Shown one piece after another: positions 1-64,000 of a stretch of DNA of 64,000 bases. The number at the start of each line of letters is the position of its first letter. Position 1 is the first letter of the stretch. The translations under genes were made by a program, and so were the position numbers. The notes under the pieces were generated by a model. The model saw nothing but the letters and a program-made list of their open reading frames with translations. It did not search any database and was not told the DNA's origin. Source of the stretch: Puia sp. (GTDB taxonomy: Bacteria; Bacteroidota; Bacteroidia; Chitinophagales; Chitinophagaceae); assembly GCA_031292515.1 (NCBI GenBank), contig JARLGZ010000030.1, forward strand, positions 186,001 through 250,000, given 5' to 3'.

Positions 1-128
1 TCGGATGGCTCGCGGACTATATCGGGTTGAGGGCGGGGATGCTGTTCATTTATATATTTCTCGCCTATATCCTCTCCATCGGTTTCTGGGCAAAACCGCT
101 TGTCAACAACAAAACAATCAGGGACTGA
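1..128 (+). CDS. MFS-type transporter, C-terminal end (partial)
   Basis: The window opens inside this gene. The reading frame runs from position 3 to a TGA at 126-128 and gives 41 residues. They comprise a loop of the form GWLADYIGLRAGM, a strongly hydrophobic last helix (LFIYIFLAYILSIGFWA) and a short polar tail. The G-x-L-A-D-x-I-G-L-R loop before the final helix is what is seen in major facilitator superfamily sugar transporters of the FucP kind; the family call is an inference from this short tail only. Its stop directly abuts the stop of the convergent DUF4251 gene, with no bases between them. Confidence 0.5.
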   Translation, partial: GWLADYIGLRAGMLFIYIFLAYILSIGFWAKPLVNNKTIRD

Positions 129-620
129 TCATTTCTTTTTGATGGATGTGATGTTCCCGTTGAAACTGATTTGCGATCGGCTGGTGCTCAGGACCTGCAG
201 GGTACCGGAGCCGTTGTCAAAGATCGTGAGGATCATCTGCTGGACATTCCGGACGTCTTTTGGCTTGATGGTAATGTCCCAGCCCCCTTTTGCCCGCGGT
301 GTCTTTGTGTATTCGAAATCTTTTGAGGTGAACTCGATGCCGTTCTCCGATGGGTTGACCGGGGCGGTATAGGCCCGTCCGAAATAGGGCAGATAAGAGA
401 CCACGCTGCCCGGTGTCACCGTAAGATCATAACCATAGGTCAACTGCCGGAGCTGCCCGCTCAGCGGGGTGGCCGTCTGCGCTTTGAATACATAGGTTTG
501 TGAGTCTACGAGGGCCGTAATCCTGGCCGCTTTCTGCGCTTTTTTTGAGTCCTGCCCCATTACCGGGGGATGCCAGGCGAGGAGGGCGAGGCCGAATAAG
601 AGGATGACAAAGGCTTTCAT
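129..620 (-). CDS. DUF4251 family secreted protein
   Basis: A 163-residue exported protein. It begins with a signal peptide (MKAFVILLFGLALLAWHPPVMGQ). The rest matches what I recall of DUF4251, a Bacteroidota domain of unknown function: an N-terminal segment with VDSQTYVFKAQTATPLSG, then RQLTYGYDLTV, SYLPYFGRAY, a GWDITIKPKD strand and a C-terminal SFNGNIT. Full family length, no sign of damage. It is monocistronic, convergent with the transporter fragment and read away from the propeller gene. Function is not known; periplasmic or surface location is inferred from the signal peptide. Confidence 0.8.
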   Translation of the reverse strand: MKAFVILLFGLALLAWHPPVMGQDSKKAQKAARITALVDSQTYVFKAQTATPLSGQLRQLTYGYDLTVTPGSVVSYLPYFGRAYTAPVNPSENGIEFTSKDFEYTKTPRAKGGWDITIKPKDVRNVQQMILTIFDNGSGTLQVLSTSRSQISFNGNITSIKKK

Positions 621-758
621 GTTCCGATTTTTTTATGTTGTATGCTGATATGCCAAACTAATATAAGGATTTTTTATCAGCTAACTTCATTTGGCGGGTG
701 TCGCGGCGGCGTGGTCTGCCGGATGCAGGTGGGGCGGCCCGGTCTGCTTTCGGCTCGT

Positions 759-1778
759 TTATTTTTGGCTGACGACCACGACGCCAAAGGTGCCGGGTAT
801 CATTTTCGGTCTCTCGTGTGCGGCGGCGGTCTTTTCGAGATCCGCGGCGGGGAGGAAGACTTTGTGGAGATTTTCGTCGACAGCGATCGTCCGCGCGCTC
901 CTTTTGGTCGGGAGATTGCCCAGTACGGTGAATGTTTTGCCCGGGCCTTCTTTGATGATGCTGAGGACGCCTTCGCCGCAGGATGCAAAAACGTCCTTCA
1001 ACTGCGGGTCGAATCCGACACCGTCGCAGCCATTGCCGATGGGCAGGGTAGCCACGATCTTACCGTTGGTGGCATCCATCACTACCAGGGTCTTGTCGCA
1101 ACCGGCGAAAAGACATTTGGACTGCAGGTCTATGGCGAGGCCGGTCGGGCCTTCGGCGGGAGCAAGCGACCAACGGCTTACTACGTTCCTGCCGGCAAGG
1201 TCGATGACGGCAATCTCGTTTTTATCTTCGATATTTACAAAGATCCGGCCGGCGCCATCGGAAACGGCTGTTTCGGGTTTGCCGCCGACGGGTATGGTGG
1301 CGACGACTTTATTCCGGGCGGGGTCTATGAGGGAGAGGTCGTTGCTGCGGCCATTGCAGGTGATGATCAATTTCGAAAAAGGTTCGAAGAAGATGGCGTC
1401 GGGGTTCTGGCCGGCGGGAATCTGGGCGAGGATCTCGTTGGTTTTCAGATCGAATACGGTGACGGTATTGAGCCTGCCGTTGCTGGTATAACCCTTGCCT
1501 GTCGAGGCATTGAAGGCGATACCATGGACCCCGGTCGTATTGGGGATGACGCCTACGGAATCCCCCGTCGTCTCGTCCAGTATATTCACCTGGCCGCCAT
1601 GAGAGACGTATATACGGTTATTGCCCGGTCCTGCGGCGATATAGTCCCATCCGCCCGGACTGGCAATGGAGAAATTTGCGGTGACCCTGAACCCATCGGG
1701 ATTTTGAGCGTTTGAGAGGAGGTTGCCGAGCAGGAAGATGTTTATTGACAAGCAGGTGATGAGGGCCCTTGGTTTCAT
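759..1778 (-). CDS. YncE-like seven-bladed beta-propeller protein
   Basis: A 339-residue protein with a signal peptide (cleavage near LLSNAQ). The body is a series of about 45-residue blades of the YVTN/YncE type: NNRIYVSHGGQVNILDE, GKGYTSNGRLNTVTVFDL, KLIITCNGRSNDLSLID, GRIFVNIEDKNEIAVID and KCLFAGCDKTLVVMDA. The recurring order 'sequence-V/I-D-x-x-T-x-x-V-x-x-I-P-V-G' is typical of this family. Such proteins are periplasmic or extracellular and their ligands are usually unknown. Two cysteines near residues 250-275 (NGCDGV, FASCGEG) might pair. It stands alone between the DUF4251 gene and the oxidoreductase. Confidence 0.8.
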   Translation of the reverse strand: MKPRALITCLSINIFLLGNLLSNAQNPDGFRVTANFSIASPGGWDYIAAGPGNNRIYVSHGGQVNILDETTGDSVGVIPNTTGVHGIAFNASTGKGYTSNGRLNTVTVFDLKTNEILAQIPAGQNPDAIFFEPFSKLIITCNGRSNDLSLIDPARNKVVATIPVGGKPETAVSDGAGRIFVNIEDKNEIAVIDLAGRNVVSRWSLAPAEGPTGLAIDLQSKCLFAGCDKTLVVMDATNGKIVATLPIGNGCDGVGFDPQLKDVFASCGEGVLSIIKEGPGKTFTVLGNLPTKRSARTIAVDENLHKVFLPAADLEKTAAAHERPKMIPGTFGVVVVSQK

Positions 1779-1864
1779 GTTTTTTGGTTAAATGTAGCGG
1801 GGTATTCTGAGTAAATTCTGAAGGTGAGTATAAAATATCCGAAGCCGGAGATAAATCGATAGCA

Positions 1865-3295
1865 ATGAGCCTGGATAAAAGGGATTATGACGCGGTGGTG
1901 GTAGGCTCCGGCCCGAACGGACTGGCGGCGGCTATCCGGCTGCAACAGGCAGGGTTATCCGTTTTGGTGCTGGAAGCCAGGGATACGATCGGAGGGGGGC
2001 TTCGTTCCGAAGAGCTGACCCTGCCCGGGTTCGTCCATGACGTCTGTTCGGCCATCCATCCCCTGGCGGTCGCTTCGCCTTTCTTCAGGACGCTGCCGCT
2101 TTCGGACTATGGATTGGAATATATCCATCCCCCGCTGGAGGCGGCGCATCCTTTTGATGACGGAACGGCTGCTGTACTGGAGCGGTCTCCGGAGACGACG
2201 GCGGGTCGGCTGGGGGCCGATGCGGAAAGCTATCTGGGGCTGATGCGGCCATTGGCGAATGATTGGCCTGCTATCGCCGGGGATATACTGGCTCCCTTTC
2301 ATTTCCCGGAGCATCCCCTGAAGATGGCACGCTTCGGTCTCCCGGCCCTGTCTTCCGCGACGCTGTTGGCCAGGCGTTTTAACACGCAGCAGGCCAGAGG
2401 TTTGTGGGCGGGTATGGCGGCCCATTCGATGCAACCGCTGTCTCATCCCCTCACTTCGGCTTTTGGGCTTGTGTTGATGGCTGCGGGACACCGGGATGGC
2501 TGGCCCATCCCCCGCGGAGGGTCCGGGCAGATCGCCGATGCTTTGGCCGCGTATTTTGTGTCGTTGGGAGGAAGGATCGAAACAAATTTCTATGTCGGGT
2601 CGCTGGATCGGCTTCCTTCCTGTCATGCGGTATTACTCGACCTGGGGCCCCGCCAGGTATTGGAAATCGCCGGCCAGCGTTTGTCTTCGCTATATACCTG
2701 GCAATTGAAAAGATATCGCTATGGGATGGGCGTTTTTAAGATCGACTGGGCCCTGGATGGACCGATCCCCTTTATGGCCGCGGACTGCGGGTTGGCGGGA
2801 ACGGTGCATCTCGGCAATACCCTGGAAGAGATCGCACAGGCGGAGCAGGCTGCCTGGAACGGAAGACATCCCGAACGTCCTTTTGTATTACTGGCCCAGC
2901 AATCGCTCTTCGACCCGACCAGGGCGCCTGCCGGCAAACATACGGCATGGGCCTATTGTCATGTCCCTGCCGGTTCCAGGATCGACCGGACGCAGGCCAT
3001 CGAAGAGCAGGTGGAGCGTTTTGCACCTGGTTTCCGCGAGCGAATCCTGGCCAGGCATACCCTGGATACGGAGGCCATGGAAGCATACAACCCTAACTAT
3101 GTCGGCGGCGATATCAACGGCGGGTTGATCGATTGGAGGCAGCTTTTTACGCGCCCGGCCCTGCGAAGCTCGCCTTACCGTACCTCTGCAAAAGGTATTT
3201 ATATCTGTTCCTCTTCCACTCCTCCGGGAGGGGGCGTGCACGGGATGTGCGGGTATCATGCCGCCGGGCGCGCCCTGAAAGACATTTTCAGGTGA
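1865..3295 (+). CDS. Phytoene-desaturase-type FAD-dependent oxidoreductase
   Basis: A 476-residue flavoprotein of the CrtI/amine-oxidase superfamily. Residues 9-40 form the N-terminal dinucleotide-binding fold (VVVGSGPNGLAAAIRLQQAG followed by a strand ending in LVLEARDTIGGGLRSEE). The C-terminus has the second flavin-contact segment, SSSTPPGGGVHGMCGYHAAG. Length fits the family. Members desaturate or isomerise carotenoids or act on other hydrophobic substrates; no crtB or other carotenoid gene is visible nearby, so the substrate is open. The downstream DinB gene begins 25 bases after the stop and may be co-transcribed. Confidence 0.82.
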   Translation: MSLDKRDYDAVVVGSGPNGLAAAIRLQQAGLSVLVLEARDTIGGGLRSEELTLPGFVHDVCSAIHPLAVASPFFRTLPLSDYGLEYIHPPLEAAHPFDDGTAAVLERSPETTAGRLGADAESYLGLMRPLANDWPAIAGDILAPFHFPEHPLKMARFGLPALSSATLLARRFNTQQARGLWAGMAAHSMQPLSHPLTSAFGLVLMAAGHRDGWPIPRGGSGQIADALAAYFVSLGGRIETNFYVGSLDRLPSCHAVLLDLGPRQVLEIAGQRLSSLYTWQLKRYRYGMGVFKIDWALDGPIPFMAADCGLAGTVHLGNTLEEIAQAEQAAWNGRHPERPFVLLAQQSLFDPTRAPAGKHTAWAYCHVPAGSRIDRTQAIEEQVERFAPGFRERILARHTLDTEAMEAYNPNYVGGDINGGLIDWRQLFTRPALRSSPYRTSAKGIYICSSSTPPGGGVHGMCGYHAAGRALKDIFR

Positions 3296-3320
3296 TGGCT
3301 AAGCAGACTACCTTTGCCCA

Positions 3321-3833
3321 ATGTCTGCCGTTACACTTCCTGAAGTATGGCTACGCGGGCCGTTGCCGGGGATCCCATCCCCGCTGCAGCCCGTGGCGCA
3401 TGCGCTGCTACAGGCCAGGGAGGAATTACATGCCCGGTTGGCCGGTTTTCCGGTGGCGCTGCTTTGGGAAAGGCCGGCCGGGGTCGCTTCGGTGGGCTTC
3501 CATCTTCAGCATCTGACCGGGGTTCTCGACCGGCTCTTCACCTATGCCCGCGGCAAACCGCTCAGTCAGGCACAGTTGGCCTTCCTATCAGCCGAAGGGG
3601 TCCCGGATACCGGGTTGACGGTGACGGGTCTCCTGGGGGATTTTGACAGGCAGGTGGATGCGGCGCTTGACCAGTTGAGCCGGACTTCAGAACCGGGCTT
3701 AGCGGAGACGCGCCTGGTGGGGAGGGGGAAGGCCCCTTCCACCCAATTGGGGCTGCTCGCCCATGCGGCGGAACACATCATGCGCCACCTGGGTCAGCTA
3801 CTGGTGACCGCACAAGTCCTTTCTGCGGGATGA
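3321..3833 (+). CDS. DinB-like four-helix-bundle protein
   Basis: A 170-residue protein that resembles the DinB/DUF664 superfamily of four-helix bundles, which bind a divalent metal through three histidines. The visible ligand candidates are HLQHL near residue 58 and the C-terminal HAAEHIMRHLGQL near residues 148-160. Some relatives are bacillithiol- or mycothiol-dependent transferases; the role here is unknown. Start chosen at the first ATG in this frame; the nearer ATG at 3295 is in another frame. It follows the oxidoreductase gene on the same strand. Confidence 0.68.
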   Translation: MSAVTLPEVWLRGPLPGIPSPLQPVAHALLQAREELHARLAGFPVALLWERPAGVASVGFHLQHLTGVLDRLFTYARGKPLSQAQLAFLSAEGVPDTGLTVTGLLGDFDRQVDAALDQLSRTSEPGLAETRLVGRGKAPSTQLGLLAHAAEHIMRHLGQLLVTAQVLSAG

Positions 3834-3986
3834 ACAGAACGTAAGTGGTTGTAAATCAATATATTTATCAAAATTTTGGCAATAGGCAACTCCCTCTCCC
3901 GATCCGGCGTTTGATCTAGGGAAATCGTTGGCTGATAAAGGATTTTCCGTATATCGTACATCATTGACACAAGGCAATCGAATCGT

Positions 3987-4562
3987 TTGGAAAAACTCTT
4001 ACATATTATAGCCGGTTGCGCGGCACAGGATCGGAAATACCAGCAGATCTTATACGACAGGTACTATGGGTTCTGTCTGAAGACTGCGTTCAGGTATGTG
4101 GATTCTTATGAACAGGCTACAGAGGTTACCAATAATGCTTTTGTGAAGATCTTTAAGAATTTCAGCAGGTTTGAGGTGAGGGATCCGGCGAAGATAGAGA
4201 TGCTGTTTATGGGTTGGGTCAAAAGGGTCGTGATCAATGCATCTATTGATTACCTGAGGAGGGAAATGCATACGCTCCCGATCAGCCCCATTCCTGAAAG
4301 TGTCTGGGAGCATAAGGATGAGCAGCAATCATCTGACAGCAGTCTCTTGTATAAAGAGCTTATTTGTATGATAAAGGAATTGCCCCCGGCCTATCGTCTT
4401 GTTTTTAACATGCATGTGATCGAGGGCTATTCACACCCCGAAATTGCGAGAATACTCGGCATTACGACCGGCACTTCGAAATCGAATCTTTCAAAGGCCC
4501 GCGCGCATTTGCAGAAAGCCCTCGCAAACCAAAATGTAGAAAATATTTTATGTCAGACATGA
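3987..4562 (+). CDS. ECF-type RNA polymerase sigma-70 factor
   Basis: A 191-residue extracytoplasmic-function sigma factor. Region 2 is seen at residues 20-90 (LYDRYYGFCLKTAFRYV through WVKRVVINASIDYLRRE). Region 4 is at about 130-182 (ELPPAYRLVFNMHVIEGYSHPEIA, then TTGTSKSNLSKARAHLQKAL, the helix-turn-helix). No in-frame ATG precedes region 2; the most plausible start is the TTG at 3987. The gene overlaps the next one by 13 bases, which suggests translational coupling with the barrel protein that follows. That neighbour, not a FecR protein, is the likely partner. Confidence 0.85.
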   Translation: MEKLLHIIAGCAAQDRKYQQILYDRYYGFCLKTAFRYVDSYEQATEVTNNAFVKIFKNFSRFEVRDPAKIEMLFMGWVKRVVINASIDYLRREMHTLPISPIPESVWEHKDEQQSSDSSLLYKELICMIKELPPAYRLVFNMHVIEGYSHPEIARILGITTGTSKSNLSKARAHLQKALANQNVENILCQT

Positions 4563-6079
4563 ATGACAATAACAATTTGAACATGGACGATCTGTTTAAA
4601 CGGGCAGCCGAAGGCTACCCGCTCAGAACGGATAGTGCCGACTGGGATAAGGTCCTGGGCGCGATGGAGGAAGACGAGGAGTCTTTCGTGGCGCCCCCTT
4701 ATGAACAGGAAGGCCGGCGCAGCCGCCGCAGATTCTTGTGGTTGTTGCTTCTGCTGCCTTTGGGCGGTCTGGGTTACTATGCCTGGCATAAGGGTCAGGC
4801 GACGGCCAGGGAAAGTGTTGTCCGGGCCCATCCTGCCGGGTACGCATCCTCACATGCTGCAGGGAAGGCTAAGGGTAAGCCTGCTGTTGAGGTGCGGGAA
4901 GACGATAAGATGGGGGTGGATGCGACGAGTGCCGATGAAAGGAGAGCCGGTGAGTCGGGGGCCGGTGAGACGAGGACTGATTTGATGAAAGACGGTGTGA
5001 CGAAAGACGGTGTGACAAAAGATGTCGGGGCGAGGGCCGGCGGGTTGAAAGGTGACCGGATGAAAGGGAGCGGGGTAAATAGCGGTCCCGTAAATCGTGT
5101 GATGATCGGAAACGATGGAATGACGGCCGTGGTGAAAAACGATGGTTTGAAGGATGCTAAGGATAAGGATCGGACGCGGCATCATTCCGGTAAAGCGGGT
5201 TCGGGCGCCGGGAGTGCCATAGATGCGGGAGATAGTGGCAGGGCCGATGGAAAAAACGAAACGGATAACAGATATAAGACCGAAACAGCGAAAGCTTATG
5301 CCAACCCGCAATCTTTTACGACGGATCCATCGTATGTGAATGCATCGCGTTCCCTGCAAAAAAGCCCGATGGCGGGAGTGGTTCCGATGACGGGCAGCAT
5401 TGCACTAAACGTGGCCGTGAGTGACCGGACTTTGGTCAAAGGCGTGCAGAAGCCGGCGGTAAAGCCGGCGCCGCGGTTCAAGGGAAGTTCTTTTTATGCA
5501 GGTGTCGCAGTGGCTCCCGATATGAGTTATGTGAAATTTCAATCGGTTAAGGGTGTCGGATATACCGTGGGAGTCTTGCTGGGTTACAATATCAACAGCA
5601 AGCTGGCATTGGAGACGGGTTTGTATTACGACATGAAAAAATATTATACAGATGGGGATTATTTTAACAAGAAAAGCCTCGGGTTGCCTTCCAACTACTA
5701 TCTGCAGAACGTAGACGGATCCTGTAATATGTGGGAGATACCACTCAATGTCCGGTATAATTTCGGACAGGGGGAGAAGATCAGATGGTTTGCCACGACC
5801 GGTCTTTCCACCTACCTGATGACGAAGGAACAGTACGCATATGAATACGAGGATACAAATACGGGCGCGAGATGGCCGGAAGGCTGGTCGGGCAGGAATT
5901 CCTCCAACTACCTGTTTTCCGTATTCAACCTAAGCCTGGGATTCGAACGATCGCTGGGGAAGATCGGCAACCTGCGATTGGAACCCTACCTGAGAGTGCC
6001 CCTCGCGGGATTTGGAAAGGGCAGTCTGCCTATTATGAGTTCAGGGCTGAGCATAGGCATCACACGCCGGATCCGGTAA
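4550..6079 (+). CDS. Membrane-anchored outer-membrane beta-barrel protein, possible anti-sigma partner
   Basis: A 509-residue protein with an unusual order of parts. Residues 1-58 are acidic and polar and presumably cytoplasmic (DLFKRAAEGYPLRTDSADWD). Residues 60-80 are one transmembrane helix after a basic RRSRRR stretch. Residues 85-300 are a low-complexity Gly/Lys/Asp/Arg linker with short repeats. From residue 308 on it is an opacity-type beta-barrel (KGSSFYAGVAVAPDMSYV, GVLLGYNINSKLALETGLYY, through LRLEPYLRVP). There is no signal peptide. Chitinophagaceae ECF genes are often followed by such proteins. Anti-sigma action of the N-terminus is an inference from the 13-base overlap with the sigma gene. 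Confidence 0.75.
   Translation: MSDMNDNNNLNMDDLFKRAAEGYPLRTDSADWDKVLGAMEEDEESFVAPPYEQEGRRSRRRFLWLLLLLPLGGLGYYAWHKGQATARESVVRAHPAGYASSHAAGKAKGKPAVEVREDDKMGVDATSADERRAGESGAGETRTDLMKDGVTKDGVTKDVGARAGGLKGDRMKGSGVNSGPVNRVMIGNDGMTAVVKNDGLKDAKDKDRTRHHSGKAGSGAGSAIDAGDSGRADGKNETDNRYKTETAKAYANPQSFTTDPSYVNASRSLQKSPMAGVVPMTGSIALNVAVSDRTLVKGVQKPAVKPAPRFKGSSFYAGVAVAPDMSYVKFQSVKGVGYTVGVLLGYNINSKLALETGLYYDMKKYYTDGDYFNKKSLGLPSNYYLQNVDGSCNMWEIPLNVRYNFGQGEKIRWFATTGLSTYLMTKEQYAYEYEDTNTGARWPEGWSGRNSSNYLFSVFNLSLGFERSLGKIGNLRLEPYLRVPLAGFGKGSLPIMSSGLSIGITRRIR
4985..5029. repeat. In-frame 15-bp tandem repeat in the linker of the barrel protein gene
   Basis: Three adjacent 15-base units, two nearly identical (atgaaagacggtgtg, acgaaagacggtgtg) and one diverged (acaaaagatgtcggg). 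They encode a five-residue T-K-D-G-V repeat. The period keeps the reading frame, so copy number could change without breaking the gene. The surrounding 200-codon linker contains further weak repeats such as GESGAGET. Confidence 0.75.
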
Positions 6080-6098
6080 TTTAAATTTCTTAAAAGAT

Positions 6099-6515
6099 AT
6101 GCCTGAAAAAAGAACGCTTTTTTGGGGTGGGATCCTTTTGTGCCTGCTCCTCCTGTTTGCCTGGGGCATCCGCCTGTATACCAGGAAGCATCAGAGTGTG
6201 GCGGGAGCGACGGTGGCTTTTTCCGTCGGGGCGGATTCATTGTATAGCCAATACCAACGAGACGAACATACCGCAGACTCGCTGTACCTGGGGAAAGTGA
6301 TCGAAGTCAGGGGGAAGCTCGGCGAGATACAGCACAATGGCGTCCTGGAGATATGGATCTTATCGACCGGCGGCGGAGGAGGTGTCAACTGTCAGCTTTT
6401 TCCGGGAGAAAAATATCCCGGGGGAAACCATCGAATAGGTGACAGCGTTAGTATCAGAGGAAAATGCACGGGTTTCCTCATGGATGTGACCCTTTCGGAT
6501 TGCGTATTTCAATAA
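6099..6515 (+). CDS. Membrane-anchored OB-fold (tRNA_anti-like) protein
   Basis: A 138-residue protein with one N-terminal transmembrane helix (LFWGGILLCLLLLFAWGIRLY, residues 7-27). A small beta-rich domain follows: YLGKVIEVRGKLGEIQ, a glycine run (STGGGGGVNCQLFPGE) and GDSVSIRGKCTGFLMDVTL. This order of strands resembles the tRNA_anti-like OB-fold family found in Bacteroidota. The protein would face the periplasm; its ligand is unknown. It starts 19 bases after the barrel gene and precedes a cytochrome gene by 16 bases, so it probably belongs to the same transcript. Confidence 0.6.
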   Translation: MPEKRTLFWGGILLCLLLLFAWGIRLYTRKHQSVAGATVAFSVGADSLYSQYQRDEHTADSLYLGKVIEVRGKLGEIQHNGVLEIWILSTGGGGGVNCQLFPGEKYPGGNHRIGDSVSIRGKCTGFLMDVTLSDCVFQ

Positions 6516-6531
6516 AATATAATCATATAAT

Positions 6532-6957
6532 ATGAGATCGAAGCAAAGAGAGCTTCCCAAAAAAGGGGTGAGCAAAGGATGGGTATTGGCCTGTATCGTT
6601 TCGGGAGGCGTTTTATTTTCGGTTGTCGGCTGTTCAAAAACGAGCGCGGACAAGTTGTCCGGAGGTTCTGCGGCCTGTGATACCGTTGGCGTACAGTATT
6701 CCGTGCAGATTCTTAGCATCCTGCAGCAAAACTGCTACTCCTGTCATGGCAGCGGCAACACGGGCGGCAGCGGCGGGATCGACCTGAGCTCCTATGCAAA
6801 ATTAAAAGTATATGCGGATAATGGTTACCTGGTTGGTAATGTGACCCACAACCCGGATCCAAAATATCACCCGATGCCTTTCGGTCTGCCGAAGCTTCCC
6901 GATTGTGAAGTCAATACGATCGTGGCGTGGGTGGACCAGGGAGCACAAAATAATTAA
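6532..6957 (+). CDS. c-type cytochrome domain lipoprotein
   Basis: A 141-residue protein. An N-terminal hydrophobic helix ends in FSVVGC, a likely lipobox, so the mature protein should be a periplasmic lipoprotein. One covalent haem site is seen, NCYSCHGSG (CxxCH), near residues 65-70. A downstream HPMPFGLPKL segment could supply the axial methionine, as in the Planctomycete-type cytochrome domain. The closing IVAWVDQGAQNN is typical of that family. It sits directly before the YceI and DUF5777 genes, a grouping I recall from other Bacteroidota. The electron partner is unknown. Confidence 0.78.
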   Translation: MRSKQRELPKKGVSKGWVLACIVSGGVLFSVVGCSKTSADKLSGGSAACDTVGVQYSVQILSILQQNCYSCHGSGNTGGSGGIDLSSYAKLKVYADNGYLVGNVTHNPDPKYHPMPFGLPKLPDCEVNTIVAWVDQGAQNN

Positions 6958-6978
6958 TTATAAAAATAAATTTCGGCA

Positions 6979-7527
6979 ATGACTAAAAAAATCATCTGTC
7001 TCATCGGGCTGGTTGTGACCGCGGGGTTAACGGTCCAATGTCAGCTATATTCGACCCGAACGGGGTTCGTCGGGTTCTATTCGAAAACGGCTTTGGAGGA
7101 TATCAAAGCGGAGAACAACCAGGCGTATGCCGTTATCGACGGGGGCAAAAAGAACCTGGCATTTGCCCTGTTGTTGAAGGGGTTCTCGTTTACCAAAGAG
7201 CTGATGCAGGAACATTTCAATGAGAATTATGTAGAGAGCGACAAGTATCCAAAAGCCAGCTTTAGCGGCTCCTGGTCAGGGGAAGCCATGCTGGACAAGG
7301 ACGGGGTGTACAAGGTACAGGTCAGGGGAAACCTGAGCCTGCATAATGTCACCAGGATGATCGAGATGCCGGCTACGCTGGAGGTAAGAAATGGGAGGGT
7401 CATAGGGATTGCGGAATTCAAAGTAAAGCCGGAGGATTTTAATATCAGCATCCCCTCCGTGGTAAGGGACAAGATAGACAAGGAGATGGATGTAAAGGTC
7501 AGGATAGATTGTGAGGCGAAGAGGTGA
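6979..7527 (+). CDS. YceI family lipid-binding-like protein
   Basis: A 182-residue secreted protein with a signal peptide of about 22 residues. It carries the YceI lipocalin-like barrel pattern: TRTGFVGFYSKTALEDIKAEN, then FTKELMQEHFNENYVESDKYP, ASFSGSW, and the closing LSLHNVTRMIEMPATLEV followed by VVRDKIDKEMDVKVRIDCEA. YceI folds bind polyisoprenoid or other hydrophobic ligands in the periplasm; the ligand here is not shown. It starts 21 bases after the cytochrome gene and lies upstream of the DUF5777 gene in a probable operon. Confidence 0.85.
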   Translation: MTKKIICLIGLVVTAGLTVQCQLYSTRTGFVGFYSKTALEDIKAENNQAYAVIDGGKKNLAFALLLKGFSFTKELMQEHFNENYVESDKYPKASFSGSWSGEAMLDKDGVYKVQVRGNLSLHNVTRMIEMPATLEVRNGRVIGIAEFKVKPEDFNISIPSVVRDKIDKEMDVKVRIDCEAKR

Positions 7528-7550
7528 TGCGGATGGTTGGCGCGGAGGAT

Positions 7551-7580
7551 GCGAAAAGCGGCCACGCGAAAAGCGGCCAC
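7551..7580. repeat. Perfect 15-bp tandem duplication
   Basis: Two identical adjacent copies of gcgaaaagcggccac lie in the 100-base gap after the YceI gene. The third copy breaks off after gcg. The 15-base period equals that of the coding repeats just downstream and elsewhere in the window, although here it is outside a recognised gene. Confidence 0.85.
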
Positions 7581-7630
7581 GCGAGTGGACGAGAATTTAA
7601 AAGATGTTGAGATAACTAAATGTTTTTGCT

Positions 7631-7720
7631 ATGTATAAGATATTTATGTATAAAATTTCTATGTATAAAATGTGTATGGAGGAGATGTCTATGAAGAAGA
7701 TGTCTGCAAAGAAGATCGTT
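7631..7720. repeat. 15-bp repeat covering the start region of the DUF5777 gene
   Basis: Six 15-base units in a row, reading as the peptides MYKIF, MYKIS, MYKMC, MEEMS, MKKMS and AKKIV. Each of the first five begins with ATG in the same frame, so the gene has five possible starts 15 bases apart. The units grade into the real signal peptide. The fourth unit contributes a purine-rich ggaggag seven bases before the fifth ATG. Confidence 0.8.
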
Positions 7721-8623
7721 TTCAGGGTGTTTGTATTTGCGTCGTTGCCAATGATCGCCAGCCTTCGGTCGAGCGCGCAGGACAGTACGCTGTTGAATAT
7801 GTTGAATGATTCCCTGGCGGTTCATTCGGGGAAGTCATATGTCATCGGGACTTTCAAGGCTACTCATATCGTCAATATGCAAACCGTGGAATCCACGGCA
7901 AAGGGGGCCCTCAGTTTTGTGATCCAACACCGTTTCGGGCAGCTGAACAGCGGCTCTTATAATTTCTTCGGGTTGGACAACGCCACGTTGCGCCTGGGTC
8001 TCGATTACGGGATCACCGACGACCTGGATGTGGGGGTGGGCAGAAGCTCTTACCTGAAGACTTTTGACGGATACCTCAAATACAAGCTGTTGAAACAGAC
8101 CGAAGGCCACCAGATGCCGCTCTCCGTGAGTGTCCTGGGAACGGTCACCGACTATACGCAGGACGTTGCGGGAGAAGATTATCTGAATACAAAATACCGT
8201 ACGGCTTATACGGCACAGCTGCTGATCGCCAGGAAGGTCAACAGGCGTCTTTCCCTGCAGGTCACACCGACTTACCTGCACTATAACCTCGTCCCGACGG
8301 TAAATGATAAAAATGACCTTTTCGCGCTCGGAATGGGAGGAAGGGTGAAACTCACCAACCGGATGAGTATTAATGCGGAATACGATTGGCTGCCTTCCGG
8401 CCAGGTCGTTTCGGCCGCCGTGCACAATTCGTTTTCGCTGGGATGGGACATCGAGACCGGCGGCCACGTATTCCAGCTGGTATTCAGCAACTCCCAGAGC
8501 ATGTTGGAAACGCAATACCTGACCCAGACTACCGGGACCTGGGGTAAGGGAGATATCTATTTTGGCTTCAATATCTCCAGAAATTTCAACTTAAAAAAAC
8601 ACAACGCTCCGCCGGTGAGATAG
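7691..8623 (+). CDS. DUF5777 family outer-membrane beta-barrel protein
   Basis: A 310-residue exported protein. The frame is open from 7631, but the ATG at 7691 has a ggaggag seven bases upstream and gives a clean signal peptide (MKKMSAKKIVFRVFVFASLP, cleavage near RSSAQ). The body is a run of amphipathic strands (LRLGLDYGITDDLDVGVGRS, MSINAEYDWLPSG, HVFQLVFSNSQSM, IYFGFNISRNFN). It matches the DUF5777 family, known mainly from Bacteroidota and often next to cytochrome and YceI genes, as here. A role in the outer membrane is inferred; substrate unknown. Confidence 0.75.
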   Translation: MKKMSAKKIVFRVFVFASLPMIASLRSSAQDSTLLNMLNDSLAVHSGKSYVIGTFKATHIVNMQTVESTAKGALSFVIQHRFGQLNSGSYNFFGLDNATLRLGLDYGITDDLDVGVGRSSYLKTFDGYLKYKLLKQTEGHQMPLSVSVLGTVTDYTQDVAGEDYLNTKYRTAYTAQLLIARKVNRRLSLQVTPTYLHYNLVPTVNDKNDLFALGMGGRVKLTNRMSINAEYDWLPSGQVVSAAVHNSFSLGWDIETGGHVFQLVFSNSQSMLETQYLTQTTGTWGKGDIYFGFNISRNFNLKKHNAPPVR

Positions 8624-8648
8624 TGCGGAACGAATGAGCATATTGTGA

Positions 8649-8702
8649 TTTAGCCTTATTTTAGCAAAATAGATGCTTCCACTTATAAAAACTCAGGCTA
8701 AA
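8649..8702. other. Nested inverted repeats between DUF5777 and thioredoxin-like genes
   Basis: An outer 7-base inverted repeat (TTTAGCC at 8649-8655, GGCTAAA at 8696-8702) encloses an inner perfect one (TATTTT, loop AGC, AAAATA, 8657-8671). The position just after a gene end suits transcription termination, but the stems are AT-rich and no clear U-tract follows, so the role is uncertain. Confidence 0.35.
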
Positions 8703-8793
8703 ATGGGTAGTAATTTTAATTTTAGCAGAAACTCCAAAGAATTTTTTTGTCGTTTGCTCGTTTTAAATGCGTCGTTTTTAAAAGGCGCATATT

Positions 8794-9423
8794 ATGAGGA
8801 AGGCGGTTGTCGTAGCATGGCTCATCGGTATTTTTTCTGTGATTGCTTGTCTTTTTTGGTATAATGAATGGGTGTACGCATTGCCCACACCTATCCCCGT
8901 CAACTATGTCGCCGTTAAACCGGGCGCGCTGATAGCTTTGCCGGCCGCCTTGCAATTTCCGGATGACCGGTTAAAGACAGGGAGCAAAAGACCTCTTCTC
9001 CTTCATTTTTTCAACCCGGACTGCCCCTGCTCCAGGTTCAACATACCTCAGTTCAAATCGCTGGTAAAACAATATTCGGACCGGGTGGATTTTGCCGTGG
9101 TGCTTTTGTCGTCAAAGGAGTATTCGCCCCAGCAGATCCGCAAGCGGTTTGGACTGGACCTGCCTGTGTTGTCCGATACGTCTGCCGCCGCCAAAGCAGC
9201 CATTGCCTGTGGCGTCTATTCCACCCCGCAGGCCGTCCTGCTGACAGGCGATCATGCTTTGTTCTACCGCGGTAATTATAACCGGAGCCGGTATTGTGCC
9301 GATCCCGCCACCAACTACGCGAGCCAGGCCCTGGAAGCGTTATTACATCAACAGCACGGCATCATATTCGATCCCCTGGCCCTCCGGTCGTATGGCTGCC
9401 GTTTACCCAATTGCAGTCAATGA
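8794..9423 (+). CDS. Membrane-anchored thioredoxin-like (DUF6436-type) protein
   Basis: A 209-residue protein with one N-terminal membrane helix (residues 4-24). A thioredoxin-fold domain follows: LLLHFFNPDCPCSRFNIPQF, then VDFAVVLLSS, GVYSTPQAVLLTG (the cis-proline loop, TP) and a C-terminal CRLPNC. The active-site region is C-P-C-S, a CxC rather than the classical CxxC, which fits DUF6436-type proteins as I recall them. The catalytic domain would sit in the periplasm. The stop codon overlaps the start of the histidine kinase gene, implying coupled translation. A redox-sensing or thiol-exchange role is an inference. Confidence 0.65.
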   Translation: MRKAVVVAWLIGIFSVIACLFWYNEWVYALPTPIPVNYVAVKPGALIALPAALQFPDDRLKTGSKRPLLLHFFNPDCPCSRFNIPQFKSLVKQYSDRVDFAVVLLSSKEYSPQQIRKRFGLDLPVLSDTSAAAKAAIACGVYSTPQAVLLTGDHALFYRGNYNRSRYCADPATNYASQALEALLHQQHGIIFDPLALRSYGCRLPNCSQ

Positions 9424-11702
9424 TGCCGAACCCGAAAAAAAATATGCCGACCCATTCTGTTCTGACCGGACCCGTTCTGACCGAATCTCATCTGCGCGAA
9501 TCGTTCCGGGTGGATGTCAAAAAACGATCCGATAAGTTGATGGATTACTTTCTGGCAGGGTTCTTTCTGACCGGGCTCGGCCTGGCTTTTTGCTACGATA
9601 CCTGGCTGATCGCTTTCGGTGTCGGTTCTCTCTCCCTGCTGGCGTACTATTCCGTAAAATGGATGCTGCCTGCATCTGATCTCTATCAGTATGTGCTGAG
9701 TGTGGTGCTGGCCATTTTTATGGCCCAGTATATCTACCAGATGCACGGGTTGTTCGAAATGCATTTTTTCGCCTTTATCGGCAGCGCGATCCTGATCACC
9801 TACCAAAAATGGAAATTGCAGATCCCGATGTTCCTGATCGTCGCCGCCCATCATGCCGGGTTCAATTATCTTCAGCGGATGGGGTATAATAACATCTATT
9901 TTACCCAATTGAATTTTCTGGACAACCAGACCTTCGTTATTCATATCCTGTTGACCGCCGTTATTTTTTATATCTGCGGGTTGTGGGCCTATCAGCTGAA
10001 TCTAAACGGCGAGGTCCAGGTCAGCCAGGCTGCGAAAATGGCAAAACTGCAGGAAGAAGCGGCGATCCTGCTGGAGCGTCAGCGAAATGAAGAGGTCCTT
10101 CGGCAGGCCTATTTGCAGGCAGAGAAAGGTCGCCGGGAGGCGGAGCAGGCGAACCAGGCCAAGAGCATCTTCCTGGCCACGATGAGCCATGAGATCAGGA
10201 CGCCGATGAACGGTGTCATCGGCATGGCTTCTTTGCTGGCGGAGACAGCTTTGTCCGATCAGCAAAAGATGTATACCCAGACGATCGCGACCTGTGGAGA
10301 AAGTCTGCTGAATGTGATCAACGATATCCTCGATTTTTCCAAGATCGAATCGGGGAGCATGGAGCTTGAAAAAGAAGATTTCGACCTGCGTACCTGTATC
10401 GAAGATGTGCTTGAAATATTCGGCACGCGGGCCGCCGAATCGGGGCTCGACCTCGTTTACCAGATCGATCCCGCGGTTCCTCTGCAGATCGTTGGCGACG
10501 ATCTGCGAATCCGGCAGGTGTTGACAAACCTGGTTGGGAACGCGATCAAATTTACCCGGGAGGGGGAGGTCTTTGTGGGGGTGAAAGCGGGCTCGCCGGC
10601 GACTGACGGCGGGTTTGAACTGGTCTTCGAAGTAAGGGACACAGGGATCGGCATTGCGGCCGACAAACTGGAAAGGTTGTTCAAGGCATTCTCCCAGGTA
10701 GACTCCTCCACGACCCGGAAATACGGGGGCACCGGTCTCGGGCTGGCCATCTCGGAAAAACTGGTGCGGTTGATGGACGGGAGGATCACCGTGGAAAGTA
10801 CTCCGGGGAAGGGTTCCGTGTTCTCGTTCACCATACAGACCCGGCGGGGCACAAAACTGCCGCAAACCCCGGCTACCTGCAATTTGTCCGACCACGAGGG
10901 CAAAAGGATCCTGGTGGTGGACGATAATGAAACGAACCGGACGATTCTGAAAAACCAGCTCGAATATTGGAAACTGGCACCCGTACTGGCGGCATCCGGC
11001 CAGGAAGCGCTGAACATCCTCTCCGTACAATCTCCCTTCGACCTGGTTTTATCGGATATGCAAATGCCGGGTATGGACGGCGCTCAATTGGCGGAAACGA
11101 TCCGCGGTCGCTATCCTCATCTTTCTGTTATCCTGCTTAGCTCGATCGGCGAAGAATATAGTAAGAAGGATTCCGGTCTTTTTAGCTCGGTGCTGACCAA
11201 ACCCATCAAACAGCATGTGCTCTGCAGACATATTCTTACGGGGCTTGAAAGACGCGGACCTGCCGCCGGGGAGGGCAGCCCCGCCCATAATAAGCTGCCA
11301 CCTGACCTGTCCCGAAAGTATCCTCTTAAAATACTTGTTGCAGAGGACAACCTGATTAATCAGCAGGTAATCGTCCATATCCTGCAAAAAATGGGATATG
11401 AACCGGAAGTCGCCGAAAACGGCCTTGAGGTGATGGAAGCGGCCGGACAACAGTCTTTCGACATTATTCTCATGGATTTGCAAATGCCGGAAATGGACGG
11501 TTTGGAGGCCACGAAGCTGATCCGTAAAAAGCCGGGGCGGCAGCCTGTCATTATCGCACTCACTGCCAATACGATGGAAGGGGATGAGAAGGAATGCTTG
11601 GATGCGGGGATGAACGACTATATCGGCAAGCCCGTGAGGCTGGAAGACATCGTCGCCAAACTGCAGAAGTGGGCCCTCCAGGGAATGCTCGACAAGGTCT
11701 AG
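9420..11702 (+). CDS. Hybrid sensor histidine kinase with two receiver domains
   Basis: A 760-residue kinase; the start at 9420 overlaps the previous stop (ATGA). Order of parts: five or so membrane helices at residues 40-195, a coiled coil at 200-245, and HisKA with MSHEIRTPMNGVIGM (phospho-acceptor His257). The ATPase domain shows NAIKFTREGEV, DTGIGI and GGTGLGLAIS. Receiver 1 has VDDNETN and DMQMPGMDG (Asp546). Receiver 2 has AEDNLINQ and DLQMPEMDG (Asp686). Both receivers keep their aspartates and conserved KP. There is no Hpt or DNA-binding domain, so a separate response regulator or relay protein is needed. The membrane module is not one I recognise. Confidence 0.9.
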   Translation: MMPNPKKNMPTHSVLTGPVLTESHLRESFRVDVKKRSDKLMDYFLAGFFLTGLGLAFCYDTWLIAFGVGSLSLLAYYSVKWMLPASDLYQYVLSVVLAIFMAQYIYQMHGLFEMHFFAFIGSAILITYQKWKLQIPMFLIVAAHHAGFNYLQRMGYNNIYFTQLNFLDNQTFVIHILLTAVIFYICGLWAYQLNLNGEVQVSQAAKMAKLQEEAAILLERQRNEEVLRQAYLQAEKGRREAEQANQAKSIFLATMSHEIRTPMNGVIGMASLLAETALSDQQKMYTQTIATCGESLLNVINDILDFSKIESGSMELEKEDFDLRTCIEDVLEIFGTRAAESGLDLVYQIDPAVPLQIVGDDLRIRQVLTNLVGNAIKFTREGEVFVGVKAGSPATDGGFELVFEVRDTGIGIAADKLERLFKAFSQVDSSTTRKYGGTGLGLAISEKLVRLMDGRITVESTPGKGSVFSFTIQTRRGTKLPQTPATCNLSDHEGKRILVVDDNETNRTILKNQLEYWKLAPVLAASGQEALNILSVQSPFDLVLSDMQMPGMDGAQLAETIRGRYPHLSVILLSSIGEEYSKKDSGLFSSVLTKPIKQHVLCRHILTGLERRGPAAGEGSPAHNKLPPDLSRKYPLKILVAEDNLINQQVIVHILQKMGYEPEVAENGLEVMEAAGQQSFDIILMDLQMPEMDGLEATKLIRKKPGRQPVIIALTANTMEGDEKECLDAGMNDYIGKPVRLEDIVAKLQKWALQGMLDKV

Positions 11703-11740
11703 GCATCCTTTGGCAGGGAAAAGCCGTTTGTTCTAAACGG

Positions 11741-13450
11741 ATGATCGCTTTTATCAGAAAGATACTGCAGGTTCTCACGCCCTCCGAGCGCGCGAAATTG
11801 GGCGTGCTGACCGGGTTGGACATACTCGTCAGCATAGCCGATATCGTTTTCCTGGTGCTGTTGCTATACATTGTCCAGTTTTATACCGGGTCTATCAGCC
11901 CCGGTAAGCTGTTTTTTCTTCCGGCTGTGCTTTCAGATCCTCATTCACTCTGGCCTATCGGGGTCGTATTCCTCCTTTTCTGCGCGAAAAATGCGGTCAG
12001 TTTTCGGGTCTATCAGGCTCAATGCAGGTTCCGGTTCGGTGTAGCGCTCCGGATCTCTGAAAACAATTTGCTGAGTTACCTGGAGGGGTCTTATCACGAA
12101 TACGTCAATACGGACTCTTCCGTACATGCCGGGTATATCAGTCAGCAACCGCTGGAATTCTCTCAGAACATCCTCGAGGCATTTCAGCAATGCATTTCTG
12201 AGACGACCCTTGTGAGCGTGTCGGTCGTTGCGGTACTCTTGTACAATGCGAAACTATTTCTATTGCTGCTGGCACTCCTCCTGCCTCCCGTTATTATCAT
12301 GGCATGGCTGATTCGAAGGAAACAACATTCGGCAAAATTGCAGATAAAAACGGGCCGGGAGATCATGTGGCAGCATGTTCACGAAGCGATCGCGGGTTTT
12401 GTGGAAAGCAATCTGTATGACAAGAAGCTGTTCTTTGCCAACCGGTATGCACGGTCTCAGGCCGCCTTAAGCGCGGACCTTGCTGTTCTCCGTAGCCTGC
12501 AGGGTGCGCCTTCCCGGGTTGCCGAGATCTTCGCCGTATTCGGGCTATTGGGGTTGATCGGTCTTAACCATTTTTCCGCGACCGGGCATGGCAGTCCTTT
12601 TGTCACATTGGGCGCTTTTCTGGCCGCTGCCTATAAGATCATCCCGGGTGTCGCCCGGATACTCAATATCGGCGGGCAAATGAGGACCTTCTCCTTTACC
12701 GTGGACGGTCTCGTCCGAAGAGAAGCCAGCGCGAAAATCATCCCGATCGGTTCTGCCGTTGCTTCTTCCGATGGCCGGTCTTCCGGGATCCATTCGCTCG
12801 CCTGCCGGGGTATCGATTTTCAGTACGGGCATCATCCGGTGTTGAAGGGTTTCTGCCTGAGCGTCCGCCGCGGCGATTTTCTCGGTATCCACGGCGGTTC
12901 GGGGAAAGGGAAAACAACGATCCTGCATATCCTGCTGGGTCTTCTCGAACCCGGCACCGGCGAAATCCTCTTTAATGACATCCCCTGCAATGCCCCTCAG
13001 ATCCGGAGGTATTGGAGACAGATCGCATATGTGAAACAGCAGCCGTTTATCATCAATGATACGGTCCTCGCCAATATCGTCCTGGACGAAGGGGACTATG
13101 ACCCGGGGAGGCTGCAGTCGGCCTTGTCTGTATCCGGTCTCGATGAATTCGTGGAAAGGTTACCCGACGGTATCCATAACCGGATCACGGAAAATGGAAA
13201 GAACATCAGCGGCGGGCAGCGCCAGCGAATCGCGATTGCAAGGGCTCTTTATAAAGGAGGGGATCTCATCCTCCTCGATGAGCCGTTCAGCGAGTTGGAT
13301 GAAGCCTCCGAAGAGCGGCTGCTTGCCCATTTCGGGCAGATGGCCCTCGAAGGGAAGGGGGTCATCCTGATCACCCACAATAAGAAAAGCCTGTCTTCCT
13401 GTAATAAGACTTTGACCCTGGATCAACGATACAATCCTCTTGCCGGATGA
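11741..13450 (+). CDS. ABC transporter, fused membrane and ATPase domains (PglK/MsbA-like)
   Basis: A 569-residue half-transporter. Residues 1-330 hold about six membrane helices, beginning LGVLTGLDILVSIADIVFLV as in PglK-type lipid-oligosaccharide flippases. Residues 350-560 are the ATPase: Walker A GGSGKGKTT, Q-loop YVKQQPF, signature NISGGQRQRIAIARAL, Walker B LILLDEPFSELDE and H-loop LITHNKKS. The frame is open further upstream, but the ATG at 11741 gives the expected N-terminus. Neighbouring glycosyltransferases suggest it flips or exports a lipid-linked glycan; this is inferred. It overlaps the next gene by four bases (ATGA). Confidence 0.85.
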   Translation: MIAFIRKILQVLTPSERAKLGVLTGLDILVSIADIVFLVLLLYIVQFYTGSISPGKLFFLPAVLSDPHSLWPIGVVFLLFCAKNAVSFRVYQAQCRFRFGVALRISENNLLSYLEGSYHEYVNTDSSVHAGYISQQPLEFSQNILEAFQQCISETTLVSVSVVAVLLYNAKLFLLLLALLLPPVIIMAWLIRRKQHSAKLQIKTGREIMWQHVHEAIAGFVESNLYDKKLFFANRYARSQAALSADLAVLRSLQGAPSRVAEIFAVFGLLGLIGLNHFSATGHGSPFVTLGAFLAAAYKIIPGVARILNIGGQMRTFSFTVDGLVRREASAKIIPIGSAVASSDGRSSGIHSLACRGIDFQYGHHPVLKGFCLSVRRGDFLGIHGGSGKGKTTILHILLGLLEPGTGEILFNDIPCNAPQIRRYWRQIAYVKQQPFIINDTVLANIVLDEGDYDPGRLQSALSVSGLDEFVERLPDGIHNRITENGKNISGGQRQRIAIARALYKGGDLILLDEPFSELDEASEERLLAHFGQMALEGKGVILITHNKKSLSSCNKTLTLDQRYNPLAG

Positions 13451-14532
13451 ACGATAAGAATAGATACGGTGTGCTGGTCATACTCAGCCCGGGATTTCCA
13501 GGGAGCGAGGCGGACAGCACGTGTATTCCTCCCCAGCAGGTCTTTGTCAGCCAGCTGAAAAAGGAATACCCCGCCCTCCCGATCCTTGTCATCGCTTTTC
13601 AATATCCGTTTGCGGCAACGGAATACAGTTGGAACGATGTCCGGGTAGTCAGCCTGGGCGGCCGGAACCGGGGGAAGCTTTACCGGGTGTTTATTTGGTA
13701 TAAGGCATGGCGACTGTTAAAGAAGGTTCGGAGGGAACAGGGGGTGAAGGGGCTTTTTAGTTTTTGGTGCGGGGAATGCGCGCTGGTCGGAAAATGGTTT
13801 GGGAGAAAATACGCGATCAAACACCACTGCTGGATATTGGGCCAGGATGCAAAGAAAGAAAACAATTATATAAAATGGATTCGTCCCATTGGCGGCGAAC
13901 TGGTCGCCCTATCCGATTTTATCGCCGGAGAATTTTTCAGGAATCACGGGATCCTGCCTGCCCGGATCATTCCCGTCGGGGTGGATCCAATGCTGTATGA
14001 TCAGGGGCCGGTCGAAAAAGACATCGACGTGTTAGGTGCGGGGGCTCTTATCCCGCTGAAAAATTATGAGCTGTTCCTGCACGCCATCTATTTCTGCAGA
14101 AAGCGATTGCCGGGTATTAAAGCCATTATTTGCGGGAAGGGGCCGGAAGAAAAGCGGCTTCGGGAGTTGATCGCGTTGTTGAAGCTGGAAGAAAATGTCT
14201 GCCTGGCGGGTGAAAGAGATCATGCCGGGGTCCTGAGGCTTATGCAACGCAGCCGGATATTTCTTCATCCTTCCACCTATGAAGGGTTCGGCGCTGTGTG
14301 TGTCGAGGCGTTGTACGCCGGCGCGAGGGTGATCAGTTTTGTAAAACCGATGGACGAGGATATTCCGGGCTGGCAAATTGTGGGAAGCTCCCGCGAGATG
14401 GTCCATGAGATCCTGGAGGCGTTGCAGGATCCCGAAAGGGAATGGCGGCCTTACCTGGCCTACTCCATACGCGATAGCGCAAGGGCGGTCATGAAACTAT
14501 TCGACGATGGAGACGGCCTTGTCGTCGGATAG
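13447..14532 (+). CDS. Glycosyltransferase family 4-like
   Basis: A 361-residue GT-B glycosyltransferase. The C-terminal half shows the group 1 pattern: VLGAGALIPLKNYELFLHAI, IICGKGPEEKRLRELIALL, VCLAGERDHAGVL and the E-x7-E nucleotide-sugar motif in HPSTYEGFGAVCVEAL. The N-terminal half (LVILSPGFPGSEADS) is the acceptor-binding domain. It is translationally coupled to the ABC transporter through an ATGA overlap. Its last 36 bases overlap the end of the next, opposite-strand glycosyltransferase gene. Donor and acceptor sugars cannot be read from the sequence. Confidence 0.82.
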   Translation: MNDKNRYGVLVILSPGFPGSEADSTCIPPQQVFVSQLKKEYPALPILVIAFQYPFAATEYSWNDVRVVSLGGRNRGKLYRVFIWYKAWRLLKKVRREQGVKGLFSFWCGECALVGKWFGRKYAIKHHCWILGQDAKKENNYIKWIRPIGGELVALSDFIAGEFFRNHGILPARIIPVGVDPMLYDQGPVEKDIDVLGAGALIPLKNYELFLHAIYFCRKRLPGIKAIICGKGPEEKRLRELIALLKLEENVCLAGERDHAGVLRLMQRSRIFLHPSTYEGFGAVCVEALYAGARVISFVKPMDEDIPGWQIVGSSREMVHEILEALQDPEREWRPYLAYSIRDSARAVMKLFDDGDGLVVG

Positions 14533-15636
14533 CGACTCGACGATCCGGTGAATGTGTCTGGCGATCGCTTCGAAGGACAGCTCCGATTGGAACTGGCGCA
14601 ATGTCTTTCTCCGTTCATTTTCCTGGTTTTTGAAAAGGGTCTTGAAAAGGGCAATCTGCAAGGCTATCTCATTGCCCGGCTCGTACAGGGCTCCGCAATC
14701 GCCGTCCGCGGTCATTTTGCGGAATGAAAGGATATCGGTCACAACCGGTATGCAGCCGCAGGACATGGCTTCGCAAACGGCCACGCCGCTGCCTTCATAG
14801 TGAGAGCCGGAGAGGATATAGTCCGATGCATTATACCAATGGATCATTTCTTCATGGGGTTTCCGGCCCACCAATACGACAGATCCCCGGTCCGCCCCAT
14901 CGGACCGGAGCAGTTCTTCGAGTTCACTGAGCAGTTCCCGCTCATGGTAGAGCATATATAACCGGGCATTCGGGAAGGATCTTGTGAACTTCAGGAAGGC
15001 TCTTACGACCGTGAGGGGATCTTTGTTGTAGTCGAGCCGGCCTACCCAGAGGAAAACAGGATGTCCGGTGACGCCAGTGACGTTCCTGGCCTGTATCTTG
15101 TCCGCCGGTCGGAATGACGATGAGGCTTCCATCACTTCGCGGATCTTTGTCCGTTTGCGGATGATGCCCTGCCTTACCCATTCCTCGCCCATTTCCCTGG
15201 CTGTGAAAAGATAGGCATCGATGCACCGGTCGGCCATTTTCTGCAGCCATTTCTTTGCCCCGGTTGCGGGTTTCTCGGCATGATTCTGAACGATGATTCT
15301 GGCCGAGCGGCCGAGCTGCACCCTGAGCTGCAGGACTTGCAGGGGGAAAAGGATCCCATGCACCACGACGATGTCCGGGTTGCAGTTTTTCACGTATCTG
15401 TGCAGCTGCCGGGGGAAGGTCAACTCTTTTTTCCCGAAATCCAGGAAATGATATTGGACGCCATTCTGCCGGAATATTCCCTGGTAGCGTATCTGCTCGA
15501 TGCTGATGACCGTATACCTTTCGCTCAGGGCCTCCAGGATACCCGTGTAGCCGCCGATGCGGTCGATCCATTGCTCAGGCTGGTCGAATTCGGGCGTATT
15601 GATGTAGCTTACAAAAACAATTGTCATACCGGTCAA
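14497..15636 (-). CDS. Glycosyltransferase family 4
   Basis: A 379-residue GT-B enzyme on the minus strand. Recognisable parts are VLWVGRLDYNKDPLTVVRAF-like sequence in the middle (here PVFLWVGRLDYNKDPLTVV), YMLYHERELLSELEELL, SVVLVGRKPHEEMIHWYNAS, and the E-x7-E motif in GSHYEGSGVAVCEAMSCGCI. It ends convergently with the neighbouring glycosyltransferase (36-base overlap). Its start overlaps the stop of the GNAT gene by four bases, so the three minus-strand genes (deacetylase, GNAT, this one) form an operon read leftward. Confidence 0.85.
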   Translation of the reverse strand: MTGMTIVFVSYINTPEFDQPEQWIDRIGGYTGILEALSERYTVISIEQIRYQGIFRQNGVQYHFLDFGKKELTFPRQLHRYVKNCNPDIVVVHGILFPLQVLQLRVQLGRSARIIVQNHAEKPATGAKKWLQKMADRCIDAYLFTAREMGEEWVRQGIIRKRTKIREVMEASSSFRPADKIQARNVTGVTGHPVFLWVGRLDYNKDPLTVVRAFLKFTRSFPNARLYMLYHERELLSELEELLRSDGADRGSVVLVGRKPHEEMIHWYNASDYILSGSHYEGSGVAVCEAMSCGCIPVVTDILSFRKMTADGDCGALYEPGNEIALQIALFKTLFKNQENERRKTLRQFQSELSFEAIARHIHRIVESLSDDKAVSIVE

Positions 15637-16610
15637 AAAATATCTATGTCCGCAAAAGTGAATTTCAATCTGTCAAAAGGGATCGTTGTTCCCAGGTCCT
15701 GGAATAAAACCGGGAAGGAAGCGATCGATGGGTAACGTGCGGCAAACAATCCATGCAAGAAAGTGCCCGGGCTGGTGTGGAAGGAAACCTGGCGCAGCCC
15801 CAATTTCGCCGCAATTTTTTTCAGGGAACGGAGGGTGGAATCGAAATGCTGTTCTTCCACGACGAGGTCGCCGATGACGAGTCCCGTTTTTATGGCGATC
15901 CAGGCCCTGGACCCGTCTATGCCGATTACGCTCGATTTGCCGTACCGTTTATAGTCAAAGTATCTTTCATCCCGGGAAAGGCCGCCATAGCCTTCATTTT
16001 TTGCCAGGTTGGGAATTCCCCGCAGCGGCAATGCATATTTTCTCAATACCCATTCTGCATAGCTCCGGTAAATATCCTTCAGCCAGCCGCCGAAGCGGTT
16101 CGAAAGCCCGTACCATGGAAATGACCGCACGGGCAGGAGGAAGCATCGCATGGTTTCCGTCGGGATCCAGCCCAGCCTGATAGCGCCGTGATAAGAGTGC
16201 TGGTTGGGGAACCCGAATAGAAATTTCACCCCGTTCTCCCGGCACAATGCAAAAGTGATTCGGGATAATTCCACGAACATCCCCTTGTACCGGTACCCGG
16301 GATGCGTCATGGTGTCACCGGATTGGGCCGCAAGGACGACCTGTGCCCGGTATTCCATGAAACAGGGTATGACTCCGTAGTAGGCCACTGCGATCCCCAG
16401 CCCGTTATACGCGAGATATCCGAGCCAGGATACGCCCGTATAGGCGGTGTCGTATTTTTTTGTGAAATAGTCCTGTGGGGACGAGATGCCATAGACTGCT
16501 TTGTGCAGCTCTTCAAGGTCTTTCAGTCCCCCGGTGGTTAGTCTCACGATACGGTATTCGGGTTCGCTGTCACCGGAAGGTGGGGGTTGGATCGGTTCGT
16601 TAGAAGGCAT
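15633..16610 (-). CDS. GNAT/FemAB-like N-acyltransferase
   Basis: A 325-residue protein resembling GNAT N-acetyltransferases found in Bacteroidota polysaccharide clusters. The acyl-CoA-type core is suggested by YLAYNGLGIAVAYYGVIPCF, VLAAQSGDTMTHPGYRYKGM and LFGFPNQHSYHGAIRLGW. The C-terminal half may be a second, degenerate GNAT domain, with an RLTTGGL start and ISFHTSPG-like strands near the end. It probably acylates an amino sugar or similar group, an inference from its place between a deacetylase and a glycosyltransferase. It overlaps both by 11 and 4 bases. Confidence 0.7.
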   Translation of the reverse strand: MPSNEPIQPPPSGDSEPEYRIVRLTTGGLKDLEELHKAVYGISSPQDYFTKKYDTAYTGVSWLGYLAYNGLGIAVAYYGVIPCFMEYRAQVVLAAQSGDTMTHPGYRYKGMFVELSRITFALCRENGVKFLFGFPNQHSYHGAIRLGWIPTETMRCFLLPVRSFPWYGLSNRFGGWLKDIYRSYAEWVLRKYALPLRGIPNLAKNEGYGGLSRDERYFDYKRYGKSSVIGIDGSRAWIAIKTGLVIGDLVVEEQHFDSTLRSLKKIAAKLGLRQVSFHTSPGTFLHGLFAARYPSIASFPVLFQDLGTTIPFDRLKFTFADIDIF

Positions 16611-17592
16611 AGGTTTTTTTTATGGTCGCAAGCATTTGATTGCCGGCGGAGATGAATGGGTTGACGATAAACCGTTCTCTCATCGACGGATCGCTATGGT
16701 CTTCCGGGAAGTGAAAGTCCAGGGCGAACAGTCTCGAGAAATTCATCTCCTTCGCCGCAGCTACCGTGTCCCGCTTGTAGGTGCCGTAGGGAAAGGCGAG
16801 ACTGCGGATCTCTTTTCCAGTCAGTTCTTCGAGATATTGCTTTGAACGTTTCAGTTCGAGTTTCGCCTCCCCGGGGCTGATACGGGCCAGGTCGTTGTGA
16901 TAATAGCCATGTGCGCCGATCGTCACCCATCTGGATGCGGATAAATCCGCGATCTGCTGCCTGGTCATCTGTCTCCAATAGTCTTCTTCGGTTCCTTCGT
17001 CCCTGAAAGGCAGCAGGGATGACAGCGTCTTTATCATTTCGTCTTTCACGCCGAACCCGCCGTCACGAAGACGCTCCACGAGGGCGCGCCCATCGACGAC
17101 GGAGAGGTAGCGGTTAAAACGTCCCTTCCGGTAGAACTGTCTGTCATAAAGCAATATGGATGGACCATATTTGCTGAATATCCCGAGGAAGTCGTTCCAA
17201 AGGATATCGTGTCCCTCCTGCGAGACCCCGGTTATAAAAAAAGCCGCGGGAATTTCGTAACGCTCCAGCAGTGGCAGCACATATTTGTGATTATTTGCAT
17301 AGCCGTCGTCAAAGCTGATGCAGATGTTAAAGCGGTCGTCGCTGAAACGTCCTTCAAAATAATCGTCCAGCGAGAGGACGTTAAAATGTTTCCGGTAGAA
17401 GGCGAGATGCGATTCAAAGGTCTTCAGGGTCAAAAAAATATTATTGAACCGGGTGTGGTCATTTTGACAGATCCCGTGGTACACGACGATCCTGGCGCCT
17501 CTTGCCTGTTTGAGCAAAGAGGGTTGCCATCCTGCATTCGATGCGGCGTCCCTCATCGCGTATCTTATTTTCTGCCGGATCCCCTGGAACAT
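16600..17592 (-). CDS. Polysaccharide deacetylase (NodB homology) family protein
   Basis: A 330-residue enzyme of carbohydrate esterase family 4 type. The first motif with the metal-binding aspartate is ICISFDDGYANNHKYVLP. The second motif, with two histidines, is IGAHGYYHNDLARIS. A later SLAFPYGTYK is the third. The N-terminal RIVVYHGICQND matches the usual YHxI start of family members. No signal peptide is seen, so it may act in the cytoplasm on a lipid-linked precursor, as some family members do. First gene of a three-gene leftward operon, divergent from the family 2 glycosyltransferase. Confidence 0.85.
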   Translation of the reverse strand: MFQGIRQKIRYAMRDAASNAGWQPSLLKQARGARIVVYHGICQNDHTRFNNIFLTLKTFESHLAFYRKHFNVLSLDDYFEGRFSDDRFNICISFDDGYANNHKYVLPLLERYEIPAAFFITGVSQEGHDILWNDFLGIFSKYGPSILLYDRQFYRKGRFNRYLSVVDGRALVERLRDGGFGVKDEMIKTLSSLLPFRDEGTEEDYWRQMTRQQIADLSASRWVTIGAHGYYHNDLARISPGEAKLELKRSKQYLEELTGKEIRSLAFPYGTYKRDTVAAAKEMNFSRLFALDFHFPEDHSDPSMRERFIVNPFISAGNQMLATIKKTYAF

Positions 17593-17667
17593 AATCGCTG
17601 TGGTGTTGTTTTTTTGTTCTTAATTTACGGGCTGGTTTTTCAATCTTATTCATCAAAGCCATCGACC

Positions 17668-18540
17668 GTGGTCAGCGTCATTCTGCCTACCTATAACCGG
17701 GCGCACCTGCTTCCGGAAAGCATTGAAAGCGTATTGAGCCAGGGTTACACCGATCTCGAACTGATCATCATGGACGATGGGTCCACGGATGATACGCGGG
17801 ATCTCCTATCCGGCATCCGGGATGACCGGATAAAATATTATCCGATGCCGCATACCGGTTATACGAGCCGGTTAAAGAACTTCGCGATCGGGCAGTCTTC
17901 GGGCGATTTACTCGCCTTTATCGACTCCGATGATACCTGGAAAGCGGGAAAACTCGAAAAACAGGTCAGGCTTTTGAATGAGAACCCTTCCATCGGGTTT
18001 TCCCTCACCGATGTCACGACTTTCCGCGGAGACACCATCCTGATCGACCACTCTTATCATCTCCTGAATACGGTACAATGCCTGAATATTTTCCATTGGA
18101 TGGAGCAGAGCCGGTTTATCGTATATAATCCAACGCTGATATTTCGCAAGGGTTGCCTGGCCCGGACAGGATATTTTGACGAGTCGATGCGTTCCGGTGA
18201 TTATCATTTCAATATGCGGCTGGCCTATCATTTCGATGCGGGCATCTTTTTCGATCCCCTGGTCATGCGCCGGGTGCATGATTCCAATATGAGCGAACAG
18301 ATACCTTTTGAGAATTATACGGAGTACCTGGAGACGTTCGGATACCTGTATAAGGCAGGGATGACCCGGCGACGCTATTTTCAAAAGGCCAGGGCCAACG
18401 CTCACTACAAAATGGGTCTTTTGCATGAAGGCAATGGCGACCGGGAGCAGGCCCGGCTCCATTTTCTGTCTTCCCTGCGGATCAACCCGCTTCAGCTAAA
18501 ATGCCTCAGGCGGTTGCTGAAGTCCGGAGGCAACGGATGA
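17668..18540 (+). CDS. Glycosyltransferase family 2
   Basis: A GT-A glycosyltransferase of about 290 residues. It begins SVILPTYNRAHLLPESIESV and carries the nucleotide-sugar binding LELIIMDDGSTDDT and the DxD-type LAFIDSDDTWKAGKLE. There is no in-frame ATG before these; GTG at 17668 puts the conserved strand right at the N-terminus, while TTG at 17614 would add 18 residues. The tail beyond residue 230 (FQKARANAHYKMGLLHEGNG) looks like a TPR-like helical pair. It leads the rightward gene series of methyltransferases and radical SAM enzymes. Confidence 0.82.
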   Translation: MVSVILPTYNRAHLLPESIESVLSQGYTDLELIIMDDGSTDDTRDLLSGIRDDRIKYYPMPHTGYTSRLKNFAIGQSSGDLLAFIDSDDTWKAGKLEKQVRLLNENPSIGFSLTDVTTFRGDTILIDHSYHLLNTVQCLNIFHWMEQSRFIVYNPTLIFRKGCLARTGYFDESMRSGDYHFNMRLAYHFDAGIFFDPLVMRRVHDSNMSEQIPFENYTEYLETFGYLYKAGMTRRRYFQKARANAHYKMGLLHEGNGDREQARLHFLSSLRINPLQLKCLRRLLKSGGNG

Positions 18541-18618
18541 AGTCCGGGCTGCGTTTATGCTGCAGGATCCCGTGCAGGGGAGGAGCGCCTGCCTGCAAAC
18601 AGGGAAGCCTTCTCTCCC

Positions 18619-19338
18619 ATGCAAAAACTGATAAAATATATAACAAACTCTGTTTACAGACCCTTGCTGGTAAAATACCTGTCTTCGACAAGGGTTTATG
18701 TTCATAAGGGCATCCGGCTGCTGGTCCCGCCGGAGGTGTTTCACCCGGGGTTCTTCTTCAGCACCCGTCTGCTGTTGGCATATGTCAGCTGCCAACCTTT
18801 GAGCGACAAATCTCTCCTGGAGCTTGGGGCCGGGAGCGGGCTGATTTCCCTGATGGCCGCGAGAAAAGGGGCAAGCGTTACGGCTTCAGATATCAACCCG
18901 GTAGCCATCGAATACCTCGAACTGAACAAAAGAAGGAACGATCTTCCTGTTTCCGTCATTCATTCCGATTTGTTTAGCCGGATCCCGTCTCATGCTTTTG
19001 ATATAATCGTCATCAACCCGCCATATTATAGCCGGAAGCCTTCCAGTTTTGCCGAATATGCCTGGTTTTGCGGGGAGAACGGGGAATATTTCAGCGGTCT
19101 TTTCGGGGAGTTGGCCGGGTATGTCCATTCGGGATCCAAGGTCTGGATGATTCTATGTGATGGAAGCGACATGAAGATGATCCGCAAGCGGGCCGCCGAG
19201 AATGGCTGGGAACTGCATTGCGTCTACTCCAGGAGGAACCTGCTTGAAAGGAACTATATTTTTAAAATCGAAAGGGCATCCCCTGGTGGAAAATCCGCGT
19301 TTGCTATTCAGACCGATGAGGTTCGCCGGCGTGTGTGA
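18619..19338 (+). CDS. Class I SAM methyltransferase (HemK/PrmC-like)
   Basis: A 239-residue methyltransferase. Motif I is SLLELGAGSGLISLMAARKG, the acidic residue after strand 2 is in VTASDINPVAIEYLELN, and motif IV is IIVINPPYYSRKP. NPPY is typical of enzymes that methylate an amide or exocyclic amine, such as PrmC. The N-terminal segment LLVPPEVFHPGFFFSTRLLL resembles the substrate-side segment of that group. As PrmC is normally linked to prfA and not to glycan genes, a role in modifying the cluster product seems more likely. Weakly placed start; ATG at 18619 is the first in frame. Confidence 0.75.
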   Translation: MQKLIKYITNSVYRPLLVKYLSSTRVYVHKGIRLLVPPEVFHPGFFFSTRLLLAYVSCQPLSDKSLLELGAGSGLISLMAARKGASVTASDINPVAIEYLELNKRRNDLPVSVIHSDLFSRIPSHAFDIIVINPPYYSRKPSSFAEYAWFCGENGEYFSGLFGELAGYVHSGSKVWMILCDGSDMKMIRKRAAENGWELHCVYSRRNLLERNYIFKIERASPGGKSAFAIQTDEVRRRV

Positions 19339-19370
19339 ATGGCGCCGGAACGACGAATAAAGTCAGAACA

Positions 19371-20870
19371 ATGAATAAAGTATTGCTGTTCAACCCCCGA
19401 AGCGCGACCTGGAAATACAGGATTCCGAATTCCGTTCTCCAGATCGCGGCTTCGATCGAAGGGCTGTTTGAGTGGGTGATCGTGGATGCCAACCGGGAGC
19501 GGGACCCTTATCAGAAAATCCGAAGCTACTTGCGGACCGGTGAGTTCAGGTATATCGGGTTTACGGTCATGCCCGGGCCGCAGCTCAAACAGGCCATCCC
19601 TTTCGCCCGGCATGTCAAAGAGGAATTCCCCGGCACGCAAATGATATGGGGTGGTTATTTCGCTTCCAACCAGCACAAGCCCGTGCTGAACTCGGGTTTT
19701 GTGGATTTCGTGATCAACGGACCCGGCGATCATGCTTTCCCGCAACTGCTGGAGGCCCTGGAAAACGGAACTCCCTATGAGCTCATAAAGAATCTTATTT
19801 ATAAAACCGGCGGCAAGATCGTAAAGAACGCCAAAGAGGATCTTATAGAGCAGGCGACGCTGCCGAACCTGCCTTACGACAAGCTGGACAAACTCTATCC
19901 GCTGGAAGTCTATCTTGGCAAGACCTATCTGGGGAACAAGACCCTGGCTTATCATTCCAGCGTCGGTTGTCCTTTTACCTGTTCTTTTTGCGCCGTGGTG
20001 CCGATTTATGGGGGCAGGTGGAAGGGCAAAACGGCTTCGCAGGTTTATGAGGACGTCGTCTATATAAAAAATAAGTGGAAAGCAGACTCTATCGAATTCC
20101 ACGACAATAATTTCTTTGTTTCCGAGAAGCGGGTCGCGGAGTTTGCCAGGCTTATCAAAAAAGAGAATATGATCTGGTGGGGGGAGGGGCGGATCGACAC
20201 CATCGATAAATATAAAGACGAGACCCTGGCGCTGATGCGGGAGGCGGGTTGCAAAATGATATTCTTCGGTGCGGAAACGGGTAATGACGAGATCCTGAAA
20301 AAGATGGACAAGGGCGGCACCCAGTCCGCGGCGCAAATCGGGTCTTTTGCCGCAAGGATGGCACGGTTCGACATCATCCCCGAATATTCGTTTGTGCTTG
20401 GGACTCCCGGTGACACGCCCGGGCAGGTAATGAGGCAGATCGACTCCGACATCGCTTTTATAAAGGAGATAAAAGCGATCAACCCCGCCACGGAGATCGT
20501 CATTTACACCTATAGCCCCGTTCCCACGGAAGGTTCGGACATGTATCAAAAGACTCTGGATTCGGGCTTTCGTTTCCCGGAAGTGCTGGAAGACTGGATC
20601 AGCCCCCAATGGGAGAACTTCGACCTCCGCAAGAACCCGCTTACTCCGTGGCTGACGCCGGAAATGATCGACAAGATAAGGGATTTCGAGACGGTGCTGA
20701 ACGGCTATTATCCCACTGTGTCGGACATACGCCTGAACGGCTTCAAGCGGAAGCTTATTCATTTCTTGTCGGGGCTTAGATATAAAACCAATTTCTACGG
20801 ATACCCTTATGAGATCAAATTGCTGCACAGGATCTGGCGTTACAGGCAGCCTGAAATACAGGGGTTTTAA
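19371..20870 (+). CDS. B12-binding-domain radical SAM protein
   Basis: A 499-residue enzyme. Residues 1-150 resemble the cobalamin-binding Rossmann domain of class B radical SAM methylases (MNKVLLFNPRSATWKYR at the start, then QMIWGGYFAS and FVINGPGDHAFPQLL), but the DxHxxG base-off signature is absent, as in many relatives. The radical SAM core follows with the cluster motif GCPFTCSFC (Cys200, Cys204, Cys207) and GAETGNDEILKKMDKGG. Start at 19371 chosen because the frame's earlier ATG gives a poor N-terminus. It is one of two such enzymes here; the reaction (C-methylation, epimerisation or other) cannot be read off. Confidence 0.82.
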   Translation: MNKVLLFNPRSATWKYRIPNSVLQIAASIEGLFEWVIVDANRERDPYQKIRSYLRTGEFRYIGFTVMPGPQLKQAIPFARHVKEEFPGTQMIWGGYFASNQHKPVLNSGFVDFVINGPGDHAFPQLLEALENGTPYELIKNLIYKTGGKIVKNAKEDLIEQATLPNLPYDKLDKLYPLEVYLGKTYLGNKTLAYHSSVGCPFTCSFCAVVPIYGGRWKGKTASQVYEDVVYIKNKWKADSIEFHDNNFFVSEKRVAEFARLIKKENMIWWGEGRIDTIDKYKDETLALMREAGCKMIFFGAETGNDEILKKMDKGGTQSAAQIGSFAARMARFDIIPEYSFVLGTPGDTPGQVMRQIDSDIAFIKEIKAINPATEIVIYTYSPVPTEGSDMYQKTLDSGFRFPEVLEDWISPQWENFDLRKNPLTPWLTPEMIDKIRDFETVLNGYYPTVSDIRLNGFKRKLIHFLSGLRYKTNFYGYPYEIKLLHRIWRYRQPEIQGF

Positions 20871-20882
20871 AAAAACAATAAA

Positions 20883-21647
20883 ATGGAATTACCCGATTCT
20901 TCCATCCTGACCAACATACAGGTCCCGGGCTTTACAAGCCCCGGTGAAATCCTGTTCGAGAAAAAATATATACTTACCCGCAGCCTGGAGAACAGGTTGT
21001 ATACGGACGAGGAACTGATGAGGCTGCCCGAGGTGCCGGCCAGCCACACCCACTATAAGGAATGGCAGATCCGCAAACGGTCCTGCCGGCGTCTGTTACG
21101 CTACCTGGCTTCGGAGAACCGGGACCTGGAGATCCTCGAGATAGGCTGCGGGAACGGATGGCTCTCTCACCGGTTGGCGGAGTTGCCGGGTACGGAGGTC
21201 ACGGGTCTGGATATCAATTTCACGGAGTTGCAACAGGCTGCCAGGGTCTTCAGCGGCGATCCGAACCTGCATTTTATACATGGGGATATCCGATCGGGGA
21301 TATTGGGCGACCGGAGGTTCGATCGTATCGTCTTTGCCGCCTCGATCCAGTATTTCCCTTATTTGAAGAAGATCATCCATTTTGCGCTCTCCCAGTTGAA
21401 ACACGGAGGGGAGATCCATATCATGGATACGCATTTTTACCGGCCCGGGGAGGTCTCCATTGCCAAAAGGAGGACTGCGGCGTACTATTCATCCCTCGGC
21501 TACCCGGAAATGGCCGATTTCTATTTTCATCATTGCAGCAGCGATCTGAGGTCTTTCCACCAGCAGCAGTTGTATAACCCGATGGGGATACGCAGCCGGC
21601 TTTTAGGGGCCAGGGATCCTTTTCCGTGGATCCGGATTAAGAAATAA
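20883..21647 (+). CDS. Class I SAM-dependent methyltransferase
   Basis: A 254-residue methyltransferase with motif I LEILEIGCGNGWLSHRLAEL (residues about 81-100), the acidic post-II residue in VTGLDINFTELQQAA, the FIHGDIRSG strand, and IVFAASIQYFPYLKKIIHF as motif IV. Such proteins usually methylate small molecules or sugars. It starts 12 bases after the preceding radical SAM gene and ends 10 bases before the next, so it is embedded in the same transcript. Target unknown. Confidence 0.82.
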   Translation: MELPDSSILTNIQVPGFTSPGEILFEKKYILTRSLENRLYTDEELMRLPEVPASHTHYKEWQIRKRSCRRLLRYLASENRDLEILEIGCGNGWLSHRLAELPGTEVTGLDINFTELQQAARVFSGDPNLHFIHGDIRSGILGDRRFDRIVFAASIQYFPYLKKIIHFALSQLKHGGEIHIMDTHFYRPGEVSIAKRRTAAYYSSLGYPEMADFYFHHCSSDLRSFHQQQLYNPMGIRSRLLGARDPFPWIRIKK

Positions 21648-21657
21648 ACATTTGTCT

Positions 21658-22716
21658 ATGTCGGAAACTATGTCGGTAACGGGGCTTTTTCACCGGTTTC
21701 AGCGATTTCGCACCTTGCAGACGGACCGGATCACCGCCCTTCCCATTGTGATCCTGATGCCTCACAGCGCCTGTAATTGCAGATGCGTGATGTGCGATAT
21801 CTGGAAGGGGAACGCCCATCTTAAGCAATTGGTTCAGGACGATATAGAAGGGTTGCTGGACAGTCTCCGCAGGCTGGGTGCCCGGCAGGTTCTCATGTCG
21901 GGCGGAGAAGCCCTGTTAAACCCTTCTTTTTTTGATTTCTGTTCCATCCTGAAAAAGCAAGGTGTCAGGATCACGCTTCTTTCAACGGGTCTTACGCTTG
22001 CCAGGCATGCCATCCAGGTGGTGAAATGGGTGGATGAAGTGATCGTGTCGCTGGATGGCGATGAGCCGCTGCATGACAGTATCCGGAATATCCGCGGCGC
22101 TTTTCAAAAACTAGGGGATGGTGTTCGTCGTCTGCGCTTGATACGCCCATCCTTCCCTGTCACGGGCCGTACGGTCATCCACCGGCTCAATTTCAGGAAC
22201 TGGCGGGCCATCATCGAAGCCGCCGCGGAAATGGGGCTCGACCAGGTGAGCTTTTTGCCTGCGGACGTGAGCAGCCAGGCTTTTAATCGTTCCCGGCCCT
22301 GGGATGAACCGAGGCAGCACGAGATCCTTTTGGAGGAAAGCGATTTGCCGGCATTAAAAGCCATCATAGAAGGGATCATCAGGGATCGTCCTGATTATTT
22401 TGAAACGGGTTTTATCGCCGAATCTCCCGATAAGCTCAGGAAGATAGGTGCTTATTACGGCGCTTTTTATGGGCAGAACCCTTTCCCGTATAAGAAATGC
22501 AATGCACCCTGGGTGTCCACCGTCGTGGAAGCCGATGGTACGGTGCGGCCTTGCTTTTTCCATGCCCCATTGGGGAATATCAGGAAGGAACCGCTGTCGG
22601 CTATTCTGAACAGTGAGAAGGCCATCCGTTTCCGAAAGGACCTGGATATCGACAAAGATCCTATCTGCGCCCGTTGCGTTTGTTATCTGAACCTGCGGCC
22701 GGGTACAACGGTATAA
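21658..22716 (+). CDS. Radical SAM protein with SPASM-like C-terminus
   Basis: A 352-residue enzyme. The cluster motif CNCRCVMC gives CxxxCxxC at Cys39, Cys43 and Cys46, followed by DIWKGNAH, the GGEALLNP segment (GGE motif) and VIVSLDGDEPLHDSIRNIRG. The C-terminal part has cysteines in KKCNAPWVSTVVEADGTVRP plus CFF and ICARCVCYLN, consistent with an auxiliary iron-sulphur cluster of SPASM or twitch type. TTG at 21652 is open too, but the ATG at 21658 is preferred. SPASM enzymes modify peptides or carry out sugar and small-molecule chemistry; no precursor peptide is visible nearby. Confidence 0.83.
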   Translation: MSETMSVTGLFHRFQRFRTLQTDRITALPIVILMPHSACNCRCVMCDIWKGNAHLKQLVQDDIEGLLDSLRRLGARQVLMSGGEALLNPSFFDFCSILKKQGVRITLLSTGLTLARHAIQVVKWVDEVIVSLDGDEPLHDSIRNIRGAFQKLGDGVRRLRLIRPSFPVTGRTVIHRLNFRNWRAIIEAAAEMGLDQVSFLPADVSSQAFNRSRPWDEPRQHEILLEESDLPALKAIIEGIIRDRPDYFETGFIAESPDKLRKIGAYYGAFYGQNPFPYKKCNAPWVSTVVEADGTVRPCFFHAPLGNIRKEPLSAILNSEKAIRFRKDLDIDKDPICARCVCYLNLRPGTTV

Positions 22717-22762
22717 CCGGCCGGTGTCATGATTTGTTTGTCCGGGTGTTGCCGTTTAATCG

Positions 22763-22789
22763 ACCGGATGCCGGTTTAATATATTTTTT
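22763..22789 (+). terminator. Hairpin followed by a T-rich tract, possible terminator or attenuator
   Basis: ACCGG (22763-22767), loop ATG, CCGGT (22771-22775), then a tttaatatatttttt tract that runs up to the next start codon. It lies in the 73-base gap between two radical SAM genes. The stem is only five base pairs, so it may be a weak or partial terminator or an attenuator inside the transcript. Confidence 0.3.
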
Positions 22790-24277
22790 ATGGACACGAT
22801 CTTGTTTACCCATTCTTATTTTTTAAGATTCGACCCGAAACAGTGGCGGCTGGGGCAACCTTATCCCCCATTGGGGACGCTTTATGCGGCGGCCCTGATG
22901 CGTGAAAAAGGATTTCGGGTCGGGCTCTTCGACACTATGTTCGCCGAAAGTCCCGACGAGATACTGGAGGCCATCGAACACCATCATCCCCGTTGGCTGG
23001 TGATCTATGACGATGGATTCAACTACCTCACAAAGATGTGTCTCACCAATATGCGGGAGGCGGCTTTCCGGATGAGCCGGCTGGCGAAAGAGAAAGGCTG
23101 CCGGGTGGTGGTATCCAGCTCTGATTCGACCGATCACTTCGTGGAATACCTGGAGCAGGGAGCCGATTTCGTGGTGATCGGAGAAGGCGAACAGACTTTG
23201 CTGGAGTTGATCGGGAGGGACGGCGGCAGTCCGGGCCTACCTGGTCTGGCCTTCCTGCGGGATGGACTGCCGGTAAAGACAGGGGGGCGGGCCGTTATGA
23301 AGGACCTGGATGCGTTGCCGCTGCCGGCATGGGACCTGGTGGAGATGGAACGCTATCGCGCCACCTGGATGCGGCATGCGGGCTATTTCTCGCTTAATAT
23401 GAGTACGACGAGGGGCTGTCCTTTTAAATGCAATTGGTGTGCAAAGCCTATTTATGGCAACCGGTATCATGCCCGGTCGCCCGGGCAGGTGGTGAATGAG
23501 ATGAAATGGCTGAAAGAGCGGTATGCATTTCAGCATATCTGGTTCTGCGATGATATTTTCGGTCTGAAGCCGGGTTGGGTCTCCGAATTCGCGGACCTCC
23601 TGGAGCAGGAAGGCCTGCGGATCCCGTTTAAGATCCAGTCGAGGGCGGATCTGCTGTTACAGGAGGACTATGTCCGGGCACTTGCGCGTGCGGGATGCGA
23701 GAACAGTTGGATGGGAGCGGAAAGCGGTTCACAGCGCATTCTGGACGCCATGGACAAGGGCACGACGGTGGAGCAGATCGAAAAGGCTACCGGCCTGCTC
23801 AAGACGAATGGCATTCGTCCCTCCTTTTTTATCCAATTCGGTTACCCGGGCGAGACGAAGGAAGACATCCGCAAGACCCTCCGGATGATCAACGAGCTGT
23901 TGCCCGACGAGATCGGTATTTCGGTGTCTTATCCTTTGCCAGGTACCGTCTTCTATGAGAAGGTGAAGGCCGATCTTTCAAAGAAGGCCAACTGGACCGA
24001 TTCCGATGAACTGCAAATTATGTTCAGGAATACGTACGCGCCCCCGTTCTATAAGCAGTTGCATCGTTATGTGCACCTGTCCTATCGTCTCCATAAGGCG
24101 CTCCACTCTTTGAAGTCCCTGTTGCAAAAGCCCGGAGCCGTCAGTTGGTTGCACGTGCGCAAGGCCGTTTCTCTGGCCTGTCACACCCCGGCCCTGGTTT
24201 TTGCAAAATGGAAATTGGATCGTCTCGGGAGCCGATCGTCCGGGGCGGCGATAGATCTTATAACTCCACGACAATGA
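22790..24277 (+). CDS. B12-binding-domain radical SAM protein
   Basis: A 495-residue enzyme with the same architecture as the one starting at 19371. The N-terminal Rossmann-like domain includes LGQPYPPLGTLYAAALMREK, WLVIYDDGFNY and FVVIGEGEQTLLEL; GEGE is a common signature of this class. The cluster motif is RGCPFKCNWC (Cys210, Cys214, Cys217), followed by HIWFCDDIFGL and GAESGSQRILDAMDKGT. The C-terminal 120 residues are helical. It resembles proteins of the BchE/HpnJ/P-methylase superfamily in layout. Its stop overlaps the start of the following methyltransferase (ATGA). Confidence 0.83.
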   Translation: MDTILFTHSYFLRFDPKQWRLGQPYPPLGTLYAAALMREKGFRVGLFDTMFAESPDEILEAIEHHHPRWLVIYDDGFNYLTKMCLTNMREAAFRMSRLAKEKGCRVVVSSSDSTDHFVEYLEQGADFVVIGEGEQTLLELIGRDGGSPGLPGLAFLRDGLPVKTGGRAVMKDLDALPLPAWDLVEMERYRATWMRHAGYFSLNMSTTRGCPFKCNWCAKPIYGNRYHARSPGQVVNEMKWLKERYAFQHIWFCDDIFGLKPGWVSEFADLLEQEGLRIPFKIQSRADLLLQEDYVRALARAGCENSWMGAESGSQRILDAMDKGTTVEQIEKATGLLKTNGIRPSFFIQFGYPGETKEDIRKTLRMINELLPDEIGISVSYPLPGTVFYEKVKADLSKKANWTDSDELQIMFRNTYAPPFYKQLHRYVHLSYRLHKALHSLKSLLQKPGAVSWLHVRKAVSLACHTPALVFAKWKLDRLGSRSSGAAIDLITPRQ

Positions 24278-25224
24278 AAATGAATCACACCGGAATGCGT
24301 CCCATTGCCCCTTCTTTGGCGGAAAAAGAGAAGCCCGCGGCCGTTGCTTTCAGCGCACAGGCGCCTGGCTTCGATGCCTGTTACGCGCCCAATACCATCA
24401 TACAGTACAAGCGTGCCCGTGTGCGTGCCCACGTAGAGCAGTATCTGCCGGCGGAGAGCAATATCCTGGAATTAAATGCGGGGACGGGAGAAGACGCAAT
24501 CTATTTTGCGGGTAAGGGTCATAGGGTCCATGCTACGGACATTTCCGAAGGCATGTTGAAGAAGCTGGAAGAGAAGGTGGAAAGGGCGTCGGCCGCAGAA
24601 ACGCCTGACGGGGGTAGTACGGGATTAAGTAGTGTGGGATTAAGTAGTATGGGATTGAGTGGTATGGGATTGAAGGAGAGGATCACGCGGGAATTGTGCT
24701 CCTTTCATTCGTTGGACCGGCTTGCGGGAAGAGGACCTTATGACCTGGTCTTCTCCAATTTCGCGGGATTGAATTGTTCCGGCGAACTCGACAAGGTCTT
24801 GCGATCCTGTACGGGGCTGCTAAAGCCGGGGGGACTTCTTACTGTAGTCCTGCTGCCGCGGTTTTGTGCGCTCGAGACCTTATTGCTGTTTAAGGGGCAA
24901 TGGAAGACTGCCTTCCGGCGCTTCTGCGGCAGCAAAGGAACGCGTGCGCGTGTGGAAGGGCACTATTTCAGGTGCTGGTATTACAATCCATCCTATGTGA
25001 AAAAGGCGCTGAAGGATTCTTTTACGATGGTCGGTCTCGAAGGCCTGTGCACGATCGTGCCTCCGTCCTATATAGAGGGGTTCGCGGAGAAATATCCGCG
25101 GCTTTACCCGGTCCTGTGCAGATGGGAGGACCGGCTTAAATCCCGCCGGCCCTGGAAGGGAATGGGGGATTATTATATCATTACTTTCCGAAAGCGAACC
25201 GGTCCGCAGGAGGGGCGGCAGTAA
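24274..25224 (+). CDS. Class I SAM-dependent methyltransferase with internal repeat
   Basis: A 316-residue methyltransferase. Motif I is NILELNAGTGEDAIYFAGKG, with N in place of the usual G at position two (LNAGTG). The acidic residue is in VHATDISEGMLKKLE, and YDLVFSNFAGLNC is motif IV. Between motif I and motif IV lies a glycine/serine stretch made of a 15-base tandem repeat (four copies of a GLSS-type unit). The start at 24274 overlaps the previous stop; the frame is open further upstream inside the preceding gene. The last 44 bases overlap the end of the convergent nucleotidyltransferase gene. Confidence 0.78.
   Translation: MKMNHTGMRPIAPSLAEKEKPAAVAFSAQAPGFDACYAPNTIIQYKRARVRAHVEQYLPAESNILELNAGTGEDAIYFAGKGHRVHATDISEGMLKKLEEKVERASAAETPDGGSTGLSSVGLSSMGLSGMGLKERITRELCSFHSLDRLAGRGPYDLVFSNFAGLNCSGELDKVLRSCTGLLKPGGLLTVVLLPRFCALETLLLFKGQWKTAFRRFCGSKGTRARVEGHYFRCWYYNPSYVKKALKDSFTMVGLEGLCTIVPPSYIEGFAEKYPRLYPVLCRWEDRLKSRRPWKGMGDYYIITFRKRTGPQEGRQ
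24614..24673. repeat. In-frame 15-bp tandem repeat in a methyltransferase gene
   Basis: Four consecutive 15-base units: gtagtacgggattaa, gtagtgtgggattaa, gtagtatgggattga and gtggtatgggattga. They add five residues each (GLSS plus one) to a surface loop between the SAM-binding core strands of the methyltransferase. The unit keeps frame, so copy number can change without loss of the gene. Confidence 0.9.
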
Positions 25225-26368
25225 GATCAGGAACAGGAGAAGGCGTGTAACCAGGAACAGTGGATGGCGTGCAACCGGGAACAGGATTGGGTGTGAGCTC
25301 CGGCGTGGTACCGGGAACATGGGCATGGAGTGGCGGGTATGCAGGCCTGATGCCCAACTCTCTCAGTTTCTCCGAAAATCGTCTCATGATATTCCGCTGG
25401 AGAAACGCGGGATTCGGTTTTGCATAGTGTTTTCCAGTTTGCAGCGCCATGGGGAGACCTTTCATGTTGACTTTTTTTCCTTCTTCTTTTTTCTTCCATC
25501 GCCGGGAGGTGACCCGCAGGCAGTAGTCATCCAGCCGGTCTATCAGCGGGTGCGACAGGCAGGTCTCGAGGATTTTTTTCAGACGGCTGTCTTTTAACGC
25601 CAACGGCATGTCGTCTGTGCGGATCGGACCGGTTCCCGCTGCGGGTGTGTCGCTTCCTTCGCCGGAATTGTGGAACCGGATGCCGGGTATACCCTTGAAT
25701 GTGCCCGGTGTGGTTTGACCGGTCATGGATGTGTGGTTGCCTTTACCCGGCGTGCTATTCGGGTAGTAGGCGAGGGCCCAGTCGTTGGCAGAGAAGAGTT
25801 TGTCGATCGTTCCGTTCCCGCAAAAAGGCTTTAGCGTGACGAGTTCGATAGCGGTGAATTCGTTCTTCTCTTCTATCTCGATGGCTTTTTCATCGATATA
25901 ATAATTCATGCAATACCGGTGTTGCCGGCCGGTCAGGAAAGTCAGTTTTTTATACAGGTGCATCAGCGTACGGGCGATCCAAAGCCTTCCTGTATGGGTG
26001 ATGACAAAATAATCGATATCGGCATTTTCGTCTGCATAGTTCTTTGAAAGCGAGCCGGACACGCCGATGCCGCGTACGAAGGGGAACTGAAAAAGGAACC
26101 GGGCGTTCTTCGCGGCGATTGACAAAAGGATCCCGGCGCGGACGTTTCCCGTGAGTCTTTTTGTCATTAGGCTTCGATCGTCGCGCAAGGAGAATAAACC
26201 ATCATGTCTGTATATGCGCTTTTCTGCCACCAGGGATCCGAGGACCGCCGGTAAAGCGGATGGAGCTGTCCTGCTGTCGAGGAAGAAGAAGATTTCTTCC
26301 CCCGAGACAGGATAGTTGAACAGATCGAAATAGGCCAATACTTTGAGGATGCTGCTTTCCAATGGCAT
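25181..26368 (-). CDS. Nucleotidyltransferase-fold protein with Pro/Thr repeat tail
   Basis: A 395-residue protein. The N-terminal 75 residues look like a winged-helix segment (ILKVLAYFDLFNYPVSGEEI). A nucleotidyltransferase core follows: GVSGSLSKNYADENADIDYF fits the hG[GS]x9-13DhDh motif of the Pol-beta/MNT superfamily. The region after residue 200 is not recognised. The C-terminal 50 residues are a repeat tail (VPGYTPSP-like units) of the kind that can mark translocated or flexible extensions. It is convergent with the methyltransferase gene, with a 44-base overlap, and divergent from the sugar-transferase gene. Substrate unknown. Confidence 0.7.
   Translation of the reverse strand: MPLESSILKVLAYFDLFNYPVSGEEIFFFLDSRTAPSALPAVLGSLVAEKRIYRHDGLFSLRDDRSLMTKRLTGNVRAGILLSIAAKNARFLFQFPFVRGIGVSGSLSKNYADENADIDYFVITHTGRLWIARTLMHLYKKLTFLTGRQHRYCMNYYIDEKAIEIEEKNEFTAIELVTLKPFCGNGTIDKLFSANDWALAYYPNSTPGKGNHTSMTGQTTPGTFKGIPGIRFHNSGEGSDTPAAGTGPIRTDDMPLALKDSRLKKILETCLSHPLIDRLDDYCLRVTSRRWKKKEEGKKVNMKGLPMALQTGKHYAKPNPAFLQRNIMRRFSEKLRELGIRPAYPPLHAHVPGTTPELTPNPVPGCTPSTVPGYTPSPVPDLTAAPPADRFAFGK
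25229..25312. repeat. 24-bp coding repeat in the tail of the nucleotidyltransferase gene
   Basis: Two adjacent 24-base units (aggaacaggagaaggcgtg..., aggaacagtggatggcgtg...) and a longer 36-base relative, read on the minus strand as VPGYTPSP, VPGCTPST and VPGTTPELTPNP. The period is a multiple of three. It lies just beyond the stop of the convergent methyltransferase gene, so only one gene is affected by copy-number change. Confidence 0.8.
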
Positions 26369-26466
26369 GGGGTTGACTTTCTATTACGAACGCCGCCTTT
26401 TTGAAAAGAGTTGCCTGGCTGCCCGGGCAACTGCCTGCGCCGATCCTGCGTTCACATATAATCAAT

Positions 26467-27180
26467 ATGGATACAAGAGTAAGCGAAGTCTATCGGCGGG
26501 GAAGGCCTTTTTACTTCCTGATAAAAAGAGGTATCGATCTGGTCGTATCGTTTCTTGTCATTGTTTTTGTTTTGAGCTGGTTATTGCCGTGGCTGGCGAT
26601 ATTGATCATTTGTGAGTCAGGTCTGCCTGTATTCTTTTTACAGAAGAGGGTCGGCCGGTCGGGGAAGGTGTTCACCTGTTACAAACTCCGGACGATGGTG
26701 CTGAACGAGGACGCCGATACACGGGCCGCATCGGAATTTGACAGCCGCATTACGCGGCTGGGAAAATGGCTTCGCAAGACCAATCTCGATGAACTGCCGC
26801 AATTCTTCAATGTGTTCGGGGGATCGATGAGCCTGGTCGGTCCCCGGCCGCATATGATTGCGGATTGCAGGTTCTTTTCCTCCGTCGTTTCCTCTTATGA
26901 TTTCAGGAATCATGTCAGACCGGGCATCACGGGTCTCGCGCAGGTAAAAGGATTTCACGGGCCCGTAAAGGAGATCGGAAATGTTTTCAGGAGGTATCAG
27001 TGGGATGCATACTATGTGCGTCATGCCGGTTTCCTTATGGATCTGCGTATCATTCGAAGGACCTTTCTCGATTTTTTTCTCATCGCCCGACCCTTTATCT
27101 TTACGCGTACCTATGCGTATAAAAATACTGAGCCCGTTATGGGGGCACGAATACATGGAGATAAAGACCTTTATCAATAA
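26467..27180 (+). CDS. Initiating sugar-1-phosphate (phosphoglycosyl) transferase
   Basis: A 237-residue monotopic phosphoglycosyl transferase. It has one membrane-entry helix ([20 protein letters not shown]) and then the conserved core: [39 protein letters not shown] (with the catalytic Asp-Glu), [11 protein letters not shown] and [13 protein letters not shown]. It lacks the extra N-terminal helices of the WcaJ/WbaP type, so it is the short PglC-like form. It transfers a sugar phosphate to undecaprenyl phosphate and so starts a glycan. The ATG at 26467 is chosen because it fits the family start. It is the best evidence that the cluster makes a lipid-linked glycan. Confidence 0.88.
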
Positions 27181-27943
27181 GGTTAAGGAGGCTGGTTATG
27201 ACGGCGTGGATACCTGGATCCCGGAAGACCCTGTTATAAAGAGGGATCTGTTTGACGCCCTGCAACAGCATGAGCTGGTACTGGTCGCTCATCAGCACCA
27301 GGCGCATGGCGTCGATTTCGCAGCGTTTAAAGCGTCTTTTCTCGAATATCTGCATTTTAGCGCGCAGGGCGGTCCCGTGTTGATCAACTCACATACAGGG
27401 CGCGATTATTTCTCTTTTGCCCAAAATTTGGAGCTGGTCGATATAGCGTCAGGGTTCAGCGCCGCGACGGGCATCCCCGTCGTCCATGAGACACACCGGG
27501 GACGGATGGGGTATAGTCCCGGTCATTTGCAGGACTATTTCGATGCGAGGGCCGGCCTTCTTATCACGGCAGATCTTTCGCATTGGGTCTGCGTCACGGA
27601 AAGCCTGTTGGAGAATTTCGGATCTACGCTCGAACAGGCGATTATACGTACCCGTCATATTCATGCCCGGGTGGGATTCGAGGAAGGCCCGCAGGTCCCC
27701 GACCCGCGTGCGCCGGAGTGGAAGTATGCGGTGGATCGTTTTTTGTCCTGGTGGGACCGGATAATAGAACAACGCGTCCGCGCGGGGGATGCGCTGTTTA
27801 CGATCACTACTGAATTCGGCCCTCCGCCTTATCTGCCTACGCTTCCGTTCAGCAATCAGCCTGTTGCGGATCAGTTCGCCATAAACTCCTATATGAAAGA
27901 TCTCCTCAGCGCCAACTATCCGGATTATGTTCAGGCGGGTTAG
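27113..27943 (+). CDS. TIM-barrel sugar phosphate isomerase/epimerase-like protein
   Basis: A 276-residue protein of the xylose isomerase-like TIM-barrel superfamily. Likely metal ligands are the Glu in PVVHETHRGR, the Asp and His in LITADLSHWVC, the His in HIHARVGFEEG and the Glu in ITTEFGPPPYLP. The N-terminus [13 protein letters not shown] is the usual one for this group, so the start at 27113 is preferred even though it overlaps the preceding gene by 68 bases in another frame; the ATG at 27155 would cut the first strand. Substrate unknown. It ends convergently with the barrel gene. Confidence 0.8.
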   Translation: MRIKILSPLWGHEYMEIKTFINKVKEAGYDGVDTWIPEDPVIKRDLFDALQQHELVLVAHQHQAHGVDFAAFKASFLEYLHFSAQGGPVLINSHTGRDYFSFAQNLELVDIASGFSAATGIPVVHETHRGRMGYSPGHLQDYFDARAGLLITADLSHWVCVTESLLENFGSTLEQAIIRTRHIHARVGFEEGPQVPDPRAPEWKYAVDRFLSWWDRIIEQRVRAGDALFTITTEFGPPPYLPTLPFSNQPVADQFAINSYMKDLLSANYPDYVQAG

Positions 27944-27956
27944 GGATTTGGCCGGA

Positions 27957-27984
27957 ATCCCGGTGGGCCGGAACCCGGATTCGG
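27957..27984. terminator. Inverted repeat between convergent genes
   Basis: GAATCC at 27957-27962 pairs with GGATTC at 27979-27984; an inner CCCGG/CCGG pairing can extend the stem with a bulge. It lies midway between two convergent stops (27943 and 28008), the right place for a two-way terminator, but no T-run is visible on either side. Confidence 0.35.
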
Positions 27985-28007
27985 GAGCGGAAGGGGCCGT
28001 CGGGGGA

Positions 28008-28583
28008 TCAGAATTTATAAGCCAGGCCGACATTGAGATAAGAGACCCCATAGCCCAGTTCGGCAAATGCTCCCAGGCTGTTTGCAAAGTAATAACGGCC
28101 ACCGACGAAAGCAGTGAATCCTACTGCACTGCCATAGCTGCCGCCGGAGGCGCCGTAGCTGCCGGAGCCATTGGAGGCGCTGGCCGAATAGCTAAGATGG
28201 TTATAGGATAACATGAGGCCACCATAGACGTCGAGGTTTTCTACTTTAAACCCGGTGTAGTGATAGGCGCCCCTTGCGCCGACGATGGTGTAGTTCCATT
28301 TTTCGCTATAGTTGTCGCCGTAGCCGTCACTGGCCGAATACCTGTAACTTTTGAAACCAAGATAACCGCCGAGGCTGATGACGCCGGGGCCGGCTTCCCA
28401 GATGCCCCTCTCATATTGCAGGCTGATACCGGGAGACTGGGAACCATAGGTGTATCCTGCGATGGAACTTCCCAGCCCGATGCCGGCGCTGACTGTGTTG
28501 GTTCCGGCCTGGTAGGTCTGGGCTTTTGCGGAAAGGCCCGCAAGGAGGAGGAGAAAGGCGAATAGTGTGTTTGCTTTTTTCAT
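28008..28583 (-). CDS. Outer-membrane beta-barrel protein
   Basis: A 191-residue exported protein. The signal peptide ends near GLSAKAQ. The body is a small porin-type barrel of alternating strands: TVSAGIGLGSSIAGYTYGSQ, VISLGGYLGFKSY, WNYTIVGARGAYHYTGFKVE, LDVYGGLMLSYNHLSYS and the closing LGAFAELGYGVSYLNVGLAY with a C-terminal F. A serine/glycine-rich loop (SASNGSGSYGASGGSYGSA) sits near residue 130. No function can be assigned. It stands alone, convergent with the isomerase gene. Confidence 0.75.
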   Translation of the reverse strand: MKKANTLFAFLLLLAGLSAKAQTYQAGTNTVSAGIGLGSSIAGYTYGSQSPGISLQYERGIWEAGPGVISLGGYLGFKSYRYSASDGYGDNYSEKWNYTIVGARGAYHYTGFKVENLDVYGGLMLSYNHLSYSASASNGSGSYGASGGSYGSAVGFTAFVGGRYYFANSLGAFAELGYGVSYLNVGLAYKF

Positions 28584-28727
28584 GACGTGTCTTTGATGAT
28601 TTTGTTATAATAGTATTTCCGGTATTATCAGTTCCGTCATGAAAGAAAAAGTCTACAGGGGGCAGGAAGAATTTTAAAAGAAAATCCTGTGTGTTTGCTG
28701 AAAAGTGTAGGGAAAACTGTGTGGAAG

Positions 28728-28764
28728 GTCGGGTAGGAAGTCGGGTAGGAAGCTGGGGTAGGAA
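28728..28764. repeat. 12-13 bp tandem repeat, intergenic
   Basis: Three head-to-tail copies of a gtcgggtaggaa unit (two identical, the third gctggggtaggaa) lie in the 226-base space between the barrel gene and the DapA-family gene. No gene or clear promoter element is seen in this space otherwise. Confidence 0.75.
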
Positions 28765-28809
28765 AGAGGGCGTGGGGAAAGATATCCGGAAGCCCAGGTT
28801 GAGGAACTG

Positions 28810-29877
28810 CTATATTGCAGGTTTTATTGACAATCGTTCGCACCAGCTCAGGAAACGATTGTGTATCTCGTCGAGGGCCTGCTGCTGCTGTGGCTTTAGT
28901 GTGCCGGGGTTGGCCCGGCTGCCGGAAAGGATCCGGAGACCTCTCTTTTGCAGGAAGTATTTTGCGCTGAGCGAATAGCCGTCTGATATGACTGCGTCGG
29001 CGCGGGTCAGCTCGGACTGCAACCATTTTGCGTCTTCCTGCCTGGAAGGGTCGGTGGCATGATTACACATCCAGGCGAACATTTCCGGATAGAAGTTGCC
29101 CGCGATCGCGGACATGCCTTTTGCCCCTGCCTGCAGGGAATATATCGTGTTGGGCGTATGTGCGTCGTAGAACTCGATGGGGTTTCCTTTTATGAGGTCG
29201 AGTTTCGCTTTGACCAGTTTAAAGTCGATGGAAGTGTCTTTGTGATAGACCAGACGGCGGGTATCCAGCAGCGATTTGAAAAGCGACGGTGTAAGAATGC
29301 GTTTGTAGGGGGAGGGGCATTCATAGATTCCCAACGGGATATTTCCCGTGAGGCCACAGAATCTTTCGAAATTCCTGAAGAGGATATCGTCGCCTTCTTC
29401 TTTCGCAGCAAAGTGAGAGGAGATCTGGATCACGCCGTCGACACCGGTCTGGTGCATCTTCTTTGTGAATTCGGCCTTTTCTTCGAGGGTATCTCCGAAA
29501 GAGCCGGTGGCGACGACAGACACCCTGCCGTTCGCCTGTTTAACGGTATGACGGGCCAGGGCCAGCCTCTCTTCGGGGCTAAGGTTATACATCTCGCTGC
29601 TGAGGCAATTGGCAAAGAATCCTTTAGCACCTGCGGCAAGGTAGAAGTCTGTGAGACGTGACAATGCGTCGAAGTCAATACGCCCGTTTTGTGTGTAAGG
29701 CGTCAGCATGACGGGCACGAATTTCTTGCCGCTCACGAAGGGCTCGGTTGAATGACCTGCAGAAGGCCTGGTTTCGGCAAAGAGATCTTCTTTCAGGATG
29801 GAAGACAATGCGATCCCCGTGGTTGCTTTGGCAACACGTTCCAGGAAGCGGCGGCGGGAAAAGCCCGGTTTGTGCAT
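28810..29877 (-). CDS. DapA/NanA-family (dihydrodipicolinate synthase-like) lyase with twin-arginine signal
   Basis: A 355-residue protein. The first 35 residues look like a Tat signal (SRRRFLERVAKATTGIALSS), unusual for this cytosolic family but seen in Bacteroidota members. The (beta/alpha)8 core follows: FVPVMLTPYTQNGRIDFDAL, GAKGFFANCLSSEMYNLSPE, GIYECPSPYKR (Tyr185) and LVYHKDTSIDF with the Schiff-base Lys213. The active-site residues of the aldolase/lyase mechanism are therefore kept. Substrate is unknown; possibly a keto-sugar acid. It lies downstream of the AraC regulator on the same strand. Confidence 0.8.
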   Translation of the reverse strand: MHKPGFSRRRFLERVAKATTGIALSSILKEDLFAETRPSAGHSTEPFVSGKKFVPVMLTPYTQNGRIDFDALSRLTDFYLAAGAKGFFANCLSSEMYNLSPEERLALARHTVKQANGRVSVVATGSFGDTLEEKAEFTKKMHQTGVDGVIQISSHFAAKEEGDDILFRNFERFCGLTGNIPLGIYECPSPYKRILTPSLFKSLLDTRRLVYHKDTSIDFKLVKAKLDLIKGNPIEFYDAHTPNTIYSLQAGAKGMSAIAGNFYPEMFAWMCNHATDPSRQEDAKWLQSELTRADAVISDGYSLSAKYFLQKRGLRILSGSRANPGTLKPQQQQALDEIHNRFLSWCERLSIKPAI

Positions 29878-29945
29878 ATTGTTCTTTTAGAGAAGAGGAT
29901 CCCAAAAGTATACTCAGTATATGGTGAAAAAATAGCTATGTCTGT

Positions 29946-30914
29946 TTAATTATTTGCGTCGTCGGCGCGATCTTCCTGTGGAATGACGGGAAGAACAGGG
30001 CTCTTCATGACAGGATCGGAAATACGCCGGGCATCCGAAGAAACTGATGCCCGGTAAGACTTTGGAGAGATGCGGTTCTTCTTTTTAAACAACCGCGAAA
30101 AATAAAACACCGAGTCGAACCCCAGCTGGTAGGCGACTTCCGTGACATTCAGGTTTGTCGTGTTCAGCAATTCTTTTGCCTTGTCGAGCCTGAGGTTGAT
30201 ATGGTATTGGTTGGGCGATTGACCGGTGGCTTGTTTAAACATCTTTCGGAATTTGGAATAGCCTATCGCCAGTTCCCGGACAAGGGCTTCCATATCCAGC
30301 GGGCCTTCGAGATTCTCCCGGAGGATGAACTTCGCGTGTGAGATTACTTGTCCGTCCGGATCTCCCGCGGAGTCTTCCTGTTTCGACAGGGCGTATACCA
30401 ATCCCAGGATTTCCAGTGTGATCCCGGCGATCACATGGTGGTAGCCCAGGGGGGCGGAACGTACATGATCCAGTATTTTAAAAATGAGGGTCAGCAGATC
30501 TTCATGCAGGCCGGCGCTCATGACCGGTGACCTGGGGTCGAAGAAACCTTTGTTCATCAACTCGTCGGGGTAGCTGCCTTTAAAACCGATCCAATATTCT
30601 TCCCATCCCGAGTCGGCGTCCGGTTTATAACGATGCCAGACGCCCGGAAAGAGAAAAAAGCAAGTCCCGGCGTTTATCAGGGCGGGTTCCGTCAGCGCCG
30701 ATTCGAAGATGCCCCGGCCTTTGGAGATAAATACCAGGTAGTAGCCGTTCAGGATCCGGCCTTTGTTCCAGGAGAAAGAGTGGGTGAGGGGGTGCTCCTG
30801 GTTTGGCGGATAGGCCTGGTGGGGGCCTATCCTCGAATATCCCACGGTCGTCAGATAAAAACCCCAGGCTTCTTCCGCGGCTGTTACGGTTAGATATTTG
30901 TGATAATTATTCAT
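29946..30914 (-). CDS. AraC family transcriptional regulator
   Basis: A 322-residue regulator. The N-terminal half is a cupin-type sensor domain (GYYLVFISKGRGIFES, GTCFFLFPGVWHRYKPD). The C-terminal AraC helix-turn-helix pair is at about 215-305: MEALVRELAIGYSKFRKMFK, TGQSPNQYHINLRLDKAKEL, and the second helix LNVTEVAYQLGFDSVFYFSR with LFKKKNRISPKSYR. The frame is open 18 codons earlier, but the ATG at 30914 is the natural start. It is divergent from the dioxygenase/rhamnosidase pair and in front of the DapA-family gene, so both may be targets. Confidence 0.9.
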   Translation of the reverse strand: MNNYHKYLTVTAAEEAWGFYLTTVGYSRIGPHQAYPPNQEHPLTHSFSWNKGRILNGYYLVFISKGRGIFESALTEPALINAGTCFFLFPGVWHRYKPDADSGWEEYWIGFKGSYPDELMNKGFFDPRSPVMSAGLHEDLLTLIFKILDHVRSAPLGYHHVIAGITLEILGLVYALSKQEDSAGDPDGQVISHAKFILRENLEGPLDMEALVRELAIGYSKFRKMFKQATGQSPNQYHINLRLDKAKELLNTTNLNVTEVAYQLGFDSVFYFSRLFKKKNRISPKSYRASVSSDARRISDPVMKSPVLPVIPQEDRADDANN

Positions 30915-31010
30915 GAGCAAGCCTTGAAAATTAATAAAATTACGGAGGAAAAATATCAAAAAATACAAAAATTAGCCATTATAAGACTGTTAAAATGTCT
31001 GCGTACAGGA

Positions 31011-31018
31011 TACATTTG
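31011..31018 (+). promoter_or_regulatory. Putative Bacteroidota-type promoter -7 element
   Basis: TACATTTG fits the TAnnTTTG -7 consensus known for the primary sigma factor of Bacteroidota. It lies 22 bases before the start codon of the dioxygenase gene, in the divergent region with the AraC gene. A convincing TTTG -33 element is not visible at the expected distance, which might mean that an activator is needed. Confidence 0.4.
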
Positions 31019-31040
31019 GTCTGATATAAAATAGTTGCCA

Positions 31041-31850
31041 ATGAAAAGCGCACTCGGCTCCGAACAGATCAATCAGTACCAGGAACAGGGGTTTCTGGTC
31101 ATAGAAGACTTTCTTTCTCCCCAGGAACTGGAGCAGTGGCGGGATGCCTTACAGGAAGCCGTTCAGCACAGACATGGCAATAAGATGCCCGATCGGGCCG
31201 ATGTGTATGGCAAGGGGGACGATGCCGACAAGAGTTATTTCGACCAGGTCTTTGACCAGTTGATCAATCTTTGGATGGACAATGAGAAGATGAGGAAGAT
31301 CATGCTGGACGAGAGGCTGGGACGAATGGCGGCGGAACTCGCGGGTTGCGATGGGATCCGCATCTGGCATGACCAGGCGCTTATCAAGAAGCCCTGGGCG
31401 AATCCGACTTCCTGGCATCTCGATACGCCGTATTGGTCTTTCAGTGATCGCAGGGCCCTGTCTATCTGGGTGGCCCTCGACGATGCGACTCTTGAAAACG
31501 GCTGCCTGTTTTTTCTTCCGGGTACGCAAAAGAAGACAAGCTTTGAAAACCCGGGGATCACAAAAAATATGGGCGCCATCTTCGACTACTATCCCCAATT
31601 CAGGTCGAACCGGTCTGTCGCTGCCGTCATGAAGGCGGGCAGTTGTTCTTTCCACAACGGGCTGACCGTCCACGGCGCCCATGCGAATATGACACCCGGT
31701 TACCGGCGCGCGATGACCTGTGCCTATATGCCCGACGGAAATACATTCAACGGGATCCAGAATATCCTCACCGATGAACAGGTCGCTCATTTAAAGGTTG
31801 GCGATCCATTAAAGGACGACAGGCAAAACCCCTTGTTATATGCGCGCTAA
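31041..31850 (+). CDS. Phytanoyl-CoA dioxygenase (PhyH) family protein
   Basis: A 269-residue Fe(II)/2-oxoglutarate-dependent oxygenase. The iron ligands are seen as the HxD in TSWHLDTPYWSF and the distal histidine in FHNGLTVHGAHANMTPG; the arginine in YRRAMTCAYMP is a candidate for 2-oxoglutarate binding. The N-terminus QEQGFLVIEDFLSPQELEQW is typical of PhyH proteins. Bacterial members hydroxylate varied small molecules. The stop overlaps the GH78 gene start by 11 bases, so the two are co-expressed; the link to rhamnoside use is inferred from this. Confidence 0.85.
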   Translation: MKSALGSEQINQYQEQGFLVIEDFLSPQELEQWRDALQEAVQHRHGNKMPDRADVYGKGDDADKSYFDQVFDQLINLWMDNEKMRKIMLDERLGRMAAELAGCDGIRIWHDQALIKKPWANPTSWHLDTPYWSFSDRRALSIWVALDDATLENGCLFFLPGTQKKTSFENPGITKNMGAIFDYYPQFRSNRSVAAVMKAGSCSFHNGLTVHGAHANMTPGYRRAMTCAYMPDGNTFNGIQNILTDEQVAHLKVGDPLKDDRQNPLLYAR

Positions 31851-34290
31851 TGCTGTTGAAGGCGGGTTTCGGAAGGGTTGCCGGCTGGTCGTTGCGGGTT
31901 GCTTGCTGCAATTGTTTTCGGTGGCGCTCGCGGCGCAGAGCACGACCGACTGGGTCAATAAGTATTGGGACGCTTCCTGGATCGACATGCCGGGGAAGAG
32001 CGGCCGCGAATACGGCGTCTATCATTTCAGGAAGACCTTTCAGCTGGATACTCCCCCGGACTCTTTCGTCGTGCGTGTTTCAGCGGATAGCCGTTACCGG
32101 TTGTTCGTAAACGGCAACCTCGTGGGGGCGGGACCCGCGCAGGGAACCCCGCAGAACTGGTTTTATGACACCTATGATATCGCCCGTTTTCTCCGGAGAG
32201 GCGGCAATACGATTGCCGCGCAGGTCTGGAATTATGGAGAGGGCGGCCCCTGGGTACAGATGTCGGTGCACACTGCTTTTGTCCTGCAGGGCGGTTCCGA
32301 GCGGGAAAAAATCGTCAATACCGATGCGGGCTGGAAGGTGTCGGAAGACAAGGCCTACTCCATCCTACCGATCGATCCTGTCAAGGTTCCCGAATTCATC
32401 ATTGTGACGCCGGGTGATAGTATCGACGCCAATAAATATCCCTGGGGCTGGGAACAGCCCGGCTATGATGACAGCGGGTGGAGGAATGCCGTGGCTTTTG
32501 TAAAGGGAGCGCCTTATGCGACGGGCACGGATCTTTGGTGGCAGCTGGTGCCCCGCGAAGTGCCTTACCTGGTGGAGGATACGGTACGTTTCATGGGTCT
32601 TAAGCGGGTCCGGGCTATGGGTGACCCGCGCGATCCGGTTTATTATACGAAGGCTGCCGCGAATTTGCTGCGTGGCGAAGGGGTCGTCTCCATTCCTGCC
32701 CATGCCCATGTCAGGCTGCTGTTCGACAAGGGTACGGAAACGACTTCATTTCCGGAACTCATCACCGGTGGCGGGAAGAACGCCGTGCTGACCCTAAGTT
32801 ATGCCGAGGCGCTGAAGGACCGGCAGCGGGTCAAAGGGAATCGCGATTCCCTGGAGGGCAAGGAACTCTATGGCGTTGCGGATAAATTCGTTGCGGATGG
32901 TGGCGATCGCCGTCTTTTCCGACCTCTCTGGTTCAGAAGCTTTCGTTTCCTGGAGCTGGATATCGTAACGGGGGACCAGCCGTTGACGATCTGCGATCTC
33001 TATGCAAAATACAATCATGTGTCACGTCCGCAGACGGCTTCTTTCGAGACCAGCGATCCTTTGTTCAACCGGATCCTGCAAACGGCCTGGCGGACACAGG
33101 ATCTCTGTACAAAAGACTACCTGCTGACGGATGCCTACTATGAACAGCTGCAATATATAGGCGACAACCGGATCCAGGCTTTGATCCTTAACAGTATGGG
33201 TTATGACCGGGCTCTTGTAAAGAATATGATCCGGCAGTATTTCATGTCCCGGACATCCGAAGGGCTTACCCAGAGCCGTTATCCCTGTGCGGTTCCGCAG
33301 GTCATTCCCACTTATTCGCTGCTTTGGATCAGCATGGTGCATGATTATTGGAAATATTATAAGGACGATGCCTTTATCAGGCAGATGCTGTCGGGGGTCC
33401 ATACCATCCTGGACTGGTACGAAAGCAAATGGGAACCCGCGACGGGCCTTTTGGGCAAGACGGAGTATTTCAATTTTGTGGATTGGACGAGGGAATGGGC
33501 CTGGGATAATTTCAAGGCGATCGGCGGGGTGCCCGCCGGCGTTGAACAGGGCGGATCTTCCATTACCACGATGCAATGGATCTATGCGCTGGACGATGCC
33601 GCGGATCTGTTCGATCATTACGGCAAAAAACAGGAGGCTGCCGGATACCGGAAAAAGGCCTCTGTCCTCAGGCAGAACGTCTGGGATAAATGTTGGGACA
33701 AAAAGCGGCAGCTCCTGGCCGATACGCCGGACAAGACGGTGTTCAGCCAGCATGCCAATATCTTTGGCGTGTTAAGCAATACGATTCCTTCGGCACTGCA
33801 GGCATCGGTGCTCAGGCGTATCAATAAGGATACCAGTCTGATTCAATGTTCCCTGTATTTCCGGTTCTACCTGGGGCAGGCCTTTATAAAAGCCGGTCTG
33901 TCTGAAGAGTACCTGGACCTTATGGATCCCTGGAAAGTCATGCTGGCCGATGGGCTTACTACTTTTGCGGAAGTGCCCGGTAACGCGGCCCGCTCCGACT
34001 GCCACCCCTGGAGTTGTTCGCCGTTATATGAATATTACAGTACGGTTTGCGGAATCAGGCCCGCCGCCCCGGGGTTTTCGAAGATAAGCATCCGGCCGGC
34101 GATGGGTCCGCTCAAATGGATAAAGGCCACGATGATTCAAGGGGGACAGCCTTTGCAACTGGATTTAAGGAAGCGGGGGAATTCGGGAATAGAGGGATCC
34201 GTGCTGCTCCCGGAAGGAATAGAAGCAGAGTTCATATGGAAGGGACAAAAGGTTGTTTTGCATAAGGGCGGGAATGCGATCCGGTTATAA
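31840..34290 (+). CDS. Alpha-L-rhamnosidase-like glycoside hydrolase (GH78)
   Basis: An 816-residue secreted enzyme. A signal peptide ends near SVALAAQ. N-terminal beta-sandwich domains include YHFRKTFQL, VSADSRYRLFVNGNLVGAGP and NTIAAQVWNYGEGGPW. The (alpha/alpha)6 barrel begins near residue 400, and its acid segment DYLLTDAYYEQLQYIGDNRI occupies the place of the DCPxRxERxGWxGD segment of GH78. Further core pieces are FVDWTREWAWDNF and SDCHPWSCSPLYEYYSTVCG, with a C-terminal beta-sandwich after it. GH78 enzymes remove L-rhamnose. Full length, no breaks. Confidence 0.83.
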   Translation: MRANAVEGGFRKGCRLVVAGCLLQLFSVALAAQSTTDWVNKYWDASWIDMPGKSGREYGVYHFRKTFQLDTPPDSFVVRVSADSRYRLFVNGNLVGAGPAQGTPQNWFYDTYDIARFLRRGGNTIAAQVWNYGEGGPWVQMSVHTAFVLQGGSEREKIVNTDAGWKVSEDKAYSILPIDPVKVPEFIIVTPGDSIDANKYPWGWEQPGYDDSGWRNAVAFVKGAPYATGTDLWWQLVPREVPYLVEDTVRFMGLKRVRAMGDPRDPVYYTKAAANLLRGEGVVSIPAHAHVRLLFDKGTETTSFPELITGGGKNAVLTLSYAEALKDRQRVKGNRDSLEGKELYGVADKFVADGGDRRLFRPLWFRSFRFLELDIVTGDQPLTICDLYAKYNHVSRPQTASFETSDPLFNRILQTAWRTQDLCTKDYLLTDAYYEQLQYIGDNRIQALILNSMGYDRALVKNMIRQYFMSRTSEGLTQSRYPCAVPQVIPTYSLLWISMVHDYWKYYKDDAFIRQMLSGVHTILDWYESKWEPATGLLGKTEYFNFVDWTREWAWDNFKAIGGVPAGVEQGGSSITTMQWIYALDDAADLFDHYGKKQEAAGYRKKASVLRQNVWDKCWDKKRQLLADTPDKTVFSQHANIFGVLSNTIPSALQASVLRRINKDTSLIQCSLYFRFYLGQAFIKAGLSEEYLDLMDPWKVMLADGLTTFAEVPGNAARSDCHPWSCSPLYEYYSTVCGIRPAAPGFSKISIRPAMGPLKWIKATMIQGGQPLQLDLRKRGNSGIEGSVLLPEGIEAEFIWKGQKVVLHKGGNAIRL

Positions 34291-34395
34291 GGGATGCGAT
34301 GACCTGTCATATTTGGAAAAGTGTAATGGGTATAAAAATACGGAACGGAGCAGCGTTTTCACTATTTTTATTGTTTTTTAAAAAAGATCACCGGT

Positions 34396-34995
34396 TTGTC
34401 CGAAACAACAGCTTTTGAGGAAATACTATTGCTGCAGCAGCTGCAGGCCGGAAGCGCCGTCGCTTTTACCCGCCTGTACCACCGGTATAGCGTGCGTATG
34501 TATGCCAATATTTTCAAGATGATAAAGGACGATCAAATCGCGGAGGAGATCGTCCAGGATATTTTCGCCTGTATCTGGCAGAAAAGGGGAGAGCTGCGGT
34601 TCGAGCAGAGCTTCGAGGCCTATCTGTACCGGATGGGTCGCAACAGGGTCTATGATTTTTATCGCAAGCTCAGGCGGGACAGATCCCTCTACGAGAAATT
34701 CAAGGCTGTCGCCACCGAACATTATTTTCATATTGAGGAAAGCCTGCATTTCCGGGAAAGCGAAGCCATTTTGCAGCTGGCGATCGCTCATCTGCCCCAG
34801 CAGCAAAAAAAGGTATTCCTGCTCTGCAAACAGGAAGGTTGCTCCTACAAACAGGCCGGCGAGCAACTGGGTATCTCTCAAAATACCGTGAAGGAGCACC
34901 TGGTCAAGGCGAACACGACCGTTCGCAGTTTCCTGCATGCCAATTTCGGAGCGGGGTTGGAAATCCTGCTATTGCTATTTGTTACCTTCCTGTGA
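34396..34995 (+). CDS. ECF-type RNA polymerase sigma factor
   Basis: A 199-residue sigma factor. Region 2: LYHRYSVRMYANIFKMIKDD, AEEIVQDIFACIWQKRGELR, YLYRMGRNRVYDFYRK. Region 4: LPQQQKKVFLLCKQEGCSYK and GEQLGISQNTVKEHLVKANT. The start is TTG at 34396 (Met-Ser-Glu-Thr); no in-frame ATG precedes region 2. The FecR gene begins 59 bases after its stop and SusC/SusD follow, the classic order of a transport-coupled signalling system in Bacteroidota. Confidence 0.9.
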   Translation: MSETTAFEEILLLQQLQAGSAVAFTRLYHRYSVRMYANIFKMIKDDQIAEEIVQDIFACIWQKRGELRFEQSFEAYLYRMGRNRVYDFYRKLRRDRSLYEKFKAVATEHYFHIEESLHFRESEAILQLAIAHLPQQQKKVFLLCKQEGCSYKQAGEQLGISQNTVKEHLVKANTTVRSFLHANFGAGLEILLLLFVTFL

Positions 34996-35053
34996 AGTTT
35001 TTTTTAGGAAATTGTTAACAGGCACCCCCCGAATTCTTCCGCCAGACGTCTTT

Positions 35054-36382
35054 ATGGAAATACTGCTTTTGGAAAAGCGTTCACGACTGGCCATTTTATT
35101 CAGCAAGTTATCAGACAATGCCTGCACACCTGATGAGGTGGACGAGCTGATTTTGCTGCTGTCCAACGAACGGCAGGATCCGTCGGCCGTCGATGTGCTG
35201 AACGACCGGCTGTCCGCTCCCGAGGTCCCGGGGGAAGTCGATGAAGCGGTTCGCCAACGGCTGCAAAAGGGCCTCGGGCGGATCTTGTCGGCGGGGCAGG
35301 AGCCAATGCCGGTCAAAAGCAGGCTGAGGGTTCTTTCCGGCAGATTCCTGAAATATGCCGCTGTCCTGGTCTTTTTGTTTGCGGGTGTGGCAGGCGGCAG
35401 TCTTCTCTTGTTTTCGAGCATCAGGAAGAAGGCGATGCCGGCCCGGGCATCCCGGCAACCGTTGGAAAACGATGTCGCACCGGGGTATAGCAAAGCCATC
35501 CTGACGCTGGGGAATGGCCACCAGATCGTGCTGGACAGCGCGTGCAATGGTCTGCTTGTCGAACAGGGGAATACAAAGGTATTAAAGCTGCGTGGCGGGG
35601 AACTGGCCTACAATGCCCCGGGTGGAACCAGCGGTGGAAACAGCAATGAGGACGGCGATGAGAATGATGAGAATGATGGAAATAATGACGGAGAGACTGA
35701 TAATATCGCGGATAAGAATACGGCGGGTAAGAACACGAAGGATGTAGTATACAATACGCTGACGACGCCGGCGGGCGGACAATACCGGCTGACCTTGCCG
35801 GATGGCACCCGGGTGTGGTTGGATGCCTCCTCCTCTATCGTTTACCCGACGGTCTTTGCGGGAGACGAGCGGAAAGTGGAAGTCCGGGGGCAGGCATATT
35901 TTGAGACGGTCAAAAATGAAAAAAAGCCTTTTATCGTCCAATGCGGGGCGATGATGGTCCAGGTACTCGGGACCGGTTTCAATATCAACGCCTATGAAGA
36001 TGAGGCCGCCATCAGGACCACGCTGTTGGAGGGTGCCGTCAAAGTGGTGGCGGGCGGTCATTCGGAGGTGCTCGATCCGGGGCAGCAGGCCCAGCTGAAT
36101 AAGAGGGGGGGGATCAACGTTGTCCGGGCCGATGTGGATGAGACCGTGGCCTGGAAGAATGGTTTTTTCAGTTTCCGGCATGCGGACATTCAGACCGTGA
36201 TGAGGCAGCTTTGCCGTTGGTATGATGTGAGCGTGAAATACGAGGGGGCTGTCAGCAAGGAGGGATCGTTTAGCGGGGAGATCGGCAGGAACTTGTCGCT
36301 CAAGGATGTTTTGAATGGCCTCCAGTTGTCCAGGATTCACTACCGGATCGAAGCGGACAAGAAGTTAGTGATTTTACCATAG
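35054..36382 (+). CDS. FecR family anti-sigma factor
   Basis: A 442-residue transmembrane regulator. Residues 1-95 are cytoplasmic and should bind the sigma factor. One membrane helix is at about 102-122 (YAAVLVFLFAGVAGGSLLLF). An acidic Asn/Asp/Glu-rich insert follows near residues 195-225. The FecR domain shows VYNTLTTPAGGQYRLTLPDG, WLDASSSIVYP, VEVRGQAYFETVKNEKKPFI and GTGFNINAYEDE. The C-terminal domain resembles DUF4974 (SFRHADIQTVMRQLCRWYDV through LSRIHYRIE). The periplasmic part should contact the STN domain of the downstream SusC. The ATG at 35054 is chosen over an upstream open frame. Confidence 0.88.
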   Translation: MEILLLEKRSRLAILFSKLSDNACTPDEVDELILLLSNERQDPSAVDVLNDRLSAPEVPGEVDEAVRQRLQKGLGRILSAGQEPMPVKSRLRVLSGRFLKYAAVLVFLFAGVAGGSLLLFSSIRKKAMPARASRQPLENDVAPGYSKAILTLGNGHQIVLDSACNGLLVEQGNTKVLKLRGGELAYNAPGGTSGGNSNEDGDENDENDGNNDGETDNIADKNTAGKNTKDVVYNTLTTPAGGQYRLTLPDGTRVWLDASSSIVYPTVFAGDERKVEVRGQAYFETVKNEKKPFIVQCGAMMVQVLGTGFNINAYEDEAAIRTTLLEGAVKVVAGGHSEVLDPGQQAQLNKRGGINVVRADVDETVAWKNGFFSFRHADIQTVMRQLCRWYDVSVKYEGAVSKEGSFSGEIGRNLSLKDVLNGLQLSRIHYRIEADKKLVILP

Positions 36383-36389
36383 TCGCAAC

Positions 36390-36408
36390 CGGCTATTTGC
36401 CATAGCCG
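36390..36408. promoter_or_regulatory. Hairpin between fecR-like and susC-like genes
   Basis: CGGCTAT (36390-36396), loop TTGCC, ATAGCCG (36402-36408): a perfect seven-base-pair stem with a five-base loop. It lies 46 bases before the SusC start. It could be an RNA stem in the transcript (attenuation, processing or stability) or an operator; no U-tract follows, so plain termination is less likely. Confidence 0.45.
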
Positions 36409-36454
36409 CACCCAATAGGATGCTTTTTTCAAAACCAGAAAAACTGTATAGAAT

Positions 36455-39400
36455 ATGAAAATTACTCTTGCTGTCAGAATGACCCTACTGTTGTTTCTTA
36501 TCGGCTTACTACAGGTAAGCGCCAAGGGGATTTCTCAAAATGTCACTTATTATGGGAAGGATGTGCCTGTATCCACCATTTTCTCCATTATCAGGCAGCA
36601 GACGGGTTATGTGTTCTTCTACTCCGACCAGGACCTGAAGAGTTCGCGGCCTGTTACCGTCAACCTGAAGGACGCGCCTTTGGAAAAGGCGCTGGATGAG
36701 GTCCTGAAGAACGAACCCATCACTTTTACCATCAAGGGGAATACGGTCTTTATCGTTCCGAGGCCGGCCCCCGCTGTTAAAGCGGAAGAATTGGCTCCTC
36801 CGCCTGTTACGGTCAAAGGCCGGGTCACTGACGAGACCGGACAGCCGCTTGTCAATGTCACGATCCTGGTAAAAGGATCGAACAAATCCACGGTTTCCGA
36901 CGCGCAGGGAAATTATACGATCAATGCCAATGACAACGATGTACTGATTTTTTCGTTTGTCGGCTATGCCAGCCGGGAAGAAGCCGTGAAAGGAAGGACC
37001 TCGTTGAATCTTGTCATGAGCCAGAATCAAAAGCAAATGAATGAGGTGGTCGTCACGGCCCTGGGCATTAGCCGGGAAAGGCGGGCGATCGGTTATTCCG
37101 TCTCGGAGGTAAAGGGATCCACCCTCACCGAGGCCCGTGAGAATAGTTTCGTAAACGGCCTGGAAGGAAAGGTGGCCGGTGTCAACGTCAGCGGGGTCGC
37201 CACCGGGCCAAACGGTGCGACCAATGTCGTCATACGCGGGATCACTTCGATGACCGGCAACAACCAACCCCTGTATGTGGTAAACGGGATACCACTGGTG
37301 AACAATAACTACGCCACGACGGATGTGAATACGGGTTATGGCGGTAAAGATGGCGGTGACGGTATCGGGGATATCAACCCCGACGATATCGAAAGCCTGT
37401 CTATCCTGAAAGGCGCCGCCGCAACGGCATTATATGGTTATCGCGGCGCCAACGGGGTCATCTTGATCACGACCAAGAAAGGCCGGAACACCGATGGCCT
37501 GGGTGTGGAACTCAACTCCAACTATGTGATACAGGATGTGATCGACAATACAGATTTCCAGACCCAATATGGCCAGGGCATCAACGGGGCCAAGCCTATC
37601 AGCGGAGCGGATGCATTGGGATCTATGGAATCCACCTGGGGCGCAAAACTGGATGGAACACCGACTTACCAATTCGACGGTGTCCAGCGACCCTATTCCG
37701 AAGCCGCAAAAGGCAATCTCAGCAGGTTCTACAAACCCGGCGGTACCGCCACCAATACCGTGTCGTTCAGCAAGGGCTTTGGCGATGCCGGCGCTACCCG
37801 GTTCTCGGTTAGTGACCTGAATAACGACAGCTATGTGCCCAACGCTTCGCTTCAGCGAATGACCTTCTCGCAGGTCACCAACCTGAAGATGGATAAACAC
37901 CTGACCCTGGACCTGTCGTCTCAATATGTTTCGGAATATACCAAGAACGCGCCCAATGTCGCCGATGCGATCGGGAACCTGAACTGGGGCCCGATGTTCG
38001 TGCCGACAAATATCAATATCAAGACCCTGGGCGGTCCACGGGGCGACGGTACTTTGCCGAATGGCTACGAACTGAACCCGTTCGCCGATGTTTATACCAC
38101 CAACCCTTATTTCGCGGCGTATAAATTCCAGGGTGCGATCCATCGCAACCGTTTCATCGGGTCGGCTAACCTGAAATATACGTTTGACAATGGTTTCTTC
38201 CTGGGCGCGCAGGTAGCGGATGACTATACCAATGACCGGAATACCAATATCACGCCGACGGGGACCGGTTACGAACCCGGGGGGGATATGAGCGAGTCGA
38301 ACGTAAAACAGACGGAGTTGAACATCGACCTTACGGCCGGCAAGAAGTTCAAGCTCTCCAAAGATTTCACGCTGAACACGCTGGTGGGTGGAAACTACCG
38401 CAAATCGGTCCAGGAATTTGTCACCGCCCAAGGGCAGAATTTTGCGACGGAGTTTCTCTATAATATAGGCAACCTGGAAAACCTCCAGGAGAGCTATGCC
38501 CTGAACAATGAGAAATTTCTATCAGCCTATGCCAGTGCGGATCTGGCTTATAAGAACTTCCTCTACCTGACGGTCACCGGGCGGAATGACTGGTACTCCA
38601 CGCTGGCGCCGGGAAAGACCAACTACCTGTATCCGTCTGTGAGTGGTTCGTTCGTATTCTCGGAACTGATGCATGCTCCTTCCCTGGATCTCGGGAAAAT
38701 AAGGGTCAGCTACGCCGCCGTCGGCGGTGCGGCCGATCAGCCCTACCAGACACTCCAGACTTACGGCATACAAGGTACGTTGATCGTTCCGAACGGGACC
38801 TATCCGATCGGCCAGGCCGGCGGCTCCACGGTCCCCAACAGCGCACTGAGACCCTCGAAGCGCCAGGAGTTCGAAGTTGGAACGGAAATGGACTTCTTCA
38901 AGAACAGGTTGCGTCTCGATCTGGCCGTCTACCAGAAGAAAGTGATCGATGATATCGTGCCGGTTTCCATCGACTTTACGTCGGGGTATAGTTCGGCACT
39001 GCTGAACGTGGGTACCCTGCGGGATGATGGGATCGAACTGGCCTTAGGCGGAACACCCATCAAACAGGGAAAATTCAGCTGGGATGTAGATTTCAACGGT
39101 ACCTATAACGCGAGCAAGGTCATTTCGCTGGGTGGTCAACCCTATATCACGCTTGGCTCCGCAACGCCTGACTGGGGTTCTATCGCCTATATCCAGCAGA
39201 TTGTGGGCAAGTCAGCCCAGCAGATCATCGCGCAATCTCCTGCCCGCGATGCCAATGGTGCAATCATTCTGGATCCCGGCAGCGCTTCGCCCGATCCTTC
39301 GCTGTCGGTGACCACGGACTATGGTTCGGCCATCGATCCCTGGACGGGGGGCATTACCAATACGTTCCGGTATGGACATTGGAACCTGTCTTTCCTGATC

Positions 39401-39817
39401 GATGGTAAATTCGGCGGCAAGCTGTTCTCCAATACCAATTTCGTCGCTTATGTGCAAGGTCTTTCGAAAGCGACGCTGCCCGGAAGGGATGGGACGTTCG
39501 GAACGGGCAATGTGTATCCCGCCACCTATTATGGCAACTGGGCCAATGCGGACCAGGGAATGTTTGTGTATGACGCCAGCTTTATCAAATTCAGGCAGAT
39601 CATCTTCGGGTATGATTTTCCGACCAGCGCCTTCCACAACAAGATCCGCGGTATCCGGCTGAGCTTTGTCACCCGGAACGTATTTACGATCATGAAACAT
39701 ACGCCGAACATCGATCCCGAATCCAACTACTCGGCGTCCATTTATTCGCAGGGGCTGGAGTCTGCGTCGGTGCCTTATTCCAGGACCTTCGGCTTCAACC
39801 TGAACGTAAAATTCTAA
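36455..39817 (+). CDS. SusC/RagA-type TonB-dependent transporter with STN domain
   Basis: A 1120-residue outer-membrane protein. After a signal peptide (cleavage near VSAKG), residues 30-105 are an STN domain (VPVSTIFSIIRQQTGYVFFY, VTVNLKDAPLEKALDEVL). Residues 115-205 are a carboxypeptidase-like regulatory domain (VKGRVTDETGQPLVNVTILV). The plug follows with EVVVTALGIS, LEGKVAGVNVSG, VVIRGITSM and the SILKGAAATALYGYRGANGV signature. The rest is the barrel, ending FGFNLNVKF. It imports oligosaccharides with SusD. The STN domain implies signalling to the FecR/ECF pair just upstream. Confidence 0.93.
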   Translation: MKITLAVRMTLLLFLIGLLQVSAKGISQNVTYYGKDVPVSTIFSIIRQQTGYVFFYSDQDLKSSRPVTVNLKDAPLEKALDEVLKNEPITFTIKGNTVFIVPRPAPAVKAEELAPPPVTVKGRVTDETGQPLVNVTILVKGSNKSTVSDAQGNYTINANDNDVLIFSFVGYASREEAVKGRTSLNLVMSQNQKQMNEVVVTALGISRERRAIGYSVSEVKGSTLTEARENSFVNGLEGKVAGVNVSGVATGPNGATNVVIRGITSMTGNNQPLYVVNGIPLVNNNYATTDVNTGYGGKDGGDGIGDINPDDIESLSILKGAAATALYGYRGANGVILITTKKGRNTDGLGVELNSNYVIQDVIDNTDFQTQYGQGINGAKPISGADALGSMESTWGAKLDGTPTYQFDGVQRPYSEAAKGNLSRFYKPGGTATNTVSFSKGFGDAGATRFSVSDLNNDSYVPNASLQRMTFSQVTNLKMDKHLTLDLSSQYVSEYTKNAPNVADAIGNLNWGPMFVPTNINIKTLGGPRGDGTLPNGYELNPFADVYTTNPYFAAYKFQGAIHRNRFIGSANLKYTFDNGFFLGAQVADDYTNDRNTNITPTGTGYEPGGDMSESNVKQTELNIDLTAGKKFKLSKDFTLNTLVGGNYRKSVQEFVTAQGQNFATEFLYNIGNLENLQESYALNNEKFLSAYASADLAYKNFLYLTVTGRNDWYSTLAPGKTNYLYPSVSGSFVFSELMHAPSLDLGKIRVSYAAVGGAADQPYQTLQTYGIQGTLIVPNGTYPIGQAGGSTVPNSALRPSKRQEFEVGTEMDFFKNRLRLDLAVYQKKVIDDIVPVSIDFTSGYSSALLNVGTLRDDGIELALGGTPIKQGKFSWDVDFNGTYNASKVISLGGQPYITLGSATPDWGSIAYIQQIVGKSAQQIIAQSPARDANGAIILDPGSASPDPSLSVTTDYGSAIDPWTGGITNTFRYGHWNLSFLIDGKFGGKLFSNTNFVAYVQGLSKATLPGRDGTFGTGNVYPATYYGNWANADQGMFVYDASFIKFRQIIFGYDFPTSAFHNKIRGIRLSFVTRNVFTIMKHTPNIDPESNYSASIYSQGLESASVPYSRTFGFNLNVKF

Positions 39818-39840
39818 ACAACTATCGTAAACGTAATTAT

Positions 39841-41397
39841 ATGAAAAAGAGAACGATCTATTTAATAGCGGGTGCGATACTGATAATGGCTTTCGCTTCC
39901 TGTAAGAAAGATCTTTTAAAAACGAATACCAACCCAACCGCTACGGACGGAAATACTTACAATCCCAATTTCCTGCTGACCACCACGCAACTGATGTATA
40001 CCGGCAGCACGGACTTCGGCGCGGAGAACTGGCAGACCGAATGGGGTGAAATAGCCGGGTTTGTGCAGCACGTGTCTTCGACGAATACGGCTTTTTACCC
40101 CGGCGACAAATATTTAAACTCCCCCGGCAATTTCAGCGTCTATTTTAGCCATGCCTATATTTATCAGGTGCAGCCGGCGGTGGAACTCTACCAGCTTACG
40201 CTTGGCAAGCCGCAGTATCAGAACCTGCACCAGATGGCAAGGATCATGAAAGCGCTGATCTTCGAGCGTATCACCGATATCTACGGCGACATCCCTTACT
40301 TCCAGGCGGGTCTGGGCTATTATAGCAATATCTATTCGCCGGTATACGACAAGCAGCAGGATATTTATACAGACCTTTTAAAAGAGGTCTCGGAAGCTAC
40401 TGACAGCCTGGATGTGAACGCCGATTACCCGACGGGCGATGTATTCTATGCCTCCACGGGGACTTCGCAGATCAACGAATGGAAGATGTTTGGCAATACC
40501 CTGCTGTTGCGCATGGCCATGCGCCTGACAAAGGTCGATCCCGCCACCGCGCAGTCCTATGTTACAAAAGTGCAGGGACTTACCATGCAAAGCAATGCGG
40601 ACAATGCCATCGTGCAACATGAAATGGGCAACGAGACGCAGAACAGGGATTCCTGGTCGATCCTCCAGGAGGATAGTGCGGATCTGAAACTTTGCAGCAC
40701 GTATATCGACAGCCTTCAGTACAACAACGACCCTCGTCTGTCCGTCATGTCCGAAATCTTTATCAATGAAGATACCAACCCGGCCGACCAACTGGGTCTG
40801 CCTCCGGGCTTTATCCAGGGGGGGACCAACCCGGCCATCGATATCACCCAGACGCCGACCTATCCCGCCGTTTTGGGTATGCAGGGGTATTCCAGGCTCA
40901 ATGATAATATCCTGAGTTATACGGCTCCCAACCTGATATTGACGTATGCCGAGTCAGAACTCTTGCTGGCCGACGCGGCTAAGCGTTGGGGTATCGGCGG
41001 AGATCCCGCCGTCCACTATCAGAATGGCGTATTGGCGGCCATTACCCAATTGTCGGCTTTTGGGGATGCCTCTACGATCAGCGACGGGGATGCTCAGACG
41101 TATTATAATGCCCATCCCTATAACGATGCCATCGGTCTCAGCCAGATCAACACGCAATTCTGGCTCGCCACCGTGATGAATGAATATGAGGCCTGGTCCA
41201 ACTGGCGCCGCACAGGGTATCCCGTGTTGACGCCCACCAATTATCCAGGCAATGTGACGAATGGGACGATTCCCCGGCGACTGGAATATCCCACGAGCGA
41301 AAAGGTCAGCAACGAAACCAATTACAATGCGGCCGTGGCCCGTCTGCGGGGTGGTGATCTGCTGACAAGCCGGATGTGGTGGGATACCGCGAACTAA
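39841..41397 (+). CDS. SusD-like surface lipoprotein (SusD/RagB family, SusD-like_2 type)
   Basis: A 518-residue lipoprotein; the lipobox is in MAFASCKKD, so the cysteine near residue 21 is lipidated. The SusD-like_2 type is suggested by LLTTTQLMYTG, AEWG-like helices, LIFERITDIYGDIPYFQAG and the C-terminal NWRRTGYPVLTP and RLEYPTSEKVSNETNYNAAV. It covers the SusC barrel outside the cell and binds the glycan. It begins 23 bases after the SusC stop. The following genes (NagX-like and GH20) suggest an N-acetylhexosamine-bearing substrate. Confidence 0.9.
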   Translation: MKKRTIYLIAGAILIMAFASCKKDLLKTNTNPTATDGNTYNPNFLLTTTQLMYTGSTDFGAENWQTEWGEIAGFVQHVSSTNTAFYPGDKYLNSPGNFSVYFSHAYIYQVQPAVELYQLTLGKPQYQNLHQMARIMKALIFERITDIYGDIPYFQAGLGYYSNIYSPVYDKQQDIYTDLLKEVSEATDSLDVNADYPTGDVFYASTGTSQINEWKMFGNTLLLRMAMRLTKVDPATAQSYVTKVQGLTMQSNADNAIVQHEMGNETQNRDSWSILQEDSADLKLCSTYIDSLQYNNDPRLSVMSEIFINEDTNPADQLGLPPGFIQGGTNPAIDITQTPTYPAVLGMQGYSRLNDNILSYTAPNLILTYAESELLLADAAKRWGIGGDPAVHYQNGVLAAITQLSAFGDASTISDGDAQTYYNAHPYNDAIGLSQINTQFWLATVMNEYEAWSNWRRTGYPVLTPTNYPGNVTNGTIPRRLEYPTSEKVSNETNYNAAVARLRGGDLLTSRMWWDTAN

Positions 41398-41398
41398 A

Positions 41399-41417
41399 CC
41401 GGATAAGCTGAATCCGG
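41399..41417. terminator. Short inverted repeat after the SusD gene
   Basis: CCGGAT (41399-41404), loop aagctga, ATCCGG (41412-41417), directly after the stop codon of the SusD gene. Six base pairs with no T-run; it may be a weak terminator that lowers expression of the downstream genes relative to susC/susD. Confidence 0.35.
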
Positions 41418-41464
41418 TGGGCAAAACCAAATGAATTAAACCGATTTGTGGTTAATTTCGACCC

Positions 41465-42595
41465 ATGCAAAACCCTTCAACCGTCAAGACACGCCTGGCC
41501 TCCCTGGATTTTTTCCGGGGGGTGACCGTGGCTTCCATGATACTCGTCAATAACCCGGGGGACTGGGGGAATATCTATGCGCCGCTGGAACATTCCAAAT
41601 GGAATGGCTGCACGCCGACGGACCTGGTATTCCCCTTTTTCCTTTTTATTGTCGGCGTGTCTATCAACTATGCCATCGGCGATAAGCGGCTGGACCCGGG
41701 GCAGCACAGAAAGCTCCTGCTGCATGCCAGCCGGCGCGCTCTGACCTTATTCGGGCTGGCGCTGTTGCTGACCCTGATACCCGCCTTCGATTTTTCTACG
41801 ATGCGCATCCTGGGTGTTCTGCAAAGGATCGCCATCGTATTCTTTATCTGCGCCGTCCTCTATATCAAGACGTCTTCAAAGACGCAGATCCGTCTTTTTG
41901 CGGGGCTGCTGATCGGGTATTTTCTCGTGATGACTTTAGTGCCGGTGCCGGGTGTCGGCCCTTCCAACCTGGAGCCCGGAACCAATCTTGCCGCCTGGCT
42001 CGATACGATCATCCTGACGCCGAAACACATGTGGTCCGGGACGAAGACCTGGGATCCGGAGGGCATTTTGAGCACTTTCCCCGCGATCGCAACCTGTATT
42101 TTTGGAATGCGGGTGGGCGGTTTCCTCAGGCGCAAGGACCTGGCGGAAGGGGATAAGATCGCGTGGCTTTTTACCGTAGCCGCGTTGGCGATCGTGGCCG
42201 GCCTGGTCTGGAATGGGTTTTTCCCGATGAACAAGGCGTTGTGGACGAGTTCTTTTGTTTTATTCACCGGGGGGCTCGCGACGGCCGCGCTGTCCCTGTC
42301 TTATTGGTTGATCGATGTGCAGCACCGGCGGCGGTTTACGGAACCCTTTGTGGCTTTTGGTTCGAACGCCATTACCGTCTATGTGGCATCGGGGCTGATC
42401 CCGCTGGGGTTGAGCTATATCAAAATAACCACGCCCGGCGGAAAGCAGCCGCTGACACAATATCTGTATGAGACCCTGTTCGCGCATCACCTGGCGCCCA
42501 TCAACGCCTCGCTGGCTTCCGCGCTGGCGTATGTAATTATTTTGTCGATTCCGCTTTGGTGGATGTATAAAAGAAAGATCTTTATAAAAATATAG
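41465..42595 (+). CDS. NagX-like membrane acyltransferase (heparan-alpha-glucosaminide N-acetyltransferase type, DUF5009)
   Basis: A 376-residue inner-membrane protein with about ten hydrophobic helices. The N-terminus RLASLDFFRGVTVASMILVN, then NGCTPTDLVFPFFLFIVGVS with the conserved ‘P-F-F-L-F-I-V-G’ run, is typical of the HGSNAT/NagX family. Members have a catalytic histidine near the first loop; HSKWNGCTPTD is the candidate here. Such proteins are thought to acetylate or carry amino sugars across the membrane in chitin and GlcNAc systems. It precedes the GH20 gene by seven bases. Confidence 0.82.
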   Translation: MQNPSTVKTRLASLDFFRGVTVASMILVNNPGDWGNIYAPLEHSKWNGCTPTDLVFPFFLFIVGVSINYAIGDKRLDPGQHRKLLLHASRRALTLFGLALLLTLIPAFDFSTMRILGVLQRIAIVFFICAVLYIKTSSKTQIRLFAGLLIGYFLVMTLVPVPGVGPSNLEPGTNLAAWLDTIILTPKHMWSGTKTWDPEGILSTFPAIATCIFGMRVGGFLRRKDLAEGDKIAWLFTVAALAIVAGLVWNGFFPMNKALWTSSFVLFTGGLATAALSLSYWLIDVQHRRRFTEPFVAFGSNAITVYVASGLIPLGLSYIKITTPGGKQPLTQYLYETLFAHHLAPINASLASALAYVIILSIPLWWMYKRKIFIKI

Positions 42596-42602
42596 CGGCC
42601 TG

Positions 42603-45080
42603 ATGCACAACCTACTGTTGAGAGACATTCCACTGAAAGGCCTTTCCCGGAAGGGCAGTCCACTGAAGGCGATCCCCTTCTTTTTTGCCGGTTCAATATT
42701 TTTGGGAGCCGTATTTTGCGGGGCCGTCCGGGCCCAGGGGAGCGCCGCGCAGGCAGGCACGACCCGATCTTCAGCGTCTGCGGCATCTCCGGGATCTTTG
42801 GGGTCTCCGGCATCTCCGGCGTCCTCTTCCCCAATACCGTCTTACGGGATCGTGCCCTGGCCGTTGCAATCGCTGCAGAAACCCGGCCTTCACCTGTTAA
42901 AAGACCGGCAGGTGATCTACGCCGATGACTCCAACATGGCTACCGGTCTTTATCTGCAGGGTTATCTGAAAGACTACTATCAATTGCAATGGACCATAGA
43001 GCCGCGGAAAAATTACCGGGGAACGGGTGTATTATTGGCGACGACGAAAGGGGCTTCGCCGGAAAGCTATTCGCTCGACGTAGAACCCGGTTTCATCCGT
43101 ATTGCCGGCGATGGGGCAGGGGTCTTTTACGGTGTCCAGTCTCTATTGCAACTGATAGAGGGGCCTGTAGCCGGCAGGAGCCCGGCGACGGCGAGTGGGC
43201 CGGTTGGACCGGGAGCCCGCAATGGGTTGCTGATACCCTGTCAGTCCATACGCGACCGTCCGCGATTCCATTGGAGAGGCCTCAGCCTGGATGTAAGCCG
43301 TCATTTTTTCACTGTCGAAACCGTGAAGAAATATCTCGATCTTATGGCGCATTATAAGCTGAACACTTTCCACTGGCATCTCACCGATGATGAAGGCTGG
43401 CGTATCCAGATCGACAAATATCCCGGGCTGACAAATAAGGGCTCGAAGATGAGCCGGTGGGCCGCTGAAGGCAAATTCAGGGCTTTGAGCAATATCACGG
43501 GGGGCGGCAATGAGGGGTTCTTTACAAAGGACGAAGTGCGCGACGTCGTGGCCTATGCCCGTCTCCGGTATATCACCGTGCTGCCTGAGATCGAGATGCC
43601 GGGTCATAGCGAAGCGGCCATCTATTCCTACCCGGAGCTCGGGGTGCAGGATTCGACGGGGGAGACACAGCAGGAGAAACCCATTCCGCGGGTCGGGATG
43701 TATGATCCTTCCGAACGGGTCTTTTCTTTTCTCGAAGACGTGCTGACCGAAGTCATGGAATTGTTCCCTGGTAAATATATTCATATCGGCGGGGATGAGG
43801 CGGATATGAAAAAGTGGCTGAGGAGCCCCGTGGCCGTGGCGCTGATGAAACGTGAGGGATTAAAAAGCGAAAAAGAAGTACAAAGCTATTTTATAAAGAG
43901 GATGGAGCGATTCATCCTGTCCAGGGGCAGGCAGCTCGTCGGTTGGGATGAGATCCTGGAAGGCGGGCTGGCGCCCTCTGCCACGGTCATGAGCTGGCGG
44001 GGGGAAGAAGGAGGTATTGCCGCCGCGAAAATGCATCATCCCGTCGTGATGACACCGTTGCCCTATGTCTATTTTGACGCGCCGCAAAGCGACGATCCCA
44101 CGGAGCCCGTCGGGTGGAACTATCCCCTCTCCTGGCAGCATGTCTATTCCTACGAACCCGTGCCTTCTTCGCTTACAACTGCGGAGGCGGCCTATGTGCT
44201 GGGGGCACAGGGCAATCTCTGGGCGGAGAAGATCGCCACAAAGGATCATCTGGAATATATGGTTTATCCCCGGGCCCTGGCCTTGTCGGAAGACTGCTGG
44301 ACGGCCGGACATCAAAAGGACCTCCGTGCCTTCACCCGGAGGCTCGACCACCAGTATGAGCTGCTCAAATTATGGGGGGTGAATGCCCGGCTGCCGGATG
44401 CGGAAGGTCTGCAATTCGTGAGCGCCAACAGCAAGACCTTTACCCTGCAACTGTCCCATCCTCTCAGGGATGCACAGATACGTTATACCCTCGACGGGTC
44501 TGTTCCAGACGAACATTCGGCGCTGTATAGCCGGCCTGTTCCCATAGATCTTACGGGAAAGGACAGCCTGCGTATCCGGACGCTGACGACCTCTTCCCTT
44601 AGCGGGCAGCAAAGATTTCAGACTGTCCTGCTGACCCATCTGCCGGCGATCATGCCCGTCGCGGAGCGGCCCGTTTTGTTTCCGGGCTCCGTATACTCCA
44701 TATCGTCTTCCGGCATGCTGGCGGGGGCATCGGGGATCAGTTCGTCAATGTCTTTTCCCGCCAGGGGGATGCCTGCCGTATTGCGGGAGATCCGGTTCCG
44801 CGGGTTTCTGAAAATCGACCGGGAAGACGATTATCGCCTGGGCGTTTCTTCGGACGGCGAGACCGTGCTGACGCTCGGCGAGCGGCAGATCGTGGACAAT
44901 CGTGGGTATCATGGTACGGTGGACCGGGAATCCCTCCTTCATCTGAAGAAGGGGCTGTACCCGATCGGGTGCTGGTATAAAAATGAGGATGATGACGCCC
45001 GGCTTATCCGGTTCTTTTTAAAGACAAAGACCGGGGAGCCTGTCAATATTTCGGGGATGCTGTTCCATGACGCCGAATAA
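42603..45080 (+). CDS. Beta-N-acetylhexosaminidase (GH20) with PA14 domain
   Basis: An 825-residue secreted enzyme. An N-terminal hydrophobic stretch near residues 18-40 is followed by a Ser/Ala/Pro-rich linker. The GH20 N-terminal domain covers about 75-215. The (beta/alpha)8 domain has HWRGLSLDVSRHFFTVETVK, NTFHWHLTDDEGWRIQIDKY and the catalytic pair in YIHIGGDEADMKKW (Asp398-Glu399). After residue 590 comes a chitobiase C-terminal-like domain (IRYTLDGSVPDEHSALYSRP), then a PA14-like domain (FLKIDREDDYRLGVSSDGET). It should remove terminal GlcNAc or GalNAc, with the acetyl group assisting catalysis. Last intact gene of the locus. Confidence 0.92.
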   Translation: MHNLLLRDIPLKGLSRKGSPLKAIPFFFAGSIFLGAVFCGAVRAQGSAAQAGTTRSSASAASPGSLGSPASPASSSPIPSYGIVPWPLQSLQKPGLHLLKDRQVIYADDSNMATGLYLQGYLKDYYQLQWTIEPRKNYRGTGVLLATTKGASPESYSLDVEPGFIRIAGDGAGVFYGVQSLLQLIEGPVAGRSPATASGPVGPGARNGLLIPCQSIRDRPRFHWRGLSLDVSRHFFTVETVKKYLDLMAHYKLNTFHWHLTDDEGWRIQIDKYPGLTNKGSKMSRWAAEGKFRALSNITGGGNEGFFTKDEVRDVVAYARLRYITVLPEIEMPGHSEAAIYSYPELGVQDSTGETQQEKPIPRVGMYDPSERVFSFLEDVLTEVMELFPGKYIHIGGDEADMKKWLRSPVAVALMKREGLKSEKEVQSYFIKRMERFILSRGRQLVGWDEILEGGLAPSATVMSWRGEEGGIAAAKMHHPVVMTPLPYVYFDAPQSDDPTEPVGWNYPLSWQHVYSYEPVPSSLTTAEAAYVLGAQGNLWAEKIATKDHLEYMVYPRALALSEDCWTAGHQKDLRAFTRRLDHQYELLKLWGVNARLPDAEGLQFVSANSKTFTLQLSHPLRDAQIRYTLDGSVPDEHSALYSRPVPIDLTGKDSLRIRTLTTSSLSGQQRFQTVLLTHLPAIMPVAERPVLFPGSVYSISSSGMLAGASGISSSMSFPARGMPAVLREIRFRGFLKIDREDDYRLGVSSDGETVLTLGERQIVDNRGYHGTVDRESLLHLKKGLYPIGCWYKNEDDDARLIRFFLKTKTGEPVNISGMLFHDAE

Positions 45081-45119
45081 GTGTTCTAAAAAATCAATTT
45101 TGACAGTGAGTAAAAATAA

Positions 45120-45589
45120 CCTTCGGTCGGGCTGCTACCGGATACGGGCAGGTTTTATAAGGTCCGCTTCAGCCATGACCATGAAAAGGCCAGTCCCGGT
45201 TTTTATTCGGTGACACTCGGCAACGGCATGGAATAGACGGATATGCGGGCAATGAAGACTGCAGCCGGATGAGCGCCTGGGCGATCTGGAGCATACTGGG
45301 TCTGTACCCGGCCAACCCGGCCTCCGGGCAGTATGTCTTTGGCAGTCCGCTGATCGACGAAGCGGTCCTGGCGCTGCCGGAGAAAAAAAGGCTGGTCATC
45401 CGGGCCATCCATAACGGGAAGGATCGTCCATATATCCGGGCGATCCGGTTCAACGGCCGCCCTTATACGAGGACCTGGCTGGCTCATGCCGACCTCATGA
45501 AGGGTGGCGTGCTGGAATTCGTCATGAGTGCCGTTCCCGACAAGTCGTGGGGGGCGCGGGAAAGCGACAGACCGGGGAGTGAGTGGTGA
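45120..45589 (+). pseudogene. GH92 alpha-mannosidase remnant with large internal deletion
   Basis: Two fragments of one family lie 40 bases apart in different frames. The first (45120-45236, closed by TAG) reads GRFYKVRFSHDHEKASPGFY then SVTLGNG, which resembles the N-terminal sandwich of GH92. The second (45233-45589) reads GYAGNEDCSRMSAWAIWSIL, GLYPANPASGQYVFGSPLID and LMKGGVLEFVMS, the C-terminal end of the same family. The several hundred residues between these points in an intact GH92 enzyme, including the catalytic acid, are missing. The remnant follows the GH20 gene, so the locus once also had a mannosidase. Confidence 0.8.
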
Positions 45590-45655
45590 GTAGTGAGTAG
45601 TGAGTGGTGAGTAATAAAGAGTGAGCGGAAGTAGCGAACGGTCAGTGCTGAGTAT
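45579..45655. repeat. Heptanucleotide GTGAGTR repeat array
   Basis: Five exact seven-base units of gtgagt(g/a) from 45579 to 45613, followed by degenerate ones up to about 45655. The array starts inside the last codons of the GH92 remnant. The same unit, in the same orientation, recurs at 63487 onward. Confidence 0.85.
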
Positions 45656-45680
45656 CGAATAAATTTGAGGACAGAGATCT

Positions 45681-45735
45681 GAGATTAGGGGCCAGGGATT
45701 AGAGATAGGGATAGGGATTAGGGATGGTGGGGGAT
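45681..45735. repeat. G-rich heptanucleotide repeat (GGGATTA-like)
   Basis: Degenerate units such as gagatta, ggggcca, gggatta, gggata and gggatgg. Guanine runs recur every six or seven bases on the plus strand, which could allow quadruplex structures. It follows the GTGAGTR array, as at the other repeat site. The remaining 50 bases before the CBM9-like gene are A/T-rich and hold no clear promoter match. Confidence 0.7.
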
Positions 45736-45786
45736 GTTGTAAAAAAGCATAGTTTAGCTAATCAATCATCGCTCATAAATAATCAT

Positions 45787-46494
45787 ATGAACAGACTGCT
45801 CGTTTTTGTCTTTGGCCTGCTCTTGCTGAGCAAGACCGGGTTGGCCCAGGATCCGCTGCTGATCCATAAGTGCCAGGACTTTACCGTTACCGGCAATGGT
45901 GATAATCCCGAGTGGGAGAAAGCCTCCTGGAACCCTCTGCAAAAACTCGATGAAGGCGGCGAAGCCTACCAGAGCCGGTTTAAGGTTCTTTATTCTCCGA
46001 CGGGGGTCTATGTTCTTTTCAACGGAGCCGATAATACCATCACGAGCACCTATGATAAAGACTTTGACGATCTTTTTAAGGCCGATGTCTTCGAAGCATT
46101 CATGCAGCCGGATCCCCAGATGCCCCTCTATCTTGAATATGAAGTCAACGCGCTCGACAAGGAATTGGTGCTGATTATCCCAAATATGAATGGGGGGATC
46201 GCCGGTTGGACCCCCTGGCATTACGAAGGCAGACGGAAAGTTGTAAAAAAAGTGGCTGTGACAGGGGGCAACCCCGCCCCCGGCGCTTCGATCCGTTCAT
46301 GGAGCGTGGAGCTGTTTTTCCCTTATTCCCTCTTCAATCCGCTTGCCAATGTGCCGCCAAAATCCGGTACGATCTGGAATGCCAATTTTTTCAGGCTGGA
46401 TTATGATAGCGGCAAGATGATCAAGTGGGCCTGGTCGCCTGTCGAAAGGTCTTTTCACGAATTTAAGAAATTCAGGCCTGTGAAATTCGAGTAG
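45787..46494 (+). CDS. CBM9-like carbohydrate-binding secreted protein
   Basis: A 235-residue exported protein (signal peptide to LLSKTGLAQ). The sandwich resembles the carbohydrate-binding family 9-like domain: FTVTGNGDNPEWEKASWNPL, SRFKVLYSPTGVYVLFNGAD, DDLFKADVFEAFMQPDP and IRSWSVELFFPYSLF, ending WNANFFRLDYDSG. Stand-alone proteins of this kind are common in Bacteroidota; the ligand is not known. The frame opens earlier, but the ATG at 45787 gives the signal peptide. It ends four bases from the stop of the convergent gene. Confidence 0.78.
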   Translation: MNRLLVFVFGLLLLSKTGLAQDPLLIHKCQDFTVTGNGDNPEWEKASWNPLQKLDEGGEAYQSRFKVLYSPTGVYVLFNGADNTITSTYDKDFDDLFKADVFEAFMQPDPQMPLYLEYEVNALDKELVLIIPNMNGGIAGWTPWHYEGRRKVVKKVAVTGGNPAPGASIRSWSVELFFPYSLFNPLANVPPKSGTIWNANFFRLDYDSGKMIKWAWSPVERSFHEFKKFRPVKFE

Positions 46495-46498
46495 AAGT

Positions 46499-47152
46499 TT
46501 ATTGGGTCTGCATTTTTTTGAGGTGGGCCTGTATGATCCGCACGTAAGAGACTGCGTTGGCCAGGAGGCTCCTGATATCCGGGTTGGAGCCGTCGTCTTT
46601 TTCCGCAGGGTTCTGGTCTTTCCAGGTATTTATCTCGTCATCGTCCAGCATCTTCCTGCCCCGGATCTTCTTGTCGACGAGTTGCTCCCGGTCATCGAAA
46701 TAGTACTTCCCTTCGAAGTTCATCGCCAGCATTGTCCGGTCCGGAGCGCCGACGGAATCTTTTTTGGGAAATCCTTCTTCCGCTTCATAGATAAAAAACG
46801 TGCGGAAATTCTTCAGATAGTATTCATACCTGCTCACTCCATAGAAGAGGTCGAACCATAGCGAGATCCTGCAGATCGTGTCGCCCTTGCAGTAAGCGAT
46901 CATACGGCTGCGCCCGTTATAACCCAGCTGCAGGAAATATTCACTCTCCAATTTGACTGTTTTGAGGTCGGGGTCGGCGTTGATAAGCCGGGCGGATAAC
47001 TGGTCGTTGTCGAGGATCTCTTGTCTCGTCTGTTCTTTTGTCTTTTCTTTTGTCTGTCCATAGGAGAAAGACGGGGCGATAAAGGAGAGCAGGCATACGG
47101 GAAATACCCGGGCAAGGAGGTTCGGTGTGATGCAGAATAGATGGCAGCGCAT
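46499..47152 (-). CDS. Secreted protein of unknown function
   Basis: A 217-residue protein I do not recognise. It has an N-terminal signal peptide (LLARVFPVCLLSFIAPSFSY, cleavage near SYGQ). The rest is mixed alpha/beta and highly charged, with YFLQLGYNGRSRMIAYCKGD and TICRISLWFDLFYGVSRYEY in the middle, where two cysteines (CKGDTIC) may form a disulphide. The C-terminal part (KKIRGRKMLDDDEINTWKDQ) is helical. No repeats or catalytic motif seen. It is divergent from the glycerate kinase gene and convergent with the CBM9-like gene. Confidence 0.6.
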   Translation of the reverse strand: MRCHLFCITPNLLARVFPVCLLSFIAPSFSYGQTKEKTKEQTRQEILDNDQLSARLINADPDLKTVKLESEYFLQLGYNGRSRMIAYCKGDTICRISLWFDLFYGVSRYEYYLKNFRTFFIYEAEEGFPKKDSVGAPDRTMLAMNFEGKYYFDDREQLVDKKIRGRKMLDDDEINTWKDQNPAEKDDGSNPDIRSLLANAVSYVRIIQAHLKKMQTQ

Positions 47153-47169
47153 AGAATGCCTGAAGATAA

Positions 47170-47177
47170 TACATTTG
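47170..47177 (+). promoter_or_regulatory. Putative Bacteroidota-type -7 element before the glycerate kinase gene
   Basis: TACATTTG matches the TAnnTTTG consensus and is identical to the element proposed at 31011. It lies 33 bases before the GTG start of the kinase gene. No clear -33 TTTG is seen. Confidence 0.4.
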
Positions 47178-47210
47178 CACTACATTTCCTGTTTCAAAAT
47201 ATTCATTACC

Positions 47211-48353
47211 GTGTTACAGCGCATACTCATCGCACCCGATAAATTCAAAGGCAGCCTGCCCGGGCCGGCCATCTGCGAACTCATAGAAAAGGGGCTTCTT
47301 TCGGCATGTCCGGGTCTGCGGATCACCCGGCTGCCGCTCGCCGATGGCGGGGATGGATTGCTGGATATGGTCCTTCAGTACAGGGCGGCGGAGACACGTA
47401 CGGCGGAAGTCCGGGATCCTCTGGGCCGGCCGGTGTCCGCCCGCTGGCTATTATCCGAACAGGACGGGACTGCCTATATAGAGATGGCCGCCGCGTCCGG
47501 TTTGGATCTGCTGAAACCGGACGAATATGATTGTATGCGGGCCTCGACCTATGGCACCGGTCAATTGATCCGCGAAGCCATCGGCGCGGGCGTAAGGGAA
47601 GTGATCCTCGGTATCGGCGGGAGCGCTACCAATGACGGAGGCATGGGTATGGCGGCAGCGCTGGGCTACCGTTTTCTGGATAGTCGTGGAGAAGAGTTGT
47701 CACCCGGCGGCGAAAACCTGTCGCGGATCAAGACGATCGGCGCGCCGGATCAGCGGATTTGGGAAGGCATCCGGTTCCGTGTGGCCTGCGACGTGAAAAA
47801 TCCCTTGTGTGGTCCACAAGGAGCTACGCGGGTATATGCTCCCCAAAAAGGCGCCACGCCGGCGATGGTCGAGGTATTGGAATCCGGCATGCGGCATTAT
47901 GCGGAGCTGGTGGAAGCCTTTACGGGGAGGGAGATTGCCGGCTTGCCGGGGGCCGGAGCGGCGGGTGGCCTGGGCGCGGGTTGTATGGCTTTCCTGGAAG
48001 CCGTATTGGTTGGCGGAACCGAGCTCGCGATCGAATACAGCCATGCGGAGCGCCTGGCCCGGGAAGCCGATCTGATCATTACCGGGGAGGGCAGGCTGGA
48101 CCACCAGACCTTACAGGGGAAGCTGGTCTCAGGTATCGCAGCCCTTGGGAAGAAATACGACAAGCCCGTTGTCGCGATCTGCGGTTCCCTCGAACTGACT
48201 CCAGAGGAGCTGCGCGAAGCGGGGATCACCGCCGCATTTTCCATCGTAAGCAAGCCGATGTCACTGGAGGAGGCTATCGGCGAGGCACCCCGGTTGTTAT
48301 ATTCCTTGTCCTGCAACATAGGATCTTTGCTGGCTTTAAGGATCCTTCCATGA
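47211..48353 (+). CDS. Glycerate kinase (type II)
   Basis: A 380-residue kinase. Typical family segments are RILIAPDKFKGSLPGPAICE at the N-terminus, PLADGGDGLLDMVLQYR, TYGTGQLIREAIGAGVREVI, GIGGSATNDGGMGMAAALGY, FRVACDVKNPLCGPQGATRV, AYAPQKGATPA-like sequence and DLIITGEGRLDHQTLQGKL. It phosphorylates D-glycerate (to 2- or 3-phosphoglycerate, which cannot be told from sequence). GTG at 47211 places the conserved strand at the N-terminus; no in-frame ATG is close to it. Monocistronic, divergent from the secreted-protein gene. Confidence 0.9.
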   Translation: MLQRILIAPDKFKGSLPGPAICELIEKGLLSACPGLRITRLPLADGGDGLLDMVLQYRAAETRTAEVRDPLGRPVSARWLLSEQDGTAYIEMAAASGLDLLKPDEYDCMRASTYGTGQLIREAIGAGVREVILGIGGSATNDGGMGMAAALGYRFLDSRGEELSPGGENLSRIKTIGAPDQRIWEGIRFRVACDVKNPLCGPQGATRVYAPQKGATPAMVEVLESGMRHYAELVEAFTGREIAGLPGAGAAGGLGAGCMAFLEAVLVGGTELAIEYSHAERLAREADLIITGEGRLDHQTLQGKLVSGIAALGKKYDKPVVAICGSLELTPEELREAGITAAFSIVSKPMSLEEAIGEAPRLLYSLSCNIGSLLALRILP

Positions 48354-48443
48354 TCAGGTGTTTTGTTTCATCCCGGAGGCCGTTTTTGATCATCCCTGTT
48401 TGCCCTTTTTTCCCTACTTTTAATCCTTAGAAGCTTATCTTTT

Positions 48444-49049
48444 TTGTCCACCAAAACTAACTATACCGATCAGGCCTTGCTCGCATTGACCAGGCAAGGA
48501 GACCACAAAGCCTTTACCGAAATCTATAACCGGTATTGGGAAAAGCTTTTTTCCGTGGCTGGAAGCAAACTCAATGATTTTTCACTTGCCGAGGAGCTCG
48601 TCCAGGATATTTTCCTGGATCTGTGGAACCGCAGGAGCGTCCTCATGGTAAGTGGGGAGTTGGGCGCCTACCTCGCCGTTGCCGTAAAATACAAAGTAAT
48701 AGATGCCAGGCTGAAAAGAAATCTTGCTGCGGATTATCAGCGATCCGCCCGGCAAAATCTTTCGCTGGCCGACCGTTCAACCGAAGAATTACTGAGTTTT
48801 GAGGAGTTGAAGGGGCGGCTCGCTCTTTTTGTGGCCAGGCTTCCCGAGAAATGCCAACTGGTTTATAAGCTGAGCAAACAGGATGGATACTCTCAGAAGG
48901 AGATCGGCCGTTGGCTGCAGATATCCGAAAAGACGGTGGAATCTCATCTTGCGCGGGCCGTAAAATATCTTCGTTCCAATCTCGGCGAGTCTTGTAAAAA
49001 AAAGTTGACCTGTCATGCAGGGATTGGCGGTGCTGAACCGACAATATAG
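48444..49049 (+). CDS. ECF-type RNA polymerase sigma factor
   Basis: A 201-residue sigma factor. Region 2: ALTRQGDHKAFTEIYNRYWE, LAEELVQDIFLDLWNRRSVL, AVAVKYKVIDARLKRN. Region 4: ARLPEKCQLVYKLSKQDGYS and EIGRWLQISEKTVESHLARA. TTG at 48444 (Met-Ser-Thr-Lys) is the probable start; an in-frame stop lies about 55 bases upstream and there is no ATG between. The next gene encodes only the N-terminal part of a FecR-type anti-sigma. Confidence 0.9.
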   Translation: MSTKTNYTDQALLALTRQGDHKAFTEIYNRYWEKLFSVAGSKLNDFSLAEELVQDIFLDLWNRRSVLMVSGELGAYLAVAVKYKVIDARLKRNLAADYQRSARQNLSLADRSTEELLSFEELKGRLALFVARLPEKCQLVYKLSKQDGYSQKEIGRWLQISEKTVESHLARAVKYLRSNLGESCKKKLTCHAGIGGAEPTI

Positions 49050-49063
49050 GAAAGCACTGGCCT

Positions 49064-49279
49064 ATGCAACCGGAAAGCACTGAAGAAAGGCTTGCCGAGC
49101 TGGAGGAGAAATGGTTAAAAGGGACTATTACGGTAAGTGAGGCGGAGGAGTACGCCTCCTGGTATAACGCGCACCAGGGGGACCCGCTGTATTTGCCGGA
49201 GGCTTTTGCCGGAAGCAGGGAAGAGCATCGAAAACGGATGCTCCGGAATATCAACGCAGCTAAAGACAAGGGTTTTTAG
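49064..49279 (+). CDS. FecR-type anti-sigma N-terminal domain only (71 residues)
   Basis: A 71-residue protein. EERLAELEEKWLKGTITVSE, AEEYASWYNAHQGDPLYLPE and HRKRMLRNINAA correspond to the cytoplasmic sigma-binding N-terminus of Bacteroidota FecR proteins, which normally continues into a membrane helix and a periplasmic FecR domain. Here a TAG ends the frame before any membrane segment, and the following 90 bases do not encode the rest in any frame I can see. It starts 14 bases after the sigma gene. It may be a functional soluble anti-sigma or the relic of a larger one. Confidence 0.75.
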   Translation: MQPESTEERLAELEEKWLKGTITVSEAEEYASWYNAHQGDPLYLPEAFAGSREEHRKRMLRNINAAKDKGF

Positions 49280-49371
49280 CAGAGGAAGGAGAGCCCAAAG
49301 GCGGGAATGAGAACCGGGACGCGGGACGGGGGAGTAAGCCAAAGAAAAGGATCGCTCAAATCTATATTTAA

Positions 49372-52300
49372 ATGCAATCTATGCGACTGACTGCTGTTCG
49401 TAAGAAATCCAGGACCTGGTTTATCATGAAATTATGCGCGATGATCCTGTTGATCAGCTGCGTTCGGGTTTCCGCATCGCCTGGAAAGATCTTTTCGCCT
49501 CCTATCACGGTAAAGGGCCAGGTCTTAGATCCCGATGGCAAGCCCTTGCAGGGAATCACCGTGCAGGTGAAAGGCAGCGATAAGAAGACGCTTACGGACG
49601 CGGCCGGTGCATTTACGCTGCACAATGTCGAGGAGGATGCGACCCTGGTCTTCACGGGTGTCAATATAGAGACCTTTGAAAGCAGGGTGGGTGGAAAAAC
49701 GGAATTGCTGGTCAGGGCCAGGTTCAAAGTCGCCGAGATTGCCGATGTCGTCGTCACGGGTTACCAGAAGATCGACCGGAAGAAATTTACCGGGGCAGCG
49801 GTGACGCTGAAGGCCGACAGCATCCGGATCGACGGGGTAACGGATATCAGCCGCATGCTCGAAGGACGGGCCGCGGGGGTCTCCATTCAGAATGTATCGG
49901 GGACTTTCGGGACCGCTCCGAAGATACATATTCGCGGCGCCACCTCCATTTCCGGGGAAAACAAACCTTTGTGGGTCGTCGACGGCGTGGTGCTGGAAGA
50001 TGTGGTCGATGTCTCGAACGAGCAGTTGACCAGCGGTGATGCCAGTACGTTATTGGGCTCTTCGGTGGCGGGTCTGAATGCAGCCGATATCGAAACCTTC
50101 GATATCTTAAAGGATGCTTCGGCGACTGCCTTATATGGCGCCCGGGCCATGAACGGCGTCATCGTAATCACGACCAAAAAAGGGAAGTCCGGGAAACCGG
50201 TCGTGTCGTATACAGGCAATTATGGCGTCCAGCTAAAGCCTTCGTACCGGAACTATGATATCATGAATTCCGCGGACCAGATGTCGGTCTATGCCGAGCT
50301 GGAAAGAAAGCAGATCATTCAATACGCTTCGATCGTGAATGCGCCGAACTCGGGCGTATACGGGAAGGTCGCCCAGGAGGCGCAATATCCCGATGCGGCG
50401 GGCAATTTCCTTGTGCAGAACACGCCGGCAGGCCGGCAGGCCGCCCTTATGAAATATGCGAATGACAATACCAATTGGTTTGGCATCCTTTTCCGTAATT
50501 CGCTGACGCAGGAGCATTCTTTAAGTATCTCTTCGGGAACCGACAAGGCCCAGAGCTATTTTTCGACCAGCTTTTTCGATGACGAAGGCTGGACGATTGC
50601 GGACAATGTGAAACGTTATACGGCGAATATCAACCAGAATTATACCCCTTCCAGCCGGCTGACCTTCGGGTTCCAGGTAAATGGCTCGGTTCGTCAGCAG
50701 AAGGCTCCCGGCACGGAGAACCGATCCGTCGATCCGGTGGTCGGGCAATATTCCCGGAACTTCGATCTCAATCCATTCAGTTATTCCCTGAATACCAGCC
50801 GGGTACTCCCGGCATATGACAGCTCCGGGAACCTGGACTTCTTTACCCGGAGTTTTGCGCCTTTTAATATCATCTATGAGACGCAGAACAATTTTACAAA
50901 TGTGAATGTCATGGATCTCAAGTTGCAGGGCAACCTGAGCTATAAGTTCACCAGGCAGCTGAGTTACGAATTCAGGGGTGATCTCCGATATGTGAAGGCG
51001 ACCACGGAACATGATGTGAATGAGAACTCGAACGAAGCGAATGCTTACCGTGCCAATTCCAACAGCATCATCAATCAATCCAATCCCTTTTTGTATCATG
51101 ACCCGGATTTTCCGAATAACCCTGCCGAGGTCGTATTGCCATATGGCGGTTTTTACAGCCGGCTGGACAACGAGCTGAAAAGCTACACTTTCCGGAATGT
51201 GGTGTCTTATAATGATTCCTATGACGAGGGTAAGAACCAGCTGAGCATCCTGGGCGGACAGGAGTTGCGTTATGCGAACCGGCAGACTGCCAACAACCTG
51301 GGCGTCGGCTATCAGTATAATACCGGCGGGACTCCGTTCGTGGATTATCTGTTTATCAAGCAGATGTCGGAGCAAAATCAGACCTATTACGGCATGACCA
51401 ACGAGTACGACCGTTTTGTGGCATTCTTCGCCAACGCGCAATATACGTATCAAAACAAGTACACGCTGATGGGTACGGTCCGGGTCGATGGCTCAAACCA
51501 GATGGGGAGTACGCCGAAGGCACGGTGGCTGCCTACCTGGACGGCGGCCGGCGTGTGGAACGTGGACCGGGAGAAATTCATGGAGCAGTCCAATACCATC
51601 AGTCACTGGATGATGAAGGCGAGCTATGGGTTGAACGCCTCTACCGGGAGCGCCCTGAACACCTCGGCCATCATGCATTCCCTGGTCACGAACAGGCCTT
51701 ATACTTATGATCAGCAGACGGCGATCAATATCACCTCCCTGGAAAACTCCCAGCTGACCTGGGAAAAGAAATATGAGCTCAATATCGGCGCCGATATGGG
51801 ATTCTTTAAGGAACGACTGGGATTCACGCTGGATGCCTATAACCGGAATGACTTCGACCTGATCGGCCTGGTCAGGACGGCCGGGATCGGCGGCCAGGTA
51901 TTTCAATATGCGAATTACGCCAATCTGAAATCACATGGTATCGACTTCATGGTCACCGGCAAGATCCTGACGGGCAAGACCTTCGGTATCACCAGCACTT
52001 TCATCCTCAGCTACAATACGACGAAGATCACCAACGATCAATACCAGAACCCGATATGGGGCCTGGTGCAGGAGGGGGGCGGAGCCCAGGAGGGTTACCC
52101 GGTCCGCGGTCTGTTCTCCATCAGGAACGCGGGGTTGAATCCGTATGACGGGACGCCGCTTTTTGTCAATGACAGCGGCACCGTTAGCTCTGCGGTCAAT
52201 CTGTCGAGCCTGAATACAAAATACCTGAAATACGAGGGATCCGTCGATCCTACGTTCACGGGGGGCTGGACCAATACTTTCCGGTACAAGCAACTGTCGC

Positions 52301-52773
52301 TTATCGTATTGCTGACCTACCAGGCGGGCAATAAGATCCGTATTACGCCTGTGTATACGAGCCCTTATTCGGATCTCAGCGCCCTGCCTAACGAGTTCAA
52401 ACGCAGGTGGACGCTTCCGGGGGATGACAAGAAGACGAATATCCCTTCCGTGCTGATGTTGCAATCCACCTCGAACTACACGCTGTCGAATGAGAATGCG
52501 TATCCCTATAACAACTATAATTATTCGAGCGACCGTGTCGCCGATGGAGGTTTTGTGCGGATGAAGGCGGTCACGGTAAACTATCAATTGCCGCCGGAAT
52601 TGATCAACCGGATCGGGTTCAGAACGGGATCGGTGTCGATGACTGCAAATAATTTGTGGCTGATCTATTCGGACAGCCGGCTGCATGGGCAAGACCCCGA
52701 GTTCTACAATACGGGTGGCGTCGCGTTGCCGGTTAACAAACAGGTGACCCTTTCGTTAAAAGTGAGCCTGTAG
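49372..52773 (+). CDS. SusC/RagA-type TonB-dependent transporter without STN domain
   Basis: A 1133-residue outer-membrane protein. The signal peptide is within MKLCAMILLISCVRVSASPG. There is no STN domain; mature sequence starts at once with the carboxypeptidase-like domain (VKGQVLDPDGKPLQGITVQV). The plug has ADVVVTGYQKIDRKKFTGAA, LEGRAAGVSIQNVSG, KIHIRGATSISG and FDILKDASATALYGARAMNG. The barrel ends KQVTLSLKVSL. Start ATG at 49372 or 49381. It pairs with the SusD gene that follows. The lack of STN fits the lack of a periplasmic FecR domain in the neighbouring gene. Confidence 0.92.
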   Translation: MQSMRLTAVRKKSRTWFIMKLCAMILLISCVRVSASPGKIFSPPITVKGQVLDPDGKPLQGITVQVKGSDKKTLTDAAGAFTLHNVEEDATLVFTGVNIETFESRVGGKTELLVRARFKVAEIADVVVTGYQKIDRKKFTGAAVTLKADSIRIDGVTDISRMLEGRAAGVSIQNVSGTFGTAPKIHIRGATSISGENKPLWVVDGVVLEDVVDVSNEQLTSGDASTLLGSSVAGLNAADIETFDILKDASATALYGARAMNGVIVITTKKGKSGKPVVSYTGNYGVQLKPSYRNYDIMNSADQMSVYAELERKQIIQYASIVNAPNSGVYGKVAQEAQYPDAAGNFLVQNTPAGRQAALMKYANDNTNWFGILFRNSLTQEHSLSISSGTDKAQSYFSTSFFDDEGWTIADNVKRYTANINQNYTPSSRLTFGFQVNGSVRQQKAPGTENRSVDPVVGQYSRNFDLNPFSYSLNTSRVLPAYDSSGNLDFFTRSFAPFNIIYETQNNFTNVNVMDLKLQGNLSYKFTRQLSYEFRGDLRYVKATTEHDVNENSNEANAYRANSNSIINQSNPFLYHDPDFPNNPAEVVLPYGGFYSRLDNELKSYTFRNVVSYNDSYDEGKNQLSILGGQELRYANRQTANNLGVGYQYNTGGTPFVDYLFIKQMSEQNQTYYGMTNEYDRFVAFFANAQYTYQNKYTLMGTVRVDGSNQMGSTPKARWLPTWTAAGVWNVDREKFMEQSNTISHWMMKASYGLNASTGSALNTSAIMHSLVTNRPYTYDQQTAINITSLENSQLTWEKKYELNIGADMGFFKERLGFTLDAYNRNDFDLIGLVRTAGIGGQVFQYANYANLKSHGIDFMVTGKILTGKTFGITSTFILSYNTTKITNDQYQNPIWGLVQEGGGAQEGYPVRGLFSIRNAGLNPYDGTPLFVNDSGTVSSAVNLSSLNTKYLKYEGSVDPTFTGGWTNTFRYKQLSLIVLLTYQAGNKIRITPVYTSPYSDLSALPNEFKRRWTLPGDDKKTNIPSVLMLQSTSNYTLSNENAYPYNNYNYSSDRVADGGFVRMKAVTVNYQLPPELINRIGFRTGSVSMTANNLWLIYSDSRLHGQDPEFYNTGGVALPVNKQVTLSLKVSL

Positions 52774-52781
52774 AAAACGCT

Positions 52782-52844
52782 ATGAAAAATGCAGAGATCG
52801 CTGTGAAAAACGCAGAGATCGCCGCAGTAAATGACAACTTATGA
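52782..52844 (+). repeat. 21-bp tandem duplication forming a 20-codon mini-ORF before the SusD gene
   Basis: Two 21-base units (atgaaaaatgcagagatcgct, gtgaaaaacgcagagatc...) start at 52782. Read as codons they give MKNAEIAVKNAEIAAVNDNL and a TGA at 52842-52844, which overlaps the ATG at 52841 of the SusD gene (ATGA). It could be a translated leader coupled to SusD or just a chance open frame in repeat DNA. Confidence 0.5.
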
Positions 52845-54337
52845 AGATTCGTGAATTCTTTAAATGGATATTTATGACGACGAGGAAAAAACTCATCATA
52901 AACCTTCTTTTAGCGGGGGTGGTCACGGGGGGCGGGGGATGTAAGAAATTCCTGTCCACGCTGCCGGATAACAGGGCGGTCATCACTACTCCCGAGCAGA
53001 CGAGCCTGCTGCTCACGTCGGCGTATCCTCATAGCTCGTATATGCTCTTCTGCGAAGCGATGAGCGACAACGCGGAAGACAAGGGGAACTCGCCCCTGGG
53101 TGTGGACCCGAACAGTTTTCAAATCAATATCGAGGCTTTCAAATACCAGGATGAGCTATCCACCACGGGATATGATCTCCCGATCACCTATTTCGACTCC
53201 TGTTATCATGCGATTGCCGTCGCCAACCAGGCCCTCGTTTATTGCAACAACGCCGATTCGAACAATTACAGCGCGCAGAAAGGGGAAGCCCTCCTGTGCA
53301 GGGCCTATGCGCATTTCATGCTGGCGACCCTTTTTGCCAAGTCGTATAACCCGGCCACGGCAGCGACCGATCCCGGTGTGCCTTATATCACCACCGTGGA
53401 GACTCAGGTCTTTGGAACGTATGACAGGAAGACCGTGCAATATGATTATGATATGATCGAGAACGATCTTGTACGGGGGCTCTCGCTGATCCAGGATGCT
53501 TCCTACGGGTCGGCTCCCAAATTCCACTTCACCTTACAGGCGGCTCATGCATTTGCGGCCAGGTTTTATCTTTTTAAACAGGACTATGCACAGGTGGTAT
53601 CGCATGCGAGTCTTGTATTCGGCAGCTCCGACCCTTCGACGCTGATCCGGGACCAGGTCACCGAATACGGAACAAAACAGTATAACCAGATCGCCATCGA
53701 TTATACGTTGTCGACGGAGAGTGCCAATATCCTGCTGCAGGAGGGAGACAGCTATTGGCCGACCTATTATTATCAATATCGTTATGGTTACGGGCAGAAT
53801 CTGAATGTCCAGTTGTTTTCGCCGGGTCAGAACGTCACCGGCGGAACCTATGCGGTGATCACTTATGGCTCTACTCCCCAGTTCTTCAACTTTCCAAAAT
53901 TTGTCAACTCGGGGTATGCGAGTTTCACTTCCAATGCCGTGTTTCCCCTGCTAAGCATGGAGGAGGTGCTGATGAACCGGGCGGAGGCTTATGCCAGGCT
54001 GCAAAATTACCCTGCCGCGCTCGCCGACCTGAATGCATGGGTCAGCAAAAACATAAAGGAGTACGGCACTACGATCGGGGATCTTACCAACTCCAGCCTT
54101 ACCAGCTATTACGGCCAGTCGCTGCAGGCTTCCCTGATCGATGCGGCTCTCGATTTCAAACGCGTGTCTTATTTCCAGGAGGGGCTCCGGTGGTTCGATA
54201 TCCTGCGTTTGAATATTCCCGTTCAGCATACCAGCACGGATGGTTTTTCAAGTACGCTGGTGGCGGATGACGACAGGAGGTTGCTTCAATTCCCGTTGCA
54301 GGCCGCACAGGAGGGAGTGCCGCTGAATCCGCGATGA
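52841..54337 (+). CDS. SusD/RagB family surface glycan-binding lipoprotein
   Basis: A 498-residue lipoprotein. The lipobox region is AGVVTGGGGCKKFL. TPR-like helices follow (SCYHAIAVANQALVYCNN, GEALLCRAYAHFMLATLFAK), then the C-terminal RAEAYARLQNYPAALADLNA and ALDFKRVSYFQEGLRWFDIL, both typical of RagB/SusD. The ATG at 52841 overlaps the upstream mini-ORF; the ATG at 52874 (MTTRKKLIINLLL) would give a more usual lipoprotein signal of 23 residues. It works with the SusC just upstream. A 17-base repeat begins at its stop codon. Confidence 0.9.
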   Translation: MKIREFFKWIFMTTRKKLIINLLLAGVVTGGGGCKKFLSTLPDNRAVITTPEQTSLLLTSAYPHSSYMLFCEAMSDNAEDKGNSPLGVDPNSFQINIEAFKYQDELSTTGYDLPITYFDSCYHAIAVANQALVYCNNADSNNYSAQKGEALLCRAYAHFMLATLFAKSYNPATAATDPGVPYITTVETQVFGTYDRKTVQYDYDMIENDLVRGLSLIQDASYGSAPKFHFTLQAAHAFAARFYLFKQDYAQVVSHASLVFGSSDPSTLIRDQVTEYGTKQYNQIAIDYTLSTESANILLQEGDSYWPTYYYQYRYGYGQNLNVQLFSPGQNVTGGTYAVITYGSTPQFFNFPKFVNSGYASFTSNAVFPLLSMEEVLMNRAEAYARLQNYPAALADLNAWVSKNIKEYGTTIGDLTNSSLTSYYGQSLQASLIDAALDFKRVSYFQEGLRWFDILRLNIPVQHTSTDGFSSTLVADDDRRLLQFPLQAAQEGVPLNPR

Positions 54338-54415
54338 GTTTTGAATTGCGGTGATTTTTGAATTGCGAAGAGTTTTGAATTACGATGAGTTTTGATTGCG
54401 GTGATTTTGCATTGT
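54334..54415. repeat. 17-bp tandem repeat between the SusD and metallohydrolase genes
   Basis: About five imperfect units: atgagttttgaattgcg, gtgatttttgaattgcg, aagagttttgaattacg, atgagttttgattgcg and a partial gtgattttgcattg. The array starts at the SusD stop codon and fills nearly the whole 109-base gap. The period is not a multiple of three, so it does not keep frame. Confidence 0.85.
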
Positions 54416-54446
54416 CTAAGAACACACAGAAAAAGTGGAGAAATCT

Positions 54447-55364
54447 ATGAAGAGGAATCAAAAAAATACAGTTATGAGACCGATCTTACAAACCGTTTTG
54501 GCCATCGGGTTGCTGCCGGCGCTGATGATATCCTGTAAAAAGGATACGGTGGATCTGAAGACTCCACCGGTAGGGCTGGGCGGAGATACGTGGGTGCAGG
54601 ATTCGACGGATATCTTCATTTATGACAGCCTCACGTTGCCTTACAATATCGCGGTCTATTATAAATGGACGCCGGGTCAGCTGGATTTCCCTTCGGATAT
54701 CGTTCCGCCAAAAGAGAGCCAGGTCATCCCCGTATTAAAGGGACTGTTGAACGTCGCCTTCGCGCCCTATAACCAGCTCACGGGCAGCGAGACCTTCCTG
54801 CGCCGCTATCTGCCGAAGACCTATGAGCTGGCCGGCAGCGCCGAATATCTCTCCAATGGGGCCATGTTCCTGGGACAGGCAGAAGGGGGAACGGCCATGC
54901 TGATCTATGAAGTGAATTATTATACCCGTCTGAAACAGGATTCGGCCACCTTCAAACAGATGATGCATACGATGCACCACGAGTTCGGGCATATCCTTAA
55001 CCAGAATAAGCTGTATCCGACTTCTTTTAAAACGATCTCTACCGGATATACCGGCAACTGGTATAATGTCACGGATTCTGCGGCAAGGGTGCTGGGATTC
55101 ATCACCTCCTATGCGCAGGCGTCTCCGGACGAAGATTTTGTCGAGATGCTCAGTACGATATTGGCCGGGGGCCCGGGCGGCCCTATGGGGTATGATGAAT
55201 ATGAAGAGCTGTTGACCCAGACGGGCGGACCGGGTACTACAGGTTACCAGACTATCAAGCAAAAGGAAGCGGTTGTCGCGGATTATCTGCAAACGTCGTA
55301 TAATATAAATCTTTACGCTTTGCGGGCCCTCTGCCGGGCTGATTTCGTGAATTATCTTCAATAA
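54447..55364 (+). CDS. Putative zinc metallohydrolase lipoprotein (substrate-import-associated)
   Basis: A 305-residue lipoprotein; the lipobox is in LPALMISCKKD. The zinc motif is MHTMHHEFGHILNQN (HExxH), and ASPDEDFVEMLSTIL downstream may supply a third ligand. The order SusC, SusD, HExxH lipoprotein, DUF4302 lipoprotein corresponds to a Bacteroidota group I recall as the ‘substrate import-associated zinc metallohydrolase lipoprotein’ family. The GTG at 54435 is open too. It probably sits on the cell surface and cleaves a peptide- or glycoprotein-like ligand; that is an inference. Confidence 0.78.
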   Translation: MKRNQKNTVMRPILQTVLAIGLLPALMISCKKDTVDLKTPPVGLGGDTWVQDSTDIFIYDSLTLPYNIAVYYKWTPGQLDFPSDIVPPKESQVIPVLKGLLNVAFAPYNQLTGSETFLRRYLPKTYELAGSAEYLSNGAMFLGQAEGGTAMLIYEVNYYTRLKQDSATFKQMMHTMHHEFGHILNQNKLYPTSFKTISTGYTGNWYNVTDSAARVLGFITSYAQASPDEDFVEMLSTILAGGPGGPMGYDEYEELLTQTGGPGTTGYQTIKQKEAVVADYLQTSYNINLYALRALCRADFVNYLQ

Positions 55365-55385
55365 ATTCTTTTTAAACTTTTCAGC

Positions 55386-56738
55386 ATGAGCAAGATAGCG
55401 AGCAGCTTGGTTATAGCTTCCCTGGTATTGGCGGGCTGTCAGAAGAAAGTATCGGACCTGATCGATGGTCAGACGGCGGACCAACGGTTAAGCGCTGCCC
55501 TGGTTGCCTACCAGAATGTATTGACGCAGGCTCCGCAGGGTTGGATCCTGATCGAACATACGACCGGGTCGGCCATCAACCAGGGTGCGACGACTACCGG
55601 TCAGCAAGCGGTATTCGCTTATTATGTACAGTTCAACGATTCCAACCAGGTGGTCATGTTCTCGGATTTCGATTCTTCGATGGCGGCGGCGCCCAATACC
55701 TCGAGTTACCGGATCAAGGCCGTTCAGCGGCCGGCGCTGATCTTTGACACCTATAGCTATATCCATGTGCCTTGTGACCCGGATCCGCTTATTTCGAAAA
55801 GCCCGTTCGGACCAGGGCTGGGATGGGGCGCCGACTTCGAATTCTCTTTTGCCGACAATGTGGATCCCACCAAACTCGGTGACACGATCAACCTGATCGG
55901 CAATTTGAACAGTTCCAATGCCGTATTGATAAAAGCCACGCAGGCGCAACGCGAAGCTTATTTCAACGGAAGTTTCGCCCAGTCATTTGTCTTCGACAAG
56001 ATCCAGAATTATTTCAAGCACGCCTTTATCGGCGGGCAGGAGATCGAGTTCACACCGGGTGTCCATTCGAAAGTGGTCGATGTAAACTGGCTGCAATCGG
56101 GTGCTTTGAAATCCGCCAGCACGGTCTACTACCTGACGGGGGGAAGCATCAATTTTGTCAATCCGGTCAGCACCGGTACGCAGACGATAGCCTCGCTGGA
56201 TAATATTGTATGGAATGCTTCCAATTCCACGGCGTCGATCAGTGTCAACGGGACCGGATCTACGCTGGCGGGATCCATCACTCCCTTGAAAAATGATGCC
56301 AGCGCGGCGACAAGATGGCGGAATTCGGCGCTAAGTGCGCAGAGCCTGTGGGTTTCCTACAACGGGTTCCATGTAGACGGGGTAGACGACGCCTTTGGGA
56401 TGGCGAACCTCCAATATAACGGGGTTCCTTTTTATGCTTATATCTATTATCCGGGTGTCTTCACCGGGGGGTACGATCTGCTGTCGCCCTTTTTTGCGAA
56501 TACGGCGACGGGCACCTACCCGGATTACGTGACAGAGACCTACCTGCAGAATATCGGCGGTCTCGGCTATTTTGAGCTCGCGCCGCTGGCCACTACGCCT
56601 GCTCCGGTGACGGAGACCAATAACCTGGTGAGCGATCCCAATGGGTTTTATTTTGTCCTGAAAGAAGACGGCAGTTCCTATGATATGGTCAGCGCTCTGG
56701 ATGCAAAATCCTGGATCGACTGGCAGGCTTATAACTAA
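55386..56738 (+). CDS. DUF4302 family lipoprotein
   Basis: A 450-residue lipoprotein (lipobox LVLAGCQKK). The start QTADQRLSAALVAYQNVLTQ and APQGWILIEHTTG match DUF4302 as I recall it: a helix followed by a GW motif and a sandwich domain. The rest is beta-rich with few charged clusters (VVDVNWLQSGALKSASTVYY, GFHVDGVDDAFGMANLQYNG). Function unknown; these proteins accompany SusC/SusD pairs and the zinc metallohydrolase, and may bind the cargo. It starts 21 bases after the metallohydrolase gene. Confidence 0.78.
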   Translation: MSKIASSLVIASLVLAGCQKKVSDLIDGQTADQRLSAALVAYQNVLTQAPQGWILIEHTTGSAINQGATTTGQQAVFAYYVQFNDSNQVVMFSDFDSSMAAAPNTSSYRIKAVQRPALIFDTYSYIHVPCDPDPLISKSPFGPGLGWGADFEFSFADNVDPTKLGDTINLIGNLNSSNAVLIKATQAQREAYFNGSFAQSFVFDKIQNYFKHAFIGGQEIEFTPGVHSKVVDVNWLQSGALKSASTVYYLTGGSINFVNPVSTGTQTIASLDNIVWNASNSTASISVNGTGSTLAGSITPLKNDASAATRWRNSALSAQSLWVSYNGFHVDGVDDAFGMANLQYNGVPFYAYIYYPGVFTGGYDLLSPFFANTATGTYPDYVTETYLQNIGGLGYFELAPLATTPAPVTETNNLVSDPNGFYFVLKEDGSSYDMVSALDAKSWIDWQAYN

Positions 56739-56752
56739 AAAAATAAGATATT

Positions 56753-57202
56753 ATGAAAAAGATATTTTCTCTCGTCCTCCTCTCGCTGGGTCTTTTTAGC
56801 CAGGGACGTGCGCAGTTCTCGGCTTTGGGACCCGTCTCTTCCGATCCCGCGGCGGGCAGCCAGATGAAATCGGGCATCCAGTCCCAGATGGCGTATACTC
56901 CCGGCGCCGGCAATATTCTGACGGCGAGTATCACCAACCAGGTGGCGACGCCTTTAAGCCTGACGGCCGATCAAAAGAAGTCGATGAACGACGCCTTGTA
57001 CCAATTCTTCACCGCCAAGGGTGCGTTCCTTCCATTAAGAGCTACGGATAGCGTGTCATATCAGCAGCAGCAAAGCGTCTTGCTGGCGGGTCTTATAAAG
57101 ACCCTGGGCGGGTTTCTTTCCGTGGGCCAGGTCACGCGGTTCGTTGCGCTGAAGCCAGCGGCCGGGACCCGGTCGAGCCTGCTGACAATCGTGTTTTATT
57201 AA
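56753..57202 (+). CDS. Small secreted protein of unknown function
   Basis: A 149-residue protein I do not recognise. A signal peptide (MKKIFSLVLLSLGLFSQGRA, cleavage near AQF) is followed by a Ser/Gly/Ala-rich section. A helical part (LTADQKKSMNDALYQFFTAK, QQQSVLLAGLIKTLGGFLSV) comes next, and it ends in an aromatic (TIVFY), a pattern of proteins that contact the outer membrane. It starts 14 bases after the DUF4302 gene, so it is probably the last gene of the second SusC/SusD transcript. Confidence 0.6.
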   Translation: MKKIFSLVLLSLGLFSQGRAQFSALGPVSSDPAAGSQMKSGIQSQMAYTPGAGNILTASITNQVATPLSLTADQKKSMNDALYQFFTAKGAFLPLRATDSVSYQQQQSVLLAGLIKTLGGFLSVGQVTRFVALKPAAGTRSSLLTIVFY

Positions 57203-57475
57203 AGAGTTTGACGAAGCGAAAATGCAGAAACGCTAACGAAGTGCCCGAATAGTTATCTGGCAATACTTTGATGCTTTAATGAAGCGCCGGTATAGCCATA
57301 TCGTCTCGGGTCGCAGTAGCTCCGCCAGTTGACCGTTCGTAATCTTGTAGCTTACATCCGCCTGGCTGCTTGCTTGTTTTGGGCGATAGTTGGGCGTGGC
57401 TAATGCGCCATCGACGACATCGCACACCGGCGCAGACACAACCAAGGTATGAATGATATTTGAATGACCAGGTCT
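57203..57475. other. Intergenic stretch between convergent genes, no supported gene
   Basis: A 273-base space between the small secreted protein and the AraC gene, both of which end here. It holds a 70-codon open frame on the minus strand (57233-57445; NGQLAELLRPETIWLYRRFI) with no recognised family and no obvious start signal. No hairpin with a T-run stands out. It may be the relic of a repeat element or gene. Confidence 0.4.
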
Positions 57476-58354
57476 TTACGGGGAGGTATACTCCGTATAT
57501 TTCCTGACATACTGCAAGGGTGTACTCCCTACCAGGGTCTTGAAGTGCCTGTTGAAATTGGAGAGGTTGTTGAACCCGCAGGCATAGCCGATCCTGGCGA
57601 CGCTCATTTTATTCTCGATTAATAGTTTGCAGGCGTAGCCGATCCTCACTTCCAGCACAAACTGTCCATAGGTCTTCAGGGTTCTGGACCGGAAATACCG
57701 GCAAAAGGAATGGGGACTGATATTGACGGTGGCGGCGGCGTCTTTCAGCGTGATCTTTTTCTGAAAATTGTTAAAGGTATAGGTATAGATCCGGTTGATC
57801 TTATCGGTATTCAGCAGGTCATAGTTTTTGCTGAAGCCTACGCTGGAAAGCAGTTCGAACTCCCTCGAGGCGGCGGCCTGGTCCAGCATGCCGAGCAGGT
57901 ACCCGATACGTTGAGTGCCGGAGGCCTTCAGGATGGATTCCATTTGTGCGGTGATCCTGGATTTTGTCTCTCCGGTTATCCGGATGCCTCTTTTTGCTTT
58001 TTCCAGCAGGTCCCGGATCGTCTTCAACTCCGGTAGTTCGAGAAATGCGTCGCCCCAGAAATCTTCCCGGAAATGGACGGCTACGGCTTCGACCTGGAGA
58101 TCGGGAAGACCCTGGAAGTAGGCGGCGTCGTTTCGCCACAGGTGTGGCAGGTTGCTGCCCAGGAGTACCAGGTCCCCGTCTTCAAAACGTTCGATGCTGT
58201 CTCCGACCAGTCGCATGCCGGTGCCCTTACGGATCAGCGTCAGCTCTGCCTCCGGGTGATAGTGCCAGTGATTATAAAGATGCGGATAGATATCTTCGCG
58301 TACGCTGAAGGAGAAATTATGCCCTGCGTCGACCTTGCGGAGAATCGGCCTCAT
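57476..58354 (-). CDS. AraC family transcriptional regulator
   Basis: A 292-residue regulator. The N-terminal cupin domain has HYHPEAELTLIRKGTGMRLV and DLVLLGSNLPHLWRNDAAYF. The C-terminal helix-turn-helix pair is at about 190-288: KITLKDAAATVNISPHSFCR, YFRSRTLKTYGQFVLEVRIG, then IGYACGFNNLSNFNRHFKTL and STPLQYVRKY. It is divergent from the DUF6786-FAH-GH172 series and is the obvious candidate regulator for it. Sensor ligand probably a sugar, unproven. Confidence 0.9.
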   Translation of the reverse strand: MRPILRKVDAGHNFSFSVREDIYPHLYNHWHYHPEAELTLIRKGTGMRLVGDSIERFEDGDLVLLGSNLPHLWRNDAAYFQGLPDLQVEAVAVHFREDFWGDAFLELPELKTIRDLLEKAKRGIRITGETKSRITAQMESILKASGTQRIGYLLGMLDQAAASREFELLSSVGFSKNYDLLNTDKINRIYTYTFNNFQKKITLKDAAATVNISPHSFCRYFRSRTLKTYGQFVLEVRIGYACKLLIENKMSVARIGYACGFNNLSNFNRHFKTLVGSTPLQYVRKYTEYTSP

Positions 58355-58528
58355 AATACCATTTTGGTAATAAAATTAAGGGGAATAGGCCGAATGATCC
58401 AATATGGTTGCTAATATAGTATCAGAATCTGTCAAAAGCATGTTTTTTTTGTATCCTTTTAATTTCGTTCTTTACAGCCATTAATTTTACCTATTATTAA
58501 TTAGCTTACAGGATTAAAATGATTGCTG

Positions 58529-59791
58529 ATGAATAAAATGGCCATTAAAATCTCCATCGGCATCCTGGGCATCTACGGCCTGGCTGCCTGTAACAACGGT
58601 ACTATGACGAACGATACGAATAACCAGCCCGCGCGGGCGATCCCTTCCAAAGGGAGTTACGGGTATGATCTGGATTTTATGAAACAACACAAGGACAGCG
58701 GGTTGGTAGAGCTGTCGGATCAGGGTGGTTCCGCAAAGATATTGATTAGCGGGGCCTACCAGGCGCGGGTCATGACCAGCACTTCGGCGGGTGACAGCGG
58801 CAACAGTTATGGATGGATCAATTATGACCTGATCTCATCAGGCAAGAAAAAACCCCAGTTCAATGCTTTCGGCGGGGAAGAGCGTTTCTGGCTCGGGCCC
58901 GAAGGCGGCCAATATTCCCTGTATTTCAAGAAAGGGGATTCGTTCAATATCAAGTACTGGCAGGTTCCGGCCATCATAGACACGCTGCCCTGGAAGATTG
59001 TGAGTTCGACTCCGTCGAAGGCCGAATTTTCCGCGCAGGCTGCTCTCTCCAACTATGCGGGCACCGAATTCCAAATAAATATAGACCGGACGATCGAATT
59101 GCTGGACAGGAAAAGTCTTGAAAGCAAATTAGGGACGACGCTGCCCGCCGGTGTAAGTTCCGTGGCCTACCAGACGACCAGCAGCGTGACGAATGCAGGC
59201 GGCACAGCCTGGGAAAAACAAAAAGGGTTGCTGTCTATCTGGCTGCTGGGAATGTTGAACCCCTCTCCCCAGACCGTGGTGATCATCCCTTTTTCTCCGG
59301 GCAAGGACAGCCGCTCCCTGATCACGGATGACTATTTTGGAAAAGTACCGCCGGACCGGCTGATTGTCAAGGACAGCGTACTTTATCTCACTTGTGACGG
59401 GAAGCATCGCAGTAAAATCGGGCTTTCTCCCGCTATCGCCAAATCCATCGTCGCCAGTTATGATTTTGAGAAGAATGTCCTTTCGCTGATCTATTTCCAG
59501 GCCGACAAAAAGGGCAGCTATGTGAATTCAAAATGGGAGATTCAAAAAGAGCCTTTTAAGGGCGACGCGGTCAACGCCTATAATGATGGTCCGCTGGCAG
59601 ACGGCACCCAACTGGGACCTTTTTACGAGATAGAATCTTCGAGCCCGGTAAAGGAATTGAAGGCCGGCGAAGCGCAGACCTATAGCCAGGTGACTTGTCA
59701 TCTGGAAGGAGACTATGCCACGCTGAGCCGGCTTGCCGAACAGGTGTTGGGTGTGAAACTGGAAGAGGCGCGGGTGGCAATCATCAGGTAA
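58529..59791 (+). CDS. DUF6786-like lipoprotein
   Basis: A 420-residue lipoprotein (lipobox in YGLAACNNG). SKGSYGYDLDFMKQHKDSGL, GAYQARVMTSTSAGDSGNSY, GWINYDLI and NAFGGEERFWLGPEGGQYSL fit DUF6786 as I recall it, a Bacteroidota family of unknown function that resembles an aldose-epimerase-like sandwich. The C-terminal LKAGEAQTYSQVTCHLEG with conserved aromatic and charged residues is also typical. No catalytic residues can be named. The frame begins with TTG at 58523, but the ATG at 58529 is taken. It leads a three-gene series. Confidence 0.62.
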   Translation: MNKMAIKISIGILGIYGLAACNNGTMTNDTNNQPARAIPSKGSYGYDLDFMKQHKDSGLVELSDQGGSAKILISGAYQARVMTSTSAGDSGNSYGWINYDLISSGKKKPQFNAFGGEERFWLGPEGGQYSLYFKKGDSFNIKYWQVPAIIDTLPWKIVSSTPSKAEFSAQAALSNYAGTEFQINIDRTIELLDRKSLESKLGTTLPAGVSSVAYQTTSSVTNAGGTAWEKQKGLLSIWLLGMLNPSPQTVVIIPFSPGKDSRSLITDDYFGKVPPDRLIVKDSVLYLTCDGKHRSKIGLSPAIAKSIVASYDFEKNVLSLIYFQADKKGSYVNSKWEIQKEPFKGDAVNAYNDGPLADGTQLGPFYEIESSSPVKELKAGEAQTYSQVTCHLEGDYATLSRLAEQVLGVKLEEARVAIIR

Positions 59792-59843
59792 ACAGCTGGA
59801 AAAAACACATTATTAACCCGATAAACAACAAAAAAATTACCGA

Positions 59844-60719
59844 ATGAAGCTTTACAGAACGAAGAAAGGCATCTTGCTGGAAAATGGAGGAAAATTCCAC
59901 TCACTCGAACAATCCTGGGATTCATTGATCAACCGTGATGACCTGTATGCTTATTTATCTTCGGTAGTTCCGGCTGCCGGAAGTGGCGCAGTCGCTATTT
60001 CGGCGGAACAGGCGGCCCACTGGTGTGAAAAGGAGATCCTGCCGCCCGCGGCTACCCAGGAAGTATGGGCCGCCGGCGTGACCTATTCCCGGAGCAGGGA
60101 TGCCCGGATGGAGGAATCGAAGGCATCGGGCGGCGCCGATTTCTATGATAAGGTCTATGTTGCCGAGCGTCCCGAATTATTCTTTAAATCCTTGCCTCAC
60201 CGTGTCGTCCCGCATGGACAGGACGTCTATATACGCAGGGATTCGGTATGGAATGTGCCCGAACCGGAGCTGACGCTGTTTATAAATGCCAAGGGGCATA
60301 TCCGTGCCTATACGATCGGGAACGACATGAGTTCCCGCAGCATCGAAGGAGAAAATCCGCTTTATCTGCCACAGGCGAAGGTATATGAACGCAGCGCGGC
60401 GCTGGGCCCTTGTCTTTATATTCCGGAATCCCCGATCGATCCTGCAACGACGATCCGGATGGAGATCATCCGGGCGGGCGTAGCGGTATACGAAGGGTCC
60501 GTGCAGATCAGCCGGATCAAAAGATCGCTGACGGAACTGGCTTCCTGGTTATACAGGGAGATGGACTTCCCGACGGGTTGCTTTCTGATGACGGGAACCT
60601 GTCTGGTACCTCCCAATGATTTTACGCTGCAGGAAAGGGACCGGGTCGATATCCGCATCGACGGCATCGGGGTGTTGACCAATACGATTGCTTACCGGCC
60701 CGTTCAAAAGGGACTGTGA
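59844..60719 (+). CDS. Fumarylacetoacetate hydrolase (FAH) family protein
   Basis: A 291-residue enzyme of the FAH superfamily. The metal site is seen in [16 protein letters not shown] (two Glu) and an Asp in [14 protein letters not shown]. The N-terminal half begins as in 2-keto-3-deoxy-D-arabinonate dehydratase-like members ([32 protein letters not shown]). FAH members cleave or dehydrate keto acids from sugar-acid or aromatic routes. Because a GH172 gene follows, a sugar-acid dehydratase is more likely than an aromatic-ring enzyme. Next gene starts within the end of this one if GTG at 60716 is used. Confidence 0.82.
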
Positions 60720-60757
60720 TCGAATCTTATATTTTATTTCCCATAAATCTGTGTATT

Positions 60758-61975
60758 ATGTCTCTGTTCATTTTTTCTGTCGTGAAAAAACGGGTCTTCT
60801 GGCTTGCCAACAAGCTTCTTTTCGTCGTCTCCCTGGCGATGTTGACGCCTGCCGTCATGCATGCCCAGCAAGCCGGTTCTTTTAACGGGCTGGAGACTAA
60901 TATGGGCAACCTGTTCCGGCTGTCCAATGCGAAGACCCGCTCCATCAGCCCGGAAAATCTTACCGGCGGAAAGGGAGAGGGTGGTAAAGCGACCAGTGGT
61001 ACGGGTGCGGGACCCGCGCGGGAACTGGGGCAGGGTTGGAAGTTGAGTCCCAGCGTCGTTATCAAATCGAAAACGACTTTCACGATGGCCGAAATAGAAG
61101 GACCCGGGGCCATTCAGCATATCTGGATGACGCCGACGGGCAACTGGCGTTTTTCTATCCTCCGGATCTATTGGGATGACGAGCCCCGGCCTTCGGTAGA
61201 GTGTCCGGTGGGCGACTTCTTCTGTATGGCCTGGGGTAAATATGCACCTTTGCAGTCCCTGGCGGTCGCCGTGAATCCCGGCAGCGCTTTTAACTGTTAC
61301 TGGACGATGCCCTTCCACAAGAAATGCAGGATCACGATGGAAAATATCGATAACGAAGAGATGACCCTGTACTATCAGGTGGACTATACGCTGACGGAGG
61401 TTCCGAAAGATGCCGGTTATTTCCATGCACAGTTTCATCGGGTGAATCCTCTGCCTTATAAGGCTAATTATGTGCTGGTGGACAGCATCCGGGGGAAGGG
61501 GCAGTATGTCGGTACCTACCTGGCCTACGGAGTCCATAACAACGGCTGGTGGGGAGAAGGGGAAATAAAATTCTATATAGACGGTGACAAGGATTTCCCG
61601 ACGATCTGCGGCACGGGAACGGAAGACTATTTCTGCGGATCCTATGACTTCGATACCAATAAAAAGAACGAGGCGGGTGTGGAGAGTTCGGCATATACGG
61701 AATTTTGTACTCCCTATAGCGGTCTTCCGCAGGTCATCCGGGGAGATGGTCATTATAATGTGTCCCAGCGTTTTGGCCTCTACAGGTGGCATATCACCGA
61801 TCCGATCCGTTTCGACAAAGACCTGAAAGTCACCATCCAGGATCTGGGATGGCGGGATGGCGGAAGATACCTGCCCCTCCAGGACGATATATCATCGGTC
61901 GTTTTCTGGTACCAGACGGAGCCGCATGCGCCTTTCCCCCAGCTCCCCTCAAAAGATCAGCTGGAAGTGAATTGA
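60758..61975 (+). CDS. GH172-family (DUF2961) glycoside hydrolase
   Basis: A 405-residue exported enzyme. The ATG at 60758 gives a signal peptide (cleavage near VMHAQQ); GTG at 60716 overlaps the FAH stop and would lengthen the N-terminus by 14 residues. The body is DUF2961, now GH172: SPSVVIKSKTTFTMAEIEG, GAIQHIWMTPTGNWRFSILR, DEPRPSVECPVGDFFCMAWG, ICGTGTEDYFCGSYDF and FWYQTEPHAPFPQLPSKDQL. Known members act on difructose dianhydrides or alpha-D-arabinofuranosides. With the FAH gene before it, an arabinofuranoside route is possible. Confidence 0.83.
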   Translation: MSLFIFSVVKKRVFWLANKLLFVVSLAMLTPAVMHAQQAGSFNGLETNMGNLFRLSNAKTRSISPENLTGGKGEGGKATSGTGAGPARELGQGWKLSPSVVIKSKTTFTMAEIEGPGAIQHIWMTPTGNWRFSILRIYWDDEPRPSVECPVGDFFCMAWGKYAPLQSLAVAVNPGSAFNCYWTMPFHKKCRITMENIDNEEMTLYYQVDYTLTEVPKDAGYFHAQFHRVNPLPYKANYVLVDSIRGKGQYVGTYLAYGVHNNGWWGEGEIKFYIDGDKDFPTICGTGTEDYFCGSYDFDTNKKNEAGVESSAYTEFCTPYSGLPQVIRGDGHYNVSQRFGLYRWHITDPIRFDKDLKVTIQDLGWRDGGRYLPLQDDISSVVFWYQTEPHAPFPQLPSKDQLEVN

Positions 61976-62015
61976 TGCGCTCCCTATCTTTGCGGCCAAT
62001 CATTGGTATGAGCTT

Positions 62016-63476
62016 ATGCAAAGGATGAACTGGGAACAATTATACAGCGCAAGGAGGACAGGGTCGGAATCGGCAGGCGAAACCGGGAATAAGATCATTG
62101 TTCAGGACGGGACGAATGGGGGCGCCGCGGACAATGGGATCAACAAGGTGGCCAGTCCGCATCTCCGCACCTCTTTCCTTCGGGATTATGACCGGATCAT
62201 ATTTTCATCCGCTTTCCGGCGCTTGCAGAATAAGACCCAGGTATTCCCGCTGCCAGGCGCCGTGTTCGTCCACAACCGGCTGACCCATAGCCTCGAAGTG
62301 GCTTCCGTGGGTCGTTCGCTGGGTAAGGCGGTGGGAGACGCGCTGGCCGGTAAATATCCCGGGCAGGGAGAAGATTTCACCGAGTTCTATAAATATGAAT
62401 TGCCTTCCGTTATCGCCGCCGGTTGCCTGGCTCATGATATCGGCAACCCTCCTTTTGGTCATTCGGGGGAGGATGCCATCCGCAGTTTTTTCAAGGGATT
62501 GGAAGGGGATGCGGCGAAGCAGTTTTCACAAAGGCTCAGCCAGAACCAGCAGCGGGACTTCCTGTATTTTGAGGGGAATGCCAATGCCTTCCGGACACTC
62601 ACCCATAGTTTCAACGAACGGGCTGCGGGTGGATTTCGCCTCACCTATGCCACCCTGGCTTCCATCGTAAAATATCCTGCCGATTCGACGAATGGTTTCG
62701 ACAAGCGACGGCTGGCCACCAAGAAATCGGGTTTCTTCGATTCTGAAATCGCTACTTACAGGGATATCGCTTCGACCCTTGGCATCCCCTGTATGGAAGA
62801 GGGCCGGAATATTTTTGCGCGCCATCCATATGTCTATCTTGTCGAGGCTGCGGATGATATCTGTTACCGCGTGATCGATTTTGAGGATGCACACCGGCTT
62901 AATATTATTTCGATGGAGACGTTGAAGGGGCTCTTTCTATCCTTTTTTGATGAGGAGCAGGGGTATGACTCGCGTGACCGCGTCGAGCGCATCCTTCACG
63001 ATATCAATGACGACAACCAGAAAGTGCAGTTCCTGCGTGCCAAGCTGATCAACCTGCTCATCCACCGCGTAAGGGATGTCTTTATGGAGAAGGAGGAGGA
63101 ACTGCTTGAGGGGTCCCTTCAAAAATCGCTGATCGACTACCTGCCGAAGCGGGAACGCCAGCTCGTCAAGGAGATCGACGCCTATTCCGTACAACATATC
63201 TATAATCACCGGTCGGTGGTGGAAATAGAGATCGCCGGCTATAATGTAATCGGGGGCATGCTGAAAGAGTTTTTTGCCGCCATCCTCGACCCCGGGTCCT
63301 CAAAATCAGAAAAGCTCCTGCAGCTGATCTCCCGGCAATTCGTCATCAGCGGAACGCCGGACCGTCTCTACTATGATATCCAGTCCGTTGTCGATTTTAT
63401 AGCGGGCATGACGGATCTTTATGCGGTGGACCTGTACCGTAAGATCACCGGGATGGCTTTTCCTCAGATCAGGTAG
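62016..63476 (+). CDS. dgt: Deoxyguanosinetriphosphate triphosphohydrolase
   Basis: A 486-residue HD-domain enzyme that splits dGTP into deoxyguanosine and triphosphate. FSSAFRRLQNKTQVFPLPGA is the family N-terminus. The metal-binding histidines and aspartate are in HNRLTHSLEVA and AHDIGNPPFGHSGEDAI (His140, Asp141). Further family segments are GFRLTYATLASIVKYP, YVYLVEAADDICYRVIDFED and VVEIEIAGYNVIGGMLKEFF. The first ATG (62016) or the one nine bases on may be used. It may influence nucleotide pools; unrelated to its glycan neighbours. Confidence 0.92.
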   Translation: MQRMNWEQLYSARRTGSESAGETGNKIIVQDGTNGGAADNGINKVASPHLRTSFLRDYDRIIFSSAFRRLQNKTQVFPLPGAVFVHNRLTHSLEVASVGRSLGKAVGDALAGKYPGQGEDFTEFYKYELPSVIAAGCLAHDIGNPPFGHSGEDAIRSFFKGLEGDAAKQFSQRLSQNQQRDFLYFEGNANAFRTLTHSFNERAAGGFRLTYATLASIVKYPADSTNGFDKRRLATKKSGFFDSEIATYRDIASTLGIPCMEEGRNIFARHPYVYLVEAADDICYRVIDFEDAHRLNIISMETLKGLFLSFFDEEQGYDSRDRVERILHDINDDNQKVQFLRAKLINLLIHRVRDVFMEKEEELLEGSLQKSLIDYLPKRERQLVKEIDAYSVQHIYNHRSVVEIEIAGYNVIGGMLKEFFAAILDPGSSKSEKLLQLISRQFVISGTPDRLYYDIQSVVDFIAGMTDLYAVDLYRKITGMAFPQIR

Positions 63477-63486
63477 GGGGGGAGTG

Positions 63487-63645
63487 GTGAGTAGTGAGTG
63501 GTGAATAGTCTGCGGTGAGTGGTGAGTGGTGAGTAGCGGGTAGTCAGGAGTGGTAGTCGAAAATGAGTGATGAGTGGTGAGTGGTCAGTTGTCAGGAGTG
63601 AGTAGTTAGTGATGAGTGGTGAATGGTCAGTAATCGGGAGTGAAT
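63487..63645. repeat. Heptanucleotide GTGAGTG repeat array
   Basis: About twenty seven-base units in register, exact at the start (gtgagta, gtgagtg, gtgaata) and drifting to gtcagga, gttagtg or gtgaata later. The unit and orientation match the array at 45579. It lies directly after the dgt stop codon. Confidence 0.85.
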
Positions 63646-63647
63646 AA

Positions 63648-63690
63648 TGTCTTAGGGGTAAGGGTTAGGGGTGGATAAGGGGTGGGTTGG
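63648..63690. repeat. G-rich heptanucleotide tract
   Basis: aggggta, agggtta, ggggtgg and ataagggg units follow the GTGAGTG array at once, in the same order of the two repeat kinds as at 45.6-45.7 kb. Guanine runs every seven bases may allow quadruplex formation. The remaining 90 bases before the last gene show no further signal. Confidence 0.7.
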
Positions 63691-63781
63691 AGTTGCCTGA
63701 TAGTCTGATAGTGAAAGAAGAAGCCGCCTGTCGCCGGGTTTAGATGGCAGCAGACGGCTATGTGAGGGTAGGGGGTGCTCT

Positions 63782-64000
63782 TTAGAATTCGTCCGTTAGA
63801 GCGAAATCGTTTTTCCTGTACATCCACTGACCGCCGGTGAAATCCGGGAAGTCCACGGTCTGGTTGCCCAGTTCGATGGACTTTTCGCTAAGGGGCGTGA
63901 TCGCGCTCCAGGCGGCTGCATCATAGACATCCTGCGGGGTGGCTACACCGCGTTTTATCGACTCGACAAAAGCGTGCAATACGAAGAAGTCCATTCCGCC
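63782..64000 (-). CDS. Gfo/Idh/MocA-family oxidoreductase, C-terminal end (partial)
   Basis: The last 72 residues of a minus-strand gene that continues beyond the window. VATPQDVYDAAAWSAITPLS, EKSIELGNQTVDFPDF and TGGQWMYRKNDFAL match the C-terminal end of Bacteroidota Gfo/Idh/MocA oxidoreductases and their GH109-like relatives, where DVYDAAxWS and PDFTxGxW are conserved. The N-terminal NAD-binding fold is outside the window. It ends convergently with the dgt gene across the repeat arrays. Confidence 0.72.
   Translation of the reverse strand, partial: GGMDFFVLHAFVESIKRGVATPQDVYDAAAWSAITPLSEKSIELGNQTVDFPDFTGGQWMYRKNDFALTDEF

Follow-up and report, generated by a model that had tools for sequence, protein, structure and literature searches.

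What is made by a putative surface-glycan cluster that is unusually rich in radical SAM and methyltransferase genes? Such a cluster is found in the window analyzed here, that is, in a whole stretch of 64,000 nt from Puia sp. (Bacteroidota). Antibiotics, hopanoids, tetrapyrroles, and peptides are the products with which B12 radical SAM enzymes are chiefly associated. A preliminary description had proposed a glycan or glycolipid with C-methylated or otherwise radically modified sugars and knew of no described system with this gene set; indeed, our literature search found none. We assign a probability of about 0.55 to the reading that positions 11741 to 27180 are a lipid-linked surface-glycan (or glycolipid) cluster with a conserved "radical module", and we hold slightly more firmly that this module supplies a surface glycan with a radically modified building block.

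Gene content and extent of the cluster

All gene classes that had been named in the preliminary description are present in the window and were found by profile searches. The cluster begins on the plus strand with an ABC exporter, a PglK/MsbA-like fused permease-ATPase that is the probable flippase of a lipid-linked product (11741-13450, PF00005), and the GT4 glycosyltransferase GT4a (13447-14532, PF00534). Three genes on the minus strand follow, for a second GT4 glycosyltransferase, GT4b (14497-15636, PF00534), and for two accessory proteins, a GNAT-type acetyltransferase (15633-16610, PF13527) and a polysaccharide deacetylase (16600-17592, PF01522). The next seven genes are again on the plus strand: a GT2 glycosyltransferase (17668-18540, PF00535), the start of which is uncertain because the GTG at 17668 is one among several in-frame start codons; the class I methyltransferase MT1 (18619-19338, PF05175); the B12-binding radical SAM protein rSAM1 (19371-20870, PF02310 and PF04055); the class I methyltransferase MT2 (20883-21647, PF13649); a radical SAM/SPASM protein (21652-22716, alternative ATG at 21658; PF04055 and PF13186); a second B12-binding radical SAM protein, rSAM2 (22790-24277, PF02310 and PF04055); and the class I methyltransferase MT3 (24274-25224, PF13649). 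The minus strand then carries a likely winged-helix and pol-beta nucleotidyltransferase, NTase (25181-26368), which was assigned from its motif and a structure model, and a short, PglC-sized initiating phosphoglycosyl transferase (ATG at 26467 to 27180, plus strand, PF02397) completes the cluster. rSAM2 and NTase form the core of the conserved module, of which MT3 is the usual third member.

Four-base overlaps are certain at 13447/13450, 15633/15636, and 24274/24277, and a fourth, at 19335/19338, exists only if rSAM1 starts at a GTG. The span originally proposed, 8794 to 27943, was correct in its core, but not at its edges, where it also includes a thioredoxin-like protein, a hybrid histidine kinase (9294-11702), and a TIM-barrel protein (27113-27943). 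The thioredoxin-like and TIM-barrel proteins and the N-terminal part of the kinase each had no match in 150 relative loci; the whole kinase as query matched generic kinases in L147 and L212. Thus, these three genes do not travel with the cluster.

Families and folds of the radical SAM proteins

The N-terminal B12-binding domain (PF02310, cut-off 32.1 bits) was detected in both rSAM1 (34.7 bits) and rSAM2 (37.7 bits), and PF04055 was likewise above its cut-off in both. The CxxxCxxC cysteines are invariant, in 20 sequences for rSAM1 (C200/C204/C207) and in 23 sequences for rSAM2 (C210/C214/C217). These features are common to the class 1 cobalamin-dependent radical SAM enzymes (BchE, HpnJ, MgmA, TsrM, OxsB, Fom3), and B12 use is predicted; unlike those enzymes, rSAM1 and rSAM2 have NTase, MT3, and glycan genes as neighbors and score below the cut-offs of the models listed. 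For the NCBIfam equivalogs, this applied to all 22 models listed for rSAM1 and to all of the best 25 of 33 models for rSAM2. The best model for rSAM1 was HpnJ (TIGR03471, cut-off 577.6), with 111.0 bits (131.8 bits for rSAM2), and the best for rSAM2 was BchE (TIGR02026, cut-off 481.35), with 141.0 bits (90.4 bits for rSAM1). The scores for the AprD4 family (NF033070, cut-off 500) were 39.3 and 85.2 bits, and those for B12_rSAM_oligo (TIGR04295, cut-off 400) were 33.6 and 88.4 bits, for rSAM1 and rSAM2, respectively. The nearest models of the pair include the lipid-acting HpnJ and a ladderane-type protein.

The comparison with characterized methylases that the preliminary description had suggested gave a divided answer. 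The structure model of rSAM2 matched MgmA, TsrM, AprD4, OxsB, CysS, and TokK, and the methylases MgmA and TsrM led by E-value among the Foldseek matches listed, but the cut-offs of the NCBIfam models listed were not reached. AprD4, the structure of which was solved with paromamine, came first by target TM-score (0.67-0.68) in the 50 Foldseek matches listed, and it was the best PDB sequence match for rSAM1 and rSAM2 alike. Because the nearest families and folds include the non-methylating BchE, HpnJ, AprD4, and OxsB, C-methylation appears to be one option only for the predicted chemistry. AprD4 is reportedly independent of B12, and therefore the presence of a B12-binding domain is not sufficient proof that its relatives in the cluster use B12. 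B12 is used in this organism, as judged from MetH, which scores above its cut-off in the genome. The SPASM protein scored highest against the peptide-maturase model TIGR03913, with 70.4 of the 591.75 bits needed.

The likely nucleotidyltransferase

NTase had no match in Pfam and NCBIfam profile searches; the original assignment as a nucleotidyltransferase is made likely instead by motif and model. The residues of its GS...DxD motif (S104-K109, D117, and D119) are invariant in 28 sequences, and we take this motif to be the active-site signature of pol-beta (MNT/ANT-like) nucleotidyltransferases. MntA and aminoglycoside nucleotidyltransferases led the Foldseek matches of the structure model (pLDDT 80.7), and the match to the pol-beta fold was weak (best E-value 2e-3, TM-scores 0.21/0.53) for a query of 395 aa with a disordered tail. 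Taken together, NTase is likely to be a pol-beta type nucleotidyltransferase. The MNT/ANT type is presumably not the fold that usually produces NDP-sugars, and the winged helix could indicate a regulator role.

Conservation and linkage of the module

Among 244 genomes of the family, rSAM1 was present in 40 and rSAM2 in 61, so of these two proteins rSAM1, the one that the preliminary description had suggested for deletion, is more easily dispensed with. Both occurred in 38 genomes, that is, in 38 of the 40 genomes with rSAM1, always on one contig and with gaps of 11 to 7727 bp. NTase was found in 60 of the 61 rSAM2 genomes, in 58 of these on the same contig, with a median gap of about 1.2 kb and a maximum of 11.5 kb. 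The hypergeometric probabilities for these co-occurrences, with shared ancestry ignored, are 5e-26 for the two B12-binding radical SAM proteins and 5e-51 for the pair of rSAM2 and NTase, and thus the genes are associated beyond chance. The absence of radical SAM genes from otherwise conserved copies, which the preliminary description had regarded as an argument against its reading, was encountered in a minority: 4 of the 64 NTase-bearing family genomes lack rSAM2. One of these loci (L188) retains NTase, a sugar transferase, a Wzy-like gene, and two GT4 genes, with no radical SAM gene recognized at the locus and a gene for an NAD-dependent epimerase adjoining NTase.

The linkage extends far beyond the family. 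In 395 genomes of the phylum, rSAM2 was present in 27 and rSAM1 in 17, all of them among these 27. Of 20 distant phylum loci, 18 have NTase immediately upstream of rSAM2 and in the same orientation; in L199 and L217, the two exceptions, the available sequence stops no more than about 1 kb from rSAM2. By manual count, MT3 is directly adjacent to rSAM2 in 12 of these 20 loci, and it is at most 2.5 kb away in 115 of 120 loci of a partly redundant set. In one distant locus (L209, 9741-11924), a single frame of 727 aa contains rSAM2 (57%) fused to MT3 (31%). Hence, NTase and rSAM2 are conserved as linked genes, in most cases accompanied by MT3, both within the window's class of Bacteroidota and beyond it.

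The neighborhood of rSAM1 was surveyed in named loci that are the best 80 of at least 496 by rSAM1 similarity, and the counts are therefore not those of a random sample. Upstream counts refer to the 63 loci in which the sequence reaches 8 kb or more ahead of rSAM1 and downstream counts to 64 loci; on the downstream side, the sugar transferase and Wzy queries were counted within 10 kb of rSAM1. The SPASM protein was found downstream in 54/64 loci, MT2 downstream in 39/64, and MT1 downstream in 15/64 and upstream in 3/63; MT1 and MT2 are fused in one locus (L086). rSAM1, the SPASM protein, and further methyltransferases are thus common additions to the module. Also linked to the module is an amidohydrolase whose conserved histidines and aspartate are presumably of the metal-binding kind; it is present in 25 of the 244 genomes, 24 of which also have rSAM2, although in one genome (G214) it is on a separate contig.

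Glycan context

In line with the preliminary description, glycan-type clusters of relatives such as Puia, Niastella, and Mucilaginibacter include the radical SAM and methyltransferase genes as conserved members. In the same named loci, the ABC exporter (42/63), GT4a (47/63), and GT4b (43/63) were frequent upstream of rSAM1, GNAT (12/63) and the deacetylase (13/63) less so, and the initiating sugar transferase was found downstream in 16/64 and upstream in 8/63, a minority that speaks against the glycan reading. GT4a is fused to a methyltransferase in one locus (L112). Of 109 distinct loci, 93 had a match to at least one glycosyltransferase query no more than 9 kb from rSAM2, and the remaining 16 had none. 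Five distant loci (L208, L209, L210, L212, and L213) have the module with few or no recognizable glycan genes. Because of these two groups of loci, the product is not necessarily a residue of a glycan.

The sugar transferase of the cluster reached 188.8 bits for PF02397 (cut-off 27), a marker of undecaprenyl-linked glycan initiation, and 236.9 of the 410.75 bits needed for WcaJ, in an alignment limited to the C-terminal half of that model. The exporter scored 153.7 bits against PglK (NF050066, cut-off 1000). The XrtA/PEP-CTERM exopolysaccharide models stayed below their cut-offs (TIGR03013, 158.6 of 393.35; TIGR03006, 21.8 of 276.2). No Wzy, Wza, or Wzc is encoded among the genes from 11741 to 27180. 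Loci of relatives contain Wzy (PF04932, just above the cut-off), GT87, and rhamnosyltransferase-like genes, together with Wzz- and Wzx-like genes as judged by eye. A Wzy query matched downstream of rSAM1 in 1/64 named loci, and a Wzy-like family emerged from ORF clustering in 46 of 120 partly redundant loci. Elsewhere in this genome (contig C205), a Wzy (PF04932 above the cut-off) lies beside a rhamnosyltransferase-like glycosyltransferase that is 56% identical to that of the relatives.

Discussion

The cluster resembles polysaccharide clusters with Wzx/Wzy or an ABC flippase (PglC/PglK type) in its PF02397 sugar transferase, its GT4 and GT2 enzymes, and its ABC exporter, as well as in the Wzy genes of some relatives and elsewhere in this genome; it differs in having no Wzy, Wza, or Wzc of its own and in scoring below the PglK and WcaJ cut-offs. 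With the HpnI-HpnK-HpnJ path to the bacteriohopanetetrol cyclitol ether it has in common a glycosyltransferase, a deacetylase, and a B12 radical SAM protein, but its deacetylase presumably belongs to a different family. The known hopanoid pathway, which would have counted against the preliminary description, is disfavored by the low HpnJ score of rSAM1 and by a search for hopene cyclase (TIGR01507) that gave no match in this genome, a search of only partly proven sensitivity because it matched 2 of 14 control genomes, none above the cut-off. Clusters linked to CA_C2195 combine a nucleotidyltransferase, a sugar methylase, an epimerase, an acetyltransferase, and a glycosyltransferase across several phyla; their nucleotidyltransferase is of the sugar-phosphate type, unlike NTase, and "radical SAM" occurs nowhere in the main text of the paper (PMC4000134).

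Membership in conserved glycan-type clusters upholds the original proposal in part: sugars are putative substrates, and C-methylation is reduced to one option. With slightly less than even odds, the radical step is instead a skeleton change as in HpnJ, OxsB, and AprD4 (a contracted ring, a dehydration, or a new C-C bond), for example on an aminosugar freed by the deacetylase, which is compatible with the glycan reading. HpnJ and BchE as the best-scoring families argue for it, as does the similarity to AprD4, which acts on a sugar, catalyzing the radical 1,2-diol dehydration of an aminosugar in apramycin formation. The epimerase gene next to NTase where rSAM2 is missing is also consistent with a skeleton change, and excerpts of PMC12583986 place a deacetylase ahead of HpnJ in the hopanoid path. 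Conversely, MgmA and TsrM lead the E-values, all family scores are below the cut-offs, and the deacetylase is confined to the above-mentioned minority of named loci.

It is rather unlikely that a free small molecule, or a lipid or headgroup modification, is what the module and rSAM1 produce, and that the neighboring glycan genes of Chitinophagaceae-type genomes, which would use or export the product, joined later. The glycan-poor distant loci, the linked amidohydrolase, the lipid-acting proteins among the nearest models, and a deaminase gene adjoining the module in two loci (L208 and L213, the dCMP-type domain having been checked for L208) point in this direction. Yet the lipid models score far below their cut-offs, and glycosyltransferase genes accompany most copies, including distant relatives with GT87. 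Far less probable still are RiPP maturases acting on an unnoticed precursor: the SPASM protein has a peptide-maturase model as its best match and the cluster an exporter, but gaps of at most 78 bp between 17668 and 25224 leave little space for a precursor gene, and no recurring precursor-like family was noticed when ORFs of at least 90 aa were clustered across 120 loci. Chance co-location or a local hitch-hiking event, which the quite variable gene content near NTase and rSAM2 might suggest, is the least credible, given the hypergeometric probabilities and the linkage outside the window's class.

In the preferred reading of a glycan cluster with a radical module, the sugar transferase would start the chain on an undecaprenyl carrier, the GT4 and GT2 enzymes would lengthen it, the exporter would flip the lipid-linked product, and polymerization would perhaps depend on the Wzy encoded elsewhere in the genome. 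The module would produce or complete one special residue. In the most likely order, NTase would first put a nucleotide on a small substrate; rSAM2 would then use B12-assisted radical chemistry to alter an unactivated carbon of the tagged substrate, by either C-methylation or a ring or skeleton change; MT3 would give the same molecule a conventional methyl group; and rSAM1 and the SPASM protein would contribute second and third radical steps. The nucleotide tag is the least certain step of the scheme and is doubtful. The nucleotidyltransferase of Fom1 has a different fold from NTase. The fosfomycin enzymes Fom1 and Fom3 are an analogy in logic only, in which the B12 radical SAM methylase Fom3 methylates a cytidylylated substrate, a precedent for tagging before the radical step (part of PMC8158854). 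HpnI/HpnK/HpnJ, as described in sections of PMC12583986, provide a precedent for a deacetylase followed by a B12 radical SAM enzyme on an aminosugar.

Since radical and methyl-transferring enzymes recur together in many Bacteroidota, bacteria with the module probably decorate a cell-surface molecule by an unusual carbon modification. More tentatively, a Bacteroidota-wide pathway may exist in which a pol-beta NTase tags a sugar or cyclitol and rSAM2 and its partner methyltransferase remake the skeleton to a new carbon-branched or carbocyclic surface-glycan residue, with rSAM1, the SPASM protein, and the amidohydrolase as diversifying add-on steps. If true, radical carbon chemistry would extend to surface polysaccharides, and a new sugar would come within practical reach. 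The module combines B12 radical SAM enzymes, several methyltransferases, and a nucleotidyltransferase outside all Pfam and NCBIfam models, mostly within surface-glycan clusters of common environmental bacteria, and the NTase-rSAM2 pair and the rSAM2-MT3 fusion point to the enzymes of first interest.

Extent and gene content of the cluster

All gene classes named in the preliminary description were recovered by ORF listing and profile scans, and the start codons and overlaps of the cluster genes were checked. On the plus strand, the cluster starts at 11741 with an ABC exporter (11741–13450), followed by the glycosyltransferase GT4a (13447–14532). Three minus-strand genes come next, encoding the glycosyltransferase GT4b (14497–15636), a GNAT protein and a polysaccharide deacetylase, and then a plus-strand run of GT2 (ending at 18540), the methyltransferase MT1 (18619–19338), the B12-type radical SAM protein rSAM1 (19371–20870), the methyltransferase MT2 (20883–21647), a radical SAM/SPASM protein (SPASM, 21652–22716), the second B12-type protein rSAM2 (22790–24277) and the methyltransferase MT3 (24274–25224). 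The 3′ end consists of a putative nucleotidyltransferase gene on the minus strand (NTase, 25181–26368) and a short PF02397 sugar transferase (26467–27180). We read this arrangement as a probable lipid-linked surface-glycan cluster with a conserved NTase-rSAM2(-MT3) module.

The span originally proposed, 8794–27943, is narrowed to 11741–27180; the genes at its ends are taken not to belong. Homologues of the thioredoxin-like protein (8794–9423) and of the TIM barrel (27113–27943) were found in none of 150 partly redundant relative loci, and the hybrid histidine kinase, searched there with its N-terminal portion, likewise had none; the whole kinase matched generic kinases at about 30% identity in L147 and L212. 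The 18 kb located 5′ of the window (L222) did not match the cluster query set.

Within the window, upstream of the cluster, a block at 4550–8623 encodes an OMP barrel, a tRNA_anti-like protein, a 141-aa protein, YceI and a DUF5777 barrel. Homologues of YceI and DUF5777 occur in 14 and 13, respectively, of the 150 partly redundant relative loci, in several lineages, and the block is perhaps a second linked module. On the 3′ side, an alpha-L-rhamnosidase-type protein (31840–34290; PF17389, PF08531) is encoded beside a PhyH dioxygenase (31035–31850), with an AraC regulator (29946–30968) and a DapA-like protein (28810–29877) in the neighbourhood.

Conservation of the NTase-rSAM2-MT3 core

NTase and rSAM2 form the tightest pair in the cluster, and MT3 is the usual third member, as follows from the adjacency in distant loci and from the MT3 counts in a larger set. 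In 20 distant loci taken from the phylum matches, rSAM2 was present throughout. Eighteen of them have NTase as the next gene 5′ of rSAM2, in the same orientation, and in L199 and L217 the available sequence stops about 1 kb or less from rSAM2. MT3 was matched in all 20, directly beside rSAM2 in 12, separated from it by one other gene in four (L204, L207, L210, L211) and several kb away in four (L198, L199, L205, L206). Of a larger collection of 120 partly redundant loci, 115 have MT3 no more than 2.5 kb from rSAM2. In the window, NTase is located 3′ of rSAM2, on the opposite strand.

A survey of 244 genomes from the family recovered rSAM1 in 40 and rSAM2 in 61 (both at E ≤ 1e-40), and NTase in 64 (E ≤ 1e-15). 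Of the 61 rSAM2 genomes, 60 had an NTase match and one, G183, which is 63% complete, had none; the two genes shared a contig in 58 of the 60, with a median gap of 1.2 kb and a largest gap of 11.5 kb. Both B12-type genes were encoded in 38 family genomes versus 10 expected, on one contig in all 38 (gaps of 11–7727 bp); the P-values for co-occurrence in the family ignore shared ancestry, but linkage is nonetheless also seen across the phylum. There, rSAM2 was found in 27 of 395 genomes and rSAM1 in 17, all within the 27, and the two share a contig, as read from coordinates, in 16 of the 17 (on two contigs in G523). The two family genomes with rSAM1 and no rSAM2, G112 and G148, are 69% and 76% complete, respectively.

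Per locus, NTase was less frequent than in the genome count, within 3.5 kb in 98 of 120 loci and within 4 kb in 91 of 109, in part because of short stretches or because NTase lies 5–9 kb away in several loci. The 120- and 150-locus counts are not independent, because loci L068–L107 partly overlap L108–L187 (e.g., L069/L114, L080/L173). In the 109-locus survey, the MT3 count may be inflated by other methyltransferases, and the count of rSAM1 within 9 kb (109/109) is void because rSAM1 and rSAM2 match each other at the threshold used.

Four single-frame gene fusions, each a single case, were observed: rSAM2 with MT3 in L209 (727 aa, the first ~475 residues matching B12 radical SAM models), GT4a with a methyltransferase in L112, MT1 with MT2 in L086, and a Wzy-like protein with the sugar transferase in L188.

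A variable shell around the core

Outside the core, gene content varies between loci. The named loci are the top 80 among at least 496 rSAM1 relatives and come from Puia, Niastella, Pinibacter, Mucilaginibacter, Aureispira and many MAGs, among others; cultured carriers of the cluster include Puia dinghuensis (L108) and Mucilaginibacter (e.g., L140, L147). Of the 80 loci, 64 had 8 kb of downstream sequence, with rSAM2 in 60, MT3 in 59, SPASM in 54, NTase in 50, MT2 in 39, the sugar transferase in 16, MT1 in 15 and Wzy in one. On the 5′ side, the 63 loci with 8 kb of upstream sequence contained GT4a (47), GT4b (43), the ABC exporter (42), an amidohydrolase (42) with its methyltransferase (41), the deacetylase (13), GT2 (13), GNAT (12) and the sugar transferase (8). 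Median identities to the window proteins were 70.8% for rSAM1, 65.5% for rSAM2, 61.8% for SPASM, 50–54% for the methyltransferases, 43–53% for GT4a, GT4b, ABC exporter, sugar transferase and deacetylase, and 39% for NTase; the choice of loci by rSAM1 similarity favours rSAM1 and affects the other proteins less.

Unbiased ORF clustering of 120 loci yielded the amidohydrolase in 67, a further methyltransferase in 65, a rhamnosyltransferase-like GT and a Wzy-like protein in 46 each, as well as other GTs and, by eye, a Wzz-like protein. The amidohydrolase had no match in the Puia sp. genome, although 25 other genomes were matched in the family search, and it was therefore rejected as a pathway member there and is considered a feature of the relatives only. 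The Puia sp. contig C205 encodes Wzy together with a 56% relative of the rhamnosyltransferase-like GT, in what is apparently a distinct polysaccharide cluster. More distant copies (L143, L162, L168, L181, L185) encode GT87 (domain tested for L143 and L181) and a Wzx-like membrane protein (by eye, without a Pfam hit). Some of them also contain an amine-oxidase/UDP-galactopyranose-mutase-like protein, together with a further radical SAM protein of the SPASM type (tested for L162). A conserved family of lipoprotein-like ORFs, c26 (L162:7395–8573 and relatives), lies near rSAM1 in distant copies; the L162 member contains a CxxCH motif and has no Pfam hit.

Proposed glycan assembly and alternative pathways

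Several results run against the reading as a glycan module. No rSAM2 was found at E ≤ 1e-40 in four of the 64 NTase genomes (G050, G079, G200, G240). Besides NTase, the rSAM2-less loci L188–L191 encode a methyltransferase and an NAD epimerase (checked against PF01370 in L188 and L189, by eye in the others), GT2 in three (domain tested for L189) and, mostly by eye, Wzy-, Wzx- or Wzz-like genes. Judging from these loci, NTase can work without rSAM2, and the epimerase in the place of rSAM2 hints that both enzymes may alter a sugar-like substrate. In addition, the trio of NTase, rSAM2 and MT3 is accompanied by few glycan genes, or by none, in five distant loci (L208, L209, L210, L212, L213), and in 16 of 109 distinct loci the GT queries had no match up to 9 kb from rSAM2. 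The module may therefore make a building block or a glycan-independent small molecule. In L189 and L191, the NTase-epimerase-methyltransferase-GT2 block, devoid of radical SAM genes, lies near an iron-sulfur assembly pair (IscS/IscU-like by eye). Two distant lineages have, adjoining the bare module, a dCMP/cytidine-deaminase-like gene whose product shows, by eye, a membrane-type N-terminus (L208:8238–8789 and L213:8118–8840; domain tested for L208 only).

A hopanoid pathway was rejected, as the HpnJ model scored far below its cut-off and the genome contained no hopene cyclase match in a search that matched two of 14 control genomes, both below the cut-off. A RiPP system is disfavoured: the central genes are separated by 78 bp at most, and clustering the ORFs of at least 90 aa in the relative loci brought no precursor-like family to notice. 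Scores remained below the model cut-offs for the PEP-CTERM/XrtA and Pgl systems. The preliminary description knew of no described system with this set of genes, and no description of the cluster was found in the open-access literature searched, which covers few subscription papers. The single parts are of known kinds; their combination, and the NTase-rSAM2-MT3 module that recurs across the phylum, appear to be new.

Possible activities of the enzymes

Both rSAM1 and rSAM2 retain CxxxCxxC and a B12 domain scoring above cut-off. rSAM1 fell below the cut-off of all 22 NCBIfam models listed and rSAM2 below that of the best 25 of 33; among the matches listed, the nearest were HpnJ and PhpK for rSAM1, and BchE and HpnJ for rSAM2. 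The rSAM2 model (pLDDT 80.0) matches MgmA, TsrM, AprD4 and OxsB, a mixture of methylases and non-methylases; according to a preprint, the members that do not methylate include OxsB, HpnJ, PbsB, BchE and ladderane synthase (PMC13142503). The NTase model comprises a winged helix and a probable pol-beta domain, with MntA and aminoglycoside nucleotidyltransferases as nearest matches at weak E-values; its putative catalytic aspartates are invariant. Puia sp. is predicted to use cobalamin, given that its genome encodes a B12-dependent MetH.

Two precedents frame the proposed model of the module: for fosfomycin, the substrate taken by a B12 radical SAM methylase is cytidylylated (PMC8158854), and in the BHT cyclitol ether path a GT is followed by a deacetylase and then by HpnJ (PMC12583986).

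At E 1e-40, the Puia sp. genome yielded no rSAM2 match beyond the one in the cluster. Another B12-binding radical SAM-like protein, by eye unlike rSAM1 and rSAM2, lies at a contig end (G000:C5:47–337, L006). Several copies (L155, L164, L162, L185 and others) have a third paralogue of the B12 radical SAM type, rSAM2b (~35% to rSAM2), located after a diverged MT3.
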